Positions 1 through 64,000 of a DNA stretch of 64,000 bases are shown here, one piece after another. Numbering within the stretch: position 1 is the stretch's first letter; every line of letters starts with the position of its first letter. The stretch comes from Trachipleistophora hominis (taxonomy: Eukaryota; Microsporidia; Pleistophoridae). Where the stretch lies: positions 147,107-211,106 of the forward strand of contig JH993935.1 in assembly GCA_000316135.1 (NCBI GenBank), in the 5' to 3' direction. Position numbers and translations under genes: made by a program. The notes beneath the pieces were generated by a model. That model was not told the origin of the DNA. It was given only the letters and a program-made list of their open reading frames with translations, and made no database searches.

Positions 1-442
1 TGTACAAGTGTACGAACAGGTTGCAGTAAGATTAGTGATGACTATCAGGAGTGAAACGAGAGTGAACAACGGATCACATGTTTTGAACTATTTGAAACTC
101 GAGTAGATATTATAAACGGTAATGTGGTGTACTTACATGAAAATTGCTTTTATTTATAAGTTTTAACAAGAATTATAGATATTACCGTTAGCTACGTCAA
201 AATGAAGTATTTATTGCTATTTTTGGAATATATTACGCTAAATTGTGCCATGTTTTGACCAAAACGGGAAAAAACAAGGATATCCATTTTTTACGTATGT
301 ACCGCGACCGAGAAGTATATCGATAGGGAAAACGCAGCCCTTGTTGTTTGTTTATATGATTCAGAAGAATGATAGATTGATCAGATTAAACACATTTGTT
401 TTATTTTAATGTATAAAAAGACGATGGGTTGCGCAAAATAGA
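1..442. other. AT-rich leader region upstream of the forkhead gene
   Basis: No coding region is supported here. The last 40 bases contain the likely core promoter of the forkhead gene: a TATA-like box at 412-418 and a GGG motif at 426-428, followed by the ATG at 443. Confidence 0.5.
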
Positions 443-1045
443 ATGTCTACATCTAAAAACATTGACACTGGCAGGCGCACAGGAAGAAAAAAGAACATTT
501 CCTATGCTGCGCTAATAGCACAGGCACTACTTAGCAGCGCAAATAATAGACTAACACTCAAGGAGATATATCACTTTATCTCTACGAACTATCCAGAATA
601 CACACTCCACAAGCAGGGGTGGCAAAACAGCATTAGACACAATTTATCGCTTAACAAAGCCTTCTACAAGGAGCCAAAGATCAAGGGCACGCCCGGAAAG
701 GGATCGCACTGGTCAATAGATCTTAAGGCAGCAAAGAATATTCTTGACAAGTCAGATAGGTCAATTAGAACGGCCTCACGCATACGACGTGGTTACGGAC
801 ACACCAACAGCTGTCTCAACCGAAAAAGGAGCCCGCTCTTGGGAGATATTCGTATATCTGACGAGAAGAAGAAAGGAGCACATAAAACGATTATTTTTAA
901 CGGCGACTTGAATCCCTACAATGAAAGCCTTGAGGCGTTTTTTGGACTTCCCAATCACCGCGATGATGAGAACGGTGATGATGGTGGTAAGGATAGGAAC
1001 GATTGGCAAAACTACTGCGGAGTTAACTCCTATTTTAAATTCTAA
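443..1045 (+). CDS. Forkhead (winged-helix) transcription factor
   Basis: A 200-residue protein whose N-terminal half is a forkhead DNA-binding domain (about residues 17-100). The recognition helix is nearly canonical: W60, Q61, N62, S63, I64, R65, H66, N67, then LSLNKAF, and the wing region has the expected GSHW (87-90). Forkhead proteins bind DNA as monomers and regulate transcription in the nucleus. The C-terminal 100 residues are basic then acidic (DDENGDDGGKD) and show no second domain. The start at 443 is the first ATG after a TATA-like box and a GGG motif 15 nt upstream. Only one forkhead gene is seen here; which class it belongs to cannot be told from the sequence alone. Family assignment is secure, target genes are unknown. 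Confidence 0.93.
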   Translation: MSTSKNIDTGRRTGRKKNISYAALIAQALLSSANNRLTLKEIYHFISTNYPEYTLHKQGWQNSIRHNLSLNKAFYKEPKIKGTPGKGSHWSIDLKAAKNILDKSDRSIRTASRIRRGYGHTNSCLNRKRSPLLGDIRISDEKKKGAHKTIIFNGDLNPYNESLEAFFGLPNHRDDENGDDGGKDRNDWQNYCGVNSYFKF

Positions 1046-2964
1046 TAAAAGACTTAGATAGAGCGATGTTATATGTTCCAACGTATTTTATACCTGAAGT
1101 CTGTATTTAAATATATACTATTACATATACCTATCACATTACTCCTTGGCAGTTGATTGCAAGTATGTCAACCATTCAATTAAAAATAACAATCTATCAA
1201 TATCAGTGTTTAATTAAAAATTGCCATAAATGTTTTTTTAATTATCCACCAATCATCAAGAATGACAGCAACGAAATTATTGCATGTTTAATATACAAGT
1301 CCCTGATCAATAATCTAATATTAGATAAGCCTTCTTACAAGTGATATGTAAATTCATATTTACCATTTAGTAAATTACGCTGTTAGCGGCAGGCAGATTA
1401 TGATGAAATAGTAGTTTAGATACTGCTGTAGTTCAACTTTCAACAAAATGGCTGCCAGCAAATCCATAACAGCAATAACCTTGTTTTTTGTATCAAATTA
1501 ATTATCCGCATTTTTTCTTTTAGCAAGGCTCACTGCTATACAAGAATATTCTTATTTCATCGAATTTACCTCGTGAACGATATTATATGATCAAAATACA
1601 CTTTGTGACTATTTTAAAAAAGTAAATTTAAGCTTAAAGTTATCTAAACTATAATTTTCGTCTATATTTACAGTGTGATATCATTTATTATTTTATATAA
1701 AGGTAATTTACAAATTAATTGATATAAATTTACAAAAAATATTTTACAAGTAACTATATAACTATTCATTGGTTGATTCACATGTGATATGCTATAGTGG
1801 TATGGAAGTGTGATAAATAAATTTAATTTAACATATAAGTATTTATCGATGCCTTATACTATAAATTTAAAGTGTTTGTGCACCTGTATAACAACTATTG
1901 AAGTGCACTTCAGAGGATATAATGGTATGGCTAATCACGAAATTGCTGATAGGTATAAATCATAATATACTCGTTAATCACTGATAATTTTTAAGTATAA
2001 TCAGTGTTATAGCATTCCATTGTTAGTATATCATATCAATTGCAGGCTATTTTGTGATTGATGGCTTTTATAAACATGTAACCAACTTATTTTTTTTCAT
2101 CAAGTGATTTTTAATATGGTTACATATAATTCTTGGCGCTAAAATTTTCTACTAATACATTATCACGTACTTTAGTATCATTATAAGTTTTTACATCTAC
2201 ACTACGTTGTACAGCAATAAAACAGTTGTTTTTGTTTGAAAGTCATTTTAATTAAATCTCCTTGCCACCACATACTAGCAATAAAACAGTAAATAGCTAC
2301 TTGAATTAAACAACTTGGATTGGTGTCAGGATTAAAATAATCAGTTGTGATAGTTTCTTTATAACAGAGAACATAAATTTGGTTAATTACTTACGATCAA
2401 CATATATTCGGCTCAAAATTTTTATTTATTGTTCCTTTAGAAAATTCCTTTTAGGACTTTTTGCATGAAGGCTCAACATATAACACGATACATAACATGA
2501 GATCATTGTTTACACTTTAAAATGGGCAAAACAACTTTTGTTAACGTTTGTATTTTGTCATACATTGGTTGATAAAAAATTACGGTGAGCGTTTTAAGAG
2601 GGGAGTCTACGTAGGCATCTGTGATTTTATATTTCTGTTAAAATGAAGAACTAAAATTGCATTTTTTTTGAAGGTTAATAATGATGTATTGTTTCGTTTT
2701 AACTAATCAACCTGTGGCCTTTCTCTGTATCAGTTTTAATATAGTCAAATTTTAATATGGTTACTTGATTTACTTTACCTTATGTAAGCGGTTTCAGCTG
2801 TATTTCTAGATTTTTCATCGCACATCCGTATGATATCGTATTTAAATATAAAAGAGTAATTTAGTAAAAAATATTACCTAATTATCCATTTTAATTAAGT
2901 TTTGTTCAATATGTTTACGGGTGTGAGGCACAGTGAAACGTAAAATATCATCGTTCATATTAAT
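1046..2964. other. AT-rich intergenic spacer
   Basis: No credible gene in 1.9 kb; open frames are short and lack a CCC/GGG start context. The only structured item is a short retroposon-like element at 2227-2276, listed separately. Confidence 0.5.
2213..2290 (-). mobile_element. Short retroposon, group A, with 14-bp target-site duplication
   Basis: Element body 2227-2276 read on the minus strand: AAGGAGATTTAATTAAAATG followed by ACTTTC and an A-rich tail, matching the 3' half of group A copies elsewhere. It is flanked by a perfect 14-bp direct repeat AGCAATAAAACAGT at 2213-2226 and 2277-2290, as expected of a target-site duplication. No coding capacity. Confidence 0.75.
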
Positions 2965-2972
2965 CCCCACCA

Positions 2973-3530
2973 ATGATCAAAAAAATAATTTTTTTCATCC
3001 AAGAGGCACCTTTTACGGGCACAGAAAAACACAAGGTTGCACAAAGCCGACCAGCAGCACCACCCCGTCCAGACATTACACATCATATTCTTCTTACTAT
3101 CATCGATTCTCCTTTATACAAATCCAATAGATGCAAAATTTACGTTAAAACGGTTAACAACATTTTGATAGAAATAAACGAGGGAACGCGGATACCACGG
3201 ACAACGACAAGATTCGTAGGTCTAATGAAGGATGTCTTACGGAAATTAAAAATAAAAGATGAGGATAAGACGCTCATGCGCGTAGTGAAAAGCAAAATAG
3301 ATTTTCCACCTGGTGCGGTCAAAATTGGCATGTCACGGAAAGGAGAAAGAATCAGCAAGGAACATTTTATAGCCAATGATGTAGTATTATACGTGAATGC
3401 TAAACAACGAGGCGAGGATGTCTTTGATGACGTAGATGTTCTCATGAAGGTTAGCGACTACGAACTGAGTGGTGCGGCAGCTGTCGGAAAAGCCATATTT
3501 TTCATTGAAGATATTCTAAACGTATTTTAA
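2973..3530 (+). CDS. EMG1: Nep1/Emg1 rRNA pseudouridine N1-methyltransferase
   Basis: Matches the SPOUT-class enzyme that methylates a hypermodified pseudouridine in small-subunit rRNA and also helps assemble the 40S subunit in the nucleolus. Family signatures are in order: RPDITHHILLTIIDSPL (about residues 32-48), VKTVNNILIEINEGTRIPRT with RFVGLM (about 58-85), FPPGAVKIGMS (about 112-122) and the C-terminal SDYELSGAAAVGKAIFFIEDIL. At 185 residues it is shorter than the roughly 250-residue yeast protein; what is missing is the N-terminal strand and linker region. The start is supported by CCCC at 2965-2968, 5 nt before the ATG. The neighbouring tRNA and unknown gene give no functional link. 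Confidence 0.93.
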   Translation: MIKKIIFFIQEAPFTGTEKHKVAQSRPAAPPRPDITHHILLTIIDSPLYKSNRCKIYVKTVNNILIEINEGTRIPRTTTRFVGLMKDVLRKLKIKDEDKTLMRVVKSKIDFPPGAVKIGMSRKGERISKEHFIANDVVLYVNAKQRGEDVFDDVDVLMKVSDYELSGAAAVGKAIFFIEDILNVF

Positions 3531-3775
3531 GTAATAAATCTTTATTCATGATTTGTTTTATTTCTATGGTTAGACATGTGATTTGCACATTATTTTAATC
3601 GAAAAGTATATCTGTATAGAGTGATACTGCTACATAACGTTAACATGATATATTTCAGCTCGTTTTAAAACATAATCGGCAATGCCGAGTTTCTTATATG
3701 TTGGTGATTAGATATTCCCATAATTGATATGTTATAATATAACCCATTATAAAACATAATATGTAGCTACATCGA

Positions 3776-3847
3776 TCCGTGATGGTCCAGTGGTTAGGAT
3801 TACGGTCTCTCACACCGTAGGCCCGAGTTCGATTCTCGGTCACGGAA
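3776..3847 (+). tRNA. tRNA-Glu(CUC)
   Basis: A complete 72-nt cloverleaf without intron. Acceptor stem 3776-3782 pairs perfectly with 3840-3846, discriminator A at 3847. Anticodon stem 3802-3806 with 3814-3818 encloses the loop CTCTCAC, anticodon CTC at 3809-3811. T stem CCGAG/CTCGG (3823-3827, 3835-3839) encloses TTCGATT. The internal A and B boxes for RNA polymerase III are intact. It lies 71 bp upstream of the next gene. Confidence 0.97.
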
Positions 3848-3918
3848 ATTTCTTTTGTCAGTTTGATCAGATCAATCATCCAGATTTTGCCCGTATTATT
3901 TAAACAATTTTGTCCCCA

Positions 3919-4230
3919 ATGAACATGTTGAGAAACAAAGATATATTTAAATACGAATGCGTACGAGGCAAAGGCCCTCTTCGTAAATTTATACGAACTT
4001 CGTATCCTCGCTTGATCACATATTCGTGCCCGAATGACATCCATGTGCTGCTTTGCAAGGAAAAAAGCTTCGAATTTTTGCAGAGAAGTGGTGTGGTTAA
4101 AGAGAATGTACCATTTTTACGTGTTGAAGGCGAGGAGGTATCTCTGCCGTTTAGTTTTAAGTTTATTGAGGCGTATGACGATACGCCATATTTAGCCATC
4201 GTTATGAAGTTAAGAGAAAGAAAAGATTAA
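3919..4230 (+). CDS. Uncharacterised 103-residue protein
   Basis: I do not recognise the family. The start is the ATG at 3919, placed one base after a CCCC motif (3914-3917), which strongly suggests a real transcribed gene. The protein is mixed hydrophobic and charged with a basic N-terminal third (residues about 1-32), no signal peptide and no membrane segment, so it is probably soluble and intracellular. The second half has an alternating pattern compatible with beta strands (FLRVEGEEVSLPFSFKF, then YLAIVMKL). A small RNA-binding or complex-subunit role is possible but only a guess. Confidence 0.75.
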   Translation: MNMLRNKDIFKYECVRGKGPLRKFIRTSYPRLITYSCPNDIHVLLCKEKSFEFLQRSGVVKENVPFLRVEGEEVSLPFSFKFIEAYDDTPYLAIVMKLRERKD

Positions 4231-4506
4231 ATCGTAACTTAACGCACACTGTCCAGCTTTTTTAAACGATAATATGTGCGATAACTCGTAGAAAGTACTT
4301 ATCAGCCTATTGAGTGCATATCTGTGCACGTATTTGCACTTTTAGTTTTCTAAACACGATAAAGCGTGTTTGCACGTCTCCTCTTCATATAAGAACAAAA
4401 TTGTATTATACCGCTCTTTTTATTTCTTCACCCGTTACCCAAATGCCTATGTTACTCTCGCTAGCAATCAAATTCTCGTTTCAAAGTTCCTCCCAATTTT
4501 TATCCC

Positions 4507-5010
4507 ATGGCCCTTTTGCTCTACGTCACCAATCCGTTTCCCGGACACAAAACGAATTTTGTTGACTTTCTCAAACGCGTCACCAAGACAACACGAGTAC
4601 GGGTGTTTCAGATTGGAAGCACCATCCTACCATTTTACTTTCTAGTATTCGACTCAAGAAACGATCTGCAGGCTGCCGTTAATATCCTTGATATTGTCAA
4701 ACGGCAATTTATAGCCAAACTTGAGTTTTACACTGAGCAAAACATAAAAATACAAAATATGAGTCTTTCTAAAGGTTTGAGCGCTGTTATCAAAGAATAT
4801 GAAGAGTGTGCCAACGAAAACGCAGTGCTTGATAAGTTTATGTCTGAGTTACGTGGTGATGAAAATAAAGACCCGGTAAAAGAAATGTCGGCAATTTACG
4901 AAAAGCTCGTGGTCAATTGGATGGAGCAAGAAAAGGAGATTAAAGACGAGTTTTTGAAAAGATTGAGGATCATCGAATCGAAACGAAAGAAAACGTCTGA
5001 TAAACAATGA
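4507..5010 (+). CDS. Uncharacterised 167-residue protein with C-terminal helical region
   Basis: Unknown family. CCC (4504-4506) abuts the ATG directly, the tightest promoter-to-start spacing type in this window. The first 70 residues have a strand-helix-strand-strand-helix rhythm (LLLYVTNPF, FVDFLKRV, RVRVFQIG, FYFLVFDS, LQAAVNILDIV) that resembles a degenerate RRM-like fold; this is inference. The remaining 95 residues are charged and probably form helices or a coiled coil (about 85-167) ending in a very basic tail. No signal peptide or membrane segment, so likely cytosolic or nuclear. Confidence 0.75.
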   Translation: MALLLYVTNPFPGHKTNFVDFLKRVTKTTRVRVFQIGSTILPFYFLVFDSRNDLQAAVNILDIVKRQFIAKLEFYTEQNIKIQNMSLSKGLSAVIKEYEECANENAVLDKFMSELRGDENKDPVKEMSAIYEKLVVNWMEQEKEIKDEFLKRLRIIESKRKKTSDKQ

Positions 5011-5576
5011 ATATGTCATAATTTGTATAAAATAGGGTTCATCTGACTATAATAGCACAAACTGAGAGGCCGTACCACGAACAATTGATAAAAAACGCCA
5101 TAACACGTGCAAAAAGAGAACTTATAGATTGGTGTACGGAGCTAAGATATAATAACGGAGATGAATATTAATTTAGCACCGCCTTTCGTAACACAGGGCT
5201 GTATTCAACAAGAAATTGTATTTAATAGACACGATTACCGCAGTGTTGCTAATATATCACGATATAATTTGTGTTCTACAACGATGCGGTATAAAACGAA
5301 ATAGCAGTACAACACAAGGAATTTGTTCGCAGTCCTTCTTTAATAAAGGCGTCTTTATTTAATTTCATTATCCAATAATACACACAGACATTTTAATATA
5401 CACAGACATTTCTTTGCAGGTAATCGATACAATTCCTTTAATAAATTTGTAAAGCCGGCAGAATGATTCACTTCTTGAAGAACAGCTTGTTGGCTGCAAC
5501 ATAATACCAAGCTCACAATGAAACAACATGTTGGCCCATAACATAATACCAAGCTCACAATAAATTTACCATTTAC
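5011..5576. other. Convergent intergenic region with short repeats
   Basis: Lies between the 3' ends of two convergent genes. Contains a two-copy 42-bp repeat at about 5488-5571 (core AACATAATACCAAGCTCACAA at 5498 and 5540 shares over 20 bases) ending right at the CDC73 stop, and a doubled ACACAGACATTT near 5390-5410. A minus-strand open frame here lacks a start context and is not called. Confidence 0.5.
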
Positions 5577-6410
5577 TTAGAAAGAAGTGCGTTTTAAGTA
5601 ATTTTCAATGTCCCTCCAAATTTTGTTCACCAGCCCAAAATTTCCCGCCTCATTCTCAACCAGCACATCCTCAAATTCGTAATTAGTGTTGCAAATCTGC
5701 TGGTCAGCCGTATGTACGAAATAGACCGGACATGCCCATTTACTTCGACCGCCAAAAAAATCATCGGACTGATTAATATCAAAATCGTTGTTTCTTCTTG
5801 TTTCATCGTATTTATCCTTGTATACATCAAGCAAAGTGCTTATTTGCCATTCACTTCCATCCAAAAATACGGCCACTACATCAGCATGTACTGTACCGTG
5901 CCACTTCGTCATAAAAATAAAGTTTGCCGTGCACATTTCCATTTTTCTCTTCAGCTTGTGCTCGTTCACGAGCATATTTTTGATGTCCAACGGCGGGTTC
6001 TTAAAGCTGCCCGTGCTAAACACGTTCAAACAGTTAAAAATGTTTATCTTTGATGAATAGGACGCCGGCACAAGAATAACATACTCCTTACGTACGACAT
6101 GGTTCAAAATAAACCTGAAATCGTATTGTAAATTAAACTTGTTTTTATCGTATTTTTCAAGTGGATACACTTTCTCTGCCAGGTAATACATCAGTTTGCT
6201 GTCCACCACGGGTATATCGTTCTCTAGGGCAAGCTTTGCATACATCTCAAACGGCATCGTCTCGTGCTGCACGTAAAACAGGATCTGCAGGAGCGTGTAG
6301 GTTTTTTCTTCAATTTCTATATATTTGTTATCGATGATTTTATGATCAGCTATTATTTTCTTGTCGGATATTTCGTAGCCGTCTGTAAGCAGTGATCGTA
6401 AAACATCCAT
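5577..6410 (-). CDS. CDC73: Cdc73/parafibromin, Paf1-complex subunit
   Basis: A 277-residue Cdc73 homologue, a subunit of the Paf1 complex that travels with RNA polymerase II and promotes elongation and histone modification. Two family regions are visible. The N-terminal part (about 1-82) has YTLLQILFYVQ, then PFEMYAKLALENDIPVV and LMYYL, as in the Cdc73 N domain. The C-terminal Ras-like domain (about 105-277) has YVILVPASYSSKINIFN, the DVVAVFLDGSEWQ motif (strand plus W), and the terminal VNKIWRDIENYL helix. It is far shorter than the yeast (393) or human (531) proteins; the linker is almost absent. The start is supported by CCC (minus strand) at 6423-6425, 12 nt upstream. Confidence 0.92.
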   Translation of the reverse strand: MDVLRSLLTDGYEISDKKIIADHKIIDNKYIEIEEKTYTLLQILFYVQHETMPFEMYAKLALENDIPVVDSKLMYYLAEKVYPLEKYDKNKFNLQYDFRFILNHVVRKEYVILVPASYSSKINIFNCLNVFSTGSFKNPPLDIKNMLVNEHKLKRKMEMCTANFIFMTKWHGTVHADVVAVFLDGSEWQISTLLDVYKDKYDETRRNNDFDINQSDDFFGGRSKWACPVYFVHTADQQICNTNYEFEDVLVENEAGNFGLVNKIWRDIENYLKRTSF

Positions 6411-8910
6411 GTGTTGCAGAGAGGGTGCGTCATTATTTTGAAATAATACAGATCGTCATAAAAATAAAAATTGCCGGTTTTGCGTTGTTCATCGGGCACT
6501 TTGGTGCTAATGGCAATTTGTAATGGCTAAACGTGATAAATGGCCAATTTATTAATTTTGGTTGAAACTAAGAATCTGCATTTTAATTTCTACGTAAAGC
6601 TGAATTGACAAAATGAACCAAAGACCGATGGTCATGGTTGGTCCTGTGGACCAGATGAGTAAAATGAATGAGAAACTGACCATGGTTGGTCCTGTGGACC
6701 AGATGAGTAAAATGAATGAGAAACTGACCATGGTTACTTCCAACAGACCAGAAAAGTGCGTTAAAGTGAATAGTGGTGATAAATGAACATGTTTAGTTTA
6801 AAAGTAGTAAAAGACTGATAGTGGTCATCATTCACATTCTTTACCAGGTAACTGCAATACGCATAGTTAAATTCTTCGAATGATTAATTCGTGGTGCTAA
6901 CTGGTAAATACTGATCAGACAATCACAGCATCTATAGAATTAAATTGTTCTGTACGTAACAAATTTGCATATTTTCTTCGTTTTTATATCACATGAGAAT
7001 GAGAACTGCGCTTAAAAGAGGATTGTTATACGTATTACGTATCATTGGGCTTAGAATATTCTTGGCTATATCATCAATATTTTTATCCCGATTGAACGTT
7101 GAACAATGGCCAAAACTATGATAAACAATTACAACGATTCTTTAAATGAACGGCAATTTTCATCAAAACTGTTTATCCCAGCACGTAATTTCCCGAAATA
7201 AACAATAAACTCCCGTTTTTAACACACATCCACATCTAAAGATGATATTAGATGCCAATTTTTTCACTTGTTACTTAATATACCATCATATACGCTATTT
7301 TGACGAAAAGAAACAATTTTGCAGAAGTAATAGTTATTGTAATGGCACTTCTTCAATTGTTTATTAAAAGGCATCATCTTTACGTTTCTTTGCTACAAAT
7401 TTGTGTTGTATCCAACTGTAACCATGTCAAGCTAAGAGAATTATTACTTAAAGTTAAAAATATTTTTAAAAACGTAAAAGCGCTTCTTTCCATCTTTAAC
7501 ACATTATTACTTGAATTTAATTATACAAATATTTAAAATGCTCATTGATATACAACGTATAACACTGTGCTAAAATTTATAGGTAAGACGTGTTATTCAC
7601 ACCAACTTGTCTTAACATATGAAACATTTCTAGCCCGCCTTCTACCATCATAAGTAATTAAATTATTACAGATTGTTAAATAATGAACGTACTATCGTGT
7701 TCGACCCGTGTATTTCTTAGAACACGAACGTTCTCTCTTAAATTGGTTTATTCAATAAAAGAGTAAGCAAAATGCACATGATTGTCTTTTCTTTTGTGTT
7801 AAATGGTTATGTATTAGAAATATTACTGAAAACAATCCATTTATCATATTTAGCTATTTGTTCGTTTAATTATTACCAGAGTATCAATAAATTTAATCTC
7901 ATAGAGCACGTTTAGGATAACAATTTGGTACTTAAACATATTTTTATTAAAAAATGAATAGGTCAACGATCTAATAACGATATGAATAATAAAACAGCGT
8001 CAATTTGATGCAAATATGCTATTTTATCAAGATAAAAATTACGTTCAGCGATTAAACTGCGAGAATAGCAATTTATGGGTAGAATAAGATTAATAGGTAC
8101 CAATTATAGTACAATCATAGATTTAATTATCATGATTTCTTCATTTCTACCTTAAAACGTAATGTCACGATGATAATTGATCTATCCAAACATTTTGTAC
8201 CAATACATTACTTTATACGGTAGATCATTAAAATAAGTGTTAGAATATGTAAATACCACACTTAATACGCTATCATTGATCTATGCTTTAACATAATCCG
8301 TAATAACTGCAAATAACACACTGGTGTTCTTGTGTACGATGGATTTATCGATTATTTGACCGGGTTGCGTAGAATAAGTGTTCTATTTTGTGTTCATTCA
8401 TTTTAAAAGAAAGAAAAACGTAGCACAACGTTTTATAAGGTGGAATTAACAGCAATCGCCTACAATTAACAATCACGCAACTAATACAGACTCATAAGAG
8501 AAATATAAACGAACAGCAGAACTAAAACATCACAAACACGACTCGTATTCTTTTTCGTATGAAAATCGCTGATTGCTAAGTAAAAAGTATCGTGTTAATG
8601 GCTTAACACGAGACATTGTAAAAATTTTGAAAATCGCTGTGATCGTGGAAACACGGCATGCCCTTGTTAAGTCAAAGCGTCTACCTCTTATACGTTAAAG
8701 TAAAATATGTTCATTGAAATGATATCTGCAATCAAAAACAAAGGTACCAGAATGAACGCAGCTCAAACAAAGATAAAACCACGGTTTAATAACAGATTAA
8801 AATTCATATCTTGTACGCATAGGACATTAGGCAACAAGACGATATTAATATTCACCACTAATCCCAATCTTACCACATCACACGTATAGAGAAACTAAGT
8901 TTTTACTCCT
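6411..8910. other. AT-rich intergenic spacer
   Basis: 2.5 kb without a convincing gene. Apart from the 48-bp repeat region near 6613-6786 (listed), open frames at 7300-7536 and 8707-8889 have no CCC/GGG start context and no recognisable content, so they are not called. Confidence 0.5.
6613..6786 (+). repeat. Two-copy 48-bp tandem repeat, degenerate group A element, with a 57-codon ORF
   Basis: Perfect 48-bp units at 6633-6680 and 6681-6728, followed by a third partial copy. Each unit contains the hairpin-forming GGTCC-TGT-GGACC. The region begins with ATGAACCAAAGACCGATGGT, the same 5' end as group A dispersed elements, so it is probably an internally amplified copy. It also encodes an uninterrupted 57-residue reading frame (6613-6786) in which 48 bp gives a 16-residue repeat (MVGPVDQMSKMNEKLT). 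There is no CCC/GGG motif, so expression is doubtful. Confidence 0.7.
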
Positions 8911-9084
8911 TTATTTCGCTAGAGGGTCCTTATCGTGAAAAGGAGGGATTTCATACATTATCTTTAGTCTAACACGTTCTGCTGAAAACACATCGATGGG
9001 TGAAAACCTTGCGGGGTGTGAGTCCGTCTCATTCTGGTCTAGCGTGTATATTTTCTTGCCATCCAAAATTCGGTGTTTTAGCAT
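8911..9084 (-). CDS. NOP10: Nop10, H/ACA ribonucleoprotein subunit
   Basis: A 57-residue protein that matches Nop10, the small H/ACA snoRNP component that holds Cbf5 (pseudouridine synthase) in active form in the nucleolus. The diagnostic core is IYTLDQ followed by DSHPARFSPIDVFSAERVRLK (about residues 12-40), matching the family YTL...SAHPARFSPDDKYSRHR pattern. Length is the usual one (yeast 58). Eukaryotic Nop10 lacks the archaeal zinc cysteines and so does this one. The ATG at 9084 was preferred over an upstream ATG because a run of CCCCGCCCCCC (plus-strand G run 9090-9101) lies just upstream and the resulting length fits. Together with Nep1 and RRP17 it belongs to ribosome biogenesis, but the genes are not clustered. 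Confidence 0.95.
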   Translation of the reverse strand: MLKHRILDGKKIYTLDQNETDSHPARFSPIDVFSAERVRLKIMYEIPPFHDKDPLAK

Positions 9085-10105
9085 ACGGAGGGGGGGCGGG
9101 GACAAAAATTGCATTTTTGAAGGAGCCAATCAATGAGGTATCGAGGATGTGACGCATTACTCGGCCTTGATACATTTTAAATAAACTACAAATTATAAAA
9201 ATACTTACAAATTAAAATGACTGCTAGGCGCTATACTGAATGATACGCTTTGTTGTTTCTAAATATTTATTTACACTGCGAAGTTCATAACTCTAAAAAC
9301 CAAGATAGAGTACGAATCCATTACATACACTACGTCCTTTACGTTAAATGATTTTGTTCTTCATTACTATCATAAATATCTTTAGGTATGCGGATAAATA
9401 CGTCGCAACAATAAATCAAAATTTCTGACAAGATCAATACAATTCTTTTCTGGTTTTGGATGATAGCCGTTATTAGTAAATTTGTGTAAAACGTTTACAA
9501 GGAAATAAACAGCATCACAATCAAACGTATTACTTCATCTGTCACCATGACAACGTTTACGTTATAATACTAAGTTATCGATGCTGCTTCTGCAAAGCTG
9601 CCATTCCAACCGGAGGGGGGCATCTTTTGACGTAAATATAATTAAACATTATGATTAACAAATACGTGCGCCGTTAATATTCTGGTCCAAATTTAATATG
9701 ATAAATACAACAAGGATGTGCAGTTCTCTTCATTTAGAATATTTGAATAACTTATCAGTTCATAAAAACAATATTATATCTTGATATTGTATCGTAGAAT
9801 GCGGACAAAAAAGGCAAACAAAGATAAAAATTTTTACTTCGTTTCCGGTAAAATTTTTGTCGGCTGAATTTTTCAAGTTTTATGACAATTTTATCATTGA
9901 GTGTCTTATCAAAGCTTCAAATCGACACATTATGATATTTTGACTAAAGCGTGACATATGGTTTTGCCTGCATCGCCGATTTGTGCAAAGAATGCCAAAA
10001 CACGATGTTTGGCTACTAACCCGGGTCCGATTATAAAAAATAACAAATGTCATAATTTTTTCAATGGAGGCTGAATGACGAATGAAAGTGTGAGGAGCAT
10101 TATAA
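9085..10105. other. AT-rich spacer with an orphan C-run start context
   Basis: No gene called. On the minus strand a CCCCCC run (plus strand 9615-9620) is followed after about 12 nt by an ATG whose frame closes after nine codons. In this genome such runs normally mark starts, so a very short, spliced or non-coding transcript is possible. Confidence 0.35.
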
Positions 10106-10624
10106 ATGAGATATTTTATACATACATGCCATCTTATGTATAGATACATCAAGATTCTTTGGTGTGCTCAAAATCTATCAAACATAAACGTCATTTTTAG
10201 CACCTATTATAGCGCCATCTTTTGTTTCACGACATTGAAAGAGATGTATTATGAGGATATTGGTGTTTTTTCTGAATGTAAAAATCCCGATAAAACTGAT
10301 AACCAGCGGATATGCATTTTATGTCACTCGATATATTGTGATTGCCATGCAAATTCACTCTTTTTTATTCCCTTGTTCATCTTACTTTGCTTTGTTACAA
10401 TAGGTAAATTCAATGTTTTAATAACTCGTTCTCTTCAGTTAAAGCCTCCATTTGGATCGTCCCGTCTTGTAATTTTACATTCAATGTTCTTAAAGGATAT
10501 GGTTCTACAAACCACAATAAATTTATTTAAAAGTAAGAAACATATAACTCTTTTTCTTCTCTTCTTCTTGGCAAAACTCTATTATTTCTATAAGCTTACA
10601 TGTGGAAATTTCATAAGTATCTAA
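10106..10624 (+). CDS. Doubtful 172-residue open frame, partly antisense to a homeodomain gene
   Basis: An ATG-started frame, long for this base composition, with one or two hydrophobic stretches (SLFFIPLFILLCFVTIG around residues 84-100) and a cysteine cluster CHSIYCDC. Against it: no CCC/GGG or TATA context, no recognised family, and its last 100 bases overlap the 3' end of the homeodomain gene on the other strand. It may be a decayed gene or chance. Confidence 0.2.
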   Translation: MRYFIHTCHLMYRYIKILWCAQNLSNINVIFSTYYSAIFCFTTLKEMYYEDIGVFSECKNPDKTDNQRICILCHSIYCDCHANSLFFIPLFILLCFVTIGKFNVLITRSLQLKPPFGSSRLVILHSMFLKDMVLQTTINLFKSKKHITLFLLFFLAKLYYFYKLTCGNFISI

Positions 10625-10954
10625 CGTTGCAATAGAACCGTATTCTGTGTTTTGTTCCACTTTATGAACATTCTCCTTGTTAATCAAAGAATCTTTTTCG
10701 GAAATGCTGGAAGTCTGACGATTCTTCTGTCGCTTGTTCTGAAACCATACTTGAATAGATCTGTGCGGTAAGCCAAGCAATAATGCCAACTCCTCTCTCG
10801 TGTTTGTCGACGGGAAATCCGTGAGCTTATATACCTCTTGAAGCACTCTCTTCTGCAGAGAAGTTTTTCGTATTTTCTCTAGACCAAATTCGTGTCGTTG
10901 AGAGTTTCTTAATCTTAGAATGCCGATGATTGAATCAGCTAAAAGTTCTTTCAT
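10523..10954 (-). CDS. Homeodomain transcription factor 1
   Basis: A homeodomain protein, 143 residues with the start chosen here. The homeodomain spans about residues 26-81 (KIRKTSLQKRVLQEVYKLTD, then ELALLLGLPHRSIQVWFQNKRQKNRQ) with the invariant W, F, N and R of helix 3 present at WFQNKR (70-75). The longer frame has an earlier ATG, but the ATG at 10954 has a GGG motif (plus-strand CCC 10964-10966) 9 nt upstream, and the resulting N-terminus aligns with the sister gene at 15555-15995. Both proteins share an N-terminal helix (LADSIIGILRL here), the homeodomain and a C-terminal ..TCKLIEIIEFC motif, so they are paralogues. Expected to act in the nucleus as a DNA-binding regulator. Confidence 0.92.
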   Translation of the reverse strand: MKELLADSIIGILRLRNSQRHEFGLEKIRKTSLQKRVLQEVYKLTDFPSTNTREELALLLGLPHRSIQVWFQNKRQKNRQTSSISEKDSLINKENVHKVEQNTEYGSIATLDTYEISTCKLIEIIEFCQEEEKKKSYMFLTFK

Positions 10955-13900
10955 CTTGATATTCCCAAAAATTTTCGATGCCGACATTAAATTCTCTAAT
11001 AAACAATTTATATAGTTTTTATTAAATGTATAAATTACCAATCAGAGATGATATGAAAAGATTTAGGAAGCTGTCATAATGGAGAAACAAATCATCACTT
11101 AGAATGTTGGTAATAGTGCAAACATAATGATCTATACACTGTAAAAACAATTGATGACATGTCGTGTCAATCGTGAAAACAAGATAGACGACGAGGTATA
11201 GATAGTAAATGAATACCAACCCGCTGTTTCAAAGCTTCGTTTCAACTCTCTGATCACAATGTTAGCTTTTAATTTTCCAAATTTGGAACAAATAAGCAAA
11301 ATAGCAAGTGCCCAAACCGCACGGAGATAGTTCTACGCAAAAAATTTATACATGTCCATTTTTATACCACGTACTCCGCTTTATTACTCCTTTACACTGT
11401 CGGAAACAGAGAGCCACACGCAAAAATTTGCTGTAACAAGTTCTATAATATAACACATCAATTAAAGATGCAATTATAATTAAACAGAAGATGACGTAGA
11501 TCAAGTGTATTCTAAGTTGAAGGATTTGCTGCATCAACTTCTTTTCGTTCATTTTACACAAATCAAAATATTATATAAGTCGTTGGTTCGAATATTATAG
11601 AATAATTTCTTGTCAAATATACTTAATTTTTGAATACACTGTCACTTAATTAAGCTTTATTGTCAAAATTGAAAGTTTTTGACATTTTAGTGAACATTGA
11701 ATGGATTTACAAACAGCCAATTTACTCAACAGAAACACCACATCAACATTTTAATGTAGTAAATACAGTCTAATATTGTAAGTTGTGTGTATTTGATAAC
11801 AGCAAAAACTAATGAAATAGATCATGAAGAAATATTTTTGATTGTTTATTTCTTTTAATTTTGACCTACCCAAATTCGTTAGAACACATTAAAATTAATT
11901 TCGAACTTGTGTTTGAATTTATCTGCCCATTATAGCACCACATAGGGGCCTTTCCACGAATCGCTCGTTGTATTCCGGGACATCATCATTTTTAAGCAGT
12001 CGTTCATACGGTAAAAATGATAAGAGTAGTTGATAAAGCTATTCAATTCTTTCCAACACAGATGTTGTATTGTATATAGGATGAGCCTCATACATTTGCT
12101 ACTTACTAAGTGCTCAATATGATGGAGAGAGAATAAACGAAAATGCGTAAATATGGCTAATTAACGAATTATTTCGAAAAAACTCTCAACAGATAAAAAT
12201 TTTGAGAGAATGACACATTGTCATTTGTCAATCATTCATTCGTGCAAGCAACTTTGACGTTAAGAAACGTTTATTTGTTGTTTTGCCCGCATTTTGAGAT
12301 GATAATGGCAATGTATGATTCTTAGTAACGTTGCTTAGTTGTATTACAACATAATTTTAGTGTACTTTTTGTTCTGTAACGTGTATACAAGATACACTAT
12401 GGTTCTATTTAAGCTATTTTTACGTACACTACACACATATTAATATTACTGGATACGAGTAAACCAGTATTGTGTGCTTTTAATTTTATTTTTGTGAATT
12501 ACAGTAAAAAAATTGCCCGAAACACGGTATGAAGATCAAATCATGTATTTTAATTTCTAAATAGCCAAGAATGAAAGAACAACGTATTTTCAATGCAATC
12601 TTATTCGATGATCGCATCCTTTGATGTAGGATATTATCGAAAATCTTTAAACTCGTATAAAATACTCTAACTTGCCGGAATAAACGCTTGACTCGCTGAT
12701 CGTTATGTAATATAAGATTTTATTTTCCTACACGGTATGAAATTGACATTGCGTTTAACCTCACAAGTACAATTCTTATGTTCATGTTTGAAATCTAATA
12801 AAAAGGAAAACAGTATTTTATTTATATTTTTATTCAACAATACACTTGAAATAAGATATTAACCGCAATATCTACGGATTGGTAAAACAGTTTTAAATTT
12901 AAAATTGAGTGTAATCCTAGTGTGTAATCATATTTTACAAGTTAACGACAGGTTCAATGTTGTCATTAGTTTGTAAAATAAATTAGCATGTTACTCTTTT
13001 ATCGCTCACAACGTCTTTTTACTTGTGCTTAGGAACAAATGTGTCGAACTGTAGTGTTTATTCATCATCATGATCTACAGGAATATTACCAAAAACAAGA
13101 ATTTCTAAACTGGTTGAGAGATTCTTTGCGGAAGTTAATCTGTCCGTTGACAGGCACAAAGTTTTGTCTATTTCAACGAGAACTAATGTTTTTAATCTAC
13201 GTTCTGTTTCAGGATGCCTTCAACCTTTCTCGCGCAAATAATACAACGAGATAGAATTTTCGAAAACAATTATTTTTCTATCCTGTCTGAAAACTGTGAA
13301 TTGCGGTAAATGAACAAAAATGACGTGTCGGCACAATAAAAAGAGCAAATTAGACTTTTTCTTAAATATAATTGAATGTGCGGATTAAGCAAATTAACTT
13401 CAGTTAAAAAGAAATAAATCATAACATTGGACCAATATTATGCTTTGAAATAAATATAACACAGATAATTAATAATAAATTGTGTTAAGTGACAGTCAAG
13501 CTTCCAATATACCACATATAGTATAATAGCTTAATTAAGACATTATTGATCTGGATGAGAATAACACAAAATAAACATAATAACACTATTTAAATCAATT
13601 AAAATGCAAATACTGTGCTTCAACTCATTTATTGTGGCATTCGGATAGAACACGTTGTGATGCCAATACAAATCAAAGTTATAATAAACAATCCAAATTT
13701 CTGAATATTTATCAAATCATTATTGAGATTTTGCAATAGTAGCAACATTGGCTGCTTTTTAAAACCAAGTTCTTCCTAATTGTCGTTGCTTACGTAATAC
13801 GGATAGTTTGCTTACATCGCAAAATACAAAAAGAATGGAACAAAGGAAAAATGAAGATGTAGAAATAAACATTTTAAATGATTCGTGGTTGTGTTAAATA

Positions 13901-14177
13901 CATTTCTAAAAACGATTCTTAACCATGTAACCTATCAAACAGCATGTCGTTTTAAATAAACATTATCTTATCGAAGGCTGTAGTTTATGAGCAAGAGTAA
14001 CAATTTCTGTTTGTTCACAAGCTTCTGCAGGCGTTAGTTATCTTAATAAGCTATAATTTTCTACATGACATTGGTAAAAATTTGAATATCAATAATACTA
14101 AACAAATTTAATGTTTAATATAATAACCAATTATCATATTTTCTTATTATTTCCGAAAAGGTTAAAATCTGAAGCTT

Positions 14178-14273
14178 AGAGCCTTGTTATTTCTTTTTAA
14201 TTAAAAGATAGTTTAATTATATCCTTCATACACTCTACCCAACCAATTCACTCCTCTGATAGAGCCTTGTTAT
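14178..14273 (-). mobile_element. Short retroposon, group A, with 13-bp target-site duplication
   Basis: Body 14191-14260; on the minus strand it ends with GTGTATGAAGGATATAATTA then AACTATC and an A/T-rich tail. Perfect 13-bp direct repeat AGAGCCTTGTTAT at 14178-14190 and 14261-14273. Confidence 0.8.
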
Positions 14274-14479
14274 ACCCCCCAACGAATTTGAAATTTTATA
14301 ATTCTAAGATCATATCATATATTATTATGATTTTATGTCCTGCAACGTCTAATACAAGTAAATATCTCATATATATGTGATATTTGATTGCTTTGCAAAC
14401 TAATAGAACATATCGAATCGAGGCAAAAAATGAATACGTACTTAGTGTAGAAACCAGAGTTTGTTTGATATGTAAGGAA

Positions 14480-14519
14480 GTGTGAGGTGTTAGTTAAACA
14501 AACTTTCAAGCAAAAAAAT
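14480..14519 (+). mobile_element. Short retroposon-like sequence, group B
   Basis: AAGTGTGAGGTGTTAGTTAA followed by ACAAACTTTCAAGC and seven A residues. Nearly identical to the copy at 55257-55302. Possible A-rich duplication GCAAAAAATG near 14424 and 14510; boundaries are uncertain. Confidence 0.55.
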
Positions 14520-15554
14520 GCACAATTCGTTGCTTAATAATTATATATGTGTACTATTGTAATAGTAATAAATGTCTATAATACCTTTTAAAAGACAAAA
14601 ATACCTTAGCTGTCACTATTTATCTAATTTTTTGGTTATTTTCCCATTAAAAAAATAATATTTAACATAAGTCATTCCAAAAATATTAAAAAAGTAGCAT
14701 TTTATACTTTAAATACGAGGTCTTTCCAAGTAAGCGATAAACCATAATGCACATACGAAGAATGTTGAACGTATCATACGTTTATGGATGAAACATTCAC
14801 TCAATATTACACTTTTAACCAGTTATGACCCTGTGAAAAGAAGAGAATTTATCATATTACATTGTTAAAAAGAGACATGACCAAATGCCGTCCGCCATAT
14901 ATATTTATTCGCTAGGAAAAACGTGTCACTAAATATTTATACATGTTATATCACAAATAAAAGGTGGTTAAGGATTTATACGTTCACTTTCATGTTTGAT
15001 ATACTACATAATTATTAATTCAAAGTGTTTTTGCAACATTAACCATTAGTGTCATTGTGTTCGTATCCTATGGTAAAGCTTTATAGATAAACGTGGCTCA
15101 AAACATTTGTCATCTTTCTTTATAAAGACAAATACCTAATAAATTTTACCAAAAATCGAAATTTTCTCGGAGAGCAAATTTATCGACAACAACATAAAAA
15201 AGGCACACCAATATTATTAAAAACACATACCATTTTTAAAAAACATTACATCATTGGTCTTGTTTTCTGATATTATTCAATGGCATTAAGAAGTCCTTTG
15301 TCAGAAAACGTTCAAACCCGGCTGTATTTTTAACCTAAGTACTATTTTCTGTCTCAAAAAACGAATGTTCACCATGTTAAAAATTTTTACTCACCGATGA
15401 CTATGTCAAGAGATGGTCCATAACTGTTATATGGTTTACATGTAAACATTCTATTTTTGTATTTTTTAGGCTATTGTTTAAAATTTTTTAATACATATCG
15501 CTAACAATCAAAAAAATCACAAGAATTATACGAGTAAAAGCTATTTAATAATCT

Positions 15555-15995
15555 TCAAATGCTCTTTTCATCTTCATCTGATTTATTTTTTATCTGTAGT
15601 CCACAGCTATTTATAATCTCTACTAACTTAGTGCTCGGTACATCAAAAACTTCTTCTTCATTTCCATCAGCATTTATTTCCTTCTGCACAAACTTGTTAT
15701 ATTCATTGACAAACGCTCTATCAGACGAGTTCTTACTCGTGTCCTTCTTTTTGCAAATTTGTCTTTTATTCTGAAACCAAACCTGAACTGATCTCTGCGA
15801 TATTCCTAACAGCAATGCCAGTTCGTTGCGCGTCTCTGTAGATGGAAAATTTGTGATATTGTAAACTGCCTTAAGAACAGACTGTTGCAGCAGTGTCTTC
15901 TTAACCTTCATGCCATAGTATGACTTTCTCCGTCGTAATGAATTGATTTTTAGCAGACCCAGTGCTGCGTCTACCTCTGTCTTGCTGATTTGCAT
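15555..15995 (-). CDS. Homeodomain transcription factor 2
   Basis: A 146-residue paralogue of the homeodomain gene at 10523-10954, same orientation, about 4.6 kb apart. The homeodomain spans about residues 29-83, with LLLGISQRSVQVWFQNKRQ including the invariant helix-3 residues (WFQNKR about 73-78). It shares the N-terminal AALGLLKI helix and the C-terminal STKLVEIINSCG motif with its sister. The ATG at 15995 is the first in frame; the longer open frame upstream has no ATG. Unlike most genes in this window no CCC or GGG run lies close to this ATG, so expression may differ or the start may be elsewhere. The C-terminal tail is acidic (DEDEKSI). Confidence 0.9.
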   Translation of the reverse strand: MQISKTEVDAALGLLKINSLRRRKSYYGMKVKKTLLQQSVLKAVYNITNFPSTETRNELALLLGISQRSVQVWFQNKRQICKKKDTSKNSSDRAFVNEYNKFVQKEINADGNEEEVFDVPSTKLVEIINSCGLQIKNKSDEDEKSI

Positions 15996-18040
15996 TACTG
16001 TGTGTCCTTGTTCATTTATATGATCAGATTTATGGATGTCAATCAAAATGAAATTAGTTAGTTTAATTTTACCTTTTAGGGATCCAAAACTAAATATTAA
16101 TCGTGTCAATCCGATAATATAAAGTGTTTGTAGACAGTTTAAAGACAAATTAGCATATCACATGGTTTATGGATAAATTATATTTGAATAAGTATTCTAG
16201 TATAGAACTGTATATGAGAGATAATACTCGTGTTGTCATTCGTTTGAAGCGATAGAAAAATGTAGAAAACCGATGATAGACTGGCGACGTAATTCGAATA
16301 TATCACGAATTATTGTAATAGATAATAAACTTACGAGAAAGAAGACGCCACGATAATAAAAAGATAATGCGCTGAACGCTATCTATTCAGAACAAGCACA
16401 CCAAGAATGCTCGTTTCGCAAATATCTCAGCTTTGGTTACATTATAATTAAATAATTTCAATACTTATTAACATAATTAAGGTAAAATTAACAATTAAAT
16501 TAAGTTTACGGCTTTCATACGTCAACTAATTTATATCACGTATTTACGTATTTTATCGTCCCTTTCATTTATAAATTAAACACCGTAAAAGTGTCAAATG
16601 TCAAAAGATTTTAATTTATTTTTGACATAATTCAGCCCAAGAAACAAAGCATTAAGTACACCTCTAAAAGAGCTTTAAATGAACCAGCATACATTTATCA
16701 ACTGGTTACACACCCCGCAAAACGTTAAACGTTCCTTTAGACACATTTTTCGTGTTTATTAACCAAATTATCGTTTGATAGATGAAAGCATACGAACTAG
16801 TATTATCAATTACGCTATCAATCGAGTCATCAGCTGATTGAAATATAAATGTTTGATTGGGTGATTCATTAATTATAATAATACTGGCTCGATAAAGATA
16901 TATTGGTGACCTAATGTTGCTTTTAATAGGCGTGAATTGCCGTAGACATGCCATACAAGTGATAAAAGCGGTGTTCTGTGTGTAATTAACATGCAAAGGT
17001 TCTAAGGTGTATGGTTTTACAGTAAACCAGATATAACTGATGAGAAAAACAATAAAAAATTTCTATTGTTAATATAAATCCCAAATTGGTTTAATATTAG
17101 CATCGAACCACTCGTGCAAATCTTCGCCACGAATGATAAATAACAACAAGTTGATAAAATATAAGATCACACATCATTTCAAATCGTAGATTGATCTGAT
17201 AAAAGCAGTTTTCATTCTATAAACGAAAATATATGCGTTGGGGTAGTTATGAGTTAACTATAATTTTCTGGTGGCTTAGTTTAATCAGAAGAGCATTACC
17301 AATATACACTGTACAGATACAAGATAAGAGTATAATTATAGTATCAACAAGCATTACTAACGAAAAGCAATTATGTAACGATATCTTTTAAAAAATGACA
17401 TGGTGTATAAATTTGTATGCTCATGAATGTTTCTTATCCAATGCTGGTATTAAAGGATAGGTTGTTTTAGCACGCCTCGAGCACTTGATAACCAGCCATA
17501 ATTGCAAATTATAATTCTAAACCTTAGATTAACCAAATGACCGGGACAACAAAAATAGTTGAACCAAAACTTTTACACGGTAACAGTTCCAGAAGAAAAC
17601 ACTTTTTATCGATAAGAGAAAAGAATGAAATGCACGAACGATTAAAAATATGAAAACTCTGCAAGCATCGTCTCTATGATAGTTAAATGTAAAATATTAA
17701 ATAAAATGCACAATAATCATAAAATAATGAGAAAAATAAAAAATACGTAATTTTTCATTTACCTCAGGTCATAACGCACCGTACACAAGCTGTGGTATTT
17801 GAGCAGTTAAGATTTATAGAACGATTTGCACTGCAAACAAAGACAATACACGCTTTTTGTACGGCACGTACAAGAGAAGGATGTAGCGTTTACTGCAAAG
17901 TACAAATATAAACGATTCTTCTTTTATTAACTATATTTACAGTCTCATGTGTACTAGAACGTTCTTGTGGGTGTAGATTATCTTTTTTAACCTTCCCTTA
18001 CTTTCATACGAACACATTGTTATGTTTCAATTCTATCGCA

Positions 18041-18148
18041 AGTTCATACCAAAAAATGAGTTCATACCAAAAAATGAGTCTATACCAAAAATGGGCTCAT
18101 ACCAAAGAATGGGCTCATACCAAAAAATGGGCTCATACCAAAAAATGG
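18041..18148 (+). repeat. 18-bp minisatellite, six units
   Basis: Tandem copies of GGCTCATACCAAAAAATG with early units reading AGTTCATACCAAAAAATG; the third unit is 17 bp, so no long reading frame is maintained. Confidence 0.85.
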
Positions 18149-18673
18149 CACCGTACAAATGGTTGGAAGTAAAACGAAAAACAGTGCGAAACGTTCTTTA
18201 GAATAGAATGAGCAACATATTAAAGTAAATGCAACGTGCTAAACACTAATCCACCGTTAGATGACCTACCAAAACATTGTAATATTTTTCTTCTTAACAT
18301 TCCGTAAATGTGTAATAAAAGTAACTACTTCAGAATGATTTATTAATGAACCACCGTAACTTCACAAACAATCAGACGTTCTTTCATCATCTCCATATTT
18401 TATCTAAAAATCGTTTCTATGTTGTAATACAAAAAAATTTTGCACGTGAGAATTCTTTAATTAACTTTTTCCTATTTTCATGAAAATCTAACAAAGGCAA
18501 AAAAAAGAAATAAAACAACCAAAATACCACCATTAAAAGGTTTTTTACAGTTGATAAACCAAACAATACGAATGCTTTGGTCCATCTCAGATGATCAAAC
18601 GAAGGTACACCGATTAACCACCGTATTTTTATTTGAGTATTCGCGTACCAAGTCCCATTCTCACGTATGAACA

Positions 18674-18754
18674 CGTGTTTACGTGTTTCGTTGAAGAAAC
18701 GTATTTAATTAATTATTCAGTATAACACGTATTTAATATGCGTGTTTACGTGTT
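18674..18754 (-). mobile_element. Short retroposon, group C, with 14-bp target-site duplication
   Basis: Body 18688-18740. Minus strand reads ..AATAATTAATTAAATACGTT then TCTTCAA. Perfect 14-bp direct repeat CGTGTTTACGTGTT at 18674-18687 and 18741-18754. Confidence 0.8.
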
Positions 18755-19568
18755 CAGTAGAGAAACCTTGAGCAGCAGATCAACCCAATCTTAGACGTTC
18801 AAATTATAATTAGAAAAGCATTTACACGCCTTTAACACACACTCGTCCGCCATTCTGCGTTTTTGTGGAAGTTTCTATTTTTAGTAACAAATTTGCATTT
18901 TTTGCTACTCTTATGAAATTGCCACTTAAATCGTGCCGTGCTTGAAGCACTTAAATGTATTTTTCAGCGGCTGTAAAATATTTACGTATCGTATAACATC
19001 GTTTCAGTATAATTAGCTAATCATTGTAAAGCATTACTTATAAAACATTTACGTGGTATAACACCATTCTAAGTTCCTAAAGCAACCTATCGTTTTAATA
19101 GGAGGGAAAATATGGTCAGTTAAGCACCGTAATAATTTATTTATCAATAGAATCTAAGACACTGTATTTTAGGACACTCTAAGACATTGCATTTTAGGAC
19201 ATGTTAAAATACTCTAAAGCTTGCTAATACAGTCTAAGACACTATAAGACATTCTTCGTACGACCATACGATCATCTACACGTAAAGAAGTGCCCAATCA
19301 AAAAAGAATGTCTTACCTGTTAAGCAGCACCAATAAAAACGTTCTATGCCATGATTAACCAATCACAGCCACAATTTCTTTCCCCTCAACTCCTATCGAA
19401 AAGATGGCCGGCATGCAATAGGTCCGGCACCGTCCACAGCCCAAACGGTTACGAAAAACGGTACGTCATCCACACCACGTGTCGTGCCGGCCTGCCCGAT
19501 CACCACGCAATTTGTTTTTTTTTTCATTAAAATTCTGAATTTTCTTATAAAAAGAATTTTCAAACACA

Positions 19569-19572
19569 CCCC
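19569..19572 (+). promoter_or_regulatory. CCCC start-proximal promoter motif of actin
   Basis: CCCC 11 nt before the actin ATG. This is the general start-proximal signal of this window (see findings). Confidence 0.6.
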
Positions 19573-19583
19573 TCAGGAAAAGG

Positions 19584-20717
19584 ATGAGCTCAGAGAATGC
19601 GCCAGCAATAGTAATTGACAATGGTTCAGGTATGTGTAAGGCAGGGTTTGCGGGTGATGATTCGCCACGTTCGGTGTTCCCGTGCATCGTGGGCACGCCC
19701 AGGCACCAGGGCGTGATGGTAGGAATGGGGCAGAAGGACTCGTATGTAGGAGACGAGGCCCAGTCTAAAAGAGGCATCCTGTCGCTGAAGTATCCGATAG
19801 AGCACGGCATTGTGCTGGACTGGGGTGCTATGGAGAAGATTTGGCACCACACGTTCTACAACGAGCTTAGGGTGGCACCGGAGGAGCATCCTGTGCTGAT
19901 GACGGAGGCGCCGATCAATCCGAAGGTGAACAGGGAGAGGATGCTGCAGATTGCGTTTGAGACGTTCAACGTGCCGTCGTTCTACGTGTCTATTCAGGCC
20001 GTGCTCTCGCTGTATGCATCGGGCAGAACGACCGGGCTCGTTTTAGACTCGGGAGACGGCGTTACGCACATCGTGCCGATCTACGAGGGCTATTCGTTGC
20101 CACACGCCATGATGCGGCTTGATTTTGCAGGAAGGGACGTGACCGACTACTTCATCAAGCTGCTCAAGGAGAGCGGGTACTCCCTCGTAACGACCGCCGA
20201 GCGCGAAATAGCACGCGACTGCAAGGAGAAGACGTGCTACGTTGCCGTAGACTTTGCGAATGAGCTGGAGAGATACGAGAATGCCGAGAAGGAGATTGTG
20301 AAGACGTACGAGCTGCCGGACGGCAACGTGCTCAAATTGGGCAACCAGGTGTTCCGAGCGCCTGAGATGCTGTTCAGCCCGTCACTCTCCGGGTTTGAGC
20401 TGCCGGGCATCCACGAGACGATCTACAATTCTATCATGCGATGCGACGTGGACATAAGGAAGTGCCTGTACAGCAACATCGTGCTCAGTGGAGGAACAAC
20501 GATGTACCCTGGCATATCTGACCGTCTGCAGAAGGAGGTTTCAGCGTTAGCACCGCCGTCCATTCAGGTTAAGGTGATTGCACCGCCGGAGAGGAAGTAC
20601 AGTGTGTGGATTGGTGGGAGTATCCTTGCGTCGTTGTCTACTTTCCAGACTATGTGGATCACTAAGGATGAGTATGCGGGGATTGGGCCCAGTGTGGTGC
20701 ACAGCAAGTGCTTCTAA
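19584..20717 (+). CDS. ACT1: Actin
   Basis: A full-length 377-residue actin, close to the usual 375. All hallmark elements are present: the N-terminal phosphate loop ([16 protein letters not shown], about 10-25), the H-loop region [66 protein letters not shown] with the second phosphate loop, and [15 protein letters not shown]. It polymerises into cytoplasmic filaments. The sequence is visibly diverged from animal and yeast actin (for example SVFPCIVG instead of AVFPSIVG), as known for microsporidia. Codon use is GC-richer than the surrounding DNA, as expected of a conserved, well-expressed gene. Confidence 0.98.
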
Positions 20718-23375
20718 ATGAATTAAACGAAAGTTATTTGACGTTTTAGGTGATGTTGATAATAATTTGGTTGATGTTAATGATTTAGTTAATAATTTGG
20801 TTGATGATTAGGATGTTAATAATAATTTTATGAATGTTAATAATAATTTTATGAATGTTGATAATAATTTTATAGATGTTGATCTTTTGGATGTTGATCT
20901 TGCGGGTGTTAGACGTTGTTTTTAACATACGCGGTAATTTTATGGATGGTGTTAATACGTACGTTCTTAGTACGTTGTTGAATGTCGTTTATCTTATGAC
21001 TTGATTATGATTTAATTGTAATTTATTGTTCTAAAATACAGCACAGGATTGAAATTTAATTACAATTTAATTAAAATTTAATAAAAATTTAATTAAACAC
21101 GTGATATTCTTAGTTAAAACTACGTTAATGTTAAAATAGGTTGAACGCGTGCCTACAATAAGTAAATAACACTTTTGGTTTTCAAATACGTTGTTAATCA
21201 CCGTATTAAAAGGTTACCTTGATTAGGCTTATCATAGGTAAACGATTGAATTGATCATTTGATCGGTTATTATGAACAAGGAAAGTGTTGTGATGTAATT
21301 CTATGATAAAGGAACGTGTTATTTAGAGATTACCAATCCTTTGGGATAGACCATACGTATATGCTTCTCTATTTAAAATAGATTTTATGATCAAGAATGT
21401 ATTTCTGGTTAATTTCTCTACATGTGTTAGAAATTGAAATATTATTTTGTTAGTTCTTTTAGAATGAGGTATAGAAGTGATCATCGGTGATTATAAGACT
21501 AAGTAAAGAGTATAAGATTGATAAAGAGTTTAAGACTAAGTAAAGCATGTAATGTTAATGAATGAGCATAAGATTAGTGGAAGAGTATAAAATTAATGAA
21601 AGAGTATAAGATTAGTGAATGAGTATAAGATTAATGAAAAAGTGTAAAATAAACCATGAATGTAAAATAAACCATGAATGTAAGATTAATGAAAGAGTGC
21701 AGGACTGTTAGATGTACGTTGTTTATCTTGAAAGAACTGCTTTATCCACAATAAAAGTTTTTAATCGGTTTTTAACACTTAATCCTCTTTCATATTTTAC
21801 TTATGACCATAAATGATACGTTTGATTGAACTAACCAAAGAAGGTCTATCAGTCCTTTATCCTCCTAAATATGCAGTAATTAACGTGGTTCTTGTTCTGT
21901 GATCGTTTTCTTAAAAATATTTTATTTCAGAACTAACACGTTCTTCTGACATTAAAACATCGTATTGTAACCAATACGGAATTATTGGAGATTACTATTA
22001 AGAAATACGTTGGTATGGATGAATCTTATGTGTTAAACAAATTAAGGTTTATAAGTGTGGTTTAATGAAAGATGTAAATATTATTATCGTAACTAGCCTT
22101 ATTTAAGTCTTCTGCGCTTTGAAGAGGTAAAATATTTTATATTTATGACAACTCTGATTTCTGCTGCTGTCTTTTATATTCTATGCCAGTTCAAAGGTCG
22201 GAGGTATTTCTTTACTAATACTTTTTATGGCTGAGAAAGATAAGATTGTTCTTAAATAACGCTACACTTGTTAAATTGTTTATTTAAACGTATGTTTGGC
22301 CAGAAAAGTGATGAAATAATGTAGGCTAAGATAATTAGACACACTTCCTCATGAAAGTATATTTAATAAAAAATGCATCGCTATCAAATACTAAACCTGC
22401 CCTTAAACGGCTGTTGTTCCTGAGGCCCAGAATAATTCATCGCTCTTTCTATGCTATTTGCTATCAAATCCGGCTTAACTTGTATTTCTGTAATATGATG
22501 TAACGCATCAGGACAGCAATTAAGCAGAAACACTTTATCAGATGAGATCATTCTCACATAAATATACGACAGAATGCTTATATGGCAGTTTAAAATTAAC
22601 ATAATACTCTCAAGATTCAAAACTGTTTTATACCAACGTTGTCCGTGTTAAATCAACGAGCAGCCATGTAGTCAATACTAACCTGGCAATATTTGATAAT
22701 AATGTTATCTGTTTTGATTCTTTCATAAAATATCCAAGCGCACAAAAATTTTCACACAAGTAATTACAGCTGTGCCAAATCATATCGTTACATTCAGAAT
22801 ATCGCACCGGTTTTTCTGTTAAACCTCGGACACTGGAAGAAAAGAAAATACGTGATGCTGACCAGGACTCGTTTTTCTGCTGTTGGACTTTCAAAAAAAC
22901 TTTGTCGGTTCGTGTCGTCATATGCACAGCAATTAGGCACAAGACAAATTATTATCAATGTAAAATTCATGGAACACGTTTTGGTGGTCTAAAAATTATT
23001 TCTTACATTTTAATTTGCTATACATGACAAATTATGAAGAGATGTAATTGTGCATTTTAAGGTGTTTACTGCTTGTTTGTATGATGGCCCAGTATTAGAT
23101 TACATATAACGTTATACGTACGTATTGTTGTTCTGTATTTTATGTTTATAATGTAGAATGTATACAATTACAGTAAAAGAGATAACTCATCTTCTTTTTT
23201 TTCATGATAGTTACTATTTATGGAAAATATATTGTGAGCACTCCATTTGCGTAAAGTTATGGTTTAGAATGGAAGGATTGACAATACTTGTATTGCTATG
23301 GTTTATAAAAACTAACATGGTTTTAACGTTCATATAAATAATTGACAAACCTTTTCTTCATATTTAATAATCTCT

Positions 23376-23545
23376 TAACTTATATATTATACTTGATATA
23401 TTTCTAGTTTATATACTATATTTGACATACTCTCAAATTGTATGCTATATTTGATATACTTCTAGTCATATGCTATATTCGATATACACCTATTTTATAT
23501 TATATTTGATATACTCCTAGTTCATATGCCATATTTGTATTGTCC
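23376..23545. repeat. AT-rich minisatellite, about 30-bp unit
   Basis: Five or six imperfect units built on CTAGTTCATATGCTATATTT then GATATACT. Confidence 0.7.
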
Positions 23546-24141
23546 CTTATTCTACAACATTAAATTATTTAGTCTATACTCTATTTATTTGATGAGCAAT
23601 AGAATTATGAGATAATTTGTTGTAGATATCACTCTAAGAATTCAATAATTAACAATCATGTAAACATTCTTAGATGTTTTATTAATCTCGTACATGTTTT
23701 TAATTAAAAGTTATTTTAATTATCTTCCTCATATTCACTGCATTTTTTATCATTAATATTATACGATGAATTCTTTCATTTTATATTCATAAATTATCAC
23801 TAACGCTTACAAAAAAATAAAGTACCAATGTTCTTTTGTTTCCACTTTAAACGTCTTATTTACTTTTAATGTACTGTGCCGGTTAACCGGTCAATTTGTT
23901 TTATACCAATTATAAAATTCTACCAAAAGAATTATAAGGCAATAAAATGTTAATGATCATTTAGGTACAAGTCTATTCAGTAATTATCAAACCTTTAGTA
24001 TTTTGGAATGATAAAAGCTGAACATGGTAAACATCTTAGTTATAGATGCTCATTCAAATATAAGAACTGTTATTAAGATAACAATAACAAAAAACGGTGG
24101 TTTCTTGTCTGATGTATTTATTATACGTAAAGGAATTAGGG

Positions 24142-24246
24142 AACGATCTTTACACTGCGTGTTAGATATGTGTTGGGTGGAATGTTGAATTATTAATTAA
24201 ATACGTTTTTCAAAAGAAAATGATTCTTACCAAACGATCTTTACAC
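24142..24246 (+). mobile_element. Short retroposon, group C, with 14-bp target-site duplication
   Basis: Body 24156-24232 with GTGTTGGGTGGAATGTTGAA then TTATTAATTAAATACGTTTTTCAAAAG. Perfect 14-bp direct repeat AACGATCTTTACAC at 24142-24155 and 24233-24246. Confidence 0.8.
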
Positions 24247-26400
24247 GTAGAATGATTCCAAGCACGAAAAAACGTACTAAGTTTAAATATTGTATTCGGT
24301 TAAAAATAGCGTGGCTAATAAGTAATAATACGATTGAATGTGTCAGCAAGCAACAGATCAATAAATTTGTACTATACGAGTAAAGAATGAACAACCAAAC
24401 CTTCAAGTATGATGGTGATATTAAATTACTTTAGTAAAAAAATCATCAAAGTGTTGATAAGTGAACGTATGTAAATGAATGTGTTATTTGAAGTTAATAA
24501 GAATTACGAGGAGGTTGTAGACGTTAAATAGCTGCAATAAGTGAATGAATGTGTGTAAGAGGAACAGGTTTGAACACTTGTATCCTTGTTAGAAAGGATG
24601 AGAAGGAAATGCAGGCAAAACAGTATAAAACTGTGAATGAAAGGAGCCTCAATAGGAGAATAGACGAGAACCTGATAGATGGTTAGATAATTATAAAACG
24701 GTATGTTTCAAAGCTGTAAAGATTTACGTGTTTTAGAGTAAGGTAGAAAAGCGGTTGGAACAATAGAAAAGGAGAAATAATGAAGAGCTTCATGGTTTGT
24801 GAATAAACAATGTAGATATTTGTTATGATTATTTTTAAAATTTCAATAAATTACGCAATTTTAATTTATCAATACGTACTAAGATACTTGTAATCTGAAA
24901 TCCTAAATAACATTATTCAATGAATATTTTTCAACAACCTTCAATGAGACATCGATAGAATTGCTTTACATTTAAAAATAGTTTTAAAAAAACGATAAAA
25001 GTTTTTAACAATGTGTTTTTGTCAATTGCTGGCGCTGTAAGAAGAAGTTTGTTTAATTTATTATTGATTAGATAATCAAACAATAAAATAGAATATGATC
25101 AGCAACGTTTATAATGTGTTAATTTACGTATAAAGACAGAACGATAAGAAACACGGTGGTACTTTGAAAAAAATGGATAGAAAGAACAGATCAGCTGTTT
25201 ATCACTTCACCGATAATGCCTTTAAACATTCACAATATTATTTTCATACGGGCTTAAACAGATGTTTAATCCTTGCACCAAGATTTGTTCTAATACTTTT
25301 TTAAGACCTTCATTGGTATCACGCGTATAATTTATTTAAATGATGAAGTTATTCATTAAAGGCGTATAAACACCAAATAACAAATACATTACGCTTATTT
25401 ATTCTTTTTATAGCTCTTTCCTTTTGTTGTAAACCTTTTTGTTTCCAAGTTAATTAACAGTTTATGATTATAAATTGTTATTGTAATATGAAATGGATAG
25501 AAATATGTGGTTAACTAGGCATTAGGATGAATGTTGAAAATTAATTAAATATAAAAGTGTGTGATTAACATGGATGTGAAAATGATAGCTAATTATTAAA
25601 ATGTACCTTATTACATAGAAATAGTTATATTGTTCATTTTAAATAGTCTATATTGATATGAGCAAGTAATATTTTGTCTATACAGGCCCAATCACATTTC
25701 GATAAAACTATTTCTGTTCAATTTCTATTTCAACAAAAGACTAGGAAATTAATCCTTAAACATCCATAAACTAAAGAAAGATAGTCATAGTCAATCTTAG
25801 CGGGTCATAAAAGTATGATATGGTGTGTAAATAATGAATAAACACTTATAATCTTTATTAGTTATACCATTTTCACAGAATAATTATAAATAAAACATTT
25901 TTAGACGTAAGAATGAAATAACAATATAAAAAACTTTTTATAATCCACTACAACACAACTTAAAATTTTTTATTTCTCACTCTAATCAACCAATCAGTCT
26001 GTGAGCTATACTTCCCCTTAAAGAAACGATGTAGAAGTATTTTTTATATTTTTTGTTAAAAGTGTGTCTAATTCTAATAAATAAATGTTTATGGTCATAA
26101 TTAATCTCAACAAATGAGAAATACGTGTGATATATAGAATGATAATTAAAGAACGTTTTTACAGAAAGAGATTTAAATAAAACTAATAGTTGATCCTTCA
26201 CTCTTAACGTACATATTCTGATCATATTCTCAAAAATAAATCCATACTTCAATCCTTACTCCTAATATTATTTTCAAAAATAAATCTATATTTCAATCCT
26301 TAATCTTAATATTATTCCCTTCACATTCTATCCTAGTCTTATATTCCTAATATTATTCCCTCAGCGTACACATTAAAATCACCTTAATACTCTCCTTTAA

Positions 26401-26486
26401 GCAACAATTAATCTTTTTCATAAAAGTTATTTTAATTATCTCCTTCATACACTCCAACCAACGAGCTCTTCTAGTGCAACAATTAA
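26401..26486 (-). mobile_element. Short retroposon, group A, in the aminopeptidase promoter, 11-bp target-site duplication
   Basis: Body 26412-26475; minus strand reads AGAAGAGCTCGTTGGTTGGA then GTGTATGAAGGAGATAATTAAAATAACTTTT. Perfect 11-bp direct repeat GCAACAATTAA at 26401-26411 and 26476-26486. Its right edge is only 26 bp from the start codon of the next gene. Confidence 0.85.
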
Positions 26487-26512
26487 CTAACCGCTAAAAT
26501 TTTACACCCTGA

Positions 26513-27874
26513 ATGTCACTCATTGACGATTACCTAAGCTTCTTAAACCGGTGTTTAACACCCTATCACGTCATATCAGAGAGCATCAAAATATTAAAAG
26601 ACCACGGCTACAAAAAAATATCAATAAACGATCTTAACACCATCACACCCGGCAAATATTACATAATTGCATTCACCACGGTAATCATCCCAATAATAGT
26701 ACCAAATAATCCGGCGGGTGTTCGTATGGTGGCCACGCACAACGACAGCCCAGTTCTTAAGCTCAAGCCGAATTTCAGCGATACGGTAGAAAATATGAGC
26801 GTTGTTCGGTTGTGTACGTATGGTGGCGGACTGTGGCACACGTGGTTTGACCGGTCGTTAAGTGTGGGTGGATTAGTTGTGCTTAGGGATGGTCGGCAGG
26901 TGATTGTTGATAGGCTGTTTGATGTGGTGGTGCCTTCTTTACCACCCCATTTGAATAATTCTAAGGTGTATAACAACGGCTTTTTGTATGACAAGGAACG
27001 TGTGTTGAATGGGTTGGTGATGGTAGGGACAAAATTGGAGGACAGGGTGTTTAGGGGCCGGTGTGGTACGGAGATGGATGATAAACGAGAATTTAATGAA
27101 GATGCACGTGATAAGTCGCACGATAGTGGTGTGGCTGAATGCGTAATTAACGATAAGTCGCACAATAGTGGCATAGCAGAATGCGTAATTAGCGATGACG
27201 AAACAACGTGCCAGGATGGCACGGAGGAGAACGCTGTCTATTTTAAATTGGAGGACGTGGTATCGCACAATCTATCGCTGTACGATTTAGCACGTGCAGA
27301 GCTGCTCAACGAGCAGCTCATAATGAGCGCCAGACAGGACAATCTCTTGTCCACGTTCCTTGGCCTAAAGGCGTTGAACGCGGAGGGCCAGTGTATCAAG
27401 GTGCTAGCAGTGTTTGATTTCGAAGAGACAGGCTCAATGCAGGTCAACGGTGCAAGATGCACCTTCCTAAAGGACGTGTACAACCGCCTGCAAAACAAAG
27501 ATCCACACAATTCGATGATCATCAGCCTGGACGTAACACACGCGTACAATTTTAACTACGACGAGTGCTACGAGAAAAAGCACCGTGTTAAATTTGGCGG
27601 CGGTGTTGTGGTCAAGCATGGCCCTGCGTATGCCACGGATGTGCATAGCAGTGCGTTTGTAAAGCGCTTGGCTGAGTTTAAGTGCCAGGATTACAGTCTG
27701 AGGAATGATATAAGGGGAGGTGGTACGATAGGAACGATGCTTAGCACGCTCTTAGGTGTGCGGTGCGTTGATTTGGGAACGCCTGTTATGGCGATGCATT
27801 CTATACGTGAGGCTACTACGTGCAAGGATGTGATGGACACGTTTAAATTGTTGTACGATTTTTATAAGGCGTAG
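26513..27874 (+). CDS. Aspartyl aminopeptidase, M18 family
   Basis: A 453-residue cytosolic M18 metallopeptidase that removes N-terminal acidic residues from peptides using two metal ions. Metal and catalytic residues known for the family are all present: H76 in ATHNDSP, D276 in ARQDNL, E304/E305 in DFEETGS, D340 in SLDVTHAYN and H429 in MHSIRE; the YGGGLWHTWFDR and GGGTIG motifs are also intact, so the enzyme should be active. An insert at about 200-240 contains a 14-residue tandem duplication (see repeat entry). The start is supported by CCC at 26507-26509. A retroposon lies immediately upstream. Convergent with MCM6. Confidence 0.96.
   Translation: MSLIDDYLSFLNRCLTPYHVISESIKILKDHGYKKISINDLNTITPGKYYIIAFTTVIIPIIVPNNPAGVRMVATHNDSPVLKLKPNFSDTVENMSVVRLCTYGGGLWHTWFDRSLSVGGLVVLRDGRQVIVDRLFDVVVPSLPPHLNNSKVYNNGFLYDKERVLNGLVMVGTKLEDRVFRGRCGTEMDDKREFNEDARDKSHDSGVAECVINDKSHNSGIAECVISDDETTCQDGTEENAVYFKLEDVVSHNLSLYDLARAELLNEQLIMSARQDNLLSTFLGLKALNAEGQCIKVLAVFDFEETGSMQVNGARCTFLKDVYNRLQNKDPHNSMIISLDVTHAYNFNYDECYEKKHRVKFGGGVVVKHGPAYATDVHSSAFVKRLAEFKCQDYSLRNDIRGGGTIGTMLSTLLGVRCVDLGTPVMAMHSIREATTCKDVMDTFKLLYDFYKA
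27110..27193 (+). repeat. In-frame 42-bp tandem duplication in the aminopeptidase gene
   Basis: Units 27110-27151 and 27152-27193, encoding DKSHDSGVAECVIN and DKSHNSGIAECVIS. Differences are few, so the duplication is fairly recent; it falls in the surface insert between the two halves of the catalytic domain. Confidence 0.9.
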
Positions 27875-28705
27875 AAGCAGCGATTAAAGGGGTTATTGCG
27901 TTTAATGGAGCCGTTTGTTTGCAGTGGTGTATTTTAACAGGATTATTTCGCAATTCTATGATTTAATGGAACGATTTCGTAGTTTAATAGGACAATGTTA
28001 ATTGTTGTAGGAAGACTGTTTATTTATTGTTGACATGTAGGGGTAAACTTTTTACATTAATAATAATTTTAATGACCCGTTTTACTACATTCTACAGCAT
28101 CTTCTATCAGTCCTTTCTATTCTAAGGTAATAAAGATTATCATAGTATATCAAATATATCCTTTCTTATTTATAACCAGTGATATTAATTAATTTAATAT
28201 CAACATTACATGGTTATAATACTAGAACAGGTAATAAATCATTCTTATCTTAATAATTTCATGAAAAATTACAAATATTCTCTGATTGACAGTAACTCTC
28301 CTTATTCTTCTTTAATTAACGTTTTACATGCTTAAGGTAGTAACATTCTTTTTAACACGTCCTGTTATTTTTAATTAATTCGTTGATCTTGATAAGCGTT
28401 AAAGGATTGATTAGATAGATGGAGGATTTAAAAGAATAACAGTTGCATCGTGGTATAAAACCGCAATATTTTCATTGAAATACACATCTAAAAGTACCAT
28501 CAAGAAGTATTATGCGTATGATCATCTTATAGTGTGCACAAAACCGCAATATTTTAATTGGAATACGCTAGAAAGGCCTGTACATCACATTCCGTATAGT
28601 TTAAAAAACCGCAATATTTTTATAAAATACACACTTAAAAGTATATAAATACTCCAACTTTACCTACCAGACCCATCCATTCTAACCAACCTATTTAATT
28701 ACGAT
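27875..28705. other. Convergent intergenic region with spaced 29-bp repeats
   Basis: Between the 3' ends of the aminopeptidase and MCM6 genes. Contains three copies of AAAACCGCAATATTTT plus ATTGAAATAC-type sequence at 28457-28485, 28540-28568 and 28604-28632, spaced 83 and 64 bp apart, all in the same orientation and near the MCM6 3' end. No gene seen. Confidence 0.55.
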
Positions 28706-30829
28706 CTACGCATCATAGTTCGGGTGCACGTACACGTACCCCTCATTCTCATAAAACACGCCCTCCTTGTTAATCAACCACTCCAGCACATTCTCTGCCT
28801 GCCTGTGCTCCTCCTCCAACATCTCCTCACTCATAATTTTATCCTCCACACTGCTTATGTAATACATCACGAGATCCTCCCTGGTCAGCCGTTCCTTAGT
28901 CTTAAGGATGTAGACGAAGGTGTTCAGAATGCTCTCCACGTCTTTGCTGTTTACAATCGTGTCCTTGATTTGAACGTCCTCCATTTTAATTTCGAGCATG
29001 CTGCCCGTTATCAGCCGGTACGCTTCCTCAACGTACATGCACAGCACGTCTGTGCCGTGCAGCTTTGCCAGTGCCTCACTCAGCCGTATCATGCTCTCCA
29101 GTGTTCGTACGCCCACGGTGTAATTCTTGTGGTTGACCGTGTTTTGCATTCGCAGTTTTTTGTATTTCTCTACGATCAGTTTGTGAGCCTCGTCTGTCAT
29201 ACTAGGCCTTCTGTTCTTTACGTGTTGTATGTACACGAGGATCTCCTCCTTTGTTATGTTTAGTTCTTTGTTGTACGCCTGTTCTATTGCCTTTAGGTCT
29301 TCTTTTATCTTATCATCTGCTGTGGCACGATCATTATCATCTACGTCTCTTAGGCCTTCCCTTAGGCTTTCTTTACCTTCTAAGTCTCTTAGGCCTTCCT
29401 TACCACTGTCCTTACCCTCTACTTCTGGTAAACTTTCCCTACCAACGTTTCTTAAAATCTCCTTATCAACGTCATTATCCCCATCCTTCTTACCTCCTAC
29501 GTCATACTCGTCAAAACCAAGATGATTGTTAATCACCCGCCTAGCAATTCTCCTATCGTTGCTTTCATCCACCTCATCCACAATTACATAGAACAGATCA
29601 AACCTGCTCATCACAGCATCACTCAGACTGACATTATACCGCAGGCTCTTCTTCCTATCGTACCGTCCACCTCTCGGGTTGGCTGCTGCCAGCACGCTGG
29701 CACGTGCATTCAACGTTACGTGTATTCCTGCCTTGTTGATCGTAACGGTCTGCTGTTCCATCGCCTCATGCAGTGCCGTCCTATCAGCAACGCTCAGCTT
29801 ATCAAACTCATCAATGCAGCATATGCCGTTATCCGCAAGGACCAGTGCACCTGCCTCTACAACATTCTCATTCTCGTTTTTTGTTACCGCTGCGGTCAGT
29901 CCTACGCCACTCGCCGTCTTGCCGGTCGTGTAAATGGCGGGCACCTGCTTCAAGAATTGGCTCTTGGCTGTGCCCGGATCGCCGAGCAGCAAAATGTTGA
30001 TGTTGGTGCGCTTCGTTGAGCAGCCGCCCACCATCATCAGCAGGATGGCGTTCTTTATGTTCTTGTGGCCGTATATCGACGGGAATAGCGCGTGTGAGAG
30101 CGTTTCGTACACGTTGGGAACGTTGCCAATCTTTCTCAGGACCTTGTGCGTGTCCAGCACGTGTTTGCTGTCCTTTTCGATGCTCATCGCCTCGAACACG
30201 ATCTTTAGATGGTCCTCCTCCGCACTTATCACCGATTCTGTGCGTTTTAGCACCTTTTTCAGCCGTGCGTTCCTTTCAATTCGTACCACCCCGTTAAAAA
30301 CGACCAGTTCGCCCGGTTTTACCTTCTCGGTGAGATCGTCCAGCACCACAATTTCAAGGGAACGCGGCAAATACCCCCCGACAATATCAGCGTCAACCTC
30401 CTGCACGCTAATCCGCTGGTAGTCCCTAAAACGCACGGGCAGAACGCTGTAATTCTTGCGGTTAGCACACAAATGGTTGACACACCTAAAGCTGTGGTAG
30501 TGCGTGCTCTCGCGTGTTACAGCCTTGCACGACTCGCAGCGCAGCTTAGCGCTCAGCAGCTCAGGATAGATTGCAGTAGTGCGCGTTACACGCGCTCTAA
30601 AGCTTACCAGGCAGTTCATCTGCCGCGTGCAGATTTCTCTGAGCTTGTAGATCACCAGGTTGTCATTAAATTTGTATTTTTTGTTTAGCTGTGAGATGTT
30701 GTTGATGATGAAGTATGCGAGGTCTTTGTCGTGCATGCTCAGTGTTTTGAGGGAGATTGGGTGGGTAGGGTTTGTCTGCAGGTATGTTTTGAGCGCTTCT
30801 TCGTAGTTTGAGGCGTTGTATTTTGACAT
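28706..30829 (-). CDS. MCM6: MCM6, replicative helicase subunit
   Basis: A 707-residue MCM protein assigned to MCM6 by the zinc region (C98, C101, C116, C121 with the MCM6-like VNHLCANRKNY), by PRSLEIVVLDDLTEKVKPGE and by YVIVDEVDESNDRRIARRVINNH after the arginine finger. The AAA+ core is intact: Walker A GDPGTAKS (283-290), Walker B CCIDEFDK (337-344), sensor-1 AAANP and the SRFDLF arginine finger (R409). MCM2-7 is the eukaryotic replicative helicase, so five partner genes must exist elsewhere. A charged linker at about 440-510 contains a local repeat (GLRDLEGKESLREGLRDV). Shorter than yeast MCM6 (1017) mainly at the termini. The start has CCC motifs (plus-strand GGG 30833-30835 and 30838-30840) a few bases upstream. 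Confidence 0.95.
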   Translation of the reverse strand: MSKYNASNYEEALKTYLQTNPTHPISLKTLSMHDKDLAYFIINNISQLNKKYKFNDNLVIYKLREICTRQMNCLVSFRARVTRTTAIYPELLSAKLRCESCKAVTRESTHYHSFRCVNHLCANRKNYSVLPVRFRDYQRISVQEVDADIVGGYLPRSLEIVVLDDLTEKVKPGELVVFNGVVRIERNARLKKVLKRTESVISAEEDHLKIVFEAMSIEKDSKHVLDTHKVLRKIGNVPNVYETLSHALFPSIYGHKNIKNAILLMMVGGCSTKRTNINILLLGDPGTAKSQFLKQVPAIYTTGKTASGVGLTAAVTKNENENVVEAGALVLADNGICCIDEFDKLSVADRTALHEAMEQQTVTINKAGIHVTLNARASVLAAANPRGGRYDRKKSLRYNVSLSDAVMSRFDLFYVIVDEVDESNDRRIARRVINNHLGFDEYDVGGKKDGDNDVDKEILRNVGRESLPEVEGKDSGKEGLRDLEGKESLREGLRDVDDNDRATADDKIKEDLKAIEQAYNKELNITKEEILVYIQHVKNRRPSMTDEAHKLIVEKYKKLRMQNTVNHKNYTVGVRTLESMIRLSEALAKLHGTDVLCMYVEEAYRLITGSMLEIKMEDVQIKDTIVNSKDVESILNTFVYILKTKERLTREDLVMYYISSVEDKIMSEEMLEEEHRQAENVLEWLINKEGVFYENEGYVYVHPNYDA

Positions 30830-31871
30830 TTTGGGCAGGGCAAAATAATTGCGTTTTTGTTAAATGTTCGTGGATTAAAGGCTTATGGCCATGGCAGGCA
30901 TTATTAAGGAGGGGGTGTTATTAAGTAGGGGAGGGGGTTAGAGGGTGATTAAGGAGAGGGTGTTATTAGGAATTGGGGTGTTATTAGGGAATTAGAAGTG
31001 TTTAAAGGAATTAGAACGGTTATTAAGAAATTAGAAGTGTTATTAAGGAATTAGTCTGGGGTGTTATTAGGGAGAGGCTACTTATATTATTAAGAAGAAA
31101 CTAATCATATGATTAAGAAGTAGAGAAGAGTTAATTTTATATTACGATTGGAAATTACTTTAGAAGAGAAAGTAAAAAATAAAACGTTCTTAAAGAAATA
31201 AAAACTATCATAGAAATAAACGTAGCACTAACCTCTAATACTATACGTTCAGATTAATGGCCCTTTCATAGTAACTATAGCAATGAGAATAAAACAAATG
31301 TTAAGAAACGATTAATAAGATTTATTAGACAGCAATGTTAAATTATGTTAAGATGTAACTGTGCCATGTATGAACAATTTATATTTTATGAACAGTAAAC
31401 GTTAAATAAAATTCTTGTTGAACGATGCTACGCATCGTTTTAAGGAACGCCTTCTTATGAACCGTTTTTATGTTCCTTTTCTAGTTTTAAGTAAAAATGA
31501 TAATTTTTATACATTGCGTACTTTTACGTGATAAGCACGGCATAACGATTAGTTCGTTCTTTTAAGTGTAGACCAGACGTTCGTAAATTATAGCGGTGCA
31601 TTAGAACGGTGTGGTAATCTTAGAGGGTCTTTTATAAAAACGATAGAATTAGTTTTAGTAAAAGATTTTCTTCCGTAGGAATAAGTGGTGAAGGATTTTC
31701 TTTAAATTGGGGATAATTAAACGTTAAGAAGGGCACGTACAGCTGAGTGTTACAACAGATGGAGATGTTATAATACGCGCGTATTACGTCTATGGTACGT
31801 TCTAAACATTTTATTTAATACATTGGTAAGCGTAACAGACCAGCACAACAATTACAAATACCTCCTTCGTT
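30830..31871. other. Intergenic region with G-rich repeats upstream of MCM6
   Basis: From about 30899 to 31085 there are imperfect copies of GTGTTATTAAGGAATTAGAA and GGAGGGGGTGTTATTAAG, purine-rich on the plus strand and unusually G-rich for this genome. The rest is AT-rich with no gene seen. Confidence 0.6.
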
Positions 31872-33431
31872 CTACTTCCTATCAAATGCTAAGGCATTCC
31901 CTACCTTTACATACGTCTCTATCTGTGCGTTCGAATTGATCTGTACCTCCTTCCTGATATCAAGGCACCTCTCACACACCAGAACGATGGTACTGCCTCC
32001 CATCTGAAAATATCCTATCTCCTGCATTACGTCCACTTCTGTGCCAACCGTAACGCTGATCTTGATCGAACCTACCATGGTAGCACCAACGGCTACCGCG
32101 TACACATTGCCAAACTGTACGGACTCTATAAGAACGACTACGCGCTTGTTCTGTGTAAATACGTTCGAACGTTCTACGCTTATTGGATTTACGGTTAGAT
32201 AGTCACCGTTTATTTCTTTTATCATTTTTATACGGCCTTTTACGGGTGAATGGAATCTGTGGTAGTCTTGGGCTGCCAGTCGGCAGATTATTAGAGTGCC
32301 TAGGCTGGTCTTGTGCTGATCGTAGGTTTGGCATGTTTTGTTGCTGCGGCCGTCTTTATTACCATCACGGTCTGTTAAAGCACCGTGGCCGTCTTTATTA
32401 CCATCACGGTCTGCTAACGCGCTGTNNNNNNNNNNNNNNNNNNNNNNNNNNNNNNNNNNNNNNCGGCCGTCTTTATTACCATCACGGTCTGCTAACGCAC
32501 CTGTATCAACACAGCCGGTCGGCTCTCTACTCTTATTCGTGGTGTACGCTGTGCCTCCGTTGAGAAACGCCTCCAGAGAGAATTTCGTGCCCTTGATCCA
32601 AAACTTGGTCGACTCCTCAACATTTTCAAACGCTATCACCCGGCAATCTGACGGTGAGCATAGCGCACGCACGTCCTCAACAACACGTGCCCCTGGTTTA
32701 AGCCTTCTGCAGAAGAAATCGTTGAAACACGCGTATTTCTCATCCTCAATCTCACTGAGATCAATATCAAAAAACTGTACAAACTGCTTGATATACCGCA
32801 CCGACTTCTTCTCAAAATACACGCGGCCAGCACGCTCAGTCATCTTCCTGCACATCGTTTTGTAGAAAATATTGGAGGACAGCGAATCGTTGTAAATGTA
32901 AATTAGGAATATTTTGAGAAACGTGGGCATCTTCTCCTCAACTACCGTGCCGCTAAGCGTTTTTACAAAGATCTTGGCTGACTGGTAATTGTTCAGAAAA
33001 AGACCGGTGAAAACGTTGAAGAAACGCGACTTGTACGCCAGCTTAATGTTCTTGAGGTAGTTCTCGGCTGTAAACACCACGATTTTCATATCAGATGGCA
33101 GTTTCATCGTAACTTTCTTGATAACTCTTGGATGCGAGAAATGGTGGAAATCGAGGATCATCGCCTCAATGTTGGGGTATTCGATCGTCTTGAGGTGCTT
33201 CCTGATTATCAGTCCGCTTTTGTACACCTGCACGTTCAAGGGACCTTTATAATTTCGTCTAATAAATATTTTAATCTCGCCCGATGGTCCTACGTTCACC
33301 GCCGAATCTCCGATGCAAGTTTGAATTTTCAGTGTGCATGGCTGACCGGATGCAACACAAAATTTGGCTGAAAGTATTACGACAGGAACATCAACGTACA
33401 GGATTTCTAAATTTTTTTCCCTGTTGGTCAT
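31872..33431 (-). CDS. PSD2: Phosphatidylserine decarboxylase with N-terminal C2-like domain
   Basis: A protein of about 519 residues (14 undetermined) that decarboxylates phosphatidylserine to phosphatidylethanolamine. The N-terminal 120 residues look like a C2-type beta sandwich, as in the yeast Psd2 class that acts on endosome/Golgi membranes. The catalytic part has NDFFCRRLKPGAR, CSPSDCRV, TKFWIKGTKF, DYHRFHSPVKGRI, FTQNKRVVVLIES, VAVGATMVGSI and the autocatalytic GGST site (S480), where the chain splits to form the pyruvoyl group; the preceding residue is G rather than L in the usual LGST. Between the FWIKG and YHRFHSP regions there is an in-frame 39-bp tandem repeat interrupted by an assembly gap. 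CCC (plus-strand GGG 33438-33440) precedes the start. Confidence 0.93.
   Translation of the reverse strand: MTNREKNLEILYVDVPVVILSAKFCVASGQPCTLKIQTCIGDSAVNVGPSGEIKIFIRRNYKGPLNVQVYKSGLIIRKHLKTIEYPNIEAMILDFHHFSHPRVIKKVTMKLPSDMKIVVFTAENYLKNIKLAYKSRFFNVFTGLFLNNYQSAKIFVKTLSGTVVEEKMPTFLKIFLIYIYNDSLSSNIFYKTMCRKMTERAGRVYFEKKSVRYIKQFVQFFDIDLSEIEDEKYACFNDFFCRRLKPGARVVEDVRALCSPSDCRVIAFENVEESTKFWIKGTKFSLEAFLNGGTAYTTNKSREPTGCVDTGALADRDGNKDGXXXXXXXXXXXXXXSALADRDGNKDGHGALTDRDGNKDGRSNKTCQTYDQHKTSLGTLIICRLAAQDYHRFHSPVKGRIKMIKEINGDYLTVNPISVERSNVFTQNKRVVVLIESVQFGNVYAVAVGATMVGSIKISVTVGTEVDVMQEIGYFQMGGSTIVLVCERCLDIRKEVQINSNAQIETYVKVGNALAFDRK
32347..32505 (-). repeat. In-frame 39-bp tandem repeat in the decarboxylase gene, containing a 38-base gap
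   Basis: Units of 39 bp encode 13 residues (core ALADRDGNKDG). Matching points lie at 32350, 32389 and 32467; the last interval is exactly two periods, so the N run 32426-32463 stands for one hidden unit. At least four units are present. Confidence 0.85.
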
Positions 33432-35264
33432 TTCTTAGGGTGTTTTCAACATTTTTTTGATAAAATCGTTTATTGCCGCGTAGACTGAAACAGCATCGTT
33501 TCAGATTGATGGTGATGCGTTTTTATCTTTTGCAGGAATAATGTTCGTTTGGTGGTGTTAGTCTGTGCTATGGCGTATTTTTCTGGATGTTCGAAGTAAA
33601 TATGATAATTAATTATGATAATTGATCCTCGTTAGAATAGGACGAATTTAAACAGTCGATTATATGTACGATCAATATCAATAAAATAGCATATTAAATT
33701 ACAAAGTAATAAAGATTTACTGTGATGTACATCACAGTAAAGAGTTATATTAGATAAATTTAATATGATTAGTCAGAAATAGAAACGTTGTATACGATAA
33801 TGGGAAGAAACTTTGCCTTAGTATTGTAGTACGAATGACAACCTTCTGTTTTTAACTATCTGTTTTTGTATAATTAATGTATTGATAACTATGGGCAAGT
33901 GACAGCATCTACTCTAATGTTCATATAATTTACGAAAGAGTTCGTTATTTGATAGACAAATTTTGTTTTATTAAACTATCATACATTTTCTTTCATTTGC
34001 ACAGGAGAGTATTGATAGAACTTTTTTAGGAAGAACATGTTTAATTACTTACTTATTAATACAGACCTACTAAATACATTGATACTGATGCACTAGCACC
34101 TGTGGCCTAGTCAGCCCTCGTTCCACAAGATTTATTTTTCTACTTTTTTACCTATCGAAATATCAAATGAATTGTGTATAGTGTTATTACTGCTCAATCC
34201 GTATGTTCAACAAATTACTACGAATCGTATGCAGTAACCTGATAGTTAAATTAAATTAGACTTTACTTATTAATTCAGCTTCTTTTAACAACACTGCATC
34301 ATAACCTGTCACGAATATCAACTGCCTATAAAAAAGAATTGGTAAAACTATATAAACAGGAAAACAAGGGCCTTCTATCGCAACCAATTCAATGCCCGGT
34401 AATCACTACAAATGGATGAACATGGCAATACATAATAAAAAACATCAACCAATAACAATTACGATAGACTCAACAAGTCAAGCTATTAAAGTGCATATCA
34501 TAAGAAACGAGGCGGGTATAACCATCATACATGCAAGGCAACGTAGGGCGATTCTCTAGTGAGGGTGCAATTGACCACAGCGTTTAGGTTGGTTACTATG
34601 TGTTATATATTAATTAAAGATTGACCCCTTATGACAGACAAGTCTTACACGATGTTTTTTTGTCAACGATATCTACCACTCAAGATCACTATACGTAAAT
34701 AACTGAAGTGTTGATGAAAAAGGGTCTCTTAACATTCTACGGTACACGAGTGGTATCAACGAACTAGAATTTTTGAAACGATCATACCTTAAATTACGAT
34801 TAGTACCTCGAACTCTTGCTGATAATATTTTTGTAACTTATTTTAACCATAAGAGCATTTAATTGAATAATATTGTTACTTTAAGAGGATACTTTATTTA
34901 ATGTTGACATGAGGTGGTACTACTTTCAACAAATTTATTACATTCTTATTCTAATTATGTAATAAAGATAATGTATCTCATAATTTTAATATTGGTGTTA
35001 CGGATCAAGTGATTAACTTGTAGTGTAGCAGGGATGTTTATTATTTTAATCAAATACAAAAAATAATTAATTCTTCAGAAAATATAACATATGAAAGAAG
35101 AAAACAAGATATTTGGGAAATTAAAGGATATCCTATCAATGGCAGAAACGTGTTCCATGGACCGAGGCTGATGGCCGTTTCCATTCTTACGAACTCTTTA
35201 AGTTCGTGAGATGTAGAAAAATAAATGAACTTATTCTAAAAAAGCAGAGATTTTAAAGCTATGA
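33432..35264. other. AT-rich spacer
   Basis: Mostly featureless. Exceptions: a possible small ORF at 34392-34559 (listed), and a CCCC motif at about 34627-34630 set two bases before an ATG whose frame closes after 23 codons. Confidence 0.45.
34392..34559 (+). CDS. Possible small protein, 55 residues
   Basis: ATG-started frame with coding-like composition (KKHQPITITIDSTSQAIKVH, then RNEAGITIIHARQRRAIL), basic overall, without signal peptide or recognised domain. A GGG lies about 23 nt before the ATG, further than usual. It may be a real small gene or the relic of a larger one; the local GC content is higher than the flanks. Confidence 0.3.
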   Translation: MPGNHYKWMNMAIHNKKHQPITITIDSTSQAIKVHIIRNEAGITIIHARQRRAIL

Positions 35265-35358
35265 GGTTGATGGGTCGTCGGACCAGAAGAGTGTGTTGGA
35301 TTAGGTAGTGTGTATGAAGGAGATAATTAAATTAAATTTTAGTTAAAAAAGGTTGATG
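35265..35358 (+). mobile_element. Short retroposon, group A, with 8-bp target-site duplication
   Basis: Body 35273-35350 begins GGTCGTCGGACCAGAAGAGT and ends with GTGTATGAAGGAGATAATTA, AATTTTAGTT and a run of six A. Direct repeat GGTTGATG at 35265-35272 and 35351-35358. Confidence 0.8.
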
Positions 35359-35579
35359 AATCAATTTTTAACATATTTATGAATTTATATGAACTATGGA
35401 TGTATTTAGTTAAGTTTTTATAACATTTTATGGTTATACTACATTTATTGCTTTAATTACACTTGTAAGCCCTGTTTGTAATTTTAGTGATATTTATTAT
35501 ATAAGAATATTAATTATTTACGCACACAGAAGTAGAAATATCAAAAGAATTAGTTCGAAACGCTATCATCCTTTTACTT

Positions 35580-36415
35580 TATCAATTTCTTTCAAGAATT
35601 CTGATAATCTTTATAGGCGTATACAACAAAAAAAAAGATCACATCGTACGATGTTTCATAGAATAAACCATATAAACGAATTATAAATTGACATGTTATT
35701 GCTAGCTACAACAACTATGTAAAAATATATGAATGTTATAGAAAAGGATATCGTTAACTTAGATAAAATGGCTGCTAGACGTAATACAACATGTTCATAA
35801 GTTAATTTGAATATTTTAATATTGATGGCTATTGAACTGAAGTACACGTATCTAACCAGATTATATAATGGAGATGAAATATCAGGTGCTCGAAATGAAC
35901 TGTGAAATATGAGACTGTAGTGCTACGTAACAGCAGAAACTAGAAATCTCTGCTGTATTTTCAGCATATCAAAATTAGAAATACAACGTACTCACACTGT
36001 ATGTTTCTGTTTCTTAAAAACAATACCGCGAAAACTCGATGCTTTCTCGTTTTATGGCAATGCAGTTGTACGCCGTTCCAAAGCCTACTAGAATTATGAT
36101 TGGACAGGCTGTAAATACGTTCTTGTAATCAGAAAAATCCAAGGGTTCCATGCGAGCAACATTGCTAAAAGAATTTTTACCGCTAAAATGTGATTAAATG
36201 GTTTCAACGGATATATATTCTTTTCTGACAACGAATGGCATATAAGGAACCAGCCAAACATGTTTGATGCTGTCAGGAAAATTCCGATGGTGTTGATAGC
36301 AACTGCTTCGTCTTTGATTTTCTTGGGCATGATATGCAAAAAATACTGGGAAATACTATCTTCAACCATGTATAATCGTATACCATTTCCTAAAACGTGG
36401 TACTCTGATTAATAT
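35580..36415 (-). pseudogene. Decayed copy of the neighbouring two-intron membrane-protein gene
   Basis: Fragments in several frames align in order with the intact gene at 37542-38438: WYTIIHG, then TASNMFGWFLICHSLSEKNIY (36094-36369), PIIILVGFGTAYNC followed by EFSRYCF and a stop where the intact gene has K, a degenerate first intron beginning GTGAGT and retaining TTTCTAATTTTGA, then ILSKLTIS and NNMSIY, and finally a second intron that has lost its 5' splice site. At least one frameshift and one internal stop are visible. A diverged duplicate about 1.1 kb downstream of its parent in the same orientation; not expected to make a functional protein. Confidence 0.85.
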
Positions 36416-37541
36416 ATAGAAACTGCGATAGTTATTTATTAAACCAAACTTTTTTGGTGTTTTTTACTTACACTTTAATTTAAAGCTGTCAAATGAATGT
36501 TCAGCAGATCATTTAACGATATAAGTAAACAAAATCACTTTTGATTTACCATATTTCGAAGTTTTTGAAATGTATTTATTCGCTATTTTCAAGCTGATTC
36601 GTTTCACAAATATGTTCGTGATTACAAATTAAAAATGTCGGCAATAGACTAAATATATTCTTTTTTAAACGTTTGTAAACTAAATTTTATGGTAAAGCAT
36701 CAATTATGAATGTGATAAAAGAGTGATTGGTTGTTGAATTCAATACCTTCTGGCCTAACTGGAGCTACGATGGTATTGACTCGATCAAACTGCAGAACTA
36801 AAAGATACAGTAACGAAACAATTTACAACCATAACATTAGATAATTAAAATCCACCACAGCATGTATGATATGTAATCGTTTATTAAAATATAAATTATT
36901 ATTTTAGTACCTCTGAAGTGAATCAAAGGCTGAACAGGCTGTGTTAGGTGGTAACATACCAGTAAAAGCATGTTAAATAGGTGTTAAGTAGAATGTTGAA
37001 TTATTGGTCAAATATGTGTCTTCAAAAAAAGAATGATTATTAAATATAATTTAAGTGAACCAAACTGCAAAATGTAGGTTAAATTTGTGATTTCAATGTA
37101 GAAAAAAATAAAGTATATTTCAATCAATAATAAATGTTACTTATGAGGCAATGATAAGAGTTCAACACAATTACTTTTGATATATATCATAGGTAATGCA
37201 ATTATTTTTGGGATTGTCTCATATTGGCTACCAATTGATGCTTTTATTACGAATAAATTATGAGAACATGACTAAAAAATAGTAATTGTTGATCATATGT
37301 GTTGTAATGCAAATTAACAAATGGTTAAAAAACAATTTGAATAAAACTTAAAGACTAGTTTTAGATTTATCTATTGCAGTAAAGTAATCGCGTATTTATA
37401 ATATTATAATTGGAAAATGGTCATAACCGAACGAATAAAATAGGTGTTATAATAAAGGTAAAACTTTAGTATAGCCAAAAGAATGAGTTTTTGAAATCAT
37501 TTTCTCAGTAAATAAGCCATACATTCAACGCAGCAACCAAT
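36416..37541. other. AT-rich spacer between gene and pseudogene copy
   Basis: No gene seen. A group C-like retroposon lies at 36972-37030. Confidence 0.5.
36972..37030 (+). mobile_element. Short retroposon, group C
   Basis: TTAAATAGGTGTTAAGTAGA then ATGTTGAATTATTGGTCAAATATGTGTCTTC (in part) and seven A. Only a weak candidate duplication (AAAAGCATG/AAAAGAATG). Confidence 0.6.
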
Positions 37542-38438
37542 TTATTCAGCTAATCCTTTTCCGAAGTTCTGAAAATCCCTATAAGCGTAGACAACGAAGA
37601 AAAGATCGCATAATGTAACCATGCCATAGAATACACTATAGAAACAAATTAAAAAATAGACTTACATTTGAACTGACATATTCTTACCGGTTACAACCAT
37701 TGCATACACGTACATGCCTGTAATTAAACCAGAAGTTATAAATTTCGACAGAATATTCGCTATGCGTATCGATGTCATTTCATATTTGAACGTCAACTGT
37801 ATTAGAATTGCATTAGAAACGATTAATCCCGAAATGGCATTTCTAATAAAATCCCATTTTGTCTCCAGGTCACCAGTGGCTCGAAATGACATATATACCA
37901 TAAAACTGTAGTATTGTGCAAACACTGCTACCCGAAATTTTTGTCTCATTTTAAAAATTTCAAATTAGAAAATAGACTTACCCAATAAATTTGGTGACAT
38001 CCGTGTCTTCTTAAAGTAGTACCAAGAAAACTCCGGAGCAGCTGCTTTGATAACTAGGCAGTTGTAGATCATTTCAAGACCGATTATGATAGCAATAGGA
38101 AAAATTGCGAGTGCTCCTACGTGATGAATGCGTCCTAATGCTTCCATTACTAATGTTATCAATAGAATAAGTTCAAGTGTTAGTATGTAATTGAATATTT
38201 TCATTTGGTATATATTCTTGCTCATTAGTGCATGGCAGATAAAAAACCAACCAAACATGTTCGAAGAAGCCAACGTTATACAAATTGCTCTTAGTATCGT
38301 TAATTCACCGCAAAACTCTGAAAATGCGTTATAGAAAAAAAAGGCAAGTAGCACCACCTTTGCACCATGTATTGTAGTGTACCATACCCATGACCGCTGT
38401 TCACCCGTTATGACATAATAATTCTGATAATTTTCCAT
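37542..38438 (-). CDS. Polytopic membrane protein, gene with two spliceosomal introns
   Basis: Three exons on the minus strand: 37982-38438, 37666-37927 and 37542-37635, giving 270 residues from the first in-frame ATG. Intron 1 (37928-37981, 54 nt) and intron 2 (37636-37665, 30 nt) both start GTAAGT, end TAG and restore the frame: codon phases 1 and 2 fit, and exon 3 continues the hydrophobic protein to a TAA. About six to eight membrane helices are apparent. The pattern EFSWYYFKK..LL..AVFAQYYSF recalls a fungal multi-span family, but I cannot name it. The true start is uncertain: the frame is open further upstream, and an in-frame ATG near 38587 with a GGG motif just before it is separated only by one TAA. 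The decayed copy at 35580-36415 supports the exon structure. Confidence 0.85.
37636..37665 (-). other. Spliceosomal intron 2, 30 nt
   Basis: 5' site GTAAGT, 3' site CTATAG. Its first 20 bases differ from intron 1 at a single position. Confidence 0.85.
37928..37981 (-). other. Spliceosomal intron 1, 54 nt
   Basis: 5' site GTAAGT, internal TTTTCTAATTTG with a CTAAT branch-like motif, 3' site GGGTAG. Without splicing the frame stops at the TAA inside the intron. Confidence 0.85.
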
Positions 38439-40258
38439 GTCGCTGAGCTTTTCGATGCTTTTATAGCCAAGGTTTAATTTACTGCTGACAGCTGATGATC
38501 GTTGCAAATGACGCTTTCGTGATTTATGATTAGTGACCTGGGCGAATGATTACACAAAAAAGATGTTAGTGTTATAATAGATAAGCATTGCCGCCCTCTT
38601 CTTTTTTCTTTGAATATTTACCTGGTACTACAGTGTTCAAAACAAGTATATTCAGTTGTAAGCAAACATTTACAACATTATAATGTATTCATACAATTTA
38701 AAGTGTTAAAAAGAGTTCTAATTTGTGTAATATGAATGTTTTACTATATTTCAATCGAGTAAATGTTAAAACGAATGTTTTATTTTTCATGGTAATAAAC
38801 GTCTTATAGTTACTAAAATTTAAATGTGACACGTTTTAGAATATCAAGATTATTAAAATGAATTTGAAATTCTAGACATCGAAATAATTACGTAATCTTG
38901 ACATATCCAAATCATGAAATCGCACAAATACCATATTTCACGCCCCTTCACTCGTCTTCTAATATAAATACCCAATATATTAGGTAGATTAGTTTTCAAT
39001 AAATGTCCTTGTATTTTTTTACTAAAAATTTATTTATTTACCATATCACCTCGCACAAGCTTTTATGGTCCGCTAAGACCAACCATGACCACCGGTTTTT
39101 GGTTCATGAACGAGATGTCATTGTATTGTAAGAGAAGAGCCGCTTAAATTCTTTTCAAAAATTTTACCAAGAAAAAATCGTATTTTCAATGTTCCACAGA
39201 TTACTTACATGTATTATAATTTTTTAATCCGAAAACACCTTTTTCAGGTATTATTGATAGTTTAGCATCTAGTTGGCAATTCATGAACATTTATTGACAT
39301 TTTTAATTGAGACTTCGTCCGAACAACAGTCTATTTAAGATATATTAGGTAACATTTGGTTGAAAAATGAACATTTTTATTGATTATGGTATATCTTGGC
39401 AAAATAGAACAGATAACCATTTTTGTCAATATACAAGCCATAATGAACTATAAAACAAAACAATAGTTAGTAATTCTAGCCATCAATACTTGTTTTGAAT
39501 TATAAATCGATATTTGTCTGTATAAAACACGGTTTATATCAAAGTCGTGTTATGTATATCTGATAACTCACAAATACATGCTATTCTTTAAAGTTAAAAT
39601 TTGAAATAAATTTATAACGTAATGACTATATTCAGCATATTTTTGATATCCTTGATAATATATACAACAACAATTTATAGCGGAGTACCAATACATGCAA
39701 CATCATATACTGGCCTATAAAATTATTTATTTCTATTACAGTCTCATACAAACTTTTATGCTATCGTATAATCTATTGAATTAATTTGTTGTACTTTTAA
39801 GTACGAGGTGCATCACGTAAGGCCAAGCTATTCCTATGCTAAAGAATGGTAACTTATCTGCGCAATTGTCTGATCTTAATAATATTGTTCTATTATGAAT
39901 AAGGTTTGTTGGATGTTCTACACTGAACTGCGACAGAATTGGTGATAAAGTTTGATACAGTCTACTCTATCGAATATGTCAAGCGTTGAACGACCAAAAT
40001 TGATTTTTTAACAGCGGTCAAGACGACGAAGAAAGCGAATTAGATTCTCTAAGTAATATAAGACGATAGTTCATGGCATTAAGTGCCATTTAATCACAGA
40101 AAACGAGCATTCAATACTGATGTGCTCGTGTTAGTTGAATATTAAACCACGAGAAATAGAGATTAAACTACCTATCCGCATCAAAACAATGTTTTAAAAG
40201 ATACACCACAGATCGTATTCATGAACATTAAATAAAATTTATTTAAATATCACCCTGC
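38439..40258. other. AT-rich spacer
   Basis: No gene called. Contains the upstream open frame and GGG-ATG context of the membrane-protein gene (to about 38600) and a 5' fragment of a group A element at about 39061-39110. Confidence 0.45.
39061..39110 (-). mobile_element. 5' part of a group A retroposon
   Basis: Minus strand: TTCATGAACCAAAAACCGGT then GGTCATGGTTGGTCTTAGCGGACC. Same 5' sequence as copies at 6613 and 62969; the 3' half is missing and no duplication was found. Confidence 0.6.
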
Positions 40259-40687
40259 TTAAAGATACTCCTTCTCTTTACTTTCAGCTTTCCTTTCCTT
40301 CTCTTCTTCAGCATTTTCAGTTGCTTCCTCATCATCCTTCGCTTTAATCGTTTTCTCCGTATTGAGCTGATGCTTCGACTGCATCGCCGTCAGTGCTTCC
40401 AGAAGCTGTCGCAACTCATCGGTAGGATCCGATTGCTCCTCTTTCTTAACCTCACTCTCCTCGCTCGCCTTTTTATACTTAGCTTTCAACTTCTCATACT
40501 CGGTCGTGGCCCTCCTCACGGCATCATCCTTCAGACTGATCATGTACACCATCGATCGTGTGTAGTAGTCTTTGGCCGTCTGTACCAGATCATAGAATCG
40601 CTTTCTGTAGTCGCATTGCTGCTGTGTTTGTGTGGCGCAGTGCAGCGCTAGCAAGAAGAAAAATATGTGCGTCAGCTTCACTCTCAT
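40259..40687 (-). CDS. Predicted secreted coiled-coil protein
   Basis: 142 residues, family unknown. Residues 1-20 (MRVKLTHIFFFLLALHCATQ) are a typical signal peptide; the mature part is highly charged and helical, rich in K and E (for example KLKAKYKKASEESEVKKEEQ and the tail ENAEEEKERKAESKEKEYL), which suggests a coiled coil from about residue 45. A single cysteine follows the signal peptide. Secreted, K/E-rich proteins of this size are common among microsporidian lineage-specific and spore-wall or host-directed proteins, but no specific role can be read. The start has CCCCC (plus-strand G run 40698-40702) 10 nt upstream, which makes expression likely. Confidence 0.8.
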   Translation of the reverse strand: MRVKLTHIFFFLLALHCATQTQQQCDYRKRFYDLVQTAKDYYTRSMVYMISLKDDAVRRATTEYEKLKAKYKKASEESEVKKEEQSDPTDELRQLLEALTAMQSKHQLNTEKTIKAKDDEEATENAEEEKERKAESKEKEYL

Positions 40688-42337
40688 TTTTTCGCAAGGG
40701 GGTAAAAAAAGATTTGCTGAAATCTGTGAGAATAATTTTTGAGGGGAAAATATTTTGAAACTTGTTTTTAATGGAAATAGCGTACTGTTGGTTCACATCC
40801 ATGTAGCAGCACGGTAACCTCCAAGAGAACAGTAATTGTGACCAAATATACAAATGGATGTTTTGTATCAATTAAAATGTGTTAGTTTATTGGTGCTGCG
40901 TTCTAACGAGTGACATGCTTTTGAATTATCCTTTATGGTGATCAAATGCCTGAATGTGTCCGAAAGACGGTGCAAAGCCGTTGGTAGCAGCTTGATACTA
41001 TGTACGTGATATTGAAACATTTTTTAAAAAATCTTACCAATTATTGTCTTACAAAACTGCTTATAGTTTACTCATATCCATTATCTGACTAGATGGATGA
41101 AAAAAGGAAAAGAAAGACAGTGAATATAGGACGACTATAAATTCTATATTTAGATATATTTACGCATTTGTATATGATGAAAAGGTTGTGAAAAGCATCA
41201 AATCATCTAAAACATCTCACCATCATTTACTCTATGTGCAAATCTTGCAGTTTATTGTCGGCAACAGAGCTTCATGACAGTCCTCTCAGCGGAGTATTAT
41301 ATACAAAAGAATAGAACCTACACCCACATTTGAAATATCGTGTTTTAACAAGACACTGTGTAGATATTACAAATAAATACTGCTTTTAAAGACGTTTTGT
41401 TATAGTTAACCCTTTGATGTTGGTAATTAGTCACCATTTATTAGGCTTTATGACGAGTTAACATGTATTTTGTAAATACGGCGGGTTAATAAATAAAGCG
41501 TTGTAAATAATAATTTATTAGTAAAATTATTAGTAAAACAATTGTTTATGAGAAAGAAGCTGGTACCGTTTCATTAATCAACAATTTATGAAACAATTGG
41601 TAATGTGATTATAGTCACAGAAGCGTTTATTCGTGGTATTGCACCAGATTAATTAATAATAAAATATATTTAAAATTCTAAATTAATTATTAGTGAGATG
41701 AACATAGTAATTGGTTGATGTGCTACCAAATTAGTGTGCGCCTTGGTTCACGTTAAATACTTGCTGTTTTAGCAATAGAGATATAAGAAGAAATAATACA
41801 ATGTTATTTCATGATGAAAATAGTAATGCTAGCTAAATAGTCTAGCCTTTTGCAGAATAATAAACTTTAGATCATACTAAATTTCAAAAGTAGCGTTATT
41901 TTTTATTGTATCGTCCCACGTCTTATTCAGCCCAATTACATTTGTACTAACACCAACTAATGGTTATTATTACAAAAAGATTATAATAATATGGGCGATG
42001 CTGTTTTAAACGGTACTTATAAGAGACAATCATAGATCATTATGGTTGATCTTATTATAAATGTCCGTTCAAAAACAAATGAATACAAGAATATTGTTAG
42101 AGCACGCGATACTACGACCATAATATTTATAAATATCAATTTATTATTCCAAATCATGATGTACTTGAACTGTCATTCATTCAAACTAATATGATAAACA
42201 ACATAATTCATTTTTATTGGTGTAAATATTCATAAATTACTTTTATATAACAATTATACTCGTTGACTTCTCATAATTGTTTTAACATACTATTTCGAAA
42301 CTAATTATTTTTAATTTTTTTGTCGATAATCCCAGAA
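40688..42337. other. AT-rich spacer
   Basis: Nothing gene-like is seen beyond the two flanking start motifs. Confidence 0.5.
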
Positions 42338-42517
42338 ATGAAAATTCAATACGAAGAAGATTCGTCAACTACGATAGAAATAAACAACCCAATGAACTAT
42401 GAGCTAGAACTCGGAATTGCACTCTCAGAAAGTCTGCATCGTAACGCAATTTTAGCACCCGAGGTTGTTCAAGTAAAGGTTGCAGAACGATTAGAAAAGT
42501 TTTTGCGAGAAAATTAA
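42338..42517 (+). CDS. Small acidic protein with UIM-like motif
   Basis: 59 residues from the ATG at 42338, which follows CCC (42331-42333) by four bases; the ORF would otherwise be ignored as too short. The segment YELELGIALSESLHR (about 26-40) fits the ubiquitin-interacting motif pattern: acidic residues, a hydrophobic residue, then A-x-x-x-S. The C-terminal third (VVQVKVAERLEKFLREN) is an amphipathic helix. No signal peptide. Ubiquitin binding is inference from a short motif; otherwise unknown. Confidence 0.55.
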   Translation: MKIQYEEDSSTTIEINNPMNYELELGIALSESLHRNAILAPEVVQVKVAERLEKFLREN

Positions 42518-45170
42518 CGTTGTAAGATTTATAATTGTTAATAAATCTTATTATTCTAAAAATAAATGAATCTCCTTCTAATAACAGTAATACAGAAGTT
42601 ACCAATGTAATAGTATATTCATGTAGTATCTTGTTAAAATTCTAAATTGTTATTTTACCAAAAAAAATGCTTCAAAGTATTATATTAACAAGAGTACGTA
42701 CATATTGCTGTTAAATGTGAATTAATAACTTAAATCTTACGAAGTTGGGAGGTTTAATTTATTGATCAATTGAAGTTGGTTGTTACAAGTAATAAGCTAT
42801 TAAGGCTTGTGAGAGATTGTAAGATTTAATAGCAGTGCACAATCATGGTATTTACCTCCATATTAAATTGTGATTTAGTACTAATATAGCAAAAAATAAC
42901 ATCATTTTCACAGCGTGTTAAACATGACCGTATTCCTACGTGTTGAAGATGAAAATATATTTTATAACATCAATACGTGTTGTACCGTAAAGAATGATTT
43001 AATTAAAATGGGAGTGAAATACTAATTTTTAAAAAATACAATTACTTAAAAGGGATATTTCACTGGTTGACATGAGAGGATAATAGTTTTATAGTTTTTT
43101 TTTGAAGAAACGTATTTAACTAATAATTCAACGTTCACCCAACACCTATTTAACAAGTTTTATAGTTTTAATAAAAATTTTTGTCAAACTTTAGAGAATA
43201 TGAACCGCTGGTAAATAACGTAACTTGTTTTATATGACGACCTTGATTGCAAATTATATTTACACGCAGTAAACAGGTTAAATAATAAACTATCTTTTAC
43301 GTCTACTTATCAATATATTCACTGTATTTAACAGTGTTGGAGCTGAAAGTTCGTTATATATAAAATTATCGTTTATGAGTGTGTATTGCTGTTAATAAAA
43401 CTCTTTATTGAATTGTAAATCAGTTATGGTTATTTACGATGGTTAAGATTTCATAATACGAATTTTCTGGGCATCTGAATGGCGTAATAGTTCTTATTGC
43501 TATAAATATTTTCGTACGAATACGTTCTGGTAAAATGAACATTAAACATATCTAAATGATGGTCATAAGAACATTTTATGCCAAAAATGTGAAGAATTAT
43601 TGATTATCTGTCAATACAGTGACGCATACAAAGATATAAAACGCTTAGAATAGTAAAAAGATTTAGGAAACGATTAAATAATTACAAAGAACAGTATCCT
43701 TGTCGTTTAAAATTTAAATAATTCATCGTGCCTAACATTTTCAAGTGGTAGCAAAAATAATAACCGTATTAGGCAGTTTTCAGAAAATTTATTTAACCAA
43801 AGTCTATCATACCAACTAAGTACAGTGGAGAGAGAACAAAATAGAATGCGTGAATGCTTATTCGTCTCATAGATGTAATAAAACAGAATCAATTGCTATT
43901 AATAAGTGGGTATAATACTTACACAAATCACACTTTTATTTTTTAAAATAATTAAAATGCCGATTTCGTCATGCTATCAACGACATCTTTGACATCCCCA
44001 CTCTTTTCCTTTCTTTGTTTTCCAAGAAAAGCTACCAAAAGGGAATTTCTGAAAAGAAAAGTGTTATTTTTTGGATTAGAGGTTTCTAGGGTTAACCAGT
44101 GGTATACTGCATGTTTAGAAAAATAGCAAAAATCGGTTGATGAGTCTGCGTCGTACCACTATTTTGGTCAAACTAATTAAAATAAAAACATTAATATTAA
44201 TTTTCTCTATTCAAATGGGTGAACTGTTGTTTTTATGGTTCATTAAACCAAATACTTTAATTACTAACATTATTCACCTCAATAAAAATCCAAACCAACA
44301 ATGAGCAACAAAAGATCTACCAATTGTTAGGATCGCAATTCGTCGGTAAATACGTCAACACACAACACGAACAATATCTAAGATCAATACTAACAAAATG
44401 TATGTTGATGTCTACTCTTTGAAACTATTCCTAGATATATTGACATTTAAGTCGTCTTCCTTGGGTTAGGTTCAATTATGCTTGGTTCCAGTATTTTCTA
44501 ATATCCAAAAGTCGTATGAAAGTATTTATCGTTCCTCTCCAATCAAGATAATAAAATAGCGTAGGTAGCTCATCGGGTACAAGACTAGAATTTTGAGATC
44601 AGGTCGGTCGCATTTTATCTTGCCATTGCACCCTCTTCGACCTCTTTGACAGTAATCGCGATACACCCGGCCATCTTGTCCTCTTTAACACTTTAGAATT
44701 GATTTTACCGGCTTCGATGATGCACATTTACTGTCATCGTTTACTGAACTGTGATTTTTTGAACATGTAGTTGGGTGCTTTTTCTTAAGTCAAAATGAAT
44801 TATTGCTCCACTTCGATTTGCTTTTTAATTGATTTTTAAAATAACTTTCAAGAAAAGTAGAAAGTTGTTTCTTATGGTTGAATGTACCACAACCGTAATT
44901 GGGCATATCTCCTTGAAAACGTGTAAATACTTCTTCAATTTTTTTTCATTTTTAAATCCAGTCCGGAAGTGTTGGATGGCCGTGTTCGTGTAAGATCTCG
45001 GTTGCTGGTTTCTTCTGTCGTTTGGGTAACTTTATAGTTTGATTCTGCTGAATACGTATTATATCTTACATTGTTATGGTATTTACGGTCATTGACAATT
45101 ATAGATTCACATCATTGGCTCTTTTCATACGTTTTTTTGACTAAAAGAGTTTTATTTAAAAATCTGGTGA
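42518..45170. other. AT-rich spacer, with GC-richer relic sequence at its right end
   Basis: No intact gene. A group C retroposon lies at 43085-43169. The part from about 44560 to 45010 is less AT-rich and on the minus strand yields short coding-like stretches (for example KRTRWPGVSRLLSKRSKRVQ) in broken frames, suggesting a decayed gene or transposon. Confidence 0.4.
43085..43169 (-). mobile_element. Short retroposon, group C, with 14-bp target-site duplication
   Basis: Body 43099-43155; plus strand shows TTGAAGAAACGTATTTAACT then AATAATTCAACGTTCACCCAACACC. Perfect 14-bp direct repeat AGTTTTATAGTTTT at 43085-43098 and 43156-43169. Confidence 0.8.
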
Positions 45171-45868
45171 CTAACCTTCCATCTTATTATCATCATCGTT
45201 TAAATCATCTCCTGCCTCTTCATTGTCAACAGCAAAAATAACAAATTTCCTTTCTGGCCCGCTAGGGCTTCAACTATGGTTACCGGCCTTCGGTTCATGG
45301 TTTTCATACGTAGTATTTGATTTTTCTTCCATAAAACATCGATTTTGGTCGCAATTGGTTTTTTTACCATCTACATTCCGTTCATCTTCAACATGTTCGG
45401 GATTCTTTTTTTCATGAGCTTCCGACTTACTATTTTTAAATGTCTGTTTGCCCAAATTCTGTACTAATGGCTGGTCAAGATTAGCATATTTTTTTGTAAC
45501 GAACGTATTACCAAGTGATTCCAAGCCATTTTATTTGTGTGATAATATATGAATTGCAGATTTTTCCGTTACTGTATCATTTTTCAATATGGTAGTTTTT
45601 TCGCTATTTACATCGAAGGTTTGTGTTTCATCACACACTATGACGAAACACGGACACTTATCGGAACACGAGGACGAATGCACTGACATCGCCCTATATG
45701 ATGAAATATAGGCATTGTTCGGATTAAAACCAGTGATATCTTCTTCATTTTCTGTTGTTCTCTCTGGCTGATCATGATCAACATCGGAAATTCATCTCCC
45801 GTACATCTTCGTGGGACCTTTACAACCATGATTCGTCTGATAAGCAATAACAATACGAGATACATCAT
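45171..45868 (-). pseudogene. Pseudogene of a predicted secreted protein
   Basis: The ATG at 45868 follows a CCC motif by four bases and begins a signal-peptide-like segment (MMYLVLLLLIRRIMVV). After about 28 codons the coding character moves to another frame (PERTTENEEDITGFNPNNAY), consistent with a one-base indel; that frame then runs to 45171 interrupted by an internal TAA (after HILSHK) and an internal TGA (after AGNHS). The full relic would be about 230 residues, hydrophilic, acidic at its end (DDLNDDDNK). Next to an intact secreted-protein gene on the other strand, without visible homology. The stretch around 45245-45300 matches the 5' part of group A dispersed elements. Confidence 0.75.
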
Positions 45869-46881
45869 AATAGGGTGTAGTTGTTGGTTTATTTATATAT
45901 TTTTATTTTGATAAAAACAATTTGAATGGTATGAAATACGAGTGATCGTCTGAAATAAAGGAAATCCCGTAAAAAATGACTTTGATATCCGCAAATTTAT
46001 ATTCTACAAGTAAAAAACGCGATTTTTATTAAATAACGCGGTGTATATAAGTAGACTATACTTTTCTAATAAGTTATTACAAATCTTAGTGTTTTGTTTC
46101 AAAAATCTTCGGATGCGTAATGAGTACTTCACAGATATGCGATGATCTTGGCAATAACCTAATACTATGAAGGTAATTTAACAAGCATTTGGGATGAATC
46201 TCTATTACTGAAAGTTTCCGATCATCACCACCGTAGAACACGTTTTTATTGCCTACTAGCATGTAAAATTATAAATTTTATTCCATATACGTTAGTACGT
46301 GTGAAGTTATTGACACAATATTAAATTGCAATCGCATGTTTTCATTATGAAACGAAATTGATTGATAAAAATCAAGATCGTACAAATTACACGGAAATGA
46401 CGTGTGAATATGATTACACAACCCAATATACGTTGAATATAAGAATGTTAATGTACCTAAACATTTTTTGTTAAAAATATCCTTAACTAATTTTTTGTTG
46501 CTTTCTGATTTCAACACTGTTCAATTATCTTCTTGTCAATGTTCATTATTGTCATATTTCTTAATATTAACTGATAAATTTATATGTGGTCGATAACACT
46601 TGTGAACAATACAATAAACTGGTAGATTTTTGTTATGCATTTACTAAATGAGGAATTGCACAAATTTTTTATTCAGTCTCTTTGTCTTATTAATTATCCA
46701 ACTAGATTCCTAAATATCATTGCTTCTTTAAATAGATATAAAATACAAGGAGAGAATTTCGAATTGCATGTGAAATAAAAAAAAATTATCTTAATATAGT
46801 ACCGTCAAACATGACTTTTGACAGTAATTAAATACTTGTGTATTATAAAAATATAAATAGACTGTTTTATTAAACTGTAGC
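45869..46881. other. AT-rich divergent spacer
   Basis: No gene called. A CCC motif at about 45966 precedes an ATG with an 18-codon frame. The minus-strand frame 46278-46517 lacks an ATG at its start. Confidence 0.45.
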
Positions 46882-48009
46882 ATGCACTACATCAGTTTGG
46901 TTATATTATTTTTTGAAGGAGTATTGGGTTATAGAGATGCACCTGGTGTAATATTTGGTTTGAAGAGAAGATTAATTTGTGGAGGTAAGCAGCCCAAAAA
47001 CGGGGACCAGAACGAGGTATATGGTGAACGTCCATCTTCGTTGGACAATAATGAATTAAAACGTACTTACAGTTTGCCATCAAAGCCCGTTGAACAGAGA
47101 TCGACTTGCGAAGCCACTAGCTGCACTCACGGTGATAGAGTAACTAGATTTGATGACGAAATAAATGGCATAATACGAAGAATAGAAAGACCTAACAACA
47201 CAAACTTACCTAATGGACCTTTATCACAAGCAAATTATGAAGGAAATAATTTCAACCATGAAAAACGAGGTAATTTCCCATTCGTAAGCTATCACGGAAA
47301 AGAAAGTACATATCACAACGAGGGTGATATAAACGCCCAATCCGGTTTATATGAGGTGTGTACTCAGACATATCCTTGGATAGCGTATACAAAGTCGGAG
47401 AGAAGACCTGACCACACGCCTGTAAATGGGGCCTATATTTGTGACGATACTAAAAAAGATTGTGAGACGTCATCATCGGTGCAAAAATCATCTTATAATA
47501 TATTCCCAGAGGACAACAGGCCACCGGTCACTAATACAATGATACACAAAACACATACGAAAGGAGAATGTATTAATACGTCTCCTTGCATTCTGCCGGC
47601 GTGTAAACAATGCTTTGACCAAAAACTTAAAAGTTTTAAAGATAGTACTAAGAACATACGTGCAAAAATAACGAATGCATTAAAAAACGTAAATGAAATT
47701 AAAACAAAGATTGTACAACAAATTCTCAGCTCAAAAGACAAGCTTATCGAAATAAATTTAAATTACGGTATTCACAATATGAATCCATACAACAGTATCA
47801 AAGAGCAATATGAACTATATGAACGAATGCTATTTGATGCTTTGAGAGACTCAGACGCGTGGTTGTCAGATTTGCAAAATGATCTCAAAAGATGGCAAGA
47901 AATAACAAATTTCTGGATTAATAATCTTGAAAAGGCAATTGTGGATTATAACACATTTTTGAACTCTAACGGGTGTTTAAACAGCTTAGATATCGAGCAA
48001 GTTTTGTGA
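46882..48009 (+). CDS. Predicted secreted protein, 375 residues
   Basis: Lineage-specific protein with an N-terminal signal peptide (MHYISLVILFFEGVLGY, cleavage probably near residue 17). Residues about 25-245 are hydrophilic, rich in N, P, T and charged residues and probably disordered; cysteines occur in CEATSC, CIL..CKQC. Residues about 250-360 look like a helical bundle or coiled coil (KITNALKNVNEIKTKIVQQI, ERMLFDALRDSDAWLSDL). No known domain recognised. The upstream region is TATA-like (46845-46860) but lacks the CCC/GGG motif found at most genes here. Likely exported to spore wall, surface or host; that is inference from the signal peptide alone. A degraded retrotransposon begins directly downstream. 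Confidence 0.78.
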   Translation: MHYISLVILFFEGVLGYRDAPGVIFGLKRRLICGGKQPKNGDQNEVYGERPSSLDNNELKRTYSLPSKPVEQRSTCEATSCTHGDRVTRFDDEINGIIRRIERPNNTNLPNGPLSQANYEGNNFNHEKRGNFPFVSYHGKESTYHNEGDINAQSGLYEVCTQTYPWIAYTKSERRPDHTPVNGAYICDDTKKDCETSSSVQKSSYNIFPEDNRPPVTNTMIHKTHTKGECINTSPCILPACKQCFDQKLKSFKDSTKNIRAKITNALKNVNEIKTKIVQQILSSKDKLIEINLNYGIHNMNPYNSIKEQYELYERMLFDALRDSDAWLSDLQNDLKRWQEITNFWINNLEKAIVDYNTFLNSNGCLNSLDIEQVL

Positions 48010-48129
48010 ATAAATCGAATGGTTTAGTCATTATCAGCTTGAATAGTGTGAATAATTTTTTGAAAAATTTTTTTACATCTATTAGAATGTTTACAGGTTT
48101 CAGTGCTAATACAAGAAAAATTACTGTCA

Positions 48130-49328
48130 CGTGTGCTTTACTTTTTTGTTATGCAAGTGTGAGAAGATGGAACGAGTCTGTTATTGTTCCAGTTCCCAAG
48201 ACGAGAGATCTGAATCTAACTACAGAAGAATTTCATTCAATGGTACACTTCATAAAATGGTGACAAAGATTGGTGTTGATAGGCCGTATGCATCTTGGAG
48301 CGTGAAAAAATCTTAACTCACGAGCAATCCGAGTTCAAAAAGCCGGGGGAGTAGGTTACACACGTAATCTGTCTGTACGAGATATAGAGACAGTGCAGCC
48401 TATGGAATAGAGCAACACACACGATCCTCCTGAACTTATCGAAGGCTTTTCTTGAAGAAACATGGTTAGTTAATAATTCAACATTCCATTCAACACCTAC
48501 TTAAAGACGCATAGCAGAAAGATCTGCTTGCCAAGCTGAAGTTATACAGATTTTATGACGAGCTACTTCGTCTTTCCACAGCCTTAAACAGGCGCCTGTG
48601 CGGACTGGTGAACCGTCTTCAGCTTCGGTCGTGCACAATATAGGTATTAGACAGGGATGCTCAGCATCATCGATCCTGTTTGATCTATAGATCAATGACT
48701 TGTTCAACAACCTCAGCCGAGTCGTAATGCAGCCAAGCGTACGACCTATTACCGGCTTGCTGTTTGCCGACGATATTGTTATACTTGCAGAGTTAATTCA
48801 CGAGTTAAAGAGAAACTTACAGAATATAAGCGATTGGTGCGGACGGTGGAGGATGTTTGTGAACATCAACAAGTGCGGAACAACGGTATTTGACTTGGAA
48901 AAAGTACGCGGGATATGTTAGAGAGAGCAACCTCTCCAAACTGTAGATATTTACGCCGTGAAATACTGACCATGCAACTAGGAACAATCTGGACAGTTAA
49001 GTTCAGAATGTTTGAGAGAAAAGCGTGTCCTGGGATGTGGTAACCAATTTCAAGTGTGTAAATTTTGTTTATTTTTACCATCTTGGAAGATGGCCATCAC
49101 AAATTCAGCATTTACAATAGATGGACAGCATTCGTTGAAACGCGTCTTAGCGCATTTATTACGGCTAGTTGGATACGGCGCAATCGCTCCAATTTATGTA
49201 AAAAATGTTCATTATGCCAAACGAAACAGAGAAAAATCCCATGGCATTCCTTATGGGAATATGAAAGATGGTTCAAATAGAGAACGAGGTTCCATAGCCT
49301 GGTGATAAATTGCTAGAAACTATCATCC
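48130..49328 (+). mobile_element. Degenerate non-LTR retrotransposon (LINE) reverse-transcriptase fragment
   Basis: Broken frames give the ordered motifs of a non-LTR reverse transcriptase: RWNESVIVPVPKTRDLN (about 48165), NYRRISF, LTHEQSEF, NLSKAF (about 48430-48447), GIRQGCSASSILFDL followed by a TAG where Y is expected and INDLFNNL (48650-48710), FADDIVILAE (catalytic YADD box, about 48760), DWCGRWRMFVNINKCG, and a C-terminal CKKCSLC...H zinc-finger-like motif (about 49195-49240). Several stops and frameshifts plus a nested group C element show it is dead. The right end runs into the assembly gap. Confidence 0.88.
48449..48505 (-). mobile_element. Group C retroposon nested in the reverse-transcriptase relic
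   Basis: Plus strand CTTGAAGAAACATGGTTAGT then TAATAATTCAACATTCCATTCAACACC. It falls right after the NLSKAF motif, splitting the domain. No clear duplication found. Confidence 0.65.
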
Positions 49329-50288
49329 NNNNNNNNNNNNNNNNNNNNNNNNNNNNNNNNNNNNNNNNNNNNNNNNNNNNNNNNNNNNNNNNNNNNNNNN
49401 NNNNNNNNNNNNNNNNNNNNNNNNNNNNNNNNNNNNNNNNNNNNNNNNNNNNNNNNNNNNNNNNNNNNNNNNNNNNNNNNNNNNNNNNNNNNNNNNNNNN
49501 NNNNNNNNNNNNNNNNNNNNNNNNNNNNNNNNNNNNNNNNNNNNNNNNNNNNNNNNNNNNNNNNNNNNNNNNNNNNNNNNNNNNNNNNNNNNNNNNNNNN
49601 NNNNNNNNNNNNNNNNNNNNNNNNNNNNNNNNNNNNNNNNNNNNNNNNNNNNNNNNNNNNNNNNNNNNNNNNNNNNNNNNNNNNNNNNNNNNNNNNNNNN
49701 NNNNNNNNNNNNNNNNNNNNNNNNNNNNNNNNNNNNNNNNNNNNNNNNNNNNNNNNNNNNNNNNNNNNNNNNNNNNNNNNNNNNNNNNNNNNNNNNNNNN
49801 NNNNNNNNNNNNNNNNNNNNNNNNNNNNNNNNNNNNNNNNNNNNNNNNNNNNNNNNNNNNNNNNNNNNNNNNNNNNNNNNNNNNNNNNNNNNNNNNNNNN
49901 NNNNNNNNNNNNNNNNNNNNNNNNNNNNNNNNNNNNNNNNNNNNNNNNNNNNNNNNNNNNNNNNNNNNNNNNNNNNNNNNNNNNNNNNNNNNNNNNNNNN
50001 NNNNNNNNNNNNNNNNNNNNNNNNNNNNNNNNNNNNNNNNNNNNNNNNNNNNNNNNNNNNNNNNNNNNNNNNNNNNNNNNNNNNNNNNNNNNNNNNNNNN
50101 NNNNNNNNNNNNNNNNNNNNNNNNNNNNNNNNNNNNNNNNNNNNNNNNNNNNNNNNNNNNNNNNNNNNNNNNNNNNNNNNNNNNNNNNNNNNNNNNNNNN
50201 NNNNNNNNNNNNNNNNNNNNNNNNNNNNNNNNNNNNNNNNNNNNNNNNNNNNNNNNNNNNNNNNNNNNNNNNNNNNNNNNNNNNNNNN
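49329..50288. other. Assembly gap of 960 undetermined bases
   Basis: All N. It begins inside the retrotransposon relic, so unresolved repeats are the likely cause. Nothing can be said of its content; open frames through it are artefacts. Confidence 0.99.
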
Positions 50289-51291
50289 GGGCGAAGCTGA
50301 CAACAACATGATGTATACAAGAAATGTAACGTATAATGAGTTATTAGATTAAATTAAAATAGTTTATTTCAAAACCGTAAATTATGCAAGTTTAAACTAT
50401 AAAAATAATTTTTTACAGCATGAAATACCAGGTTAACTTATAATTCCATTTTATTATGGCAGTTTTTTAATAACAGGATAGCGCTATTAGCGCCAACTAT
50501 GAGCTGAAAAGTACGAGGAACCTGTTGTATGTGACTCAAAAATCAAGAAGGAACATAAAAGCATAAAAATCAACATAATAAATAATAAAACAAATTTTTT
50601 AGATTAAAATGTTGGTCATTTGCTATGAGTGTGCTATCAAGCGACTCAACTCTCTACGACCAATTAGGGCAAAATTTTTTTAGAAAATTTAAATATTTTA
50701 CATATAATAATATGATACCTCAACAAATCGTAATGATCTGACGGATTAAACTTACCATATAGAATGTGTACTATATTTGAACTTTAGTGATTAAGAATTA
50801 AAAAATAAATATCCATAGCATTCACTTTCTTTGATGTTGATGTACACCCGCACGTGGCACGTGCTACGTATTTCGTTTGATCCGTGGTTGGTCAGTCTTT
50901 ACAAAGGAGCGCGCTCGCATAAATCTTAATCGATAGAGTATGATTTAAACGGAACCAGTTGGTGATTAGCATTCCCGGCCATATACAATACGCTTTGACA
51001 ATTATTAGCAGAAAGAATGATTCGGCAATCAAAAGCAATGATAGTATAAAACATTGTACAATAAGTAAGCGGTTCGAAATAAAATTTTTATTGTCATTAT
51101 TCAGAAAAAGTTGATATTCTGTGTAGCACTCGTGATCAACATTACATATTTTTACTAAAACCGTTTTTATTAATCATTTCACACGTTCCATAACATTTAA
51201 TATTACACGAATTATTTTTTGATGTGTCCCCCTTATTGTATAAGTTCTTCTATAAACGTCTTTATGGCATTCTCCCCCTTAAAACGCAAAA
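50289..51291. other. AT-rich spacer after the gap
   Basis: No gene seen. A GC-richer patch at 50840-50925 (CACCCGCACGTGGCACGTGC) has no open frame of note. Confidence 0.45.
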
Positions 51292-52173
51292 ATGAAGATA
51301 ACCGTCCACGAGGACCACGTGCGCATTTTAAAAGAGCGTGCCGAGCAGCAGCGAAAAGACACCGACATTCTTGCAAAATACGTTCCTGCACAGCTCACAC
51401 ACATACTTGCAATTGATCTATACTTCCTGCTGAACGTGCAGGAATACAGACGCTTGCCTATTCCTCCAAACGTTCTGTTCTTGCGCTACAGGGAGCGTAT
51501 AGTGCGTTATCACCCGAATTACCACGATGATCGTGTGTTTATAGCGATACGAAACGGCTACGAAATACTGAAAAGCACCTTCTGGAAGAAAAAGTACGAC
51601 GACTATTTTGTTGAGGACATTCCTGTTGAGGATAAGAATTACGGCTCAACTTTCTACGAATTCTTTGGAAAATATTTTGAAAATATGCGGGTGTTTGCCA
51701 AGGGTGATGCTCCGATGCTTGGTGACCCAGAAACACCGCCAGAGCGGGTCGAGATGTTCTACGCATTCTGGAAGAATTTTGAGAGCACGAGAAGCTTTGA
51801 TTTTATTGCTTACCATCCGGGGTACGAGACGATGAACGACTTTGAGAGAACTGATCATGATGCAAAATTCCGCAAAGAGAAGAAAACACTTTTTAATCAG
51901 CACGTGATTGAAGTGCGCAACAGTGCTGCGATATGTCAGCGCAACGATCCGAGGATAAAAAGAGAAAAAGTTTTTGTTGACCCGTCACTGGTGTGCAACG
52001 GTTGGTCCGAGAACGATGTTGTTCTGTTGAAAAGGCTTACCAAGAAGTACAGAGCTGGTAATACGGTTGACTGGAAAAGGGTTGTGAAGGAGTTTAAGAT
52101 GGAGAACGGGGCGAGGAAGAGTATGAAGGATCTTCTTGTTAAGAACACGCAGCTTGAAAGGGTGTGCAAATGA
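51292..52173 (+). CDS. ZUO1: Zuotin/DNAJC2-type ribosome-associated J protein with SANT domain
   Basis: A 293-residue member of the zuotin/MPP11 family, the ribosome-bound J-domain co-chaperone that with Hsp70 partners acts on nascent chains. Order: degenerate J domain (about 41-103), the zuotin homology segment FYAFWKNFESTRSFDF (156-171) with downstream KFRKEKK...RNDPRIKREK (DPRIK is diagnostic), and a C-terminal SANT-like domain (about 237-290, WSENDVVLLKRLTKKYRAGNTVDWKRV...RKSMKDLL). The invariant HPD tripeptide of J domains reads HPN (74-76), so Hsp70 stimulation is questionable. Much shorter than human (621) and yeast (433) proteins, lacking the charged rRNA-binding middle. CCCCC at 51274-51278 supports the start. 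Confidence 0.92.
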   Translation: MKITVHEDHVRILKERAEQQRKDTDILAKYVPAQLTHILAIDLYFLLNVQEYRRLPIPPNVLFLRYRERIVRYHPNYHDDRVFIAIRNGYEILKSTFWKKKYDDYFVEDIPVEDKNYGSTFYEFFGKYFENMRVFAKGDAPMLGDPETPPERVEMFYAFWKNFESTRSFDFIAYHPGYETMNDFERTDHDAKFRKEKKTLFNQHVIEVRNSAAICQRNDPRIKREKVFVDPSLVCNGWSENDVVLLKRLTKKYRAGNTVDWKRVVKEFKMENGARKSMKDLLVKNTQLERVCK

Positions 52174-52240
52174 AATGTTTCGTTCATGCCGTTTTCATTA
52201 AATTATTCTCTGTTATCGTGCTTGTTAATTTGTTGTGCCC

Positions 52241-52426
52241 ATGAATTTCTTCTGGCAAGCCCATTTTTTGCTAAGCGTTACACTAGTATATAATTTGGAA
52301 TCGTGTTTATATCAACGTGCTATCGGAGTCATTTTATTATATTTTGTATCGATGGGTGTATGGTCTGCTTTAACCAATTATTTAATCATTTATAATCGGT
52401 GTTTGACAAATCGCTCACACTGGTAG
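52241..52426 (+). CDS. Small membrane protein, 61 residues
   Basis: ATG at 52241 with CCC (52238-52240) immediately before it, 67 bp after the zuotin stop. Two hydrophobic segments, about residues 6-20 (QAHFLLSVTLVYNLE) and 27-52 (RAIGVILLYFVSMGVWSALTNYLIIY), suggest a two-span protein of the endoplasmic reticulum or another endomembrane, with a basic C-terminal tail. Size and topology resemble small subunits of ER complexes, but no family can be assigned. Confidence 0.55.
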   Translation: MNFFWQAHFLLSVTLVYNLESCLYQRAIGVILLYFVSMGVWSALTNYLIIYNRCLTNRSHW

Positions 52427-53498
52427 GAGATTAATTTCCTTTTCCTTGCTAAAAATACGAATTGCGCCAAAACAGGTGACTTAAAATGAATTTAAGAACG
52501 AAAAAAAATAAATTCTATCGAATGCCTGCTAATTTAAACTTTCGTTTCATAAACGGAATAGCGTAGCTAGTACCAAAATAAAAACATTGGTTACCGTTTT
52601 ATTTGGCAAACTTTCTGATTTAAGAGATTAAATCAGGTAATTAGCAGTGTCTTGGATTATGTCATAGTATTTACTTAAAGATATCAAGAAGGACAGCACT
52701 AATATTTATGGAATATAAACATTAAGAATACAGAACACCTTTTTCATGGCTAAATAATTTCTAAAACAATATTCTTATACAAGTAACATGATTTAATTCG
52801 TATTTTTGCGTTATTGCACGTCATAACTTCTCGTTTTATCACATTCTTTTTTTCTCCACTTTGTATAATTCATTTTCTTTTTTATAATCTTTCATCTTAC
52901 CGCAATGTTTATCACATTTATATCTACACATTTATTTTATCACATTTATATCTATCCTCCATCATATTCCACCTATAATTATCCATCATATTTCAGCTAT
53001 AGTGGTCCATTATAATTGTTAGCCCAGAACAATCTCCTTTATTTAATCACTTAAATAAATGAACCCTTATGTTGCAACATGTATTAGCCCAACAATAATA
53101 TTTATAATCCATCGTGTTTTAATTAAGATATTTCCTTACTTTTACTACCTTAGACACGCATCTGAACCAGTCCTCCACCATATCTTATCTATAACTCGCC
53201 ATTACGTTTCCTACAACGTATTTTTATTTTCCTTTTCTAACAAGCAATAATAGTTAAATTCGTATAAAAAATAGATTTCATTATGAAATTGATCATTTCA
53301 TGAGCACAACCTCAAATCATTTAAATACATTATTACATCATTCAATAATTTTTATAATTTATAAATAACTAAAAGATTACTTTCAACCGTAAATGTTTTT
53401 ATTCATAACCAACATTAACAAAATAAAACGGTGCCTCTTCTCAATAGTCCGTCATTAACCCCCTCCATTCTAAAAATATTTTGCCCCCACCCTTCCAT
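52427..53498. other. AT-rich spacer
   Basis: No gene called; contains diffuse ATCACATTTATATCTA-type near-repeats at about 52890-53010. Confidence 0.5.
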
Positions 53499-54311
53499 AT
53501 GGTCTCTGATTTCAACCACACCATAAAAAAGTCTCTGGCAGAGAAGGACAAGTCAATCTACCTCAAAAAACTGTTTCTTTACCTCGAAAAAAACCCGTCA
53601 TCATCGTATGAATTTTGGACAGTAGACGAAATACCATTTCTAATACTACAGGAGCTCATTACACCGTTTTCGCAGCTATCATTGCCCGAAATAGAAAACA
53701 AGTCATTCTCGGATGTTATCACAGTGCTCAACATCCTTCAAATCATTGTTACCGATAGAAGCGTAAGAGAAGACTTTCTCAATGCGCAGTACCCGTTTTA
53801 CATCTATCCTTACCTTAACACTAACAGTTTGAACAACCAGTTTGAGAGTTTGAGAATTGCTGGGTTGGGAGTGATCGGCCAGCTATTGAAAGATGATGAT
53901 AAGAAGACTGCCCTGTACCTCCAGAACACAGAGATAGTGCCGCTCACCCTGAAGATAATGGATATAGGCAGCATTGTTTCTAAGAAGATAGCCACGTACA
54001 TTTTTCTTAAGATAATAGGCAGCGATGAAGGCCTGGAGTACGCGTGTCAGACATTTGAGCGGTTTATTGCTATCAGCGTGATTTTGAATACGATGGTAGC
54101 GCAGCTACTTGAAAACATGGACAAGAATCTGCTTAAGAGCGTTTTGCGCTGCTATGTTCGGCTGGTCAACCAGGACAATGTGCGAATAAGTTACGCCACT
54201 AAACCGCCTGAGGCGTTGTGCAGCCGTGAAATGGCGAAAATAATTGAGGATGACAAGGATATACGCGAGTTGTTCTCCCTTTTCAAGAAAATTATAAATA
54301 GCTCACATTAA
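53499..54311 (+). CDS. CAF40: Caf40/CNOT9 (Rcd1), Ccr4-Not complex subunit
   Basis: A 270-residue armadillo-type repeat protein matching Caf40/CNOT9, the Ccr4-Not subunit that docks RNA-binding and silencing factors for mRNA deadenylation in the cytoplasm. Strong matches: VITVLNILQIIVTDRSVREDFL, PFYIYPYLNT, FESLRIAGLGVIGQLLKDDD, TEIVPLTLKIMDIGSIVSKKIATYIFLKII, GLEYACQTFERF and LLKSVLRCYVRLVNQDNVR. Length is near the conserved core (human 299); the low-complexity N-terminus of yeast is absent. The ATG at 53499 follows a C-rich run (53484-53492); the open frame upstream of it has no other ATG. Confidence 0.95.
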   Translation: MVSDFNHTIKKSLAEKDKSIYLKKLFLYLEKNPSSSYEFWTVDEIPFLILQELITPFSQLSLPEIENKSFSDVITVLNILQIIVTDRSVREDFLNAQYPFYIYPYLNTNSLNNQFESLRIAGLGVIGQLLKDDDKKTALYLQNTEIVPLTLKIMDIGSIVSKKIATYIFLKIIGSDEGLEYACQTFERFIAISVILNTMVAQLLENMDKNLLKSVLRCYVRLVNQDNVRISYATKPPEALCSREMAKIIEDDKDIRELFSLFKKIINSSH

Positions 54312-55242
54312 ATACACTGCTGAATATAAACCATACGTCAGTGCATCACGGTGTATAATACGAGTTACGATTAAACTGCGTTTTTATGATAACATTCCTT
54401 TTTTAAAAAATATGTTTTTATTGCCATACATCTCATGATAAACGTCCTTTACTCAGTTATTACACCGACCCTGCGTCTAGCGTAGTACTCGTTTAAAATA
54501 ACTGCAAAGCTGATCAATGTACGATCTTTATACTGTGTCTATGGTTTACCATCAAAGTTTTTCATTGTTTCTTCTAAATTATTACCCCCACGTCAACATT
54601 AAATCATATATCCATCCCATGACATCTTTAATTCTTCTTCTTAATAATTTTAATCTTAGGTTACTCGTTAATACGGTGTACATCCTATTACCTCTTTTTT
54701 ATCCTGTATAAGGTATAAATTAGAAAATCTTTAAATCGAGTAATATTTATAACACGGGTATATCTCAAACAGCAAACCAATCAAATACTACTTTTACGTA
54801 TGAACTGAACTTATTTTATTAAAAATACGTTTAACTATCACCTTATAATAAATTGGTTGCCTTGCTTTGATAATCTTTGTTTACTGACGTGTATTTTAGT
54901 ATACCGATAGGATATACGATGTATTGATAAGAAGGCCGAAAGCTTCTCAATCTACATTAGATAATGCTTGTTAATAGAACTGTTTCTACATTACCAGAGC
55001 TGTTAAGTTATTATTTATAACAGCTCATTTATATTTTACTAATAATACTCTACGTATTAAAACTAAAAGTTTACTTAACTTACGTTTGTTAATAAGTTCA
55101 CGTATTTCTTTATTTTACCTTCTTGGTAATATTTACTCGTTGTGCTGCAAGTGCTAAGAATCAACAGCAGTTAAAGATACGATCGATGCTTAACACGTCA
55201 TTAAAGTTGCTTAGATGAATCGAGGAGGATGATGTGTTTAAT

Positions 55243-55316
55243 TAAACGAAATTTAAGGGAAGAAGTGTGAGGTGTTAATTAAACAGACTTTCAAGCAAGA
55301 AATAAACGAACTTTAA
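55243..55316 (+). mobile_element. Short retroposon, group B, with imperfect 14-bp duplication
   Basis: Body 55257-55302: GGGAAGAAGTGTGAGGTGTT then AATTAAACAGACTTTCAAGCAAGAAA. Flanks TAAACGAAATTTAA (55243-55256) and TAAACGAACTTTAA (55303-55316) differ at one base. Confidence 0.7.
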
Positions 55317-55764
55317 AAAACGTTGTATTATAGACATGCTTTCTACCACTTTATTCCTATGATCTATTAAACCATCTTAACCGTTCTATTCATTCTTAGA
55401 ACCTAATTAAATGTTATTATTGTAAAAATTAAATACTTTTTATATCACTTTAAATAAAAAGATTTTCTTGATAGCAATCATCATAACGTATCTACAGTAC
55501 TGCTACGTATTAAATACGATCAATGTTGTAATCGTTACAATAATAAATACTTAGTAACTGGCATAATTGTTTGTGTTATCGTTCTGTTGTACGATTTAAA
55601 CCACCGTATTTAACTATTATCGTTTTTCCAATAAAACAGTTCCTTTGTGATTCATAGTTATACAGTGAAAGAAATTAAACTTTTAGTCGTTAGTATTACG
55701 TCATCCAACCATTCTACGGACATGAACGTTTATCTGGACAGTCCTGTGTAAGACTAGAATGTAA

Positions 55765-55811
55765 ACAATAGATGTTGTTGTGTAAGGAGATAATTAAACT
55801 ACTTTTTTAAA
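55765..55811 (+). mobile_element. Group A-like 3' end with A tail
   Basis: TGTTGTGTAAGGAGATAATT then AAACTACTTTTTT and seven A. Flanks TGTAAACAA / TGCAAACAA may be a degenerate duplication. Confidence 0.5.
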
Positions 55812-56020
55812 AAAATGCAAACAAATGATACTCTCTCATCTTTAGTGCCATTTCATTTAATATTAGTACTTTGCAGTAACTTTAGATTTTAATAGCATAT
55901 TGTCTTAGGAAGGAGTAACGATTTCAAAAATTTATATTTTCCTTGTTAACACGAATAGTCGTAAGACCACATTTCATGAATTGTTCTATAAGTAAGAATC
56001 ATTATTAAAGTAAATACTTG

Positions 56021-56287
56021 TTCTATAAATAATGTAATTCGCCAATTTAGTCTATTCTATAAATCAAGAACAGTTCACCGGTTTAATCCGTCCTATAAAT
56101 AATGTAATTCGCCAACTTAGTCTATTCTATAAATAATGTAATTCGCCAATTTAGTCTATTCTATAAATAATGTAATTCCTCGATTTAATCCGTTCTACAA
56201 ATAATGTAATTCGCCAACTTAGTCTATTCTATAAATCAAGAACAGTTCACCAGTTTAATCCGTCCTATAAATCAAGAACAATTCCTT
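56021..56287 (+). repeat. 34-36-bp minisatellite directly upstream of PCH2
   Basis: About seven and a half tandem units of two types: CTATAAATAATGTAATTCGC-CAACTTAGTCTATT (34 bp) and CTATAAATCAAGAACAGTTC-ACCAGTTTAATCCGTC (36 bp), ending 11 bp before the next start codon. It occupies the whole proximal promoter. Confidence 0.9.
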
Positions 56288-56298
56288 AACACGCATAA

Positions 56299-57285
56299 AT
56301 GGTGCAATCACTCTCCAAGCTGGTAATAGAAACAACGAAAAGAGCAAACCTTAAGACACGGCTCTTTAACACGATCGTATCACTTAATACGCAGTACAAC
56401 GGCTCAACGATGATATGTGAAGGATACACCGGCAGTACGAGGCACCTTTCAGGAACGTTCCGTGTAACGAAAGAAACAAAAATTAAGGTGTACAAAGGAA
56501 CTGCGCGTTTATTCTACGAATTGGTGATTGACATCGCAGTCAAGTACCGGATACTTGACCATTTCTTTAGAACGAACCGTTACAGGCGTATAGCAAAGAG
56601 CATGGGAATCAGCCGAACGGTGCTGCTGCACGGACCGGCAGGAACGGGCAAAAGTGCGCTGTGCCGTGCAATAGCCGCAAAAATAGCGGTGCGCACCAAA
56701 CACACAAAGACCGTGGAGGTGCACAGCGCACAGTACGTCTCCAAATTTTACGGCGAGAGCGCGCACAAATTGAACGAGCTCTTCAAGAGCGTAGACAAGC
56801 ACACCGTGGTGATAATTGATGAGGTGGACAGTTTGATCGTGAGCAGAGACCAGATCTGTGCGAGAAACGAGCCGCTGGACAGCATGCGCATTGTGAACAC
56901 GTTTCTTGTAAATTTGGACGTGAGCGGTTGTTTCTTGATGTGCACCACCAACCTGCTTGGAGTGGTTGACCGCGCATTCGTGGATAGGATGGACATGGTG
57001 GTACGGATGTACTATCCGTGCGAGCAGCACGTGCATAGGATGATTGTGAATGCCTTGCACGTGCTCATGCTCAAGAATGTAATCCGGTTTGAGGTGCTGC
57101 CCGATTGCTACGGACCGCCTAGCAAGCGAATGCTTGCGGTCAGCCGAGCCATAGGCACGGCAAGTGCCAGAAGAATCAAGAAAATGCTTTTCTGTGCGAT
57201 GCACAGGGACGTACGAACGGTTGATGATATTTTGGACCGGTTAGAGCGTATCATTGAGGAGCAGCGGGAGAATGAGCAGCTGTAA
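56299..57285 (+). CDS. PCH2: Pch2/TRIP13-family AAA+ ATPase
   Basis: A 328-residue AAA+ ATPase of the Pch2/TRIP13 type, which remodels HORMA-domain proteins (Hop1, Mad2) in meiotic recombination checkpoints and spindle-checkpoint control. Walker A GPAGTGKS (112-119), Walker B VVIIDEVDSL (170-179), the family-specific EPLDSMRIVNTFLVNLD (191-207), sensor-1 TTN and DRAFVDRMDM (224-233) with the arginine finger. TRIP13 has the parallel EPSDAIRVVNAVLTQID and DVAFVDRAD. Shorter than human TRIP13 (432): the N-terminal substrate-binding domain is reduced to about 65 residues. No CCC/GGG motif; instead a minisatellite ends 11 bp before the ATG. The C-terminal 25 residues are a charged helix. Confidence 0.88.
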   Translation: MVQSLSKLVIETTKRANLKTRLFNTIVSLNTQYNGSTMICEGYTGSTRHLSGTFRVTKETKIKVYKGTARLFYELVIDIAVKYRILDHFFRTNRYRRIAKSMGISRTVLLHGPAGTGKSALCRAIAAKIAVRTKHTKTVEVHSAQYVSKFYGESAHKLNELFKSVDKHTVVIIDEVDSLIVSRDQICARNEPLDSMRIVNTFLVNLDVSGCFLMCTTNLLGVVDRAFVDRMDMVVRMYYPCEQHVHRMIVNALHVLMLKNVIRFEVLPDCYGPPSKRMLAVSRAIGTASARRIKKMLFCAMHRDVRTVDDILDRLERIIEEQRENEQL

Positions 57286-58694
57286 GCGTAACGCACGTAA
57301 TTTACGAATGTTTACCACTGCATGTATTCTACGAGTTTATGTTACGATGCGTAGTTTAAAAATGAGTATTTTAGACATGATCATCCTTTACGTGTATTAT
57401 AAACGTATTAACAATTTTTACCTTTCCTATGTTTTATAAACAAATTAACAACGACCATCCTTTACGTGTTTTTCATTACAAAATCTTTCATTAAGGCGTA
57501 ATTCTAAAAATAAAGGTGTTGTACCATTAAATTAATATTCTTGCAATTAAAATGAATTTAAAAGGATACTTTCTATAAGAACGTTCTACATTAAAGAACA
57601 TCTTATGAGTAAACGTAATATTAAAGTATTGTATGGTAATAAAAGATGTTTCTCCTACTCTACCAAAAGATAAGAATATTTAATTAAACAGTTTATAAAA
57701 ATTGTTAGAACGGGACTTATTAATGTTAAGATGAAAGATTAGTTTTATAGCAAAGATTGATAAGAAAATACTTATCATACTGTGCATTCATTAATATCGT
57801 AATATCTGTAGTATAATGCATTCATTAATATATCGTATTCTTAGACAAGTAGAACATTTATTTCTACGTATTAAAACGTATTATTGTTATTACCAGTATT
57901 AATTATGGTTATTTACTTGTAAGTACTTGTACTATTATAATGATGTATGTGTTAGTATAAGATGAACAATTAAGGAAATATTGTTTAAGTAATATTTCTT
58001 ATATCATGTTAAATTATATTTCTTATTAATGAATGATATACTAAAAGAATGTTCAATATCTACGTAGTGTGTTAAGAATGTCTGTAGAATCTATCGATGT
58101 GTTGTATGTTATAGAATATTTAGATGTTTGTTACAACATGTAATCCTTGTTAATAGGTGTAATTAAAGATGAGTAGGATTAGTTTTTAATTTAAGAGACG
58201 TGGGATTAGTTTCTAATTTAAGAAGTTTAGAAACGAGGAATACGCTAAACAAAGGAATACGTTAAACAACGAAATAAAATAATAAAGAAAATATATCGTT
58301 AAATATTTATAATTCATAATTATGGTTAATTAAAATACGTTAAGATTGTAACAATGGTGTTAGTGACAGCTTTTATAACGATTGTATTAACTTTATTAGC
58401 AAATTGCTAATCTATTTAACTTATTATTATAATTTCACTGATCAATTGCTGTAATTGATCCAAATCGTAGAAATACTTCACATTTATAACACAAAACAAT
58501 CTATCGCTGTAAAATTACGTAGGAGGGGATTAAACACCGCTGCTCATATCAAAATTATCGCATCAAATTGATGATCTTAGAGAAATTAGGATCTCGTTCT
58601 CTTACTATTATAACACGTGCATCAGTTAACGTCTATTTTGCTTTTGCTCCTTGTGGTCATATACCATCGTTTAACGGCGGTTAAATTTCTGCCC
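57286..58694. other. AT-rich spacer
   Basis: No gene seen beyond short frames without start context. A GC-rich CCC lies directly before the next ATG. Confidence 0.5.
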
Positions 58695-59753
58695 ATGACC
58701 AAAGAACATAAATTTTGGGAGACTCAGCCTGTCGCAATAGACGCATCCAACACGAACATTACGCCCTTAAAGGGCGTAAGAAAGACACCGCTGGACCTTC
58801 CTTTCGGCTTACGCTTCGAATGCGCACAGCCCTCAGAATACCGGGACATTTACGCATTCCTACGCGACAACTACGTTGAGGACGATGTTGGCTCGTTCCG
58901 TCTCACCTATTCATACGAATTTCTGTGCTGGGAATTTGGTGGCAAGCGCACATGTCCAGACTACTGCGTGCTAGTCAAGGATGACCACACAATCATAGGC
59001 TTTGTATTTGCAAAAGAACATGACGTGGTAATTAACGGCACTAAACACGTTTTGGCATCGGTTAACTACCTCTGCATACACAAAACGTTCAGAAATAAGA
59101 ATCTGGCACCGCTGATGATTACAGAAATACAGCGGCGCGTTAATATGCGAGGAATAGCCTGTGCGATCTTTACTGGTGCGCTCAAACTGCCATTCTCAAT
59201 CTGTAGGGCTCAGTACTGGCACAAAATACTTGATTGTGAGTATCTGGCAAGCTGCAAATACATAAATTACTTTGTAGGGTACAAGCGACTTACCAGTCGG
59301 CGATGTAGACGGGCACGTGCAAGTGATTTGGCAGAGATAAGGCGATTAAACAACGAGTTGCACACGTATGCACTATATGAGGAGTTTTGTACGGAGATGC
59401 TTGCGTGCAACGAGCGTATTATGCAGTTCTATGTAATTGAGCACGATGGCGTGCTGCAAGCGTTCGGTTCGTTCTATTTTTTGAGCTCGTTGGCCGTCAA
59501 AAACGAAAAGGAGATCAAGGGCGCGTATCTCATGCATCTGGTAGGCCCTGCAAAGCAGGAACTGCTTGCTGAGATGATTGATGTGGCCTGTGAGCAAGGC
59601 GCACACGTGTTTAACGCACTTGCGATTGCGAACAGAGAAGGCATGTTTGAGGATCTTAAGTTTCTGCGTGGTACGGGATGGCTCAACTACTATTTTTTTA
59701 ATTATAGCACGCTGCCTATGACGAGCGGCGAAGTGAGCATGGTGCTGTTTTAA
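58695..59753 (+). CDS. NMT1: Glycylpeptide N-myristoyltransferase
   Basis: 352 residues from the first ATG (58695), which directly follows CCC (58692-58694); the longer open frame upstream lacks an ATG. Transfers myristate to N-terminal glycine of target proteins. Family landmarks: KFWETQPV near the N-terminus, FRLTYSYEFLCWEF, VNYLCIHKTFRNKNLAPLMITEIQRRVN (myristoyl-CoA site), an AxFTGA segment, TGWLNYYFFNY and the C-terminal VSMVLF, whose terminal carboxylate acts as catalytic base in this family. Two GNAT-like halves are complete. It lacks the variable basic N-terminal extension of yeast and human enzymes (ribosome targeting), as expected of a reduced genome. Confidence 0.96.
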   Translation: MTKEHKFWETQPVAIDASNTNITPLKGVRKTPLDLPFGLRFECAQPSEYRDIYAFLRDNYVEDDVGSFRLTYSYEFLCWEFGGKRTCPDYCVLVKDDHTIIGFVFAKEHDVVINGTKHVLASVNYLCIHKTFRNKNLAPLMITEIQRRVNMRGIACAIFTGALKLPFSICRAQYWHKILDCEYLASCKYINYFVGYKRLTSRRCRRARASDLAEIRRLNNELHTYALYEEFCTEMLACNERIMQFYVIEHDGVLQAFGSFYFLSSLAVKNEKEIKGAYLMHLVGPAKQELLAEMIDVACEQGAHVFNALAIANREGMFEDLKFLRGTGWLNYYFFNYSTLPMTSGEVSMVLF

Positions 59754-61435
59754 GGTTGAGATTTTAACTAAAATCGATCGAGTAGTGATAATTAAAGGCG
59801 TTGTTTACATGTGAGTATCAATCTTGGTAATAATATACGATTAAGTATTTTAATTTATTATAATTGGTGATTTATTGCAACTGAGACCAATAATTTAGTT
59901 GATATTAATACTGTTATTACGTTTAGAAATAATATTTTGATTTAGAATATACGACAAAGGATAATATCACATTGAGAAGTAAAAAAGCCTTTTAAACCCT
60001 CATAATGATAATTTAACAAAAAATATACGACTTATCTGCCATAAGGGGAATCGTTAATCATAATAAAAAATACAAAATGGAGAGGCTGCATTTAGACGTA
60101 AAATACGATCTAATAGTTGTTAGAAAAGGATATGCATACTTAAAACTTAATAATTTACCTCCTAACTACAATTTTGACTAAAAGGGAAATTAAATGCACG
60201 GTATTATCGTTAATATTTCTGTTCTTTCCTGTTGTTCAATTTTTCGTTAAAAGGGGTTTTACAGTTGAAAGCGCTTCATCCTCAAAATATTGACTAATAA
60301 TCCATTTTTATTTTGTTTCACTGTCATAAAACACTTTTATGTTAATTAGCACAATCTCATGTGTTTGCGCGCCAATTCTTTATCAGTGTGTATGAGAGTT
60401 GTTTGCAATAAAATTAGGTACCCATTCGAATAATTACTGTTGAGATGCACTCAGTTGTCTTTTATCTTAAGATTGGTTAGATCAAGATTACGCTTATCGT
60501 AACGCTACAGCACGTCCATCGTTCTAAATACGGTCTATTCTAACCTGATGATCAACAAAATAATGACGTATTTTACGACAAAACTTTTCATTTTTACTGT
60601 GGATATTGTTCTATCGTTATTTCTCAGCTACTCACACATCACCAATCTAGTTTGAATTACTAACTACTCACTACTCTATATTCTACGCTAGGACGTTTTC
60701 GAGAAATAAGAATGATTTTGAGGCCATAATTTTACCAGCTTTGCAAAACGGCACGTATTATAAACACCTCTTTATAAGTTTCAAATATTCACCTTTCCTA
60801 TGTGCCATAAATCATACACTTGTGTTTGCAGCAAAACAATGCATGTGATCAAAACAAATTAACTCTTCTCACATTTTGACAACAACTTTCTGAATTTTTT
60901 TAATGAAAGCCATTTAATTAACTCTTTTCACATTTTGACAACAACGTTTTGAATTCTTAACACGAATAGTACACACGTTTTTTAAAAAATTGAGAAATTG
61001 ATTTTTGTTGCAGTGTGCGAAGGTGGAGAGGATTAAATAAACTTATTTTTATTAATAAACAATTGAAAAATTAATTAAAAAATTCTACCTACAAAAACTC
61101 TGTATGTGTCATTAACAGCTCGAAGTCTTTAGATAAGTCTGTTTAATTACTTTTCCCACTGCCTGCTTATTCAAACAAACCTTCCTGACGCTCTCTGTAC
61201 CTACCGTAGTTCTGGTCATTGATTCAAAGCTAATCAACTCAAATACTTGATATTTATTATCACGCTTGTACAAAAAACCTAAATATTCTTGATGGTTTGT
61301 TAAATTATAACCTCTCACGTTCTATTTCTTTCTGATGACAATCTGTTCATTTAATCCTTTTAACCTTCGCACACTACAACTCTCACGTTCTATTATTCAT
61401 TCAAAAGAAAAAACCAAATTTTTTTTGCCCACAGA
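59754..61435. other. AT-rich spacer with an inverted repeat pair
   Basis: No firm gene. Contains a 34-codon ATG frame at 60077-60181 preceded by GGGG 27 nt upstream; a two-copy 59-bp repeat (AATTAACTCTTCTCACATTT at 60857 and its variant at 60916); and imperfect 30-bp inverted repeats at 61013-61042 and 61345-61374 (26 of 30 match) that bracket a minus-strand open frame 61112-61318, which has no ATG at its start. Confidence 0.5.
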
Positions 61436-61630
61436 ATGTACGCTGAAAGAAAGAGAAAGCGCTTTCAAAAAGAAGAAGTAACATTTGACGAGGCTTCTCG
61501 GCAGGCATTCCTGAACAGTTACAAAGGAAACAAGAAGAAAAAAGGGAAGAGCACGCGCGAAAGCAGAACTAATAAAAGAAGAAGACGAATGGATAGAAGA
61601 AAAGAGCTGCTTGGCAGAATGGATGGATAG
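61436..61630 (+). CDS. RRP17: Rrp17/NOL12-like ribosome-biogenesis protein, minimal form
   Basis: A 64-residue, very basic protein. The segment EEVTFDEASRQAFLNSYKGNKKKK (about 13-36) resembles the Nop25/NOL12 signature (VVFDEEARLEYLTGFHKRK), a nucleolar protein that in yeast (Rrp17) has 5'-3' exonuclease activity in large-subunit rRNA maturation. Only this N-terminal motif and a basic tail remain, against about 210-235 residues in human and yeast, so a catalytic role is unlikely and assignment is moderate. The start is supported by CCC at 61428-61430. Ends 26 bp from the convergent next gene. Confidence 0.62.
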   Translation: MYAERKRKRFQKEEVTFDEASRQAFLNSYKGNKKKKGKSTRESRTNKRRRRMDRRKELLGRMDG

Positions 61631-61656
61631 AATGTTTATTTACGGCTTTCTACGTC

Positions 61657-62091
61657 TTATGCAGTGCCGATTTCATGTTTAAGTGGCACCTTTATGTAAA
61701 ACTTACTTAGCACGACAAGCACATGTCCCTGAACGGCGTTTACCTCATATTCTTGTACGATGTGGAACTTAAATTTAAGGCGTGTTGTGCTATCACCGGC
61801 TATTCGTGTGCCCTTAAACATGCGGTTTTTATGTATGGCACCTGATAGCTCAGCAACGTTCAGTTGCAGCCTAAGATCGTTCAAATATACGTCAAATGGC
61901 GTATCATTGCATACGCTTACGCGTGTTTCTATGTACCCGTCCACTATGTCGATCGAAGCGATTTCTATTACCACGTTTTTCAGAATGTACACCATAAAGC
62001 ATACCACATACACGAATACGAGCAGTAAGAGCGCTATGGCAATTTTTAAGAATTTCTTGTTATTTTTGAAGAGCAGCAGCAGAAATAGCAT
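61657..62091 (-). CDS. Single-pass membrane protein with LEA2-like domain
   Basis: 144 residues. One strong membrane helix at about 14-36 (FLKIAIALLLLVFVYVVCFMVYIL) acts as signal anchor, followed by a beta-rich domain: IEIASIDIVDGYIETRVSVC, then NDTPFDVYLNDLRLQLNV and TRLKFKFHI, with the alternating pattern and NxxPF motif typical of LEA2/WHy domains. Such anchored LEA2 domains in fungi are found on vacuolar or plasma membranes. This is a pattern-based inference. No CCC/GGG run lies just before the ATG. Convergent with RRP17 at 26 bp, sharing the short 3' region. Confidence 0.7.
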   Translation of the reverse strand: MLFLLLLFKNNKKFLKIAIALLLLVFVYVVCFMVYILKNVVIEIASIDIVDGYIETRVSVCNDTPFDVYLNDLRLQLNVAELSGAIHKNRMFKGTRIAGDSTTRLKFKFHIVQEYEVNAVQGHVLVVLSKFYIKVPLKHEIGTA

Positions 62092-62273
62092 CGCAGATTG
62101 GCACTGTTTGTTTTTAAGAAATTAATTTGTGATGATAAATTGCGATCAGCAGTATGGCAACGATAAATAGACGTGTTTTATATTTATTACCTTGGTTGGG
62201 TGTATACATCGATTGCTGTTGCTACCACATGCTTTTCATAACTAAACTGTAATTCCACTAATCTTGGTAATAT

Positions 62274-62415
62274 TACCGTATTTTGTTACGATTCCGCCAC
62301 ATGTATCGGAAGCAAAATCTCATTTACGGCACAATGCTTTAATGTACCGTATTTTGTTACGATTCCGCCACATGTATCGGAAGCAAAATCTCATTTACGG
62401 CACAATGCTTTAATA
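62274..62415. repeat. 71-bp tandem duplication
   Basis: Units 62274-62344 and 62345-62415 (TACCGTATTTTGTTACGATT... to GCTTTAAT) are identical except at the last base, so the duplication is recent. Confidence 0.95.
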
Positions 62416-62955
62416 TTGGTGGTGTAATTTATATTAGCTCCATGTTTTTATTTTTATTGTATGTGAATAAAAAAACGTGTGGCCTTTTGTATTTCTTATT
62501 TCACGTTGCATGTTAATAATAAATGTGGACTTGGTAGATTAATGTAACATGTTAAAAGATTAATTGGTTTTAGAGTTAAAAATGTTCTTGCTAATATGTT
62601 ATATTACAATACTATTGCTATGATATGCGTTCTATATTTTTATTTAAAAAGGTTTACCTAAAAATTTGAACTTCTAAAGTCGCATTTAAATCCTCTAACA
62701 ATGTTTGCCAAAACTCTATTAACGCTCCTTTCATTATATTTATTCCTAGAAATGCTATTATTTATCAATATACGTACTTTACAACAAAATTATCCTCTGG
62801 TATTACGCATTTGATATAACAACCGGTCATCTTCTAAGAATAAAGACATCATGTTAAACCTCTCCTACGCAGGAAGGGACAATCAAGAAAAGTATATTCC
62901 TTGATAAATAAAGTGGCGTTATTATCAACATCCACATAAATGCAACATGTTAATA

Positions 62956-63174
62956 CCATCCTTATTCAATGAACCAAATGCTGGTGGTCATGGTCTGTCC
63001 TAGCAGATCAGAAGAGCGTGTTTGGTCAGGTATTGTGTATGAAGGAGATAATTAAATTGACTTTTGATTATAAAATGGGTAGGGTGTACAGCGGATCAGA
63101 AAAGCGTGTTTGGTCAGGTATTGTGTATGAAGGAGATAATTAAACTAACTGTTAAAAAAAACTGCCATCCTTAT
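62956..63174 (+). mobile_element. Near full-length group A retroposon, partly duplicated, with 10-bp duplication
   Basis: Begins ATGAACCAAATGCTGGTGGT at 62969. Two copies of the 3' half (GATCAGAAGAGCGTGTTTGG... to GGAGATAATTAAA) follow in tandem at 63006-63060 and 63093-63145, the second ending in GTTAAAAAAAACTG. Flanking direct repeat CCATCCTTAT at 62956-62965 and 63165-63174 (13 bp with one mismatch). The first copy holds a 28-codon frame 62969-63055 ending VYEGDN. Confidence 0.85.
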
Positions 63175-63394
63175 ACACAAGCCAGCACCATTACTAAACC
63201 AATGAGTTCATTTCATCGTACGTTTTTCAATGAGTAATATCGTTTTTTATTTTCACTACTCCAAAATGAAACACTCTGGTTCCGGGTACTAACTATGGCC
63301 GTGGATCTCTGATCGAAGTTTTCTGACCCAAAGCATCTTTGTTTACTTTTACCACCTCATTTTATCATACATCACACGAAATTGTTCTCCCCTC

Positions 63395-63994
63395 ATGGAA
63401 AAGTTTGCAAATTTCAATGACCCGATCACCGGACAAAACCCTTTTGCGCCATTACCACTCAAACAACCAACACTGCTCCGTGCCGTACACTTGATATACC
63501 GTGTGCCACTCTTCATACTATTTCTCATCGGTATAAACACCGTGCCTATGCTCATCACGATCAAGTGCACCAGAACAGCGTATAAAAAAATGGTATGTAA
63601 TTCAGTGAGCGTGTTCGATACGTTCGTACTTCGACATTTGTTTCCCGGGCACGCCCAGCTTTACGACGTGAATGCATTTACAGAATATGATGGTGCAGCC
63701 ATTCTGTTCATTGAAGAATGTGCAAGCAACGGAAAGATGGTAACCAAGTTTAAAAGTGACGTTCGATGTGATGGTGCACTCTTTATGAAGTATAGTAATG
63801 AATGTGTGTATGTTATGGGTAGTATGCTGCAGTTTTACTGGCGGTTCCTGATGTGTGATGGACGTGTTTCTGTGAAAGTTTGTGAGTTGAGGCACAGCGG
63901 GGAGTATGCGAGGGTGATTGGCGTGGCGAAGAGCGTGCTGGGCGTGAATGAGAAAAATAAATTTTTAGCGAAGACTGGCAGAGCAAAGCAATAA
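63395..63994 (+). CDS. Lysophospholipid-acyltransferase-like protein with altered active site
   Basis: 199 residues. N-terminal NFNDPITGQNPFAPL (6-20) resembles the NPF region before the first membrane helix of LPCAT-type acyltransferases; a helix follows at about 33-56. The acyltransferase signatures are recognisable but changed: motif I, normally NHxSxxD, reads NSVSVFD (69-75) with S in place of the catalytic histidine, and the EGT block reads FIEECASNGK (105-114) while TNGK..KFK spacing is kept. Probably an ER membrane protein derived from a phospholipid acyltransferase but possibly inactive. Shorter than usual (250 or more). CCCC at 63389-63392 supports the start. Confidence 0.6.
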   Translation: MEKFANFNDPITGQNPFAPLPLKQPTLLRAVHLIYRVPLFILFLIGINTVPMLITIKCTRTAYKKMVCNSVSVFDTFVLRHLFPGHAQLYDVNAFTEYDGAAILFIEECASNGKMVTKFKSDVRCDGALFMKYSNECVYVMGSMLQFYWRFLMCDGRVSVKVCELRHSGEYARVIGVAKSVLGVNEKNKFLAKTGRAKQ

Positions 63995-64000
63995 AGATAC

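Follow-up and report, generated by a model that had tools for sequence, protein, structure and literature searches.

The window, the whole stretch of Trachipleistophora hominis DNA analysed here, is 64,000 nucleotides long and carries very short dispersed elements together with a broken relic of a LINE (Table 1). Nineteen copies in the window were detected with an HMM; the copy at 2213, missed by the HMM scan, fits a fourth subfamily, D, and matches the D unit of C12:38601 (E 1.7e-4). The LINE at C111 matches two pieces of the LINE relic, 48168-48445 with 69% identity and 48519-48949 with 73%, and the remainder of the relic, up to a 960-base N run, was assigned to the LINE by eye. Nine of the elements had been listed in the earlier note as flanked by direct repeats, and all nine pairs were found at the positions given there: printed from the window, eight elements have exact target-site duplications (TSDs) of 14, 13, 14, 14, 11, 8, 14 and 10 bp, while the ninth pair, 55243/55303, is 14 bp long with one mismatch. 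The short bodies claimed for them were also recovered, at 46-78 bp, with 199 bp (62966-63164) for the copy at 62956, which proved to be a dimer of one nearly full-length unit (62968-63070, nt 2-104) and one truncated unit (63088-63160, nt 34-106) inside a single TSD pair. Once each copy is oriented, the 3' end held to be common to groups A, B and C is seen as well, but with variants: the core TTAATTAAA is replaced by TAATTAAA in C copies and by TTAGTTAAA at 43085, and the copies at 24142 and 35265, as well as the second unit of 62956, have a changed CTTTT/CTTTC/GTTTC box.

Table 1. Retroposon copies and LINE relic in the 64,000-nt window (nt, position within the unit).
Feature	Positions	Strand	Remarks
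D copy, unit nt 59-108	2213..2290	-	14-bp TSDs 2213-2226, 2277-2290
Two old partial C units	6613..6783	+	6613-6660, 6725-6783
C copy, unit nt 41-107	14178..14273	-	13-bp TSDs 14178-14190, 14261-14273
A copy, unit nt 49-110	14455..14516	+	HMM scan
B copy, unit nt 51-110	18674..18754	-	14-bp TSDs 18674-18687, 18741-18754
B copy, unit nt 50-112	24142..24246	+	14-bp TSDs 24142-24155, 24233-24246
C copy, unit nt 39-106	26401..26486	-	11-bp TSDs; just upstream of M18 peptidase ORF at 26513
B unit, near full length (nt 4-114), diverged	34023..34125	-	
C copy, unit nt 25-107	35265..35358	+	8-9 bp TSDs
B unit, near full length (nt 4-115)	36919..37030	+	
C unit, near full length (nt 2-106)	39017..39108	-	
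B copy, unit nt 54-115	43085..43169	-	14-bp TSDs 43085-43098, 43156-43169
C unit, match nt 1 to 95, diverged	45195..45300	-	
Broken LINE relic with RT pieces	48168..49328	+	
B copy nested in LINE relic	48447..48504	-	
Diverged A unit (nt 4-100)	55157..55254	+	Directly before the 55243 copy
A copy, unit nt 67-110	55243..55316	+	14-bp TSDs, one mismatch
Diverged A unit (nt 3-99)	61135..61227	-	
C dimer	62956..63174	+	One pair of 10-bp TSDs

One unit, four subfamilies and their target-site duplications

Groups A, B and C, together with subfamily D, are subfamilies of one unit of ~110 nt. The earlier note had the three groups differ upstream of the 3' end; their full-length consensus sequences, which all start with CCATGAACC and have a hairpin in common, show no difference in kind there. 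Helix 3 of this hairpin has five pairs, for which 45 sequences give 29 both-side changes, and across the whole structure 87% of cells are paired, as opposed to 43% at most after sliding; of five covariation measures, two are not above shuffles (both-side-change pairs 8 vs 8.0, further pair types 24 vs 22.1), and two single C units fold no better than their shuffles (z -0.68 and 0.44). An outer helix CCAU/AUGG was set aside as weak, being 82% paired and having, by eye, an A-C mismatch in most A copies, and so was a helix formed by AACCAAA (nt 6-12) and a UUUGGUU further downstream, which is visible by eye in some C copies and absent from the A, B and C consensus sequences.

Dispersed copies with TSDs also exist elsewhere in the genome, outside the window, which supports the reading of the earlier note. 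We counted 156 copies in 309 kb of the same genome, a sample of its 5.5 Mb that is mostly centred on query hits; rough extrapolation gives a genome total of ~1,300-1,700 copies, and copies make up ~2% of the flanking sequence sampled. The C-core 22-mer, with at most 3 mismatches, occurs at 73 + 72 places on the two strands vs 0 + 0 for the reversed pattern, and the 5' 14-mer, with at most 1 mismatch, at 70 + 75 places vs 1 + 0.

The chance level for TSDs was set by shuffling the pairing of left and right flanks. Of the 156 copies, 142 have flanks and a 3' end that is nearly complete; a repeat score of at least 9 was reached by 52 of these, against 14 of 849 shuffled pairings. Taking out copies with a same-strand neighbour within 250 bp leaves 117 isolated copies, with 41 at this score (13/927 shuffled pairs) and 29 at a score of at least 11 (1/927). 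Bracketing of the genome copies by direct repeats is thus above chance, although it does not extend to every copy: 76 of the 117 isolated copies have no duplication at a score of at least 9, whether decayed or never present. The interpretation of these elements as products of target-primed reverse transcription is borne out by TSDs above the shuffled control. An internal empty site is provided by a B copy within a C unit at C16, where C-unit nt 9-19 are duplicated exactly (nt 6-19 with one mismatch) and where joining the flanks without the B copy makes the C unit continuous across the junction. A B copy nested within the LINE at C111 was tried as an empty site in the same way and rejected, its joined flanks aligning on one side only. 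No claim is made for an A-rich nick site, because with an A-tail present a repeat can extend into the A's; 36 of 52 TSDs start with A.

Linkage to a LINE and the origin of the 5' end

The check set beforehand as decisive was a search for longer copies continuing into a reverse-transcriptase (RT) ORF, and such copies were found. At C111, C107, C21 and C12 the C unit is preceded by RT relics on its own strand, and at C96 a LINE C-terminus is linked to the unit. Two A-type units, C56 and C91 (TSD scores 4 and 5), have in common an 87-bp coding-like upstream sequence that ends in a stop codon, in which no RT domain was seen; for subfamilies B and D, no LINE was seen in the sampled sequence. Where a LINE-linked copy keeps the stop codon, the unit starts 5-6 nt downstream of it in C and 8 nt downstream in A. 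Seven copies were flagged as LINE-linked, and the one among them with a TSD score of at least 8, C4, bears a spurious flag. RT hits at C108 and C16 were set aside, other frames there being Ty3/gypsy-like by eye. The protein searches covered open pieces, and only RT and C-terminal pieces of LINE copies were seen; ~85 aa follow the Cys-His motif, which looks too short for a restriction-like endonuclease. A poorly supported tree (3 of 53 inner branches starred) places the LINE 3' UTRs between free units, within its A and C parts.

To judge from the sequence, a broken LINE of this genome has the C unit as its 3' UTR. Both LINE origin and target-primed reverse transcription are well supported, and we give a probability of about 0.8 to the reading that the elements are LINE-derived retroposons made by this process. 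The system may be extinct, because the LINE copies examined are broken. The earlier note regarded the elements as SINE-like or as 5'-truncated LINEs; its mechanism and LINE origin stand, while its picture of variable 5' ends as the outcome of drastic random truncation is not borne out by where the copies start. Homology begins at unit nt 1-6 in 61 of the 135 copies not flagged as LINE-linked (19/42 A, 18/42 B and 24/51 C; two of the 61, C56 and C91, turned out to be LINE-linked), and 13 of 41 isolated TSD-defined 5' ends lie at nt -2 to 3. On these two counts the short bodies are mostly truncated forms of a short unit whose 5' end is precise.

We propose that the LINE reverse transcriptase would start at the 3' end (TTAATTAAA...A-tail), with two outcomes. 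In the first, the 3' part alone would be copied, the TSD-defined bodies being 32-90 nt long (median 60); in the second, copying would proceed through the hairpin domain to the fixed end CCATGAACC, 5-8 nt past the LINE stop codon. The LINE protein presumably recognizes the hairpin or the tail. With odds a little better than even, the templates of fixed-end copies were mostly short RNAs starting at CCATGAACC rather than full LINE mRNAs, and it is from the copies that we infer such a discrete RNA. Because most fixed-end templates read in this way, the elements are most likely 'headless' SINE-like retroposons, a LINE 3' UTR without a tRNA, 5S or 7SL head. A bolder version, which we consider unlikely, would make the LINE 3' UTR a self-releasing RNA of 110 nt, freed from any LINE transcript at CCATGAACC by a 5' domain representing a new self-cleaving or exonuclease-stopping fold without Rfam match; this RNA would be the true mobile unit, a promoterless SINE remade in each LINE lineage. 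A strong stop at the hairpin was rejected as the cause of the end at nt 1: coming from the 3' side, the enzyme would be expected to halt on the 3' arms, not on the far side, and for that reason such a stop explains at most part of the ends at nt 27-73.

A rival view of the template is that every copy resulted from random RT drop-off on a full-length LINE mRNA. The existence of LINE-linked copies, the placement of LINE 3' UTRs among the units in the tree and the 24 of 41 isolated ends scattered over nt 27-73 without a sharp peak all agree with this, yet of the 48 TSD-defined ends that lie from -2 to 75, one 6-nt window contains 14 (p about 1e-5 if uniform) and nt 4-26 holds just 1 of the 41 isolated ends. 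Moreover, the LINE-linked copies have homology reaching 87 bp or more upstream, and apart from 3 of 41 ends situated 4-12 nt upstream of the unit, no copy was seen to end in the stretch between that and the unit start (for B, the sampled sequence gave no LINE to compare). We regard this simple truncation as improbable. To the same low degree we credit a roadblock on a full LINE mRNA, in which the RT would meet a ribosome at the stop codon so that the cDNA ends 5-8 nt downstream. The distance of the unit start from the stop codon in A and C fits, and the boundary common to A and C would be explained while each stays with its own LINEs in the tree. A eukaryotic ribosome with a stop codon in its A site, however, covers about 9-10 nt beyond, so the observed end is 2-4 nt too close to the stop, and one RNA would have to be translated and reverse-transcribed at the same time.

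Classical SINEs with a Pol III promoter and a 3' end in common with a LINE would also account for short, dispersed, TSD-flanked elements with a fixed 5' end and a LINE-type 3' end, and thereby for the template. This is more doubtful still: no A or B box better than 500 shuffles was found in the A, B and C consensus sequences, and one copy each of A, B and C gave no Rfam match at E<=1, therefore no relation to tRNA, 5S or 7SL is seen. That the copies are regulatory or terminator sequences at conserved places relative to genes is very hard to believe, for although the M18 peptidase ORF is preceded by a copy at a distance of 36 bp and 34 species-specific upstream motifs are reported for T. hominis in the portion of PMC3486916 considered, the strands are equal (73/72), TSDs and a nested insertion are present, and the 19 window copies lie 36 bp to several kb from the nearest listed ORFs.

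Relation to known retroposons

In the T. hominis retroposons a known class of mobile DNA takes an unusual and very small form. 5'-truncated LINE copies are dead-on-arrival copies, with which these elements have in common the 3' end, the TSDs and rare long copies continuous with an RT ORF, whereas a 5' end fixed where the 3' UTR begins (61/135 by homology) and the near lack of intermediate lengths set them apart. A stem-loop in the LINE 3' region is described, in the part of the source considered, for stringent-type LINEs of the UnaL2/ZfL2 type (PMC4176376). Like the SINEs that are partners of such LINEs, the present elements are short non-autonomous retroposons with TSDs whose 3' end is that of a LINE with a stem-loop in its 3' region; unlike them, they have no Pol III head that could be found, their entire body is LINE 3' UTR, and the covarying stem-loop, which many inserted copies do without, is situated at a distance of ~65-70 nt from the 3' end. 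The RIME/SIDER elements of trypanosomatids are likewise short, degenerate, LINE-related families in a unicellular parasite. Excerpts of the literature describe for them the Pr77 sequence and an HDV-like ribozyme (PMC4035085, PMC8190864, PMC2689281), a 77-nt sequence common to their 5' ends, and SIDERs as extinct (PMC8190864, PMC2689281). As far as these excerpts go, the difference is that the T. hominis units carry the LINE 3' UTR and, judged by their place in the LINE, not the LINE 5' end (Pr77/79-nt signature); the three Rfam-scanned T. hominis copies have no match at E<=1.

Frameshifted non-LTR retrotransposons have been reported in T. hominis (PMC3486916, in part), and part of locus L038 agrees letter for letter with one named T. 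hominis RT protein. The sections of that paper considered cover transposon ORFs, RepeatModeler runs and upstream motifs and do not describe such retroposons; they also report Dicer and Argonaute. Literature searches within one library listed no paper on a T. hominis SINE family. In the portion seen of PMC3614468, a repeat table for N. bombycis lists 28,669 bp labelled SINE together with a Dong-R4 LINE; in that portion the SINE line is a bare, undescribed table entry.

In the sources as far as considered, the intergenic DNA of this microsporidian genome is characterized mainly by way of motifs and ORFs, and the retroposons add a component to it. Their common TTAATTAA core resembles what we take to be a LIM-homeobox site. 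A Lim1-like upstream motif is among those reported in T. hominis in the sections considered (PMC3486916), and some of the reported species-specific upstream motifs could be retroposon tails. The precise 5' end opens the testable question of how a LINE 3' UTR alone becomes a mobile unit, and the TSDs are ready phylogenetic markers between strains.

Copies of the unit and their surroundings

The window spans positions 147107-211106 of contig C45 (G000:C45) in an assembly that comprises 119 contigs (5.5 Mb), and the published T. hominis assembly is described in an excerpt of its report as 310 scaffolds and 8.5 Mb (PMC3486916). Queries of 71 nt (C), 61 nt (B), and 60 nt (A) gave at least 41, 30, and 25 matches in the assembly, respectively, and of those listed 30 of 41, 30 of 30, and 25 of 25 were taken with their flanks. 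Merged with the reverse transcriptase (RT) loci and the window, they make up 77 pieces with 309,066 bases, or 5.6% of the assembly, picked around query matches. HMMs of the full-length A, B, and C units found 156 copies in this sequence (70 C, 43 A, and 43 B), with 19 inside the window and 58 in the 239,586 bases outside it when query matches are excluded; the extrapolated total of 1,333 or 1,661 copies is rough, since the pieces were picked around matches. A 22-mer of the C core (up to three mismatches) occurs 73 + 72 times, versus 0 + 0 for the reversed pattern, and the 5' 14-mer common to the subfamilies (up to one mismatch) 70 + 75 times, versus 1 + 0.

Eukaryotic genes in the window include MCM (MCM6 domain), phosphatidylserine decarboxylase, N-myristoyltransferase, actin, and Rcd1. 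Eighteen ORFs, several of them without a domain match, and one tRNA gene were taken as genes; together they occupy 25% of the window, and all 19 window copies lie outside them. One 375-aa ORF possibly encodes a secreted microsporidian protein. The 3' core TTAATTAA, common to families A–D, resembles a LIM-homeobox site. A Lim1-like motif is reported upstream of T. hominis genes in an excerpt of the genome paper (PMC3486916), and this motif might represent retroposon tails.

Features located in the assembly (C-numbers are contigs; L041 is a studied locus on C107)
Feature	Location	Remarks
Tandem array of truncated A unit and flank	G000:C87:169988-170125	
Tandem array of truncated A unit and flank	C51:77655-77834	
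C copy preceded by short tandem repeat	C104:15998	repeat like those of the C87 and C51 arrays
Dimer, nearly full-length plus 5'-truncated unit	window 62966-63164	same orientation
Dimer, nearly full-length plus 5'-truncated unit	L041 3523-3716	same orientation
B copy nested in C unit	C16:21285	B unit from nt 63 onward
Copy flagged as LINE-linked	C4:20624	rejected as spurious; duplication directly at nt -1
375-aa ORF	window 46882-48006	hydrophobic start; no Pfam match
960-N run	window 49329-50288	cuts off 3' end of window LINE relic

Target-site duplications and the 5' end

All nine target-site duplications (TSDs) claimed by the earlier note are present in the window at the lengths it gave. TSDs were searched in a narrow zone at both ends of those 142 copies (of 156) that have flanks and a 3' end close to complete, and they were scored as length minus 3 per mismatch; a score of at least 9 was reached by 52/142 copies versus 14/849 shuffled left/right pairings. 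Tandem-array copies can show repeats of other origin, and for isolated copies, defined as having no same-strand neighbor within 250 bp, the numbers are 41/117 versus 13/927 at a score of at least 9 and 29/117 versus 1/927 at a score of at least 11. Short direct repeats bracket more copies than in the shuffled control; the majority of copies carry no clear TSD. A looser test for exact repeats of at least 10 bp gave 25 of the 85 fetched query copies where 1.8 were expected. The B copy nested in a C unit acts as an internal empty site: nt 9–19 of the C unit are duplicated exactly (nt 6–19 with one mismatch), and when the flanks are joined the C unit, which has other small gaps further on, is continuous across the junction. 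One of the two dimers sits within a single TSD pair.

Full-length consensus sequences measure 111 (A), 115 (B), and 108 nt (C) and share the start CCATGAACCAA. Among the 135 copies that carry no LINE-linked flag, homology starts at nt 1–6 in 61 (A 19/42, B 18/42, C 24/51; the class includes the copies on C56 and C91, later counted as LINE-linked), at nt 7–33 in 15, and at nt 34 or later in 59. The TSD-defined 5' ends do not depend solely on the reference start; of the 41 isolated ones, 13 lie at nt -2 to 3, one at nt 4–26, 24 at nt 27–73, and the remaining three at nt -4 and -12. Plain random 5' truncation, proposed earlier, probably does not account for this clustering. With arrays included, 14 of the 48 ends between -2 and 75 fall in the 6-nt interval from -2 to 3 (p about 1e-5 if ends were uniformly distributed); the bodies of these 14 copies measure 93–115 nt, whereas the 33 truncated copies with TSD-defined ends have bodies of 32–90 nt (median 60). 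In the set that includes arrays, an A copy on C95 has its end at nt -9, but by eye its TSD can be read as longer, with mismatches, and as reaching nt 1.

Linkage to a LINE

Nine RT stretches were found in the assembly. Those on C108 and C16 look Ty3/gypsy-like by their other frames and belong to broken elements, of which the one on C108 also has integrase-like frames (by eye). The other seven belong to a LINE, and DNA comparison likewise recovered relics of it (20 pieces). An open RT piece of the C111 LINE is identical to a deposited protein, and a named T. hominis RT protein matches one frame of another locus (L038) letter for letter. The question whether longer copies run into an RT ORF is answered positively: on C111, C107, C21, and C12 a C unit is preceded by an RT stretch in the same orientation, and on C96 by a LINE C-terminus. 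In four of these five loci, 5–6 nt separate the end of the ORF from the C unit; on C12 there is no stop codon at that position. The A units on C56 and C91 have 87 bp of upstream sequence in common, with a reading frame that by eye looks like the LINE C-terminus and with a stop codon that precedes the unit by 8 nt. No LINE was seen for B or D in the sequence analyzed. Similarity flagged seven copies as LINE-linked, with C107 counted twice. A tree was built from 56 near-full-length units, with good support for only 3 of its 53 inner branches. It places the seven units called LINE-linked among free A and C units, and B forms a separate clade.

None of the six LINE copies examined (C111, C107, C12, C21, C96, and the window) has an intact RT ORF, owing to stops, frame changes, or missing parts, which agrees with the frameshifts of T. 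hominis non-LTR elements mentioned in an excerpt of the genome paper (PMC3486916). The relics on C111, C107, and C12 lie shortly downstream of leucine-rich-repeat-like ORFs; C111 and C107 share one duplicated segment (94% identical), and C12 carries a different paralogue.

RNA structure and mechanism

For 45 full-length 5' halves, RNAalifold predicted two hairpins, and a hand-written structure pairs 87.4% of 580 cells versus 26–43% when slid. Both-side changes occupy 40 cells versus 18.8 in shuffles; there is no excess in pairs with a both-side change (8 versus 8.0) or in further pair types (24 versus 22.1). Helix 3, the second hairpin, is the strong one and accounts for 29 of the 40 cells: one of its pairs switches from UA to CG in 11 sequences, and the neighboring pair shows 15 both-side changes. 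The outer helix is weak. Folding of two C units taken singly is no better than that of shuffles, one copy each of A, B, and C had no Rfam match at E<=1, and no Pol III box was better than in shuffles.

Target-primed reverse transcription, which the earlier note had proposed, is indicated by the linkage to the LINE together with the TSDs and the A-rich 3' end. The 5'-end pattern calls for two outcomes of reverse transcription: an early stop, which would fall in the 3' half or near a hairpin, and a run through to nt 1. The latter stop, which lies past the structured domain, would be best explained as the template end, and a short template RNA could arise from its own start site, self-cleavage, or exonuclease arrest at the structure. 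A ribosome roadblock might mimic a template end at nt 1.

The element is SINE-like in its working and partly truncated-LINE-like, but departs from both classes in a defining trait: it lacks the Pol III head of a SINE, and unlike in truncated LINEs its 5' ends are not randomly spread. SIDER and RIME instead have a 77-nt sequence common to their 5' ends, according to an excerpt of PMC8190864. The literature searched offered no description of such a retroposon family in T. hominis; the repeat table in an excerpt on N. bombycis assigns 28,669 bp to SINE without describing it (PMC3614468).
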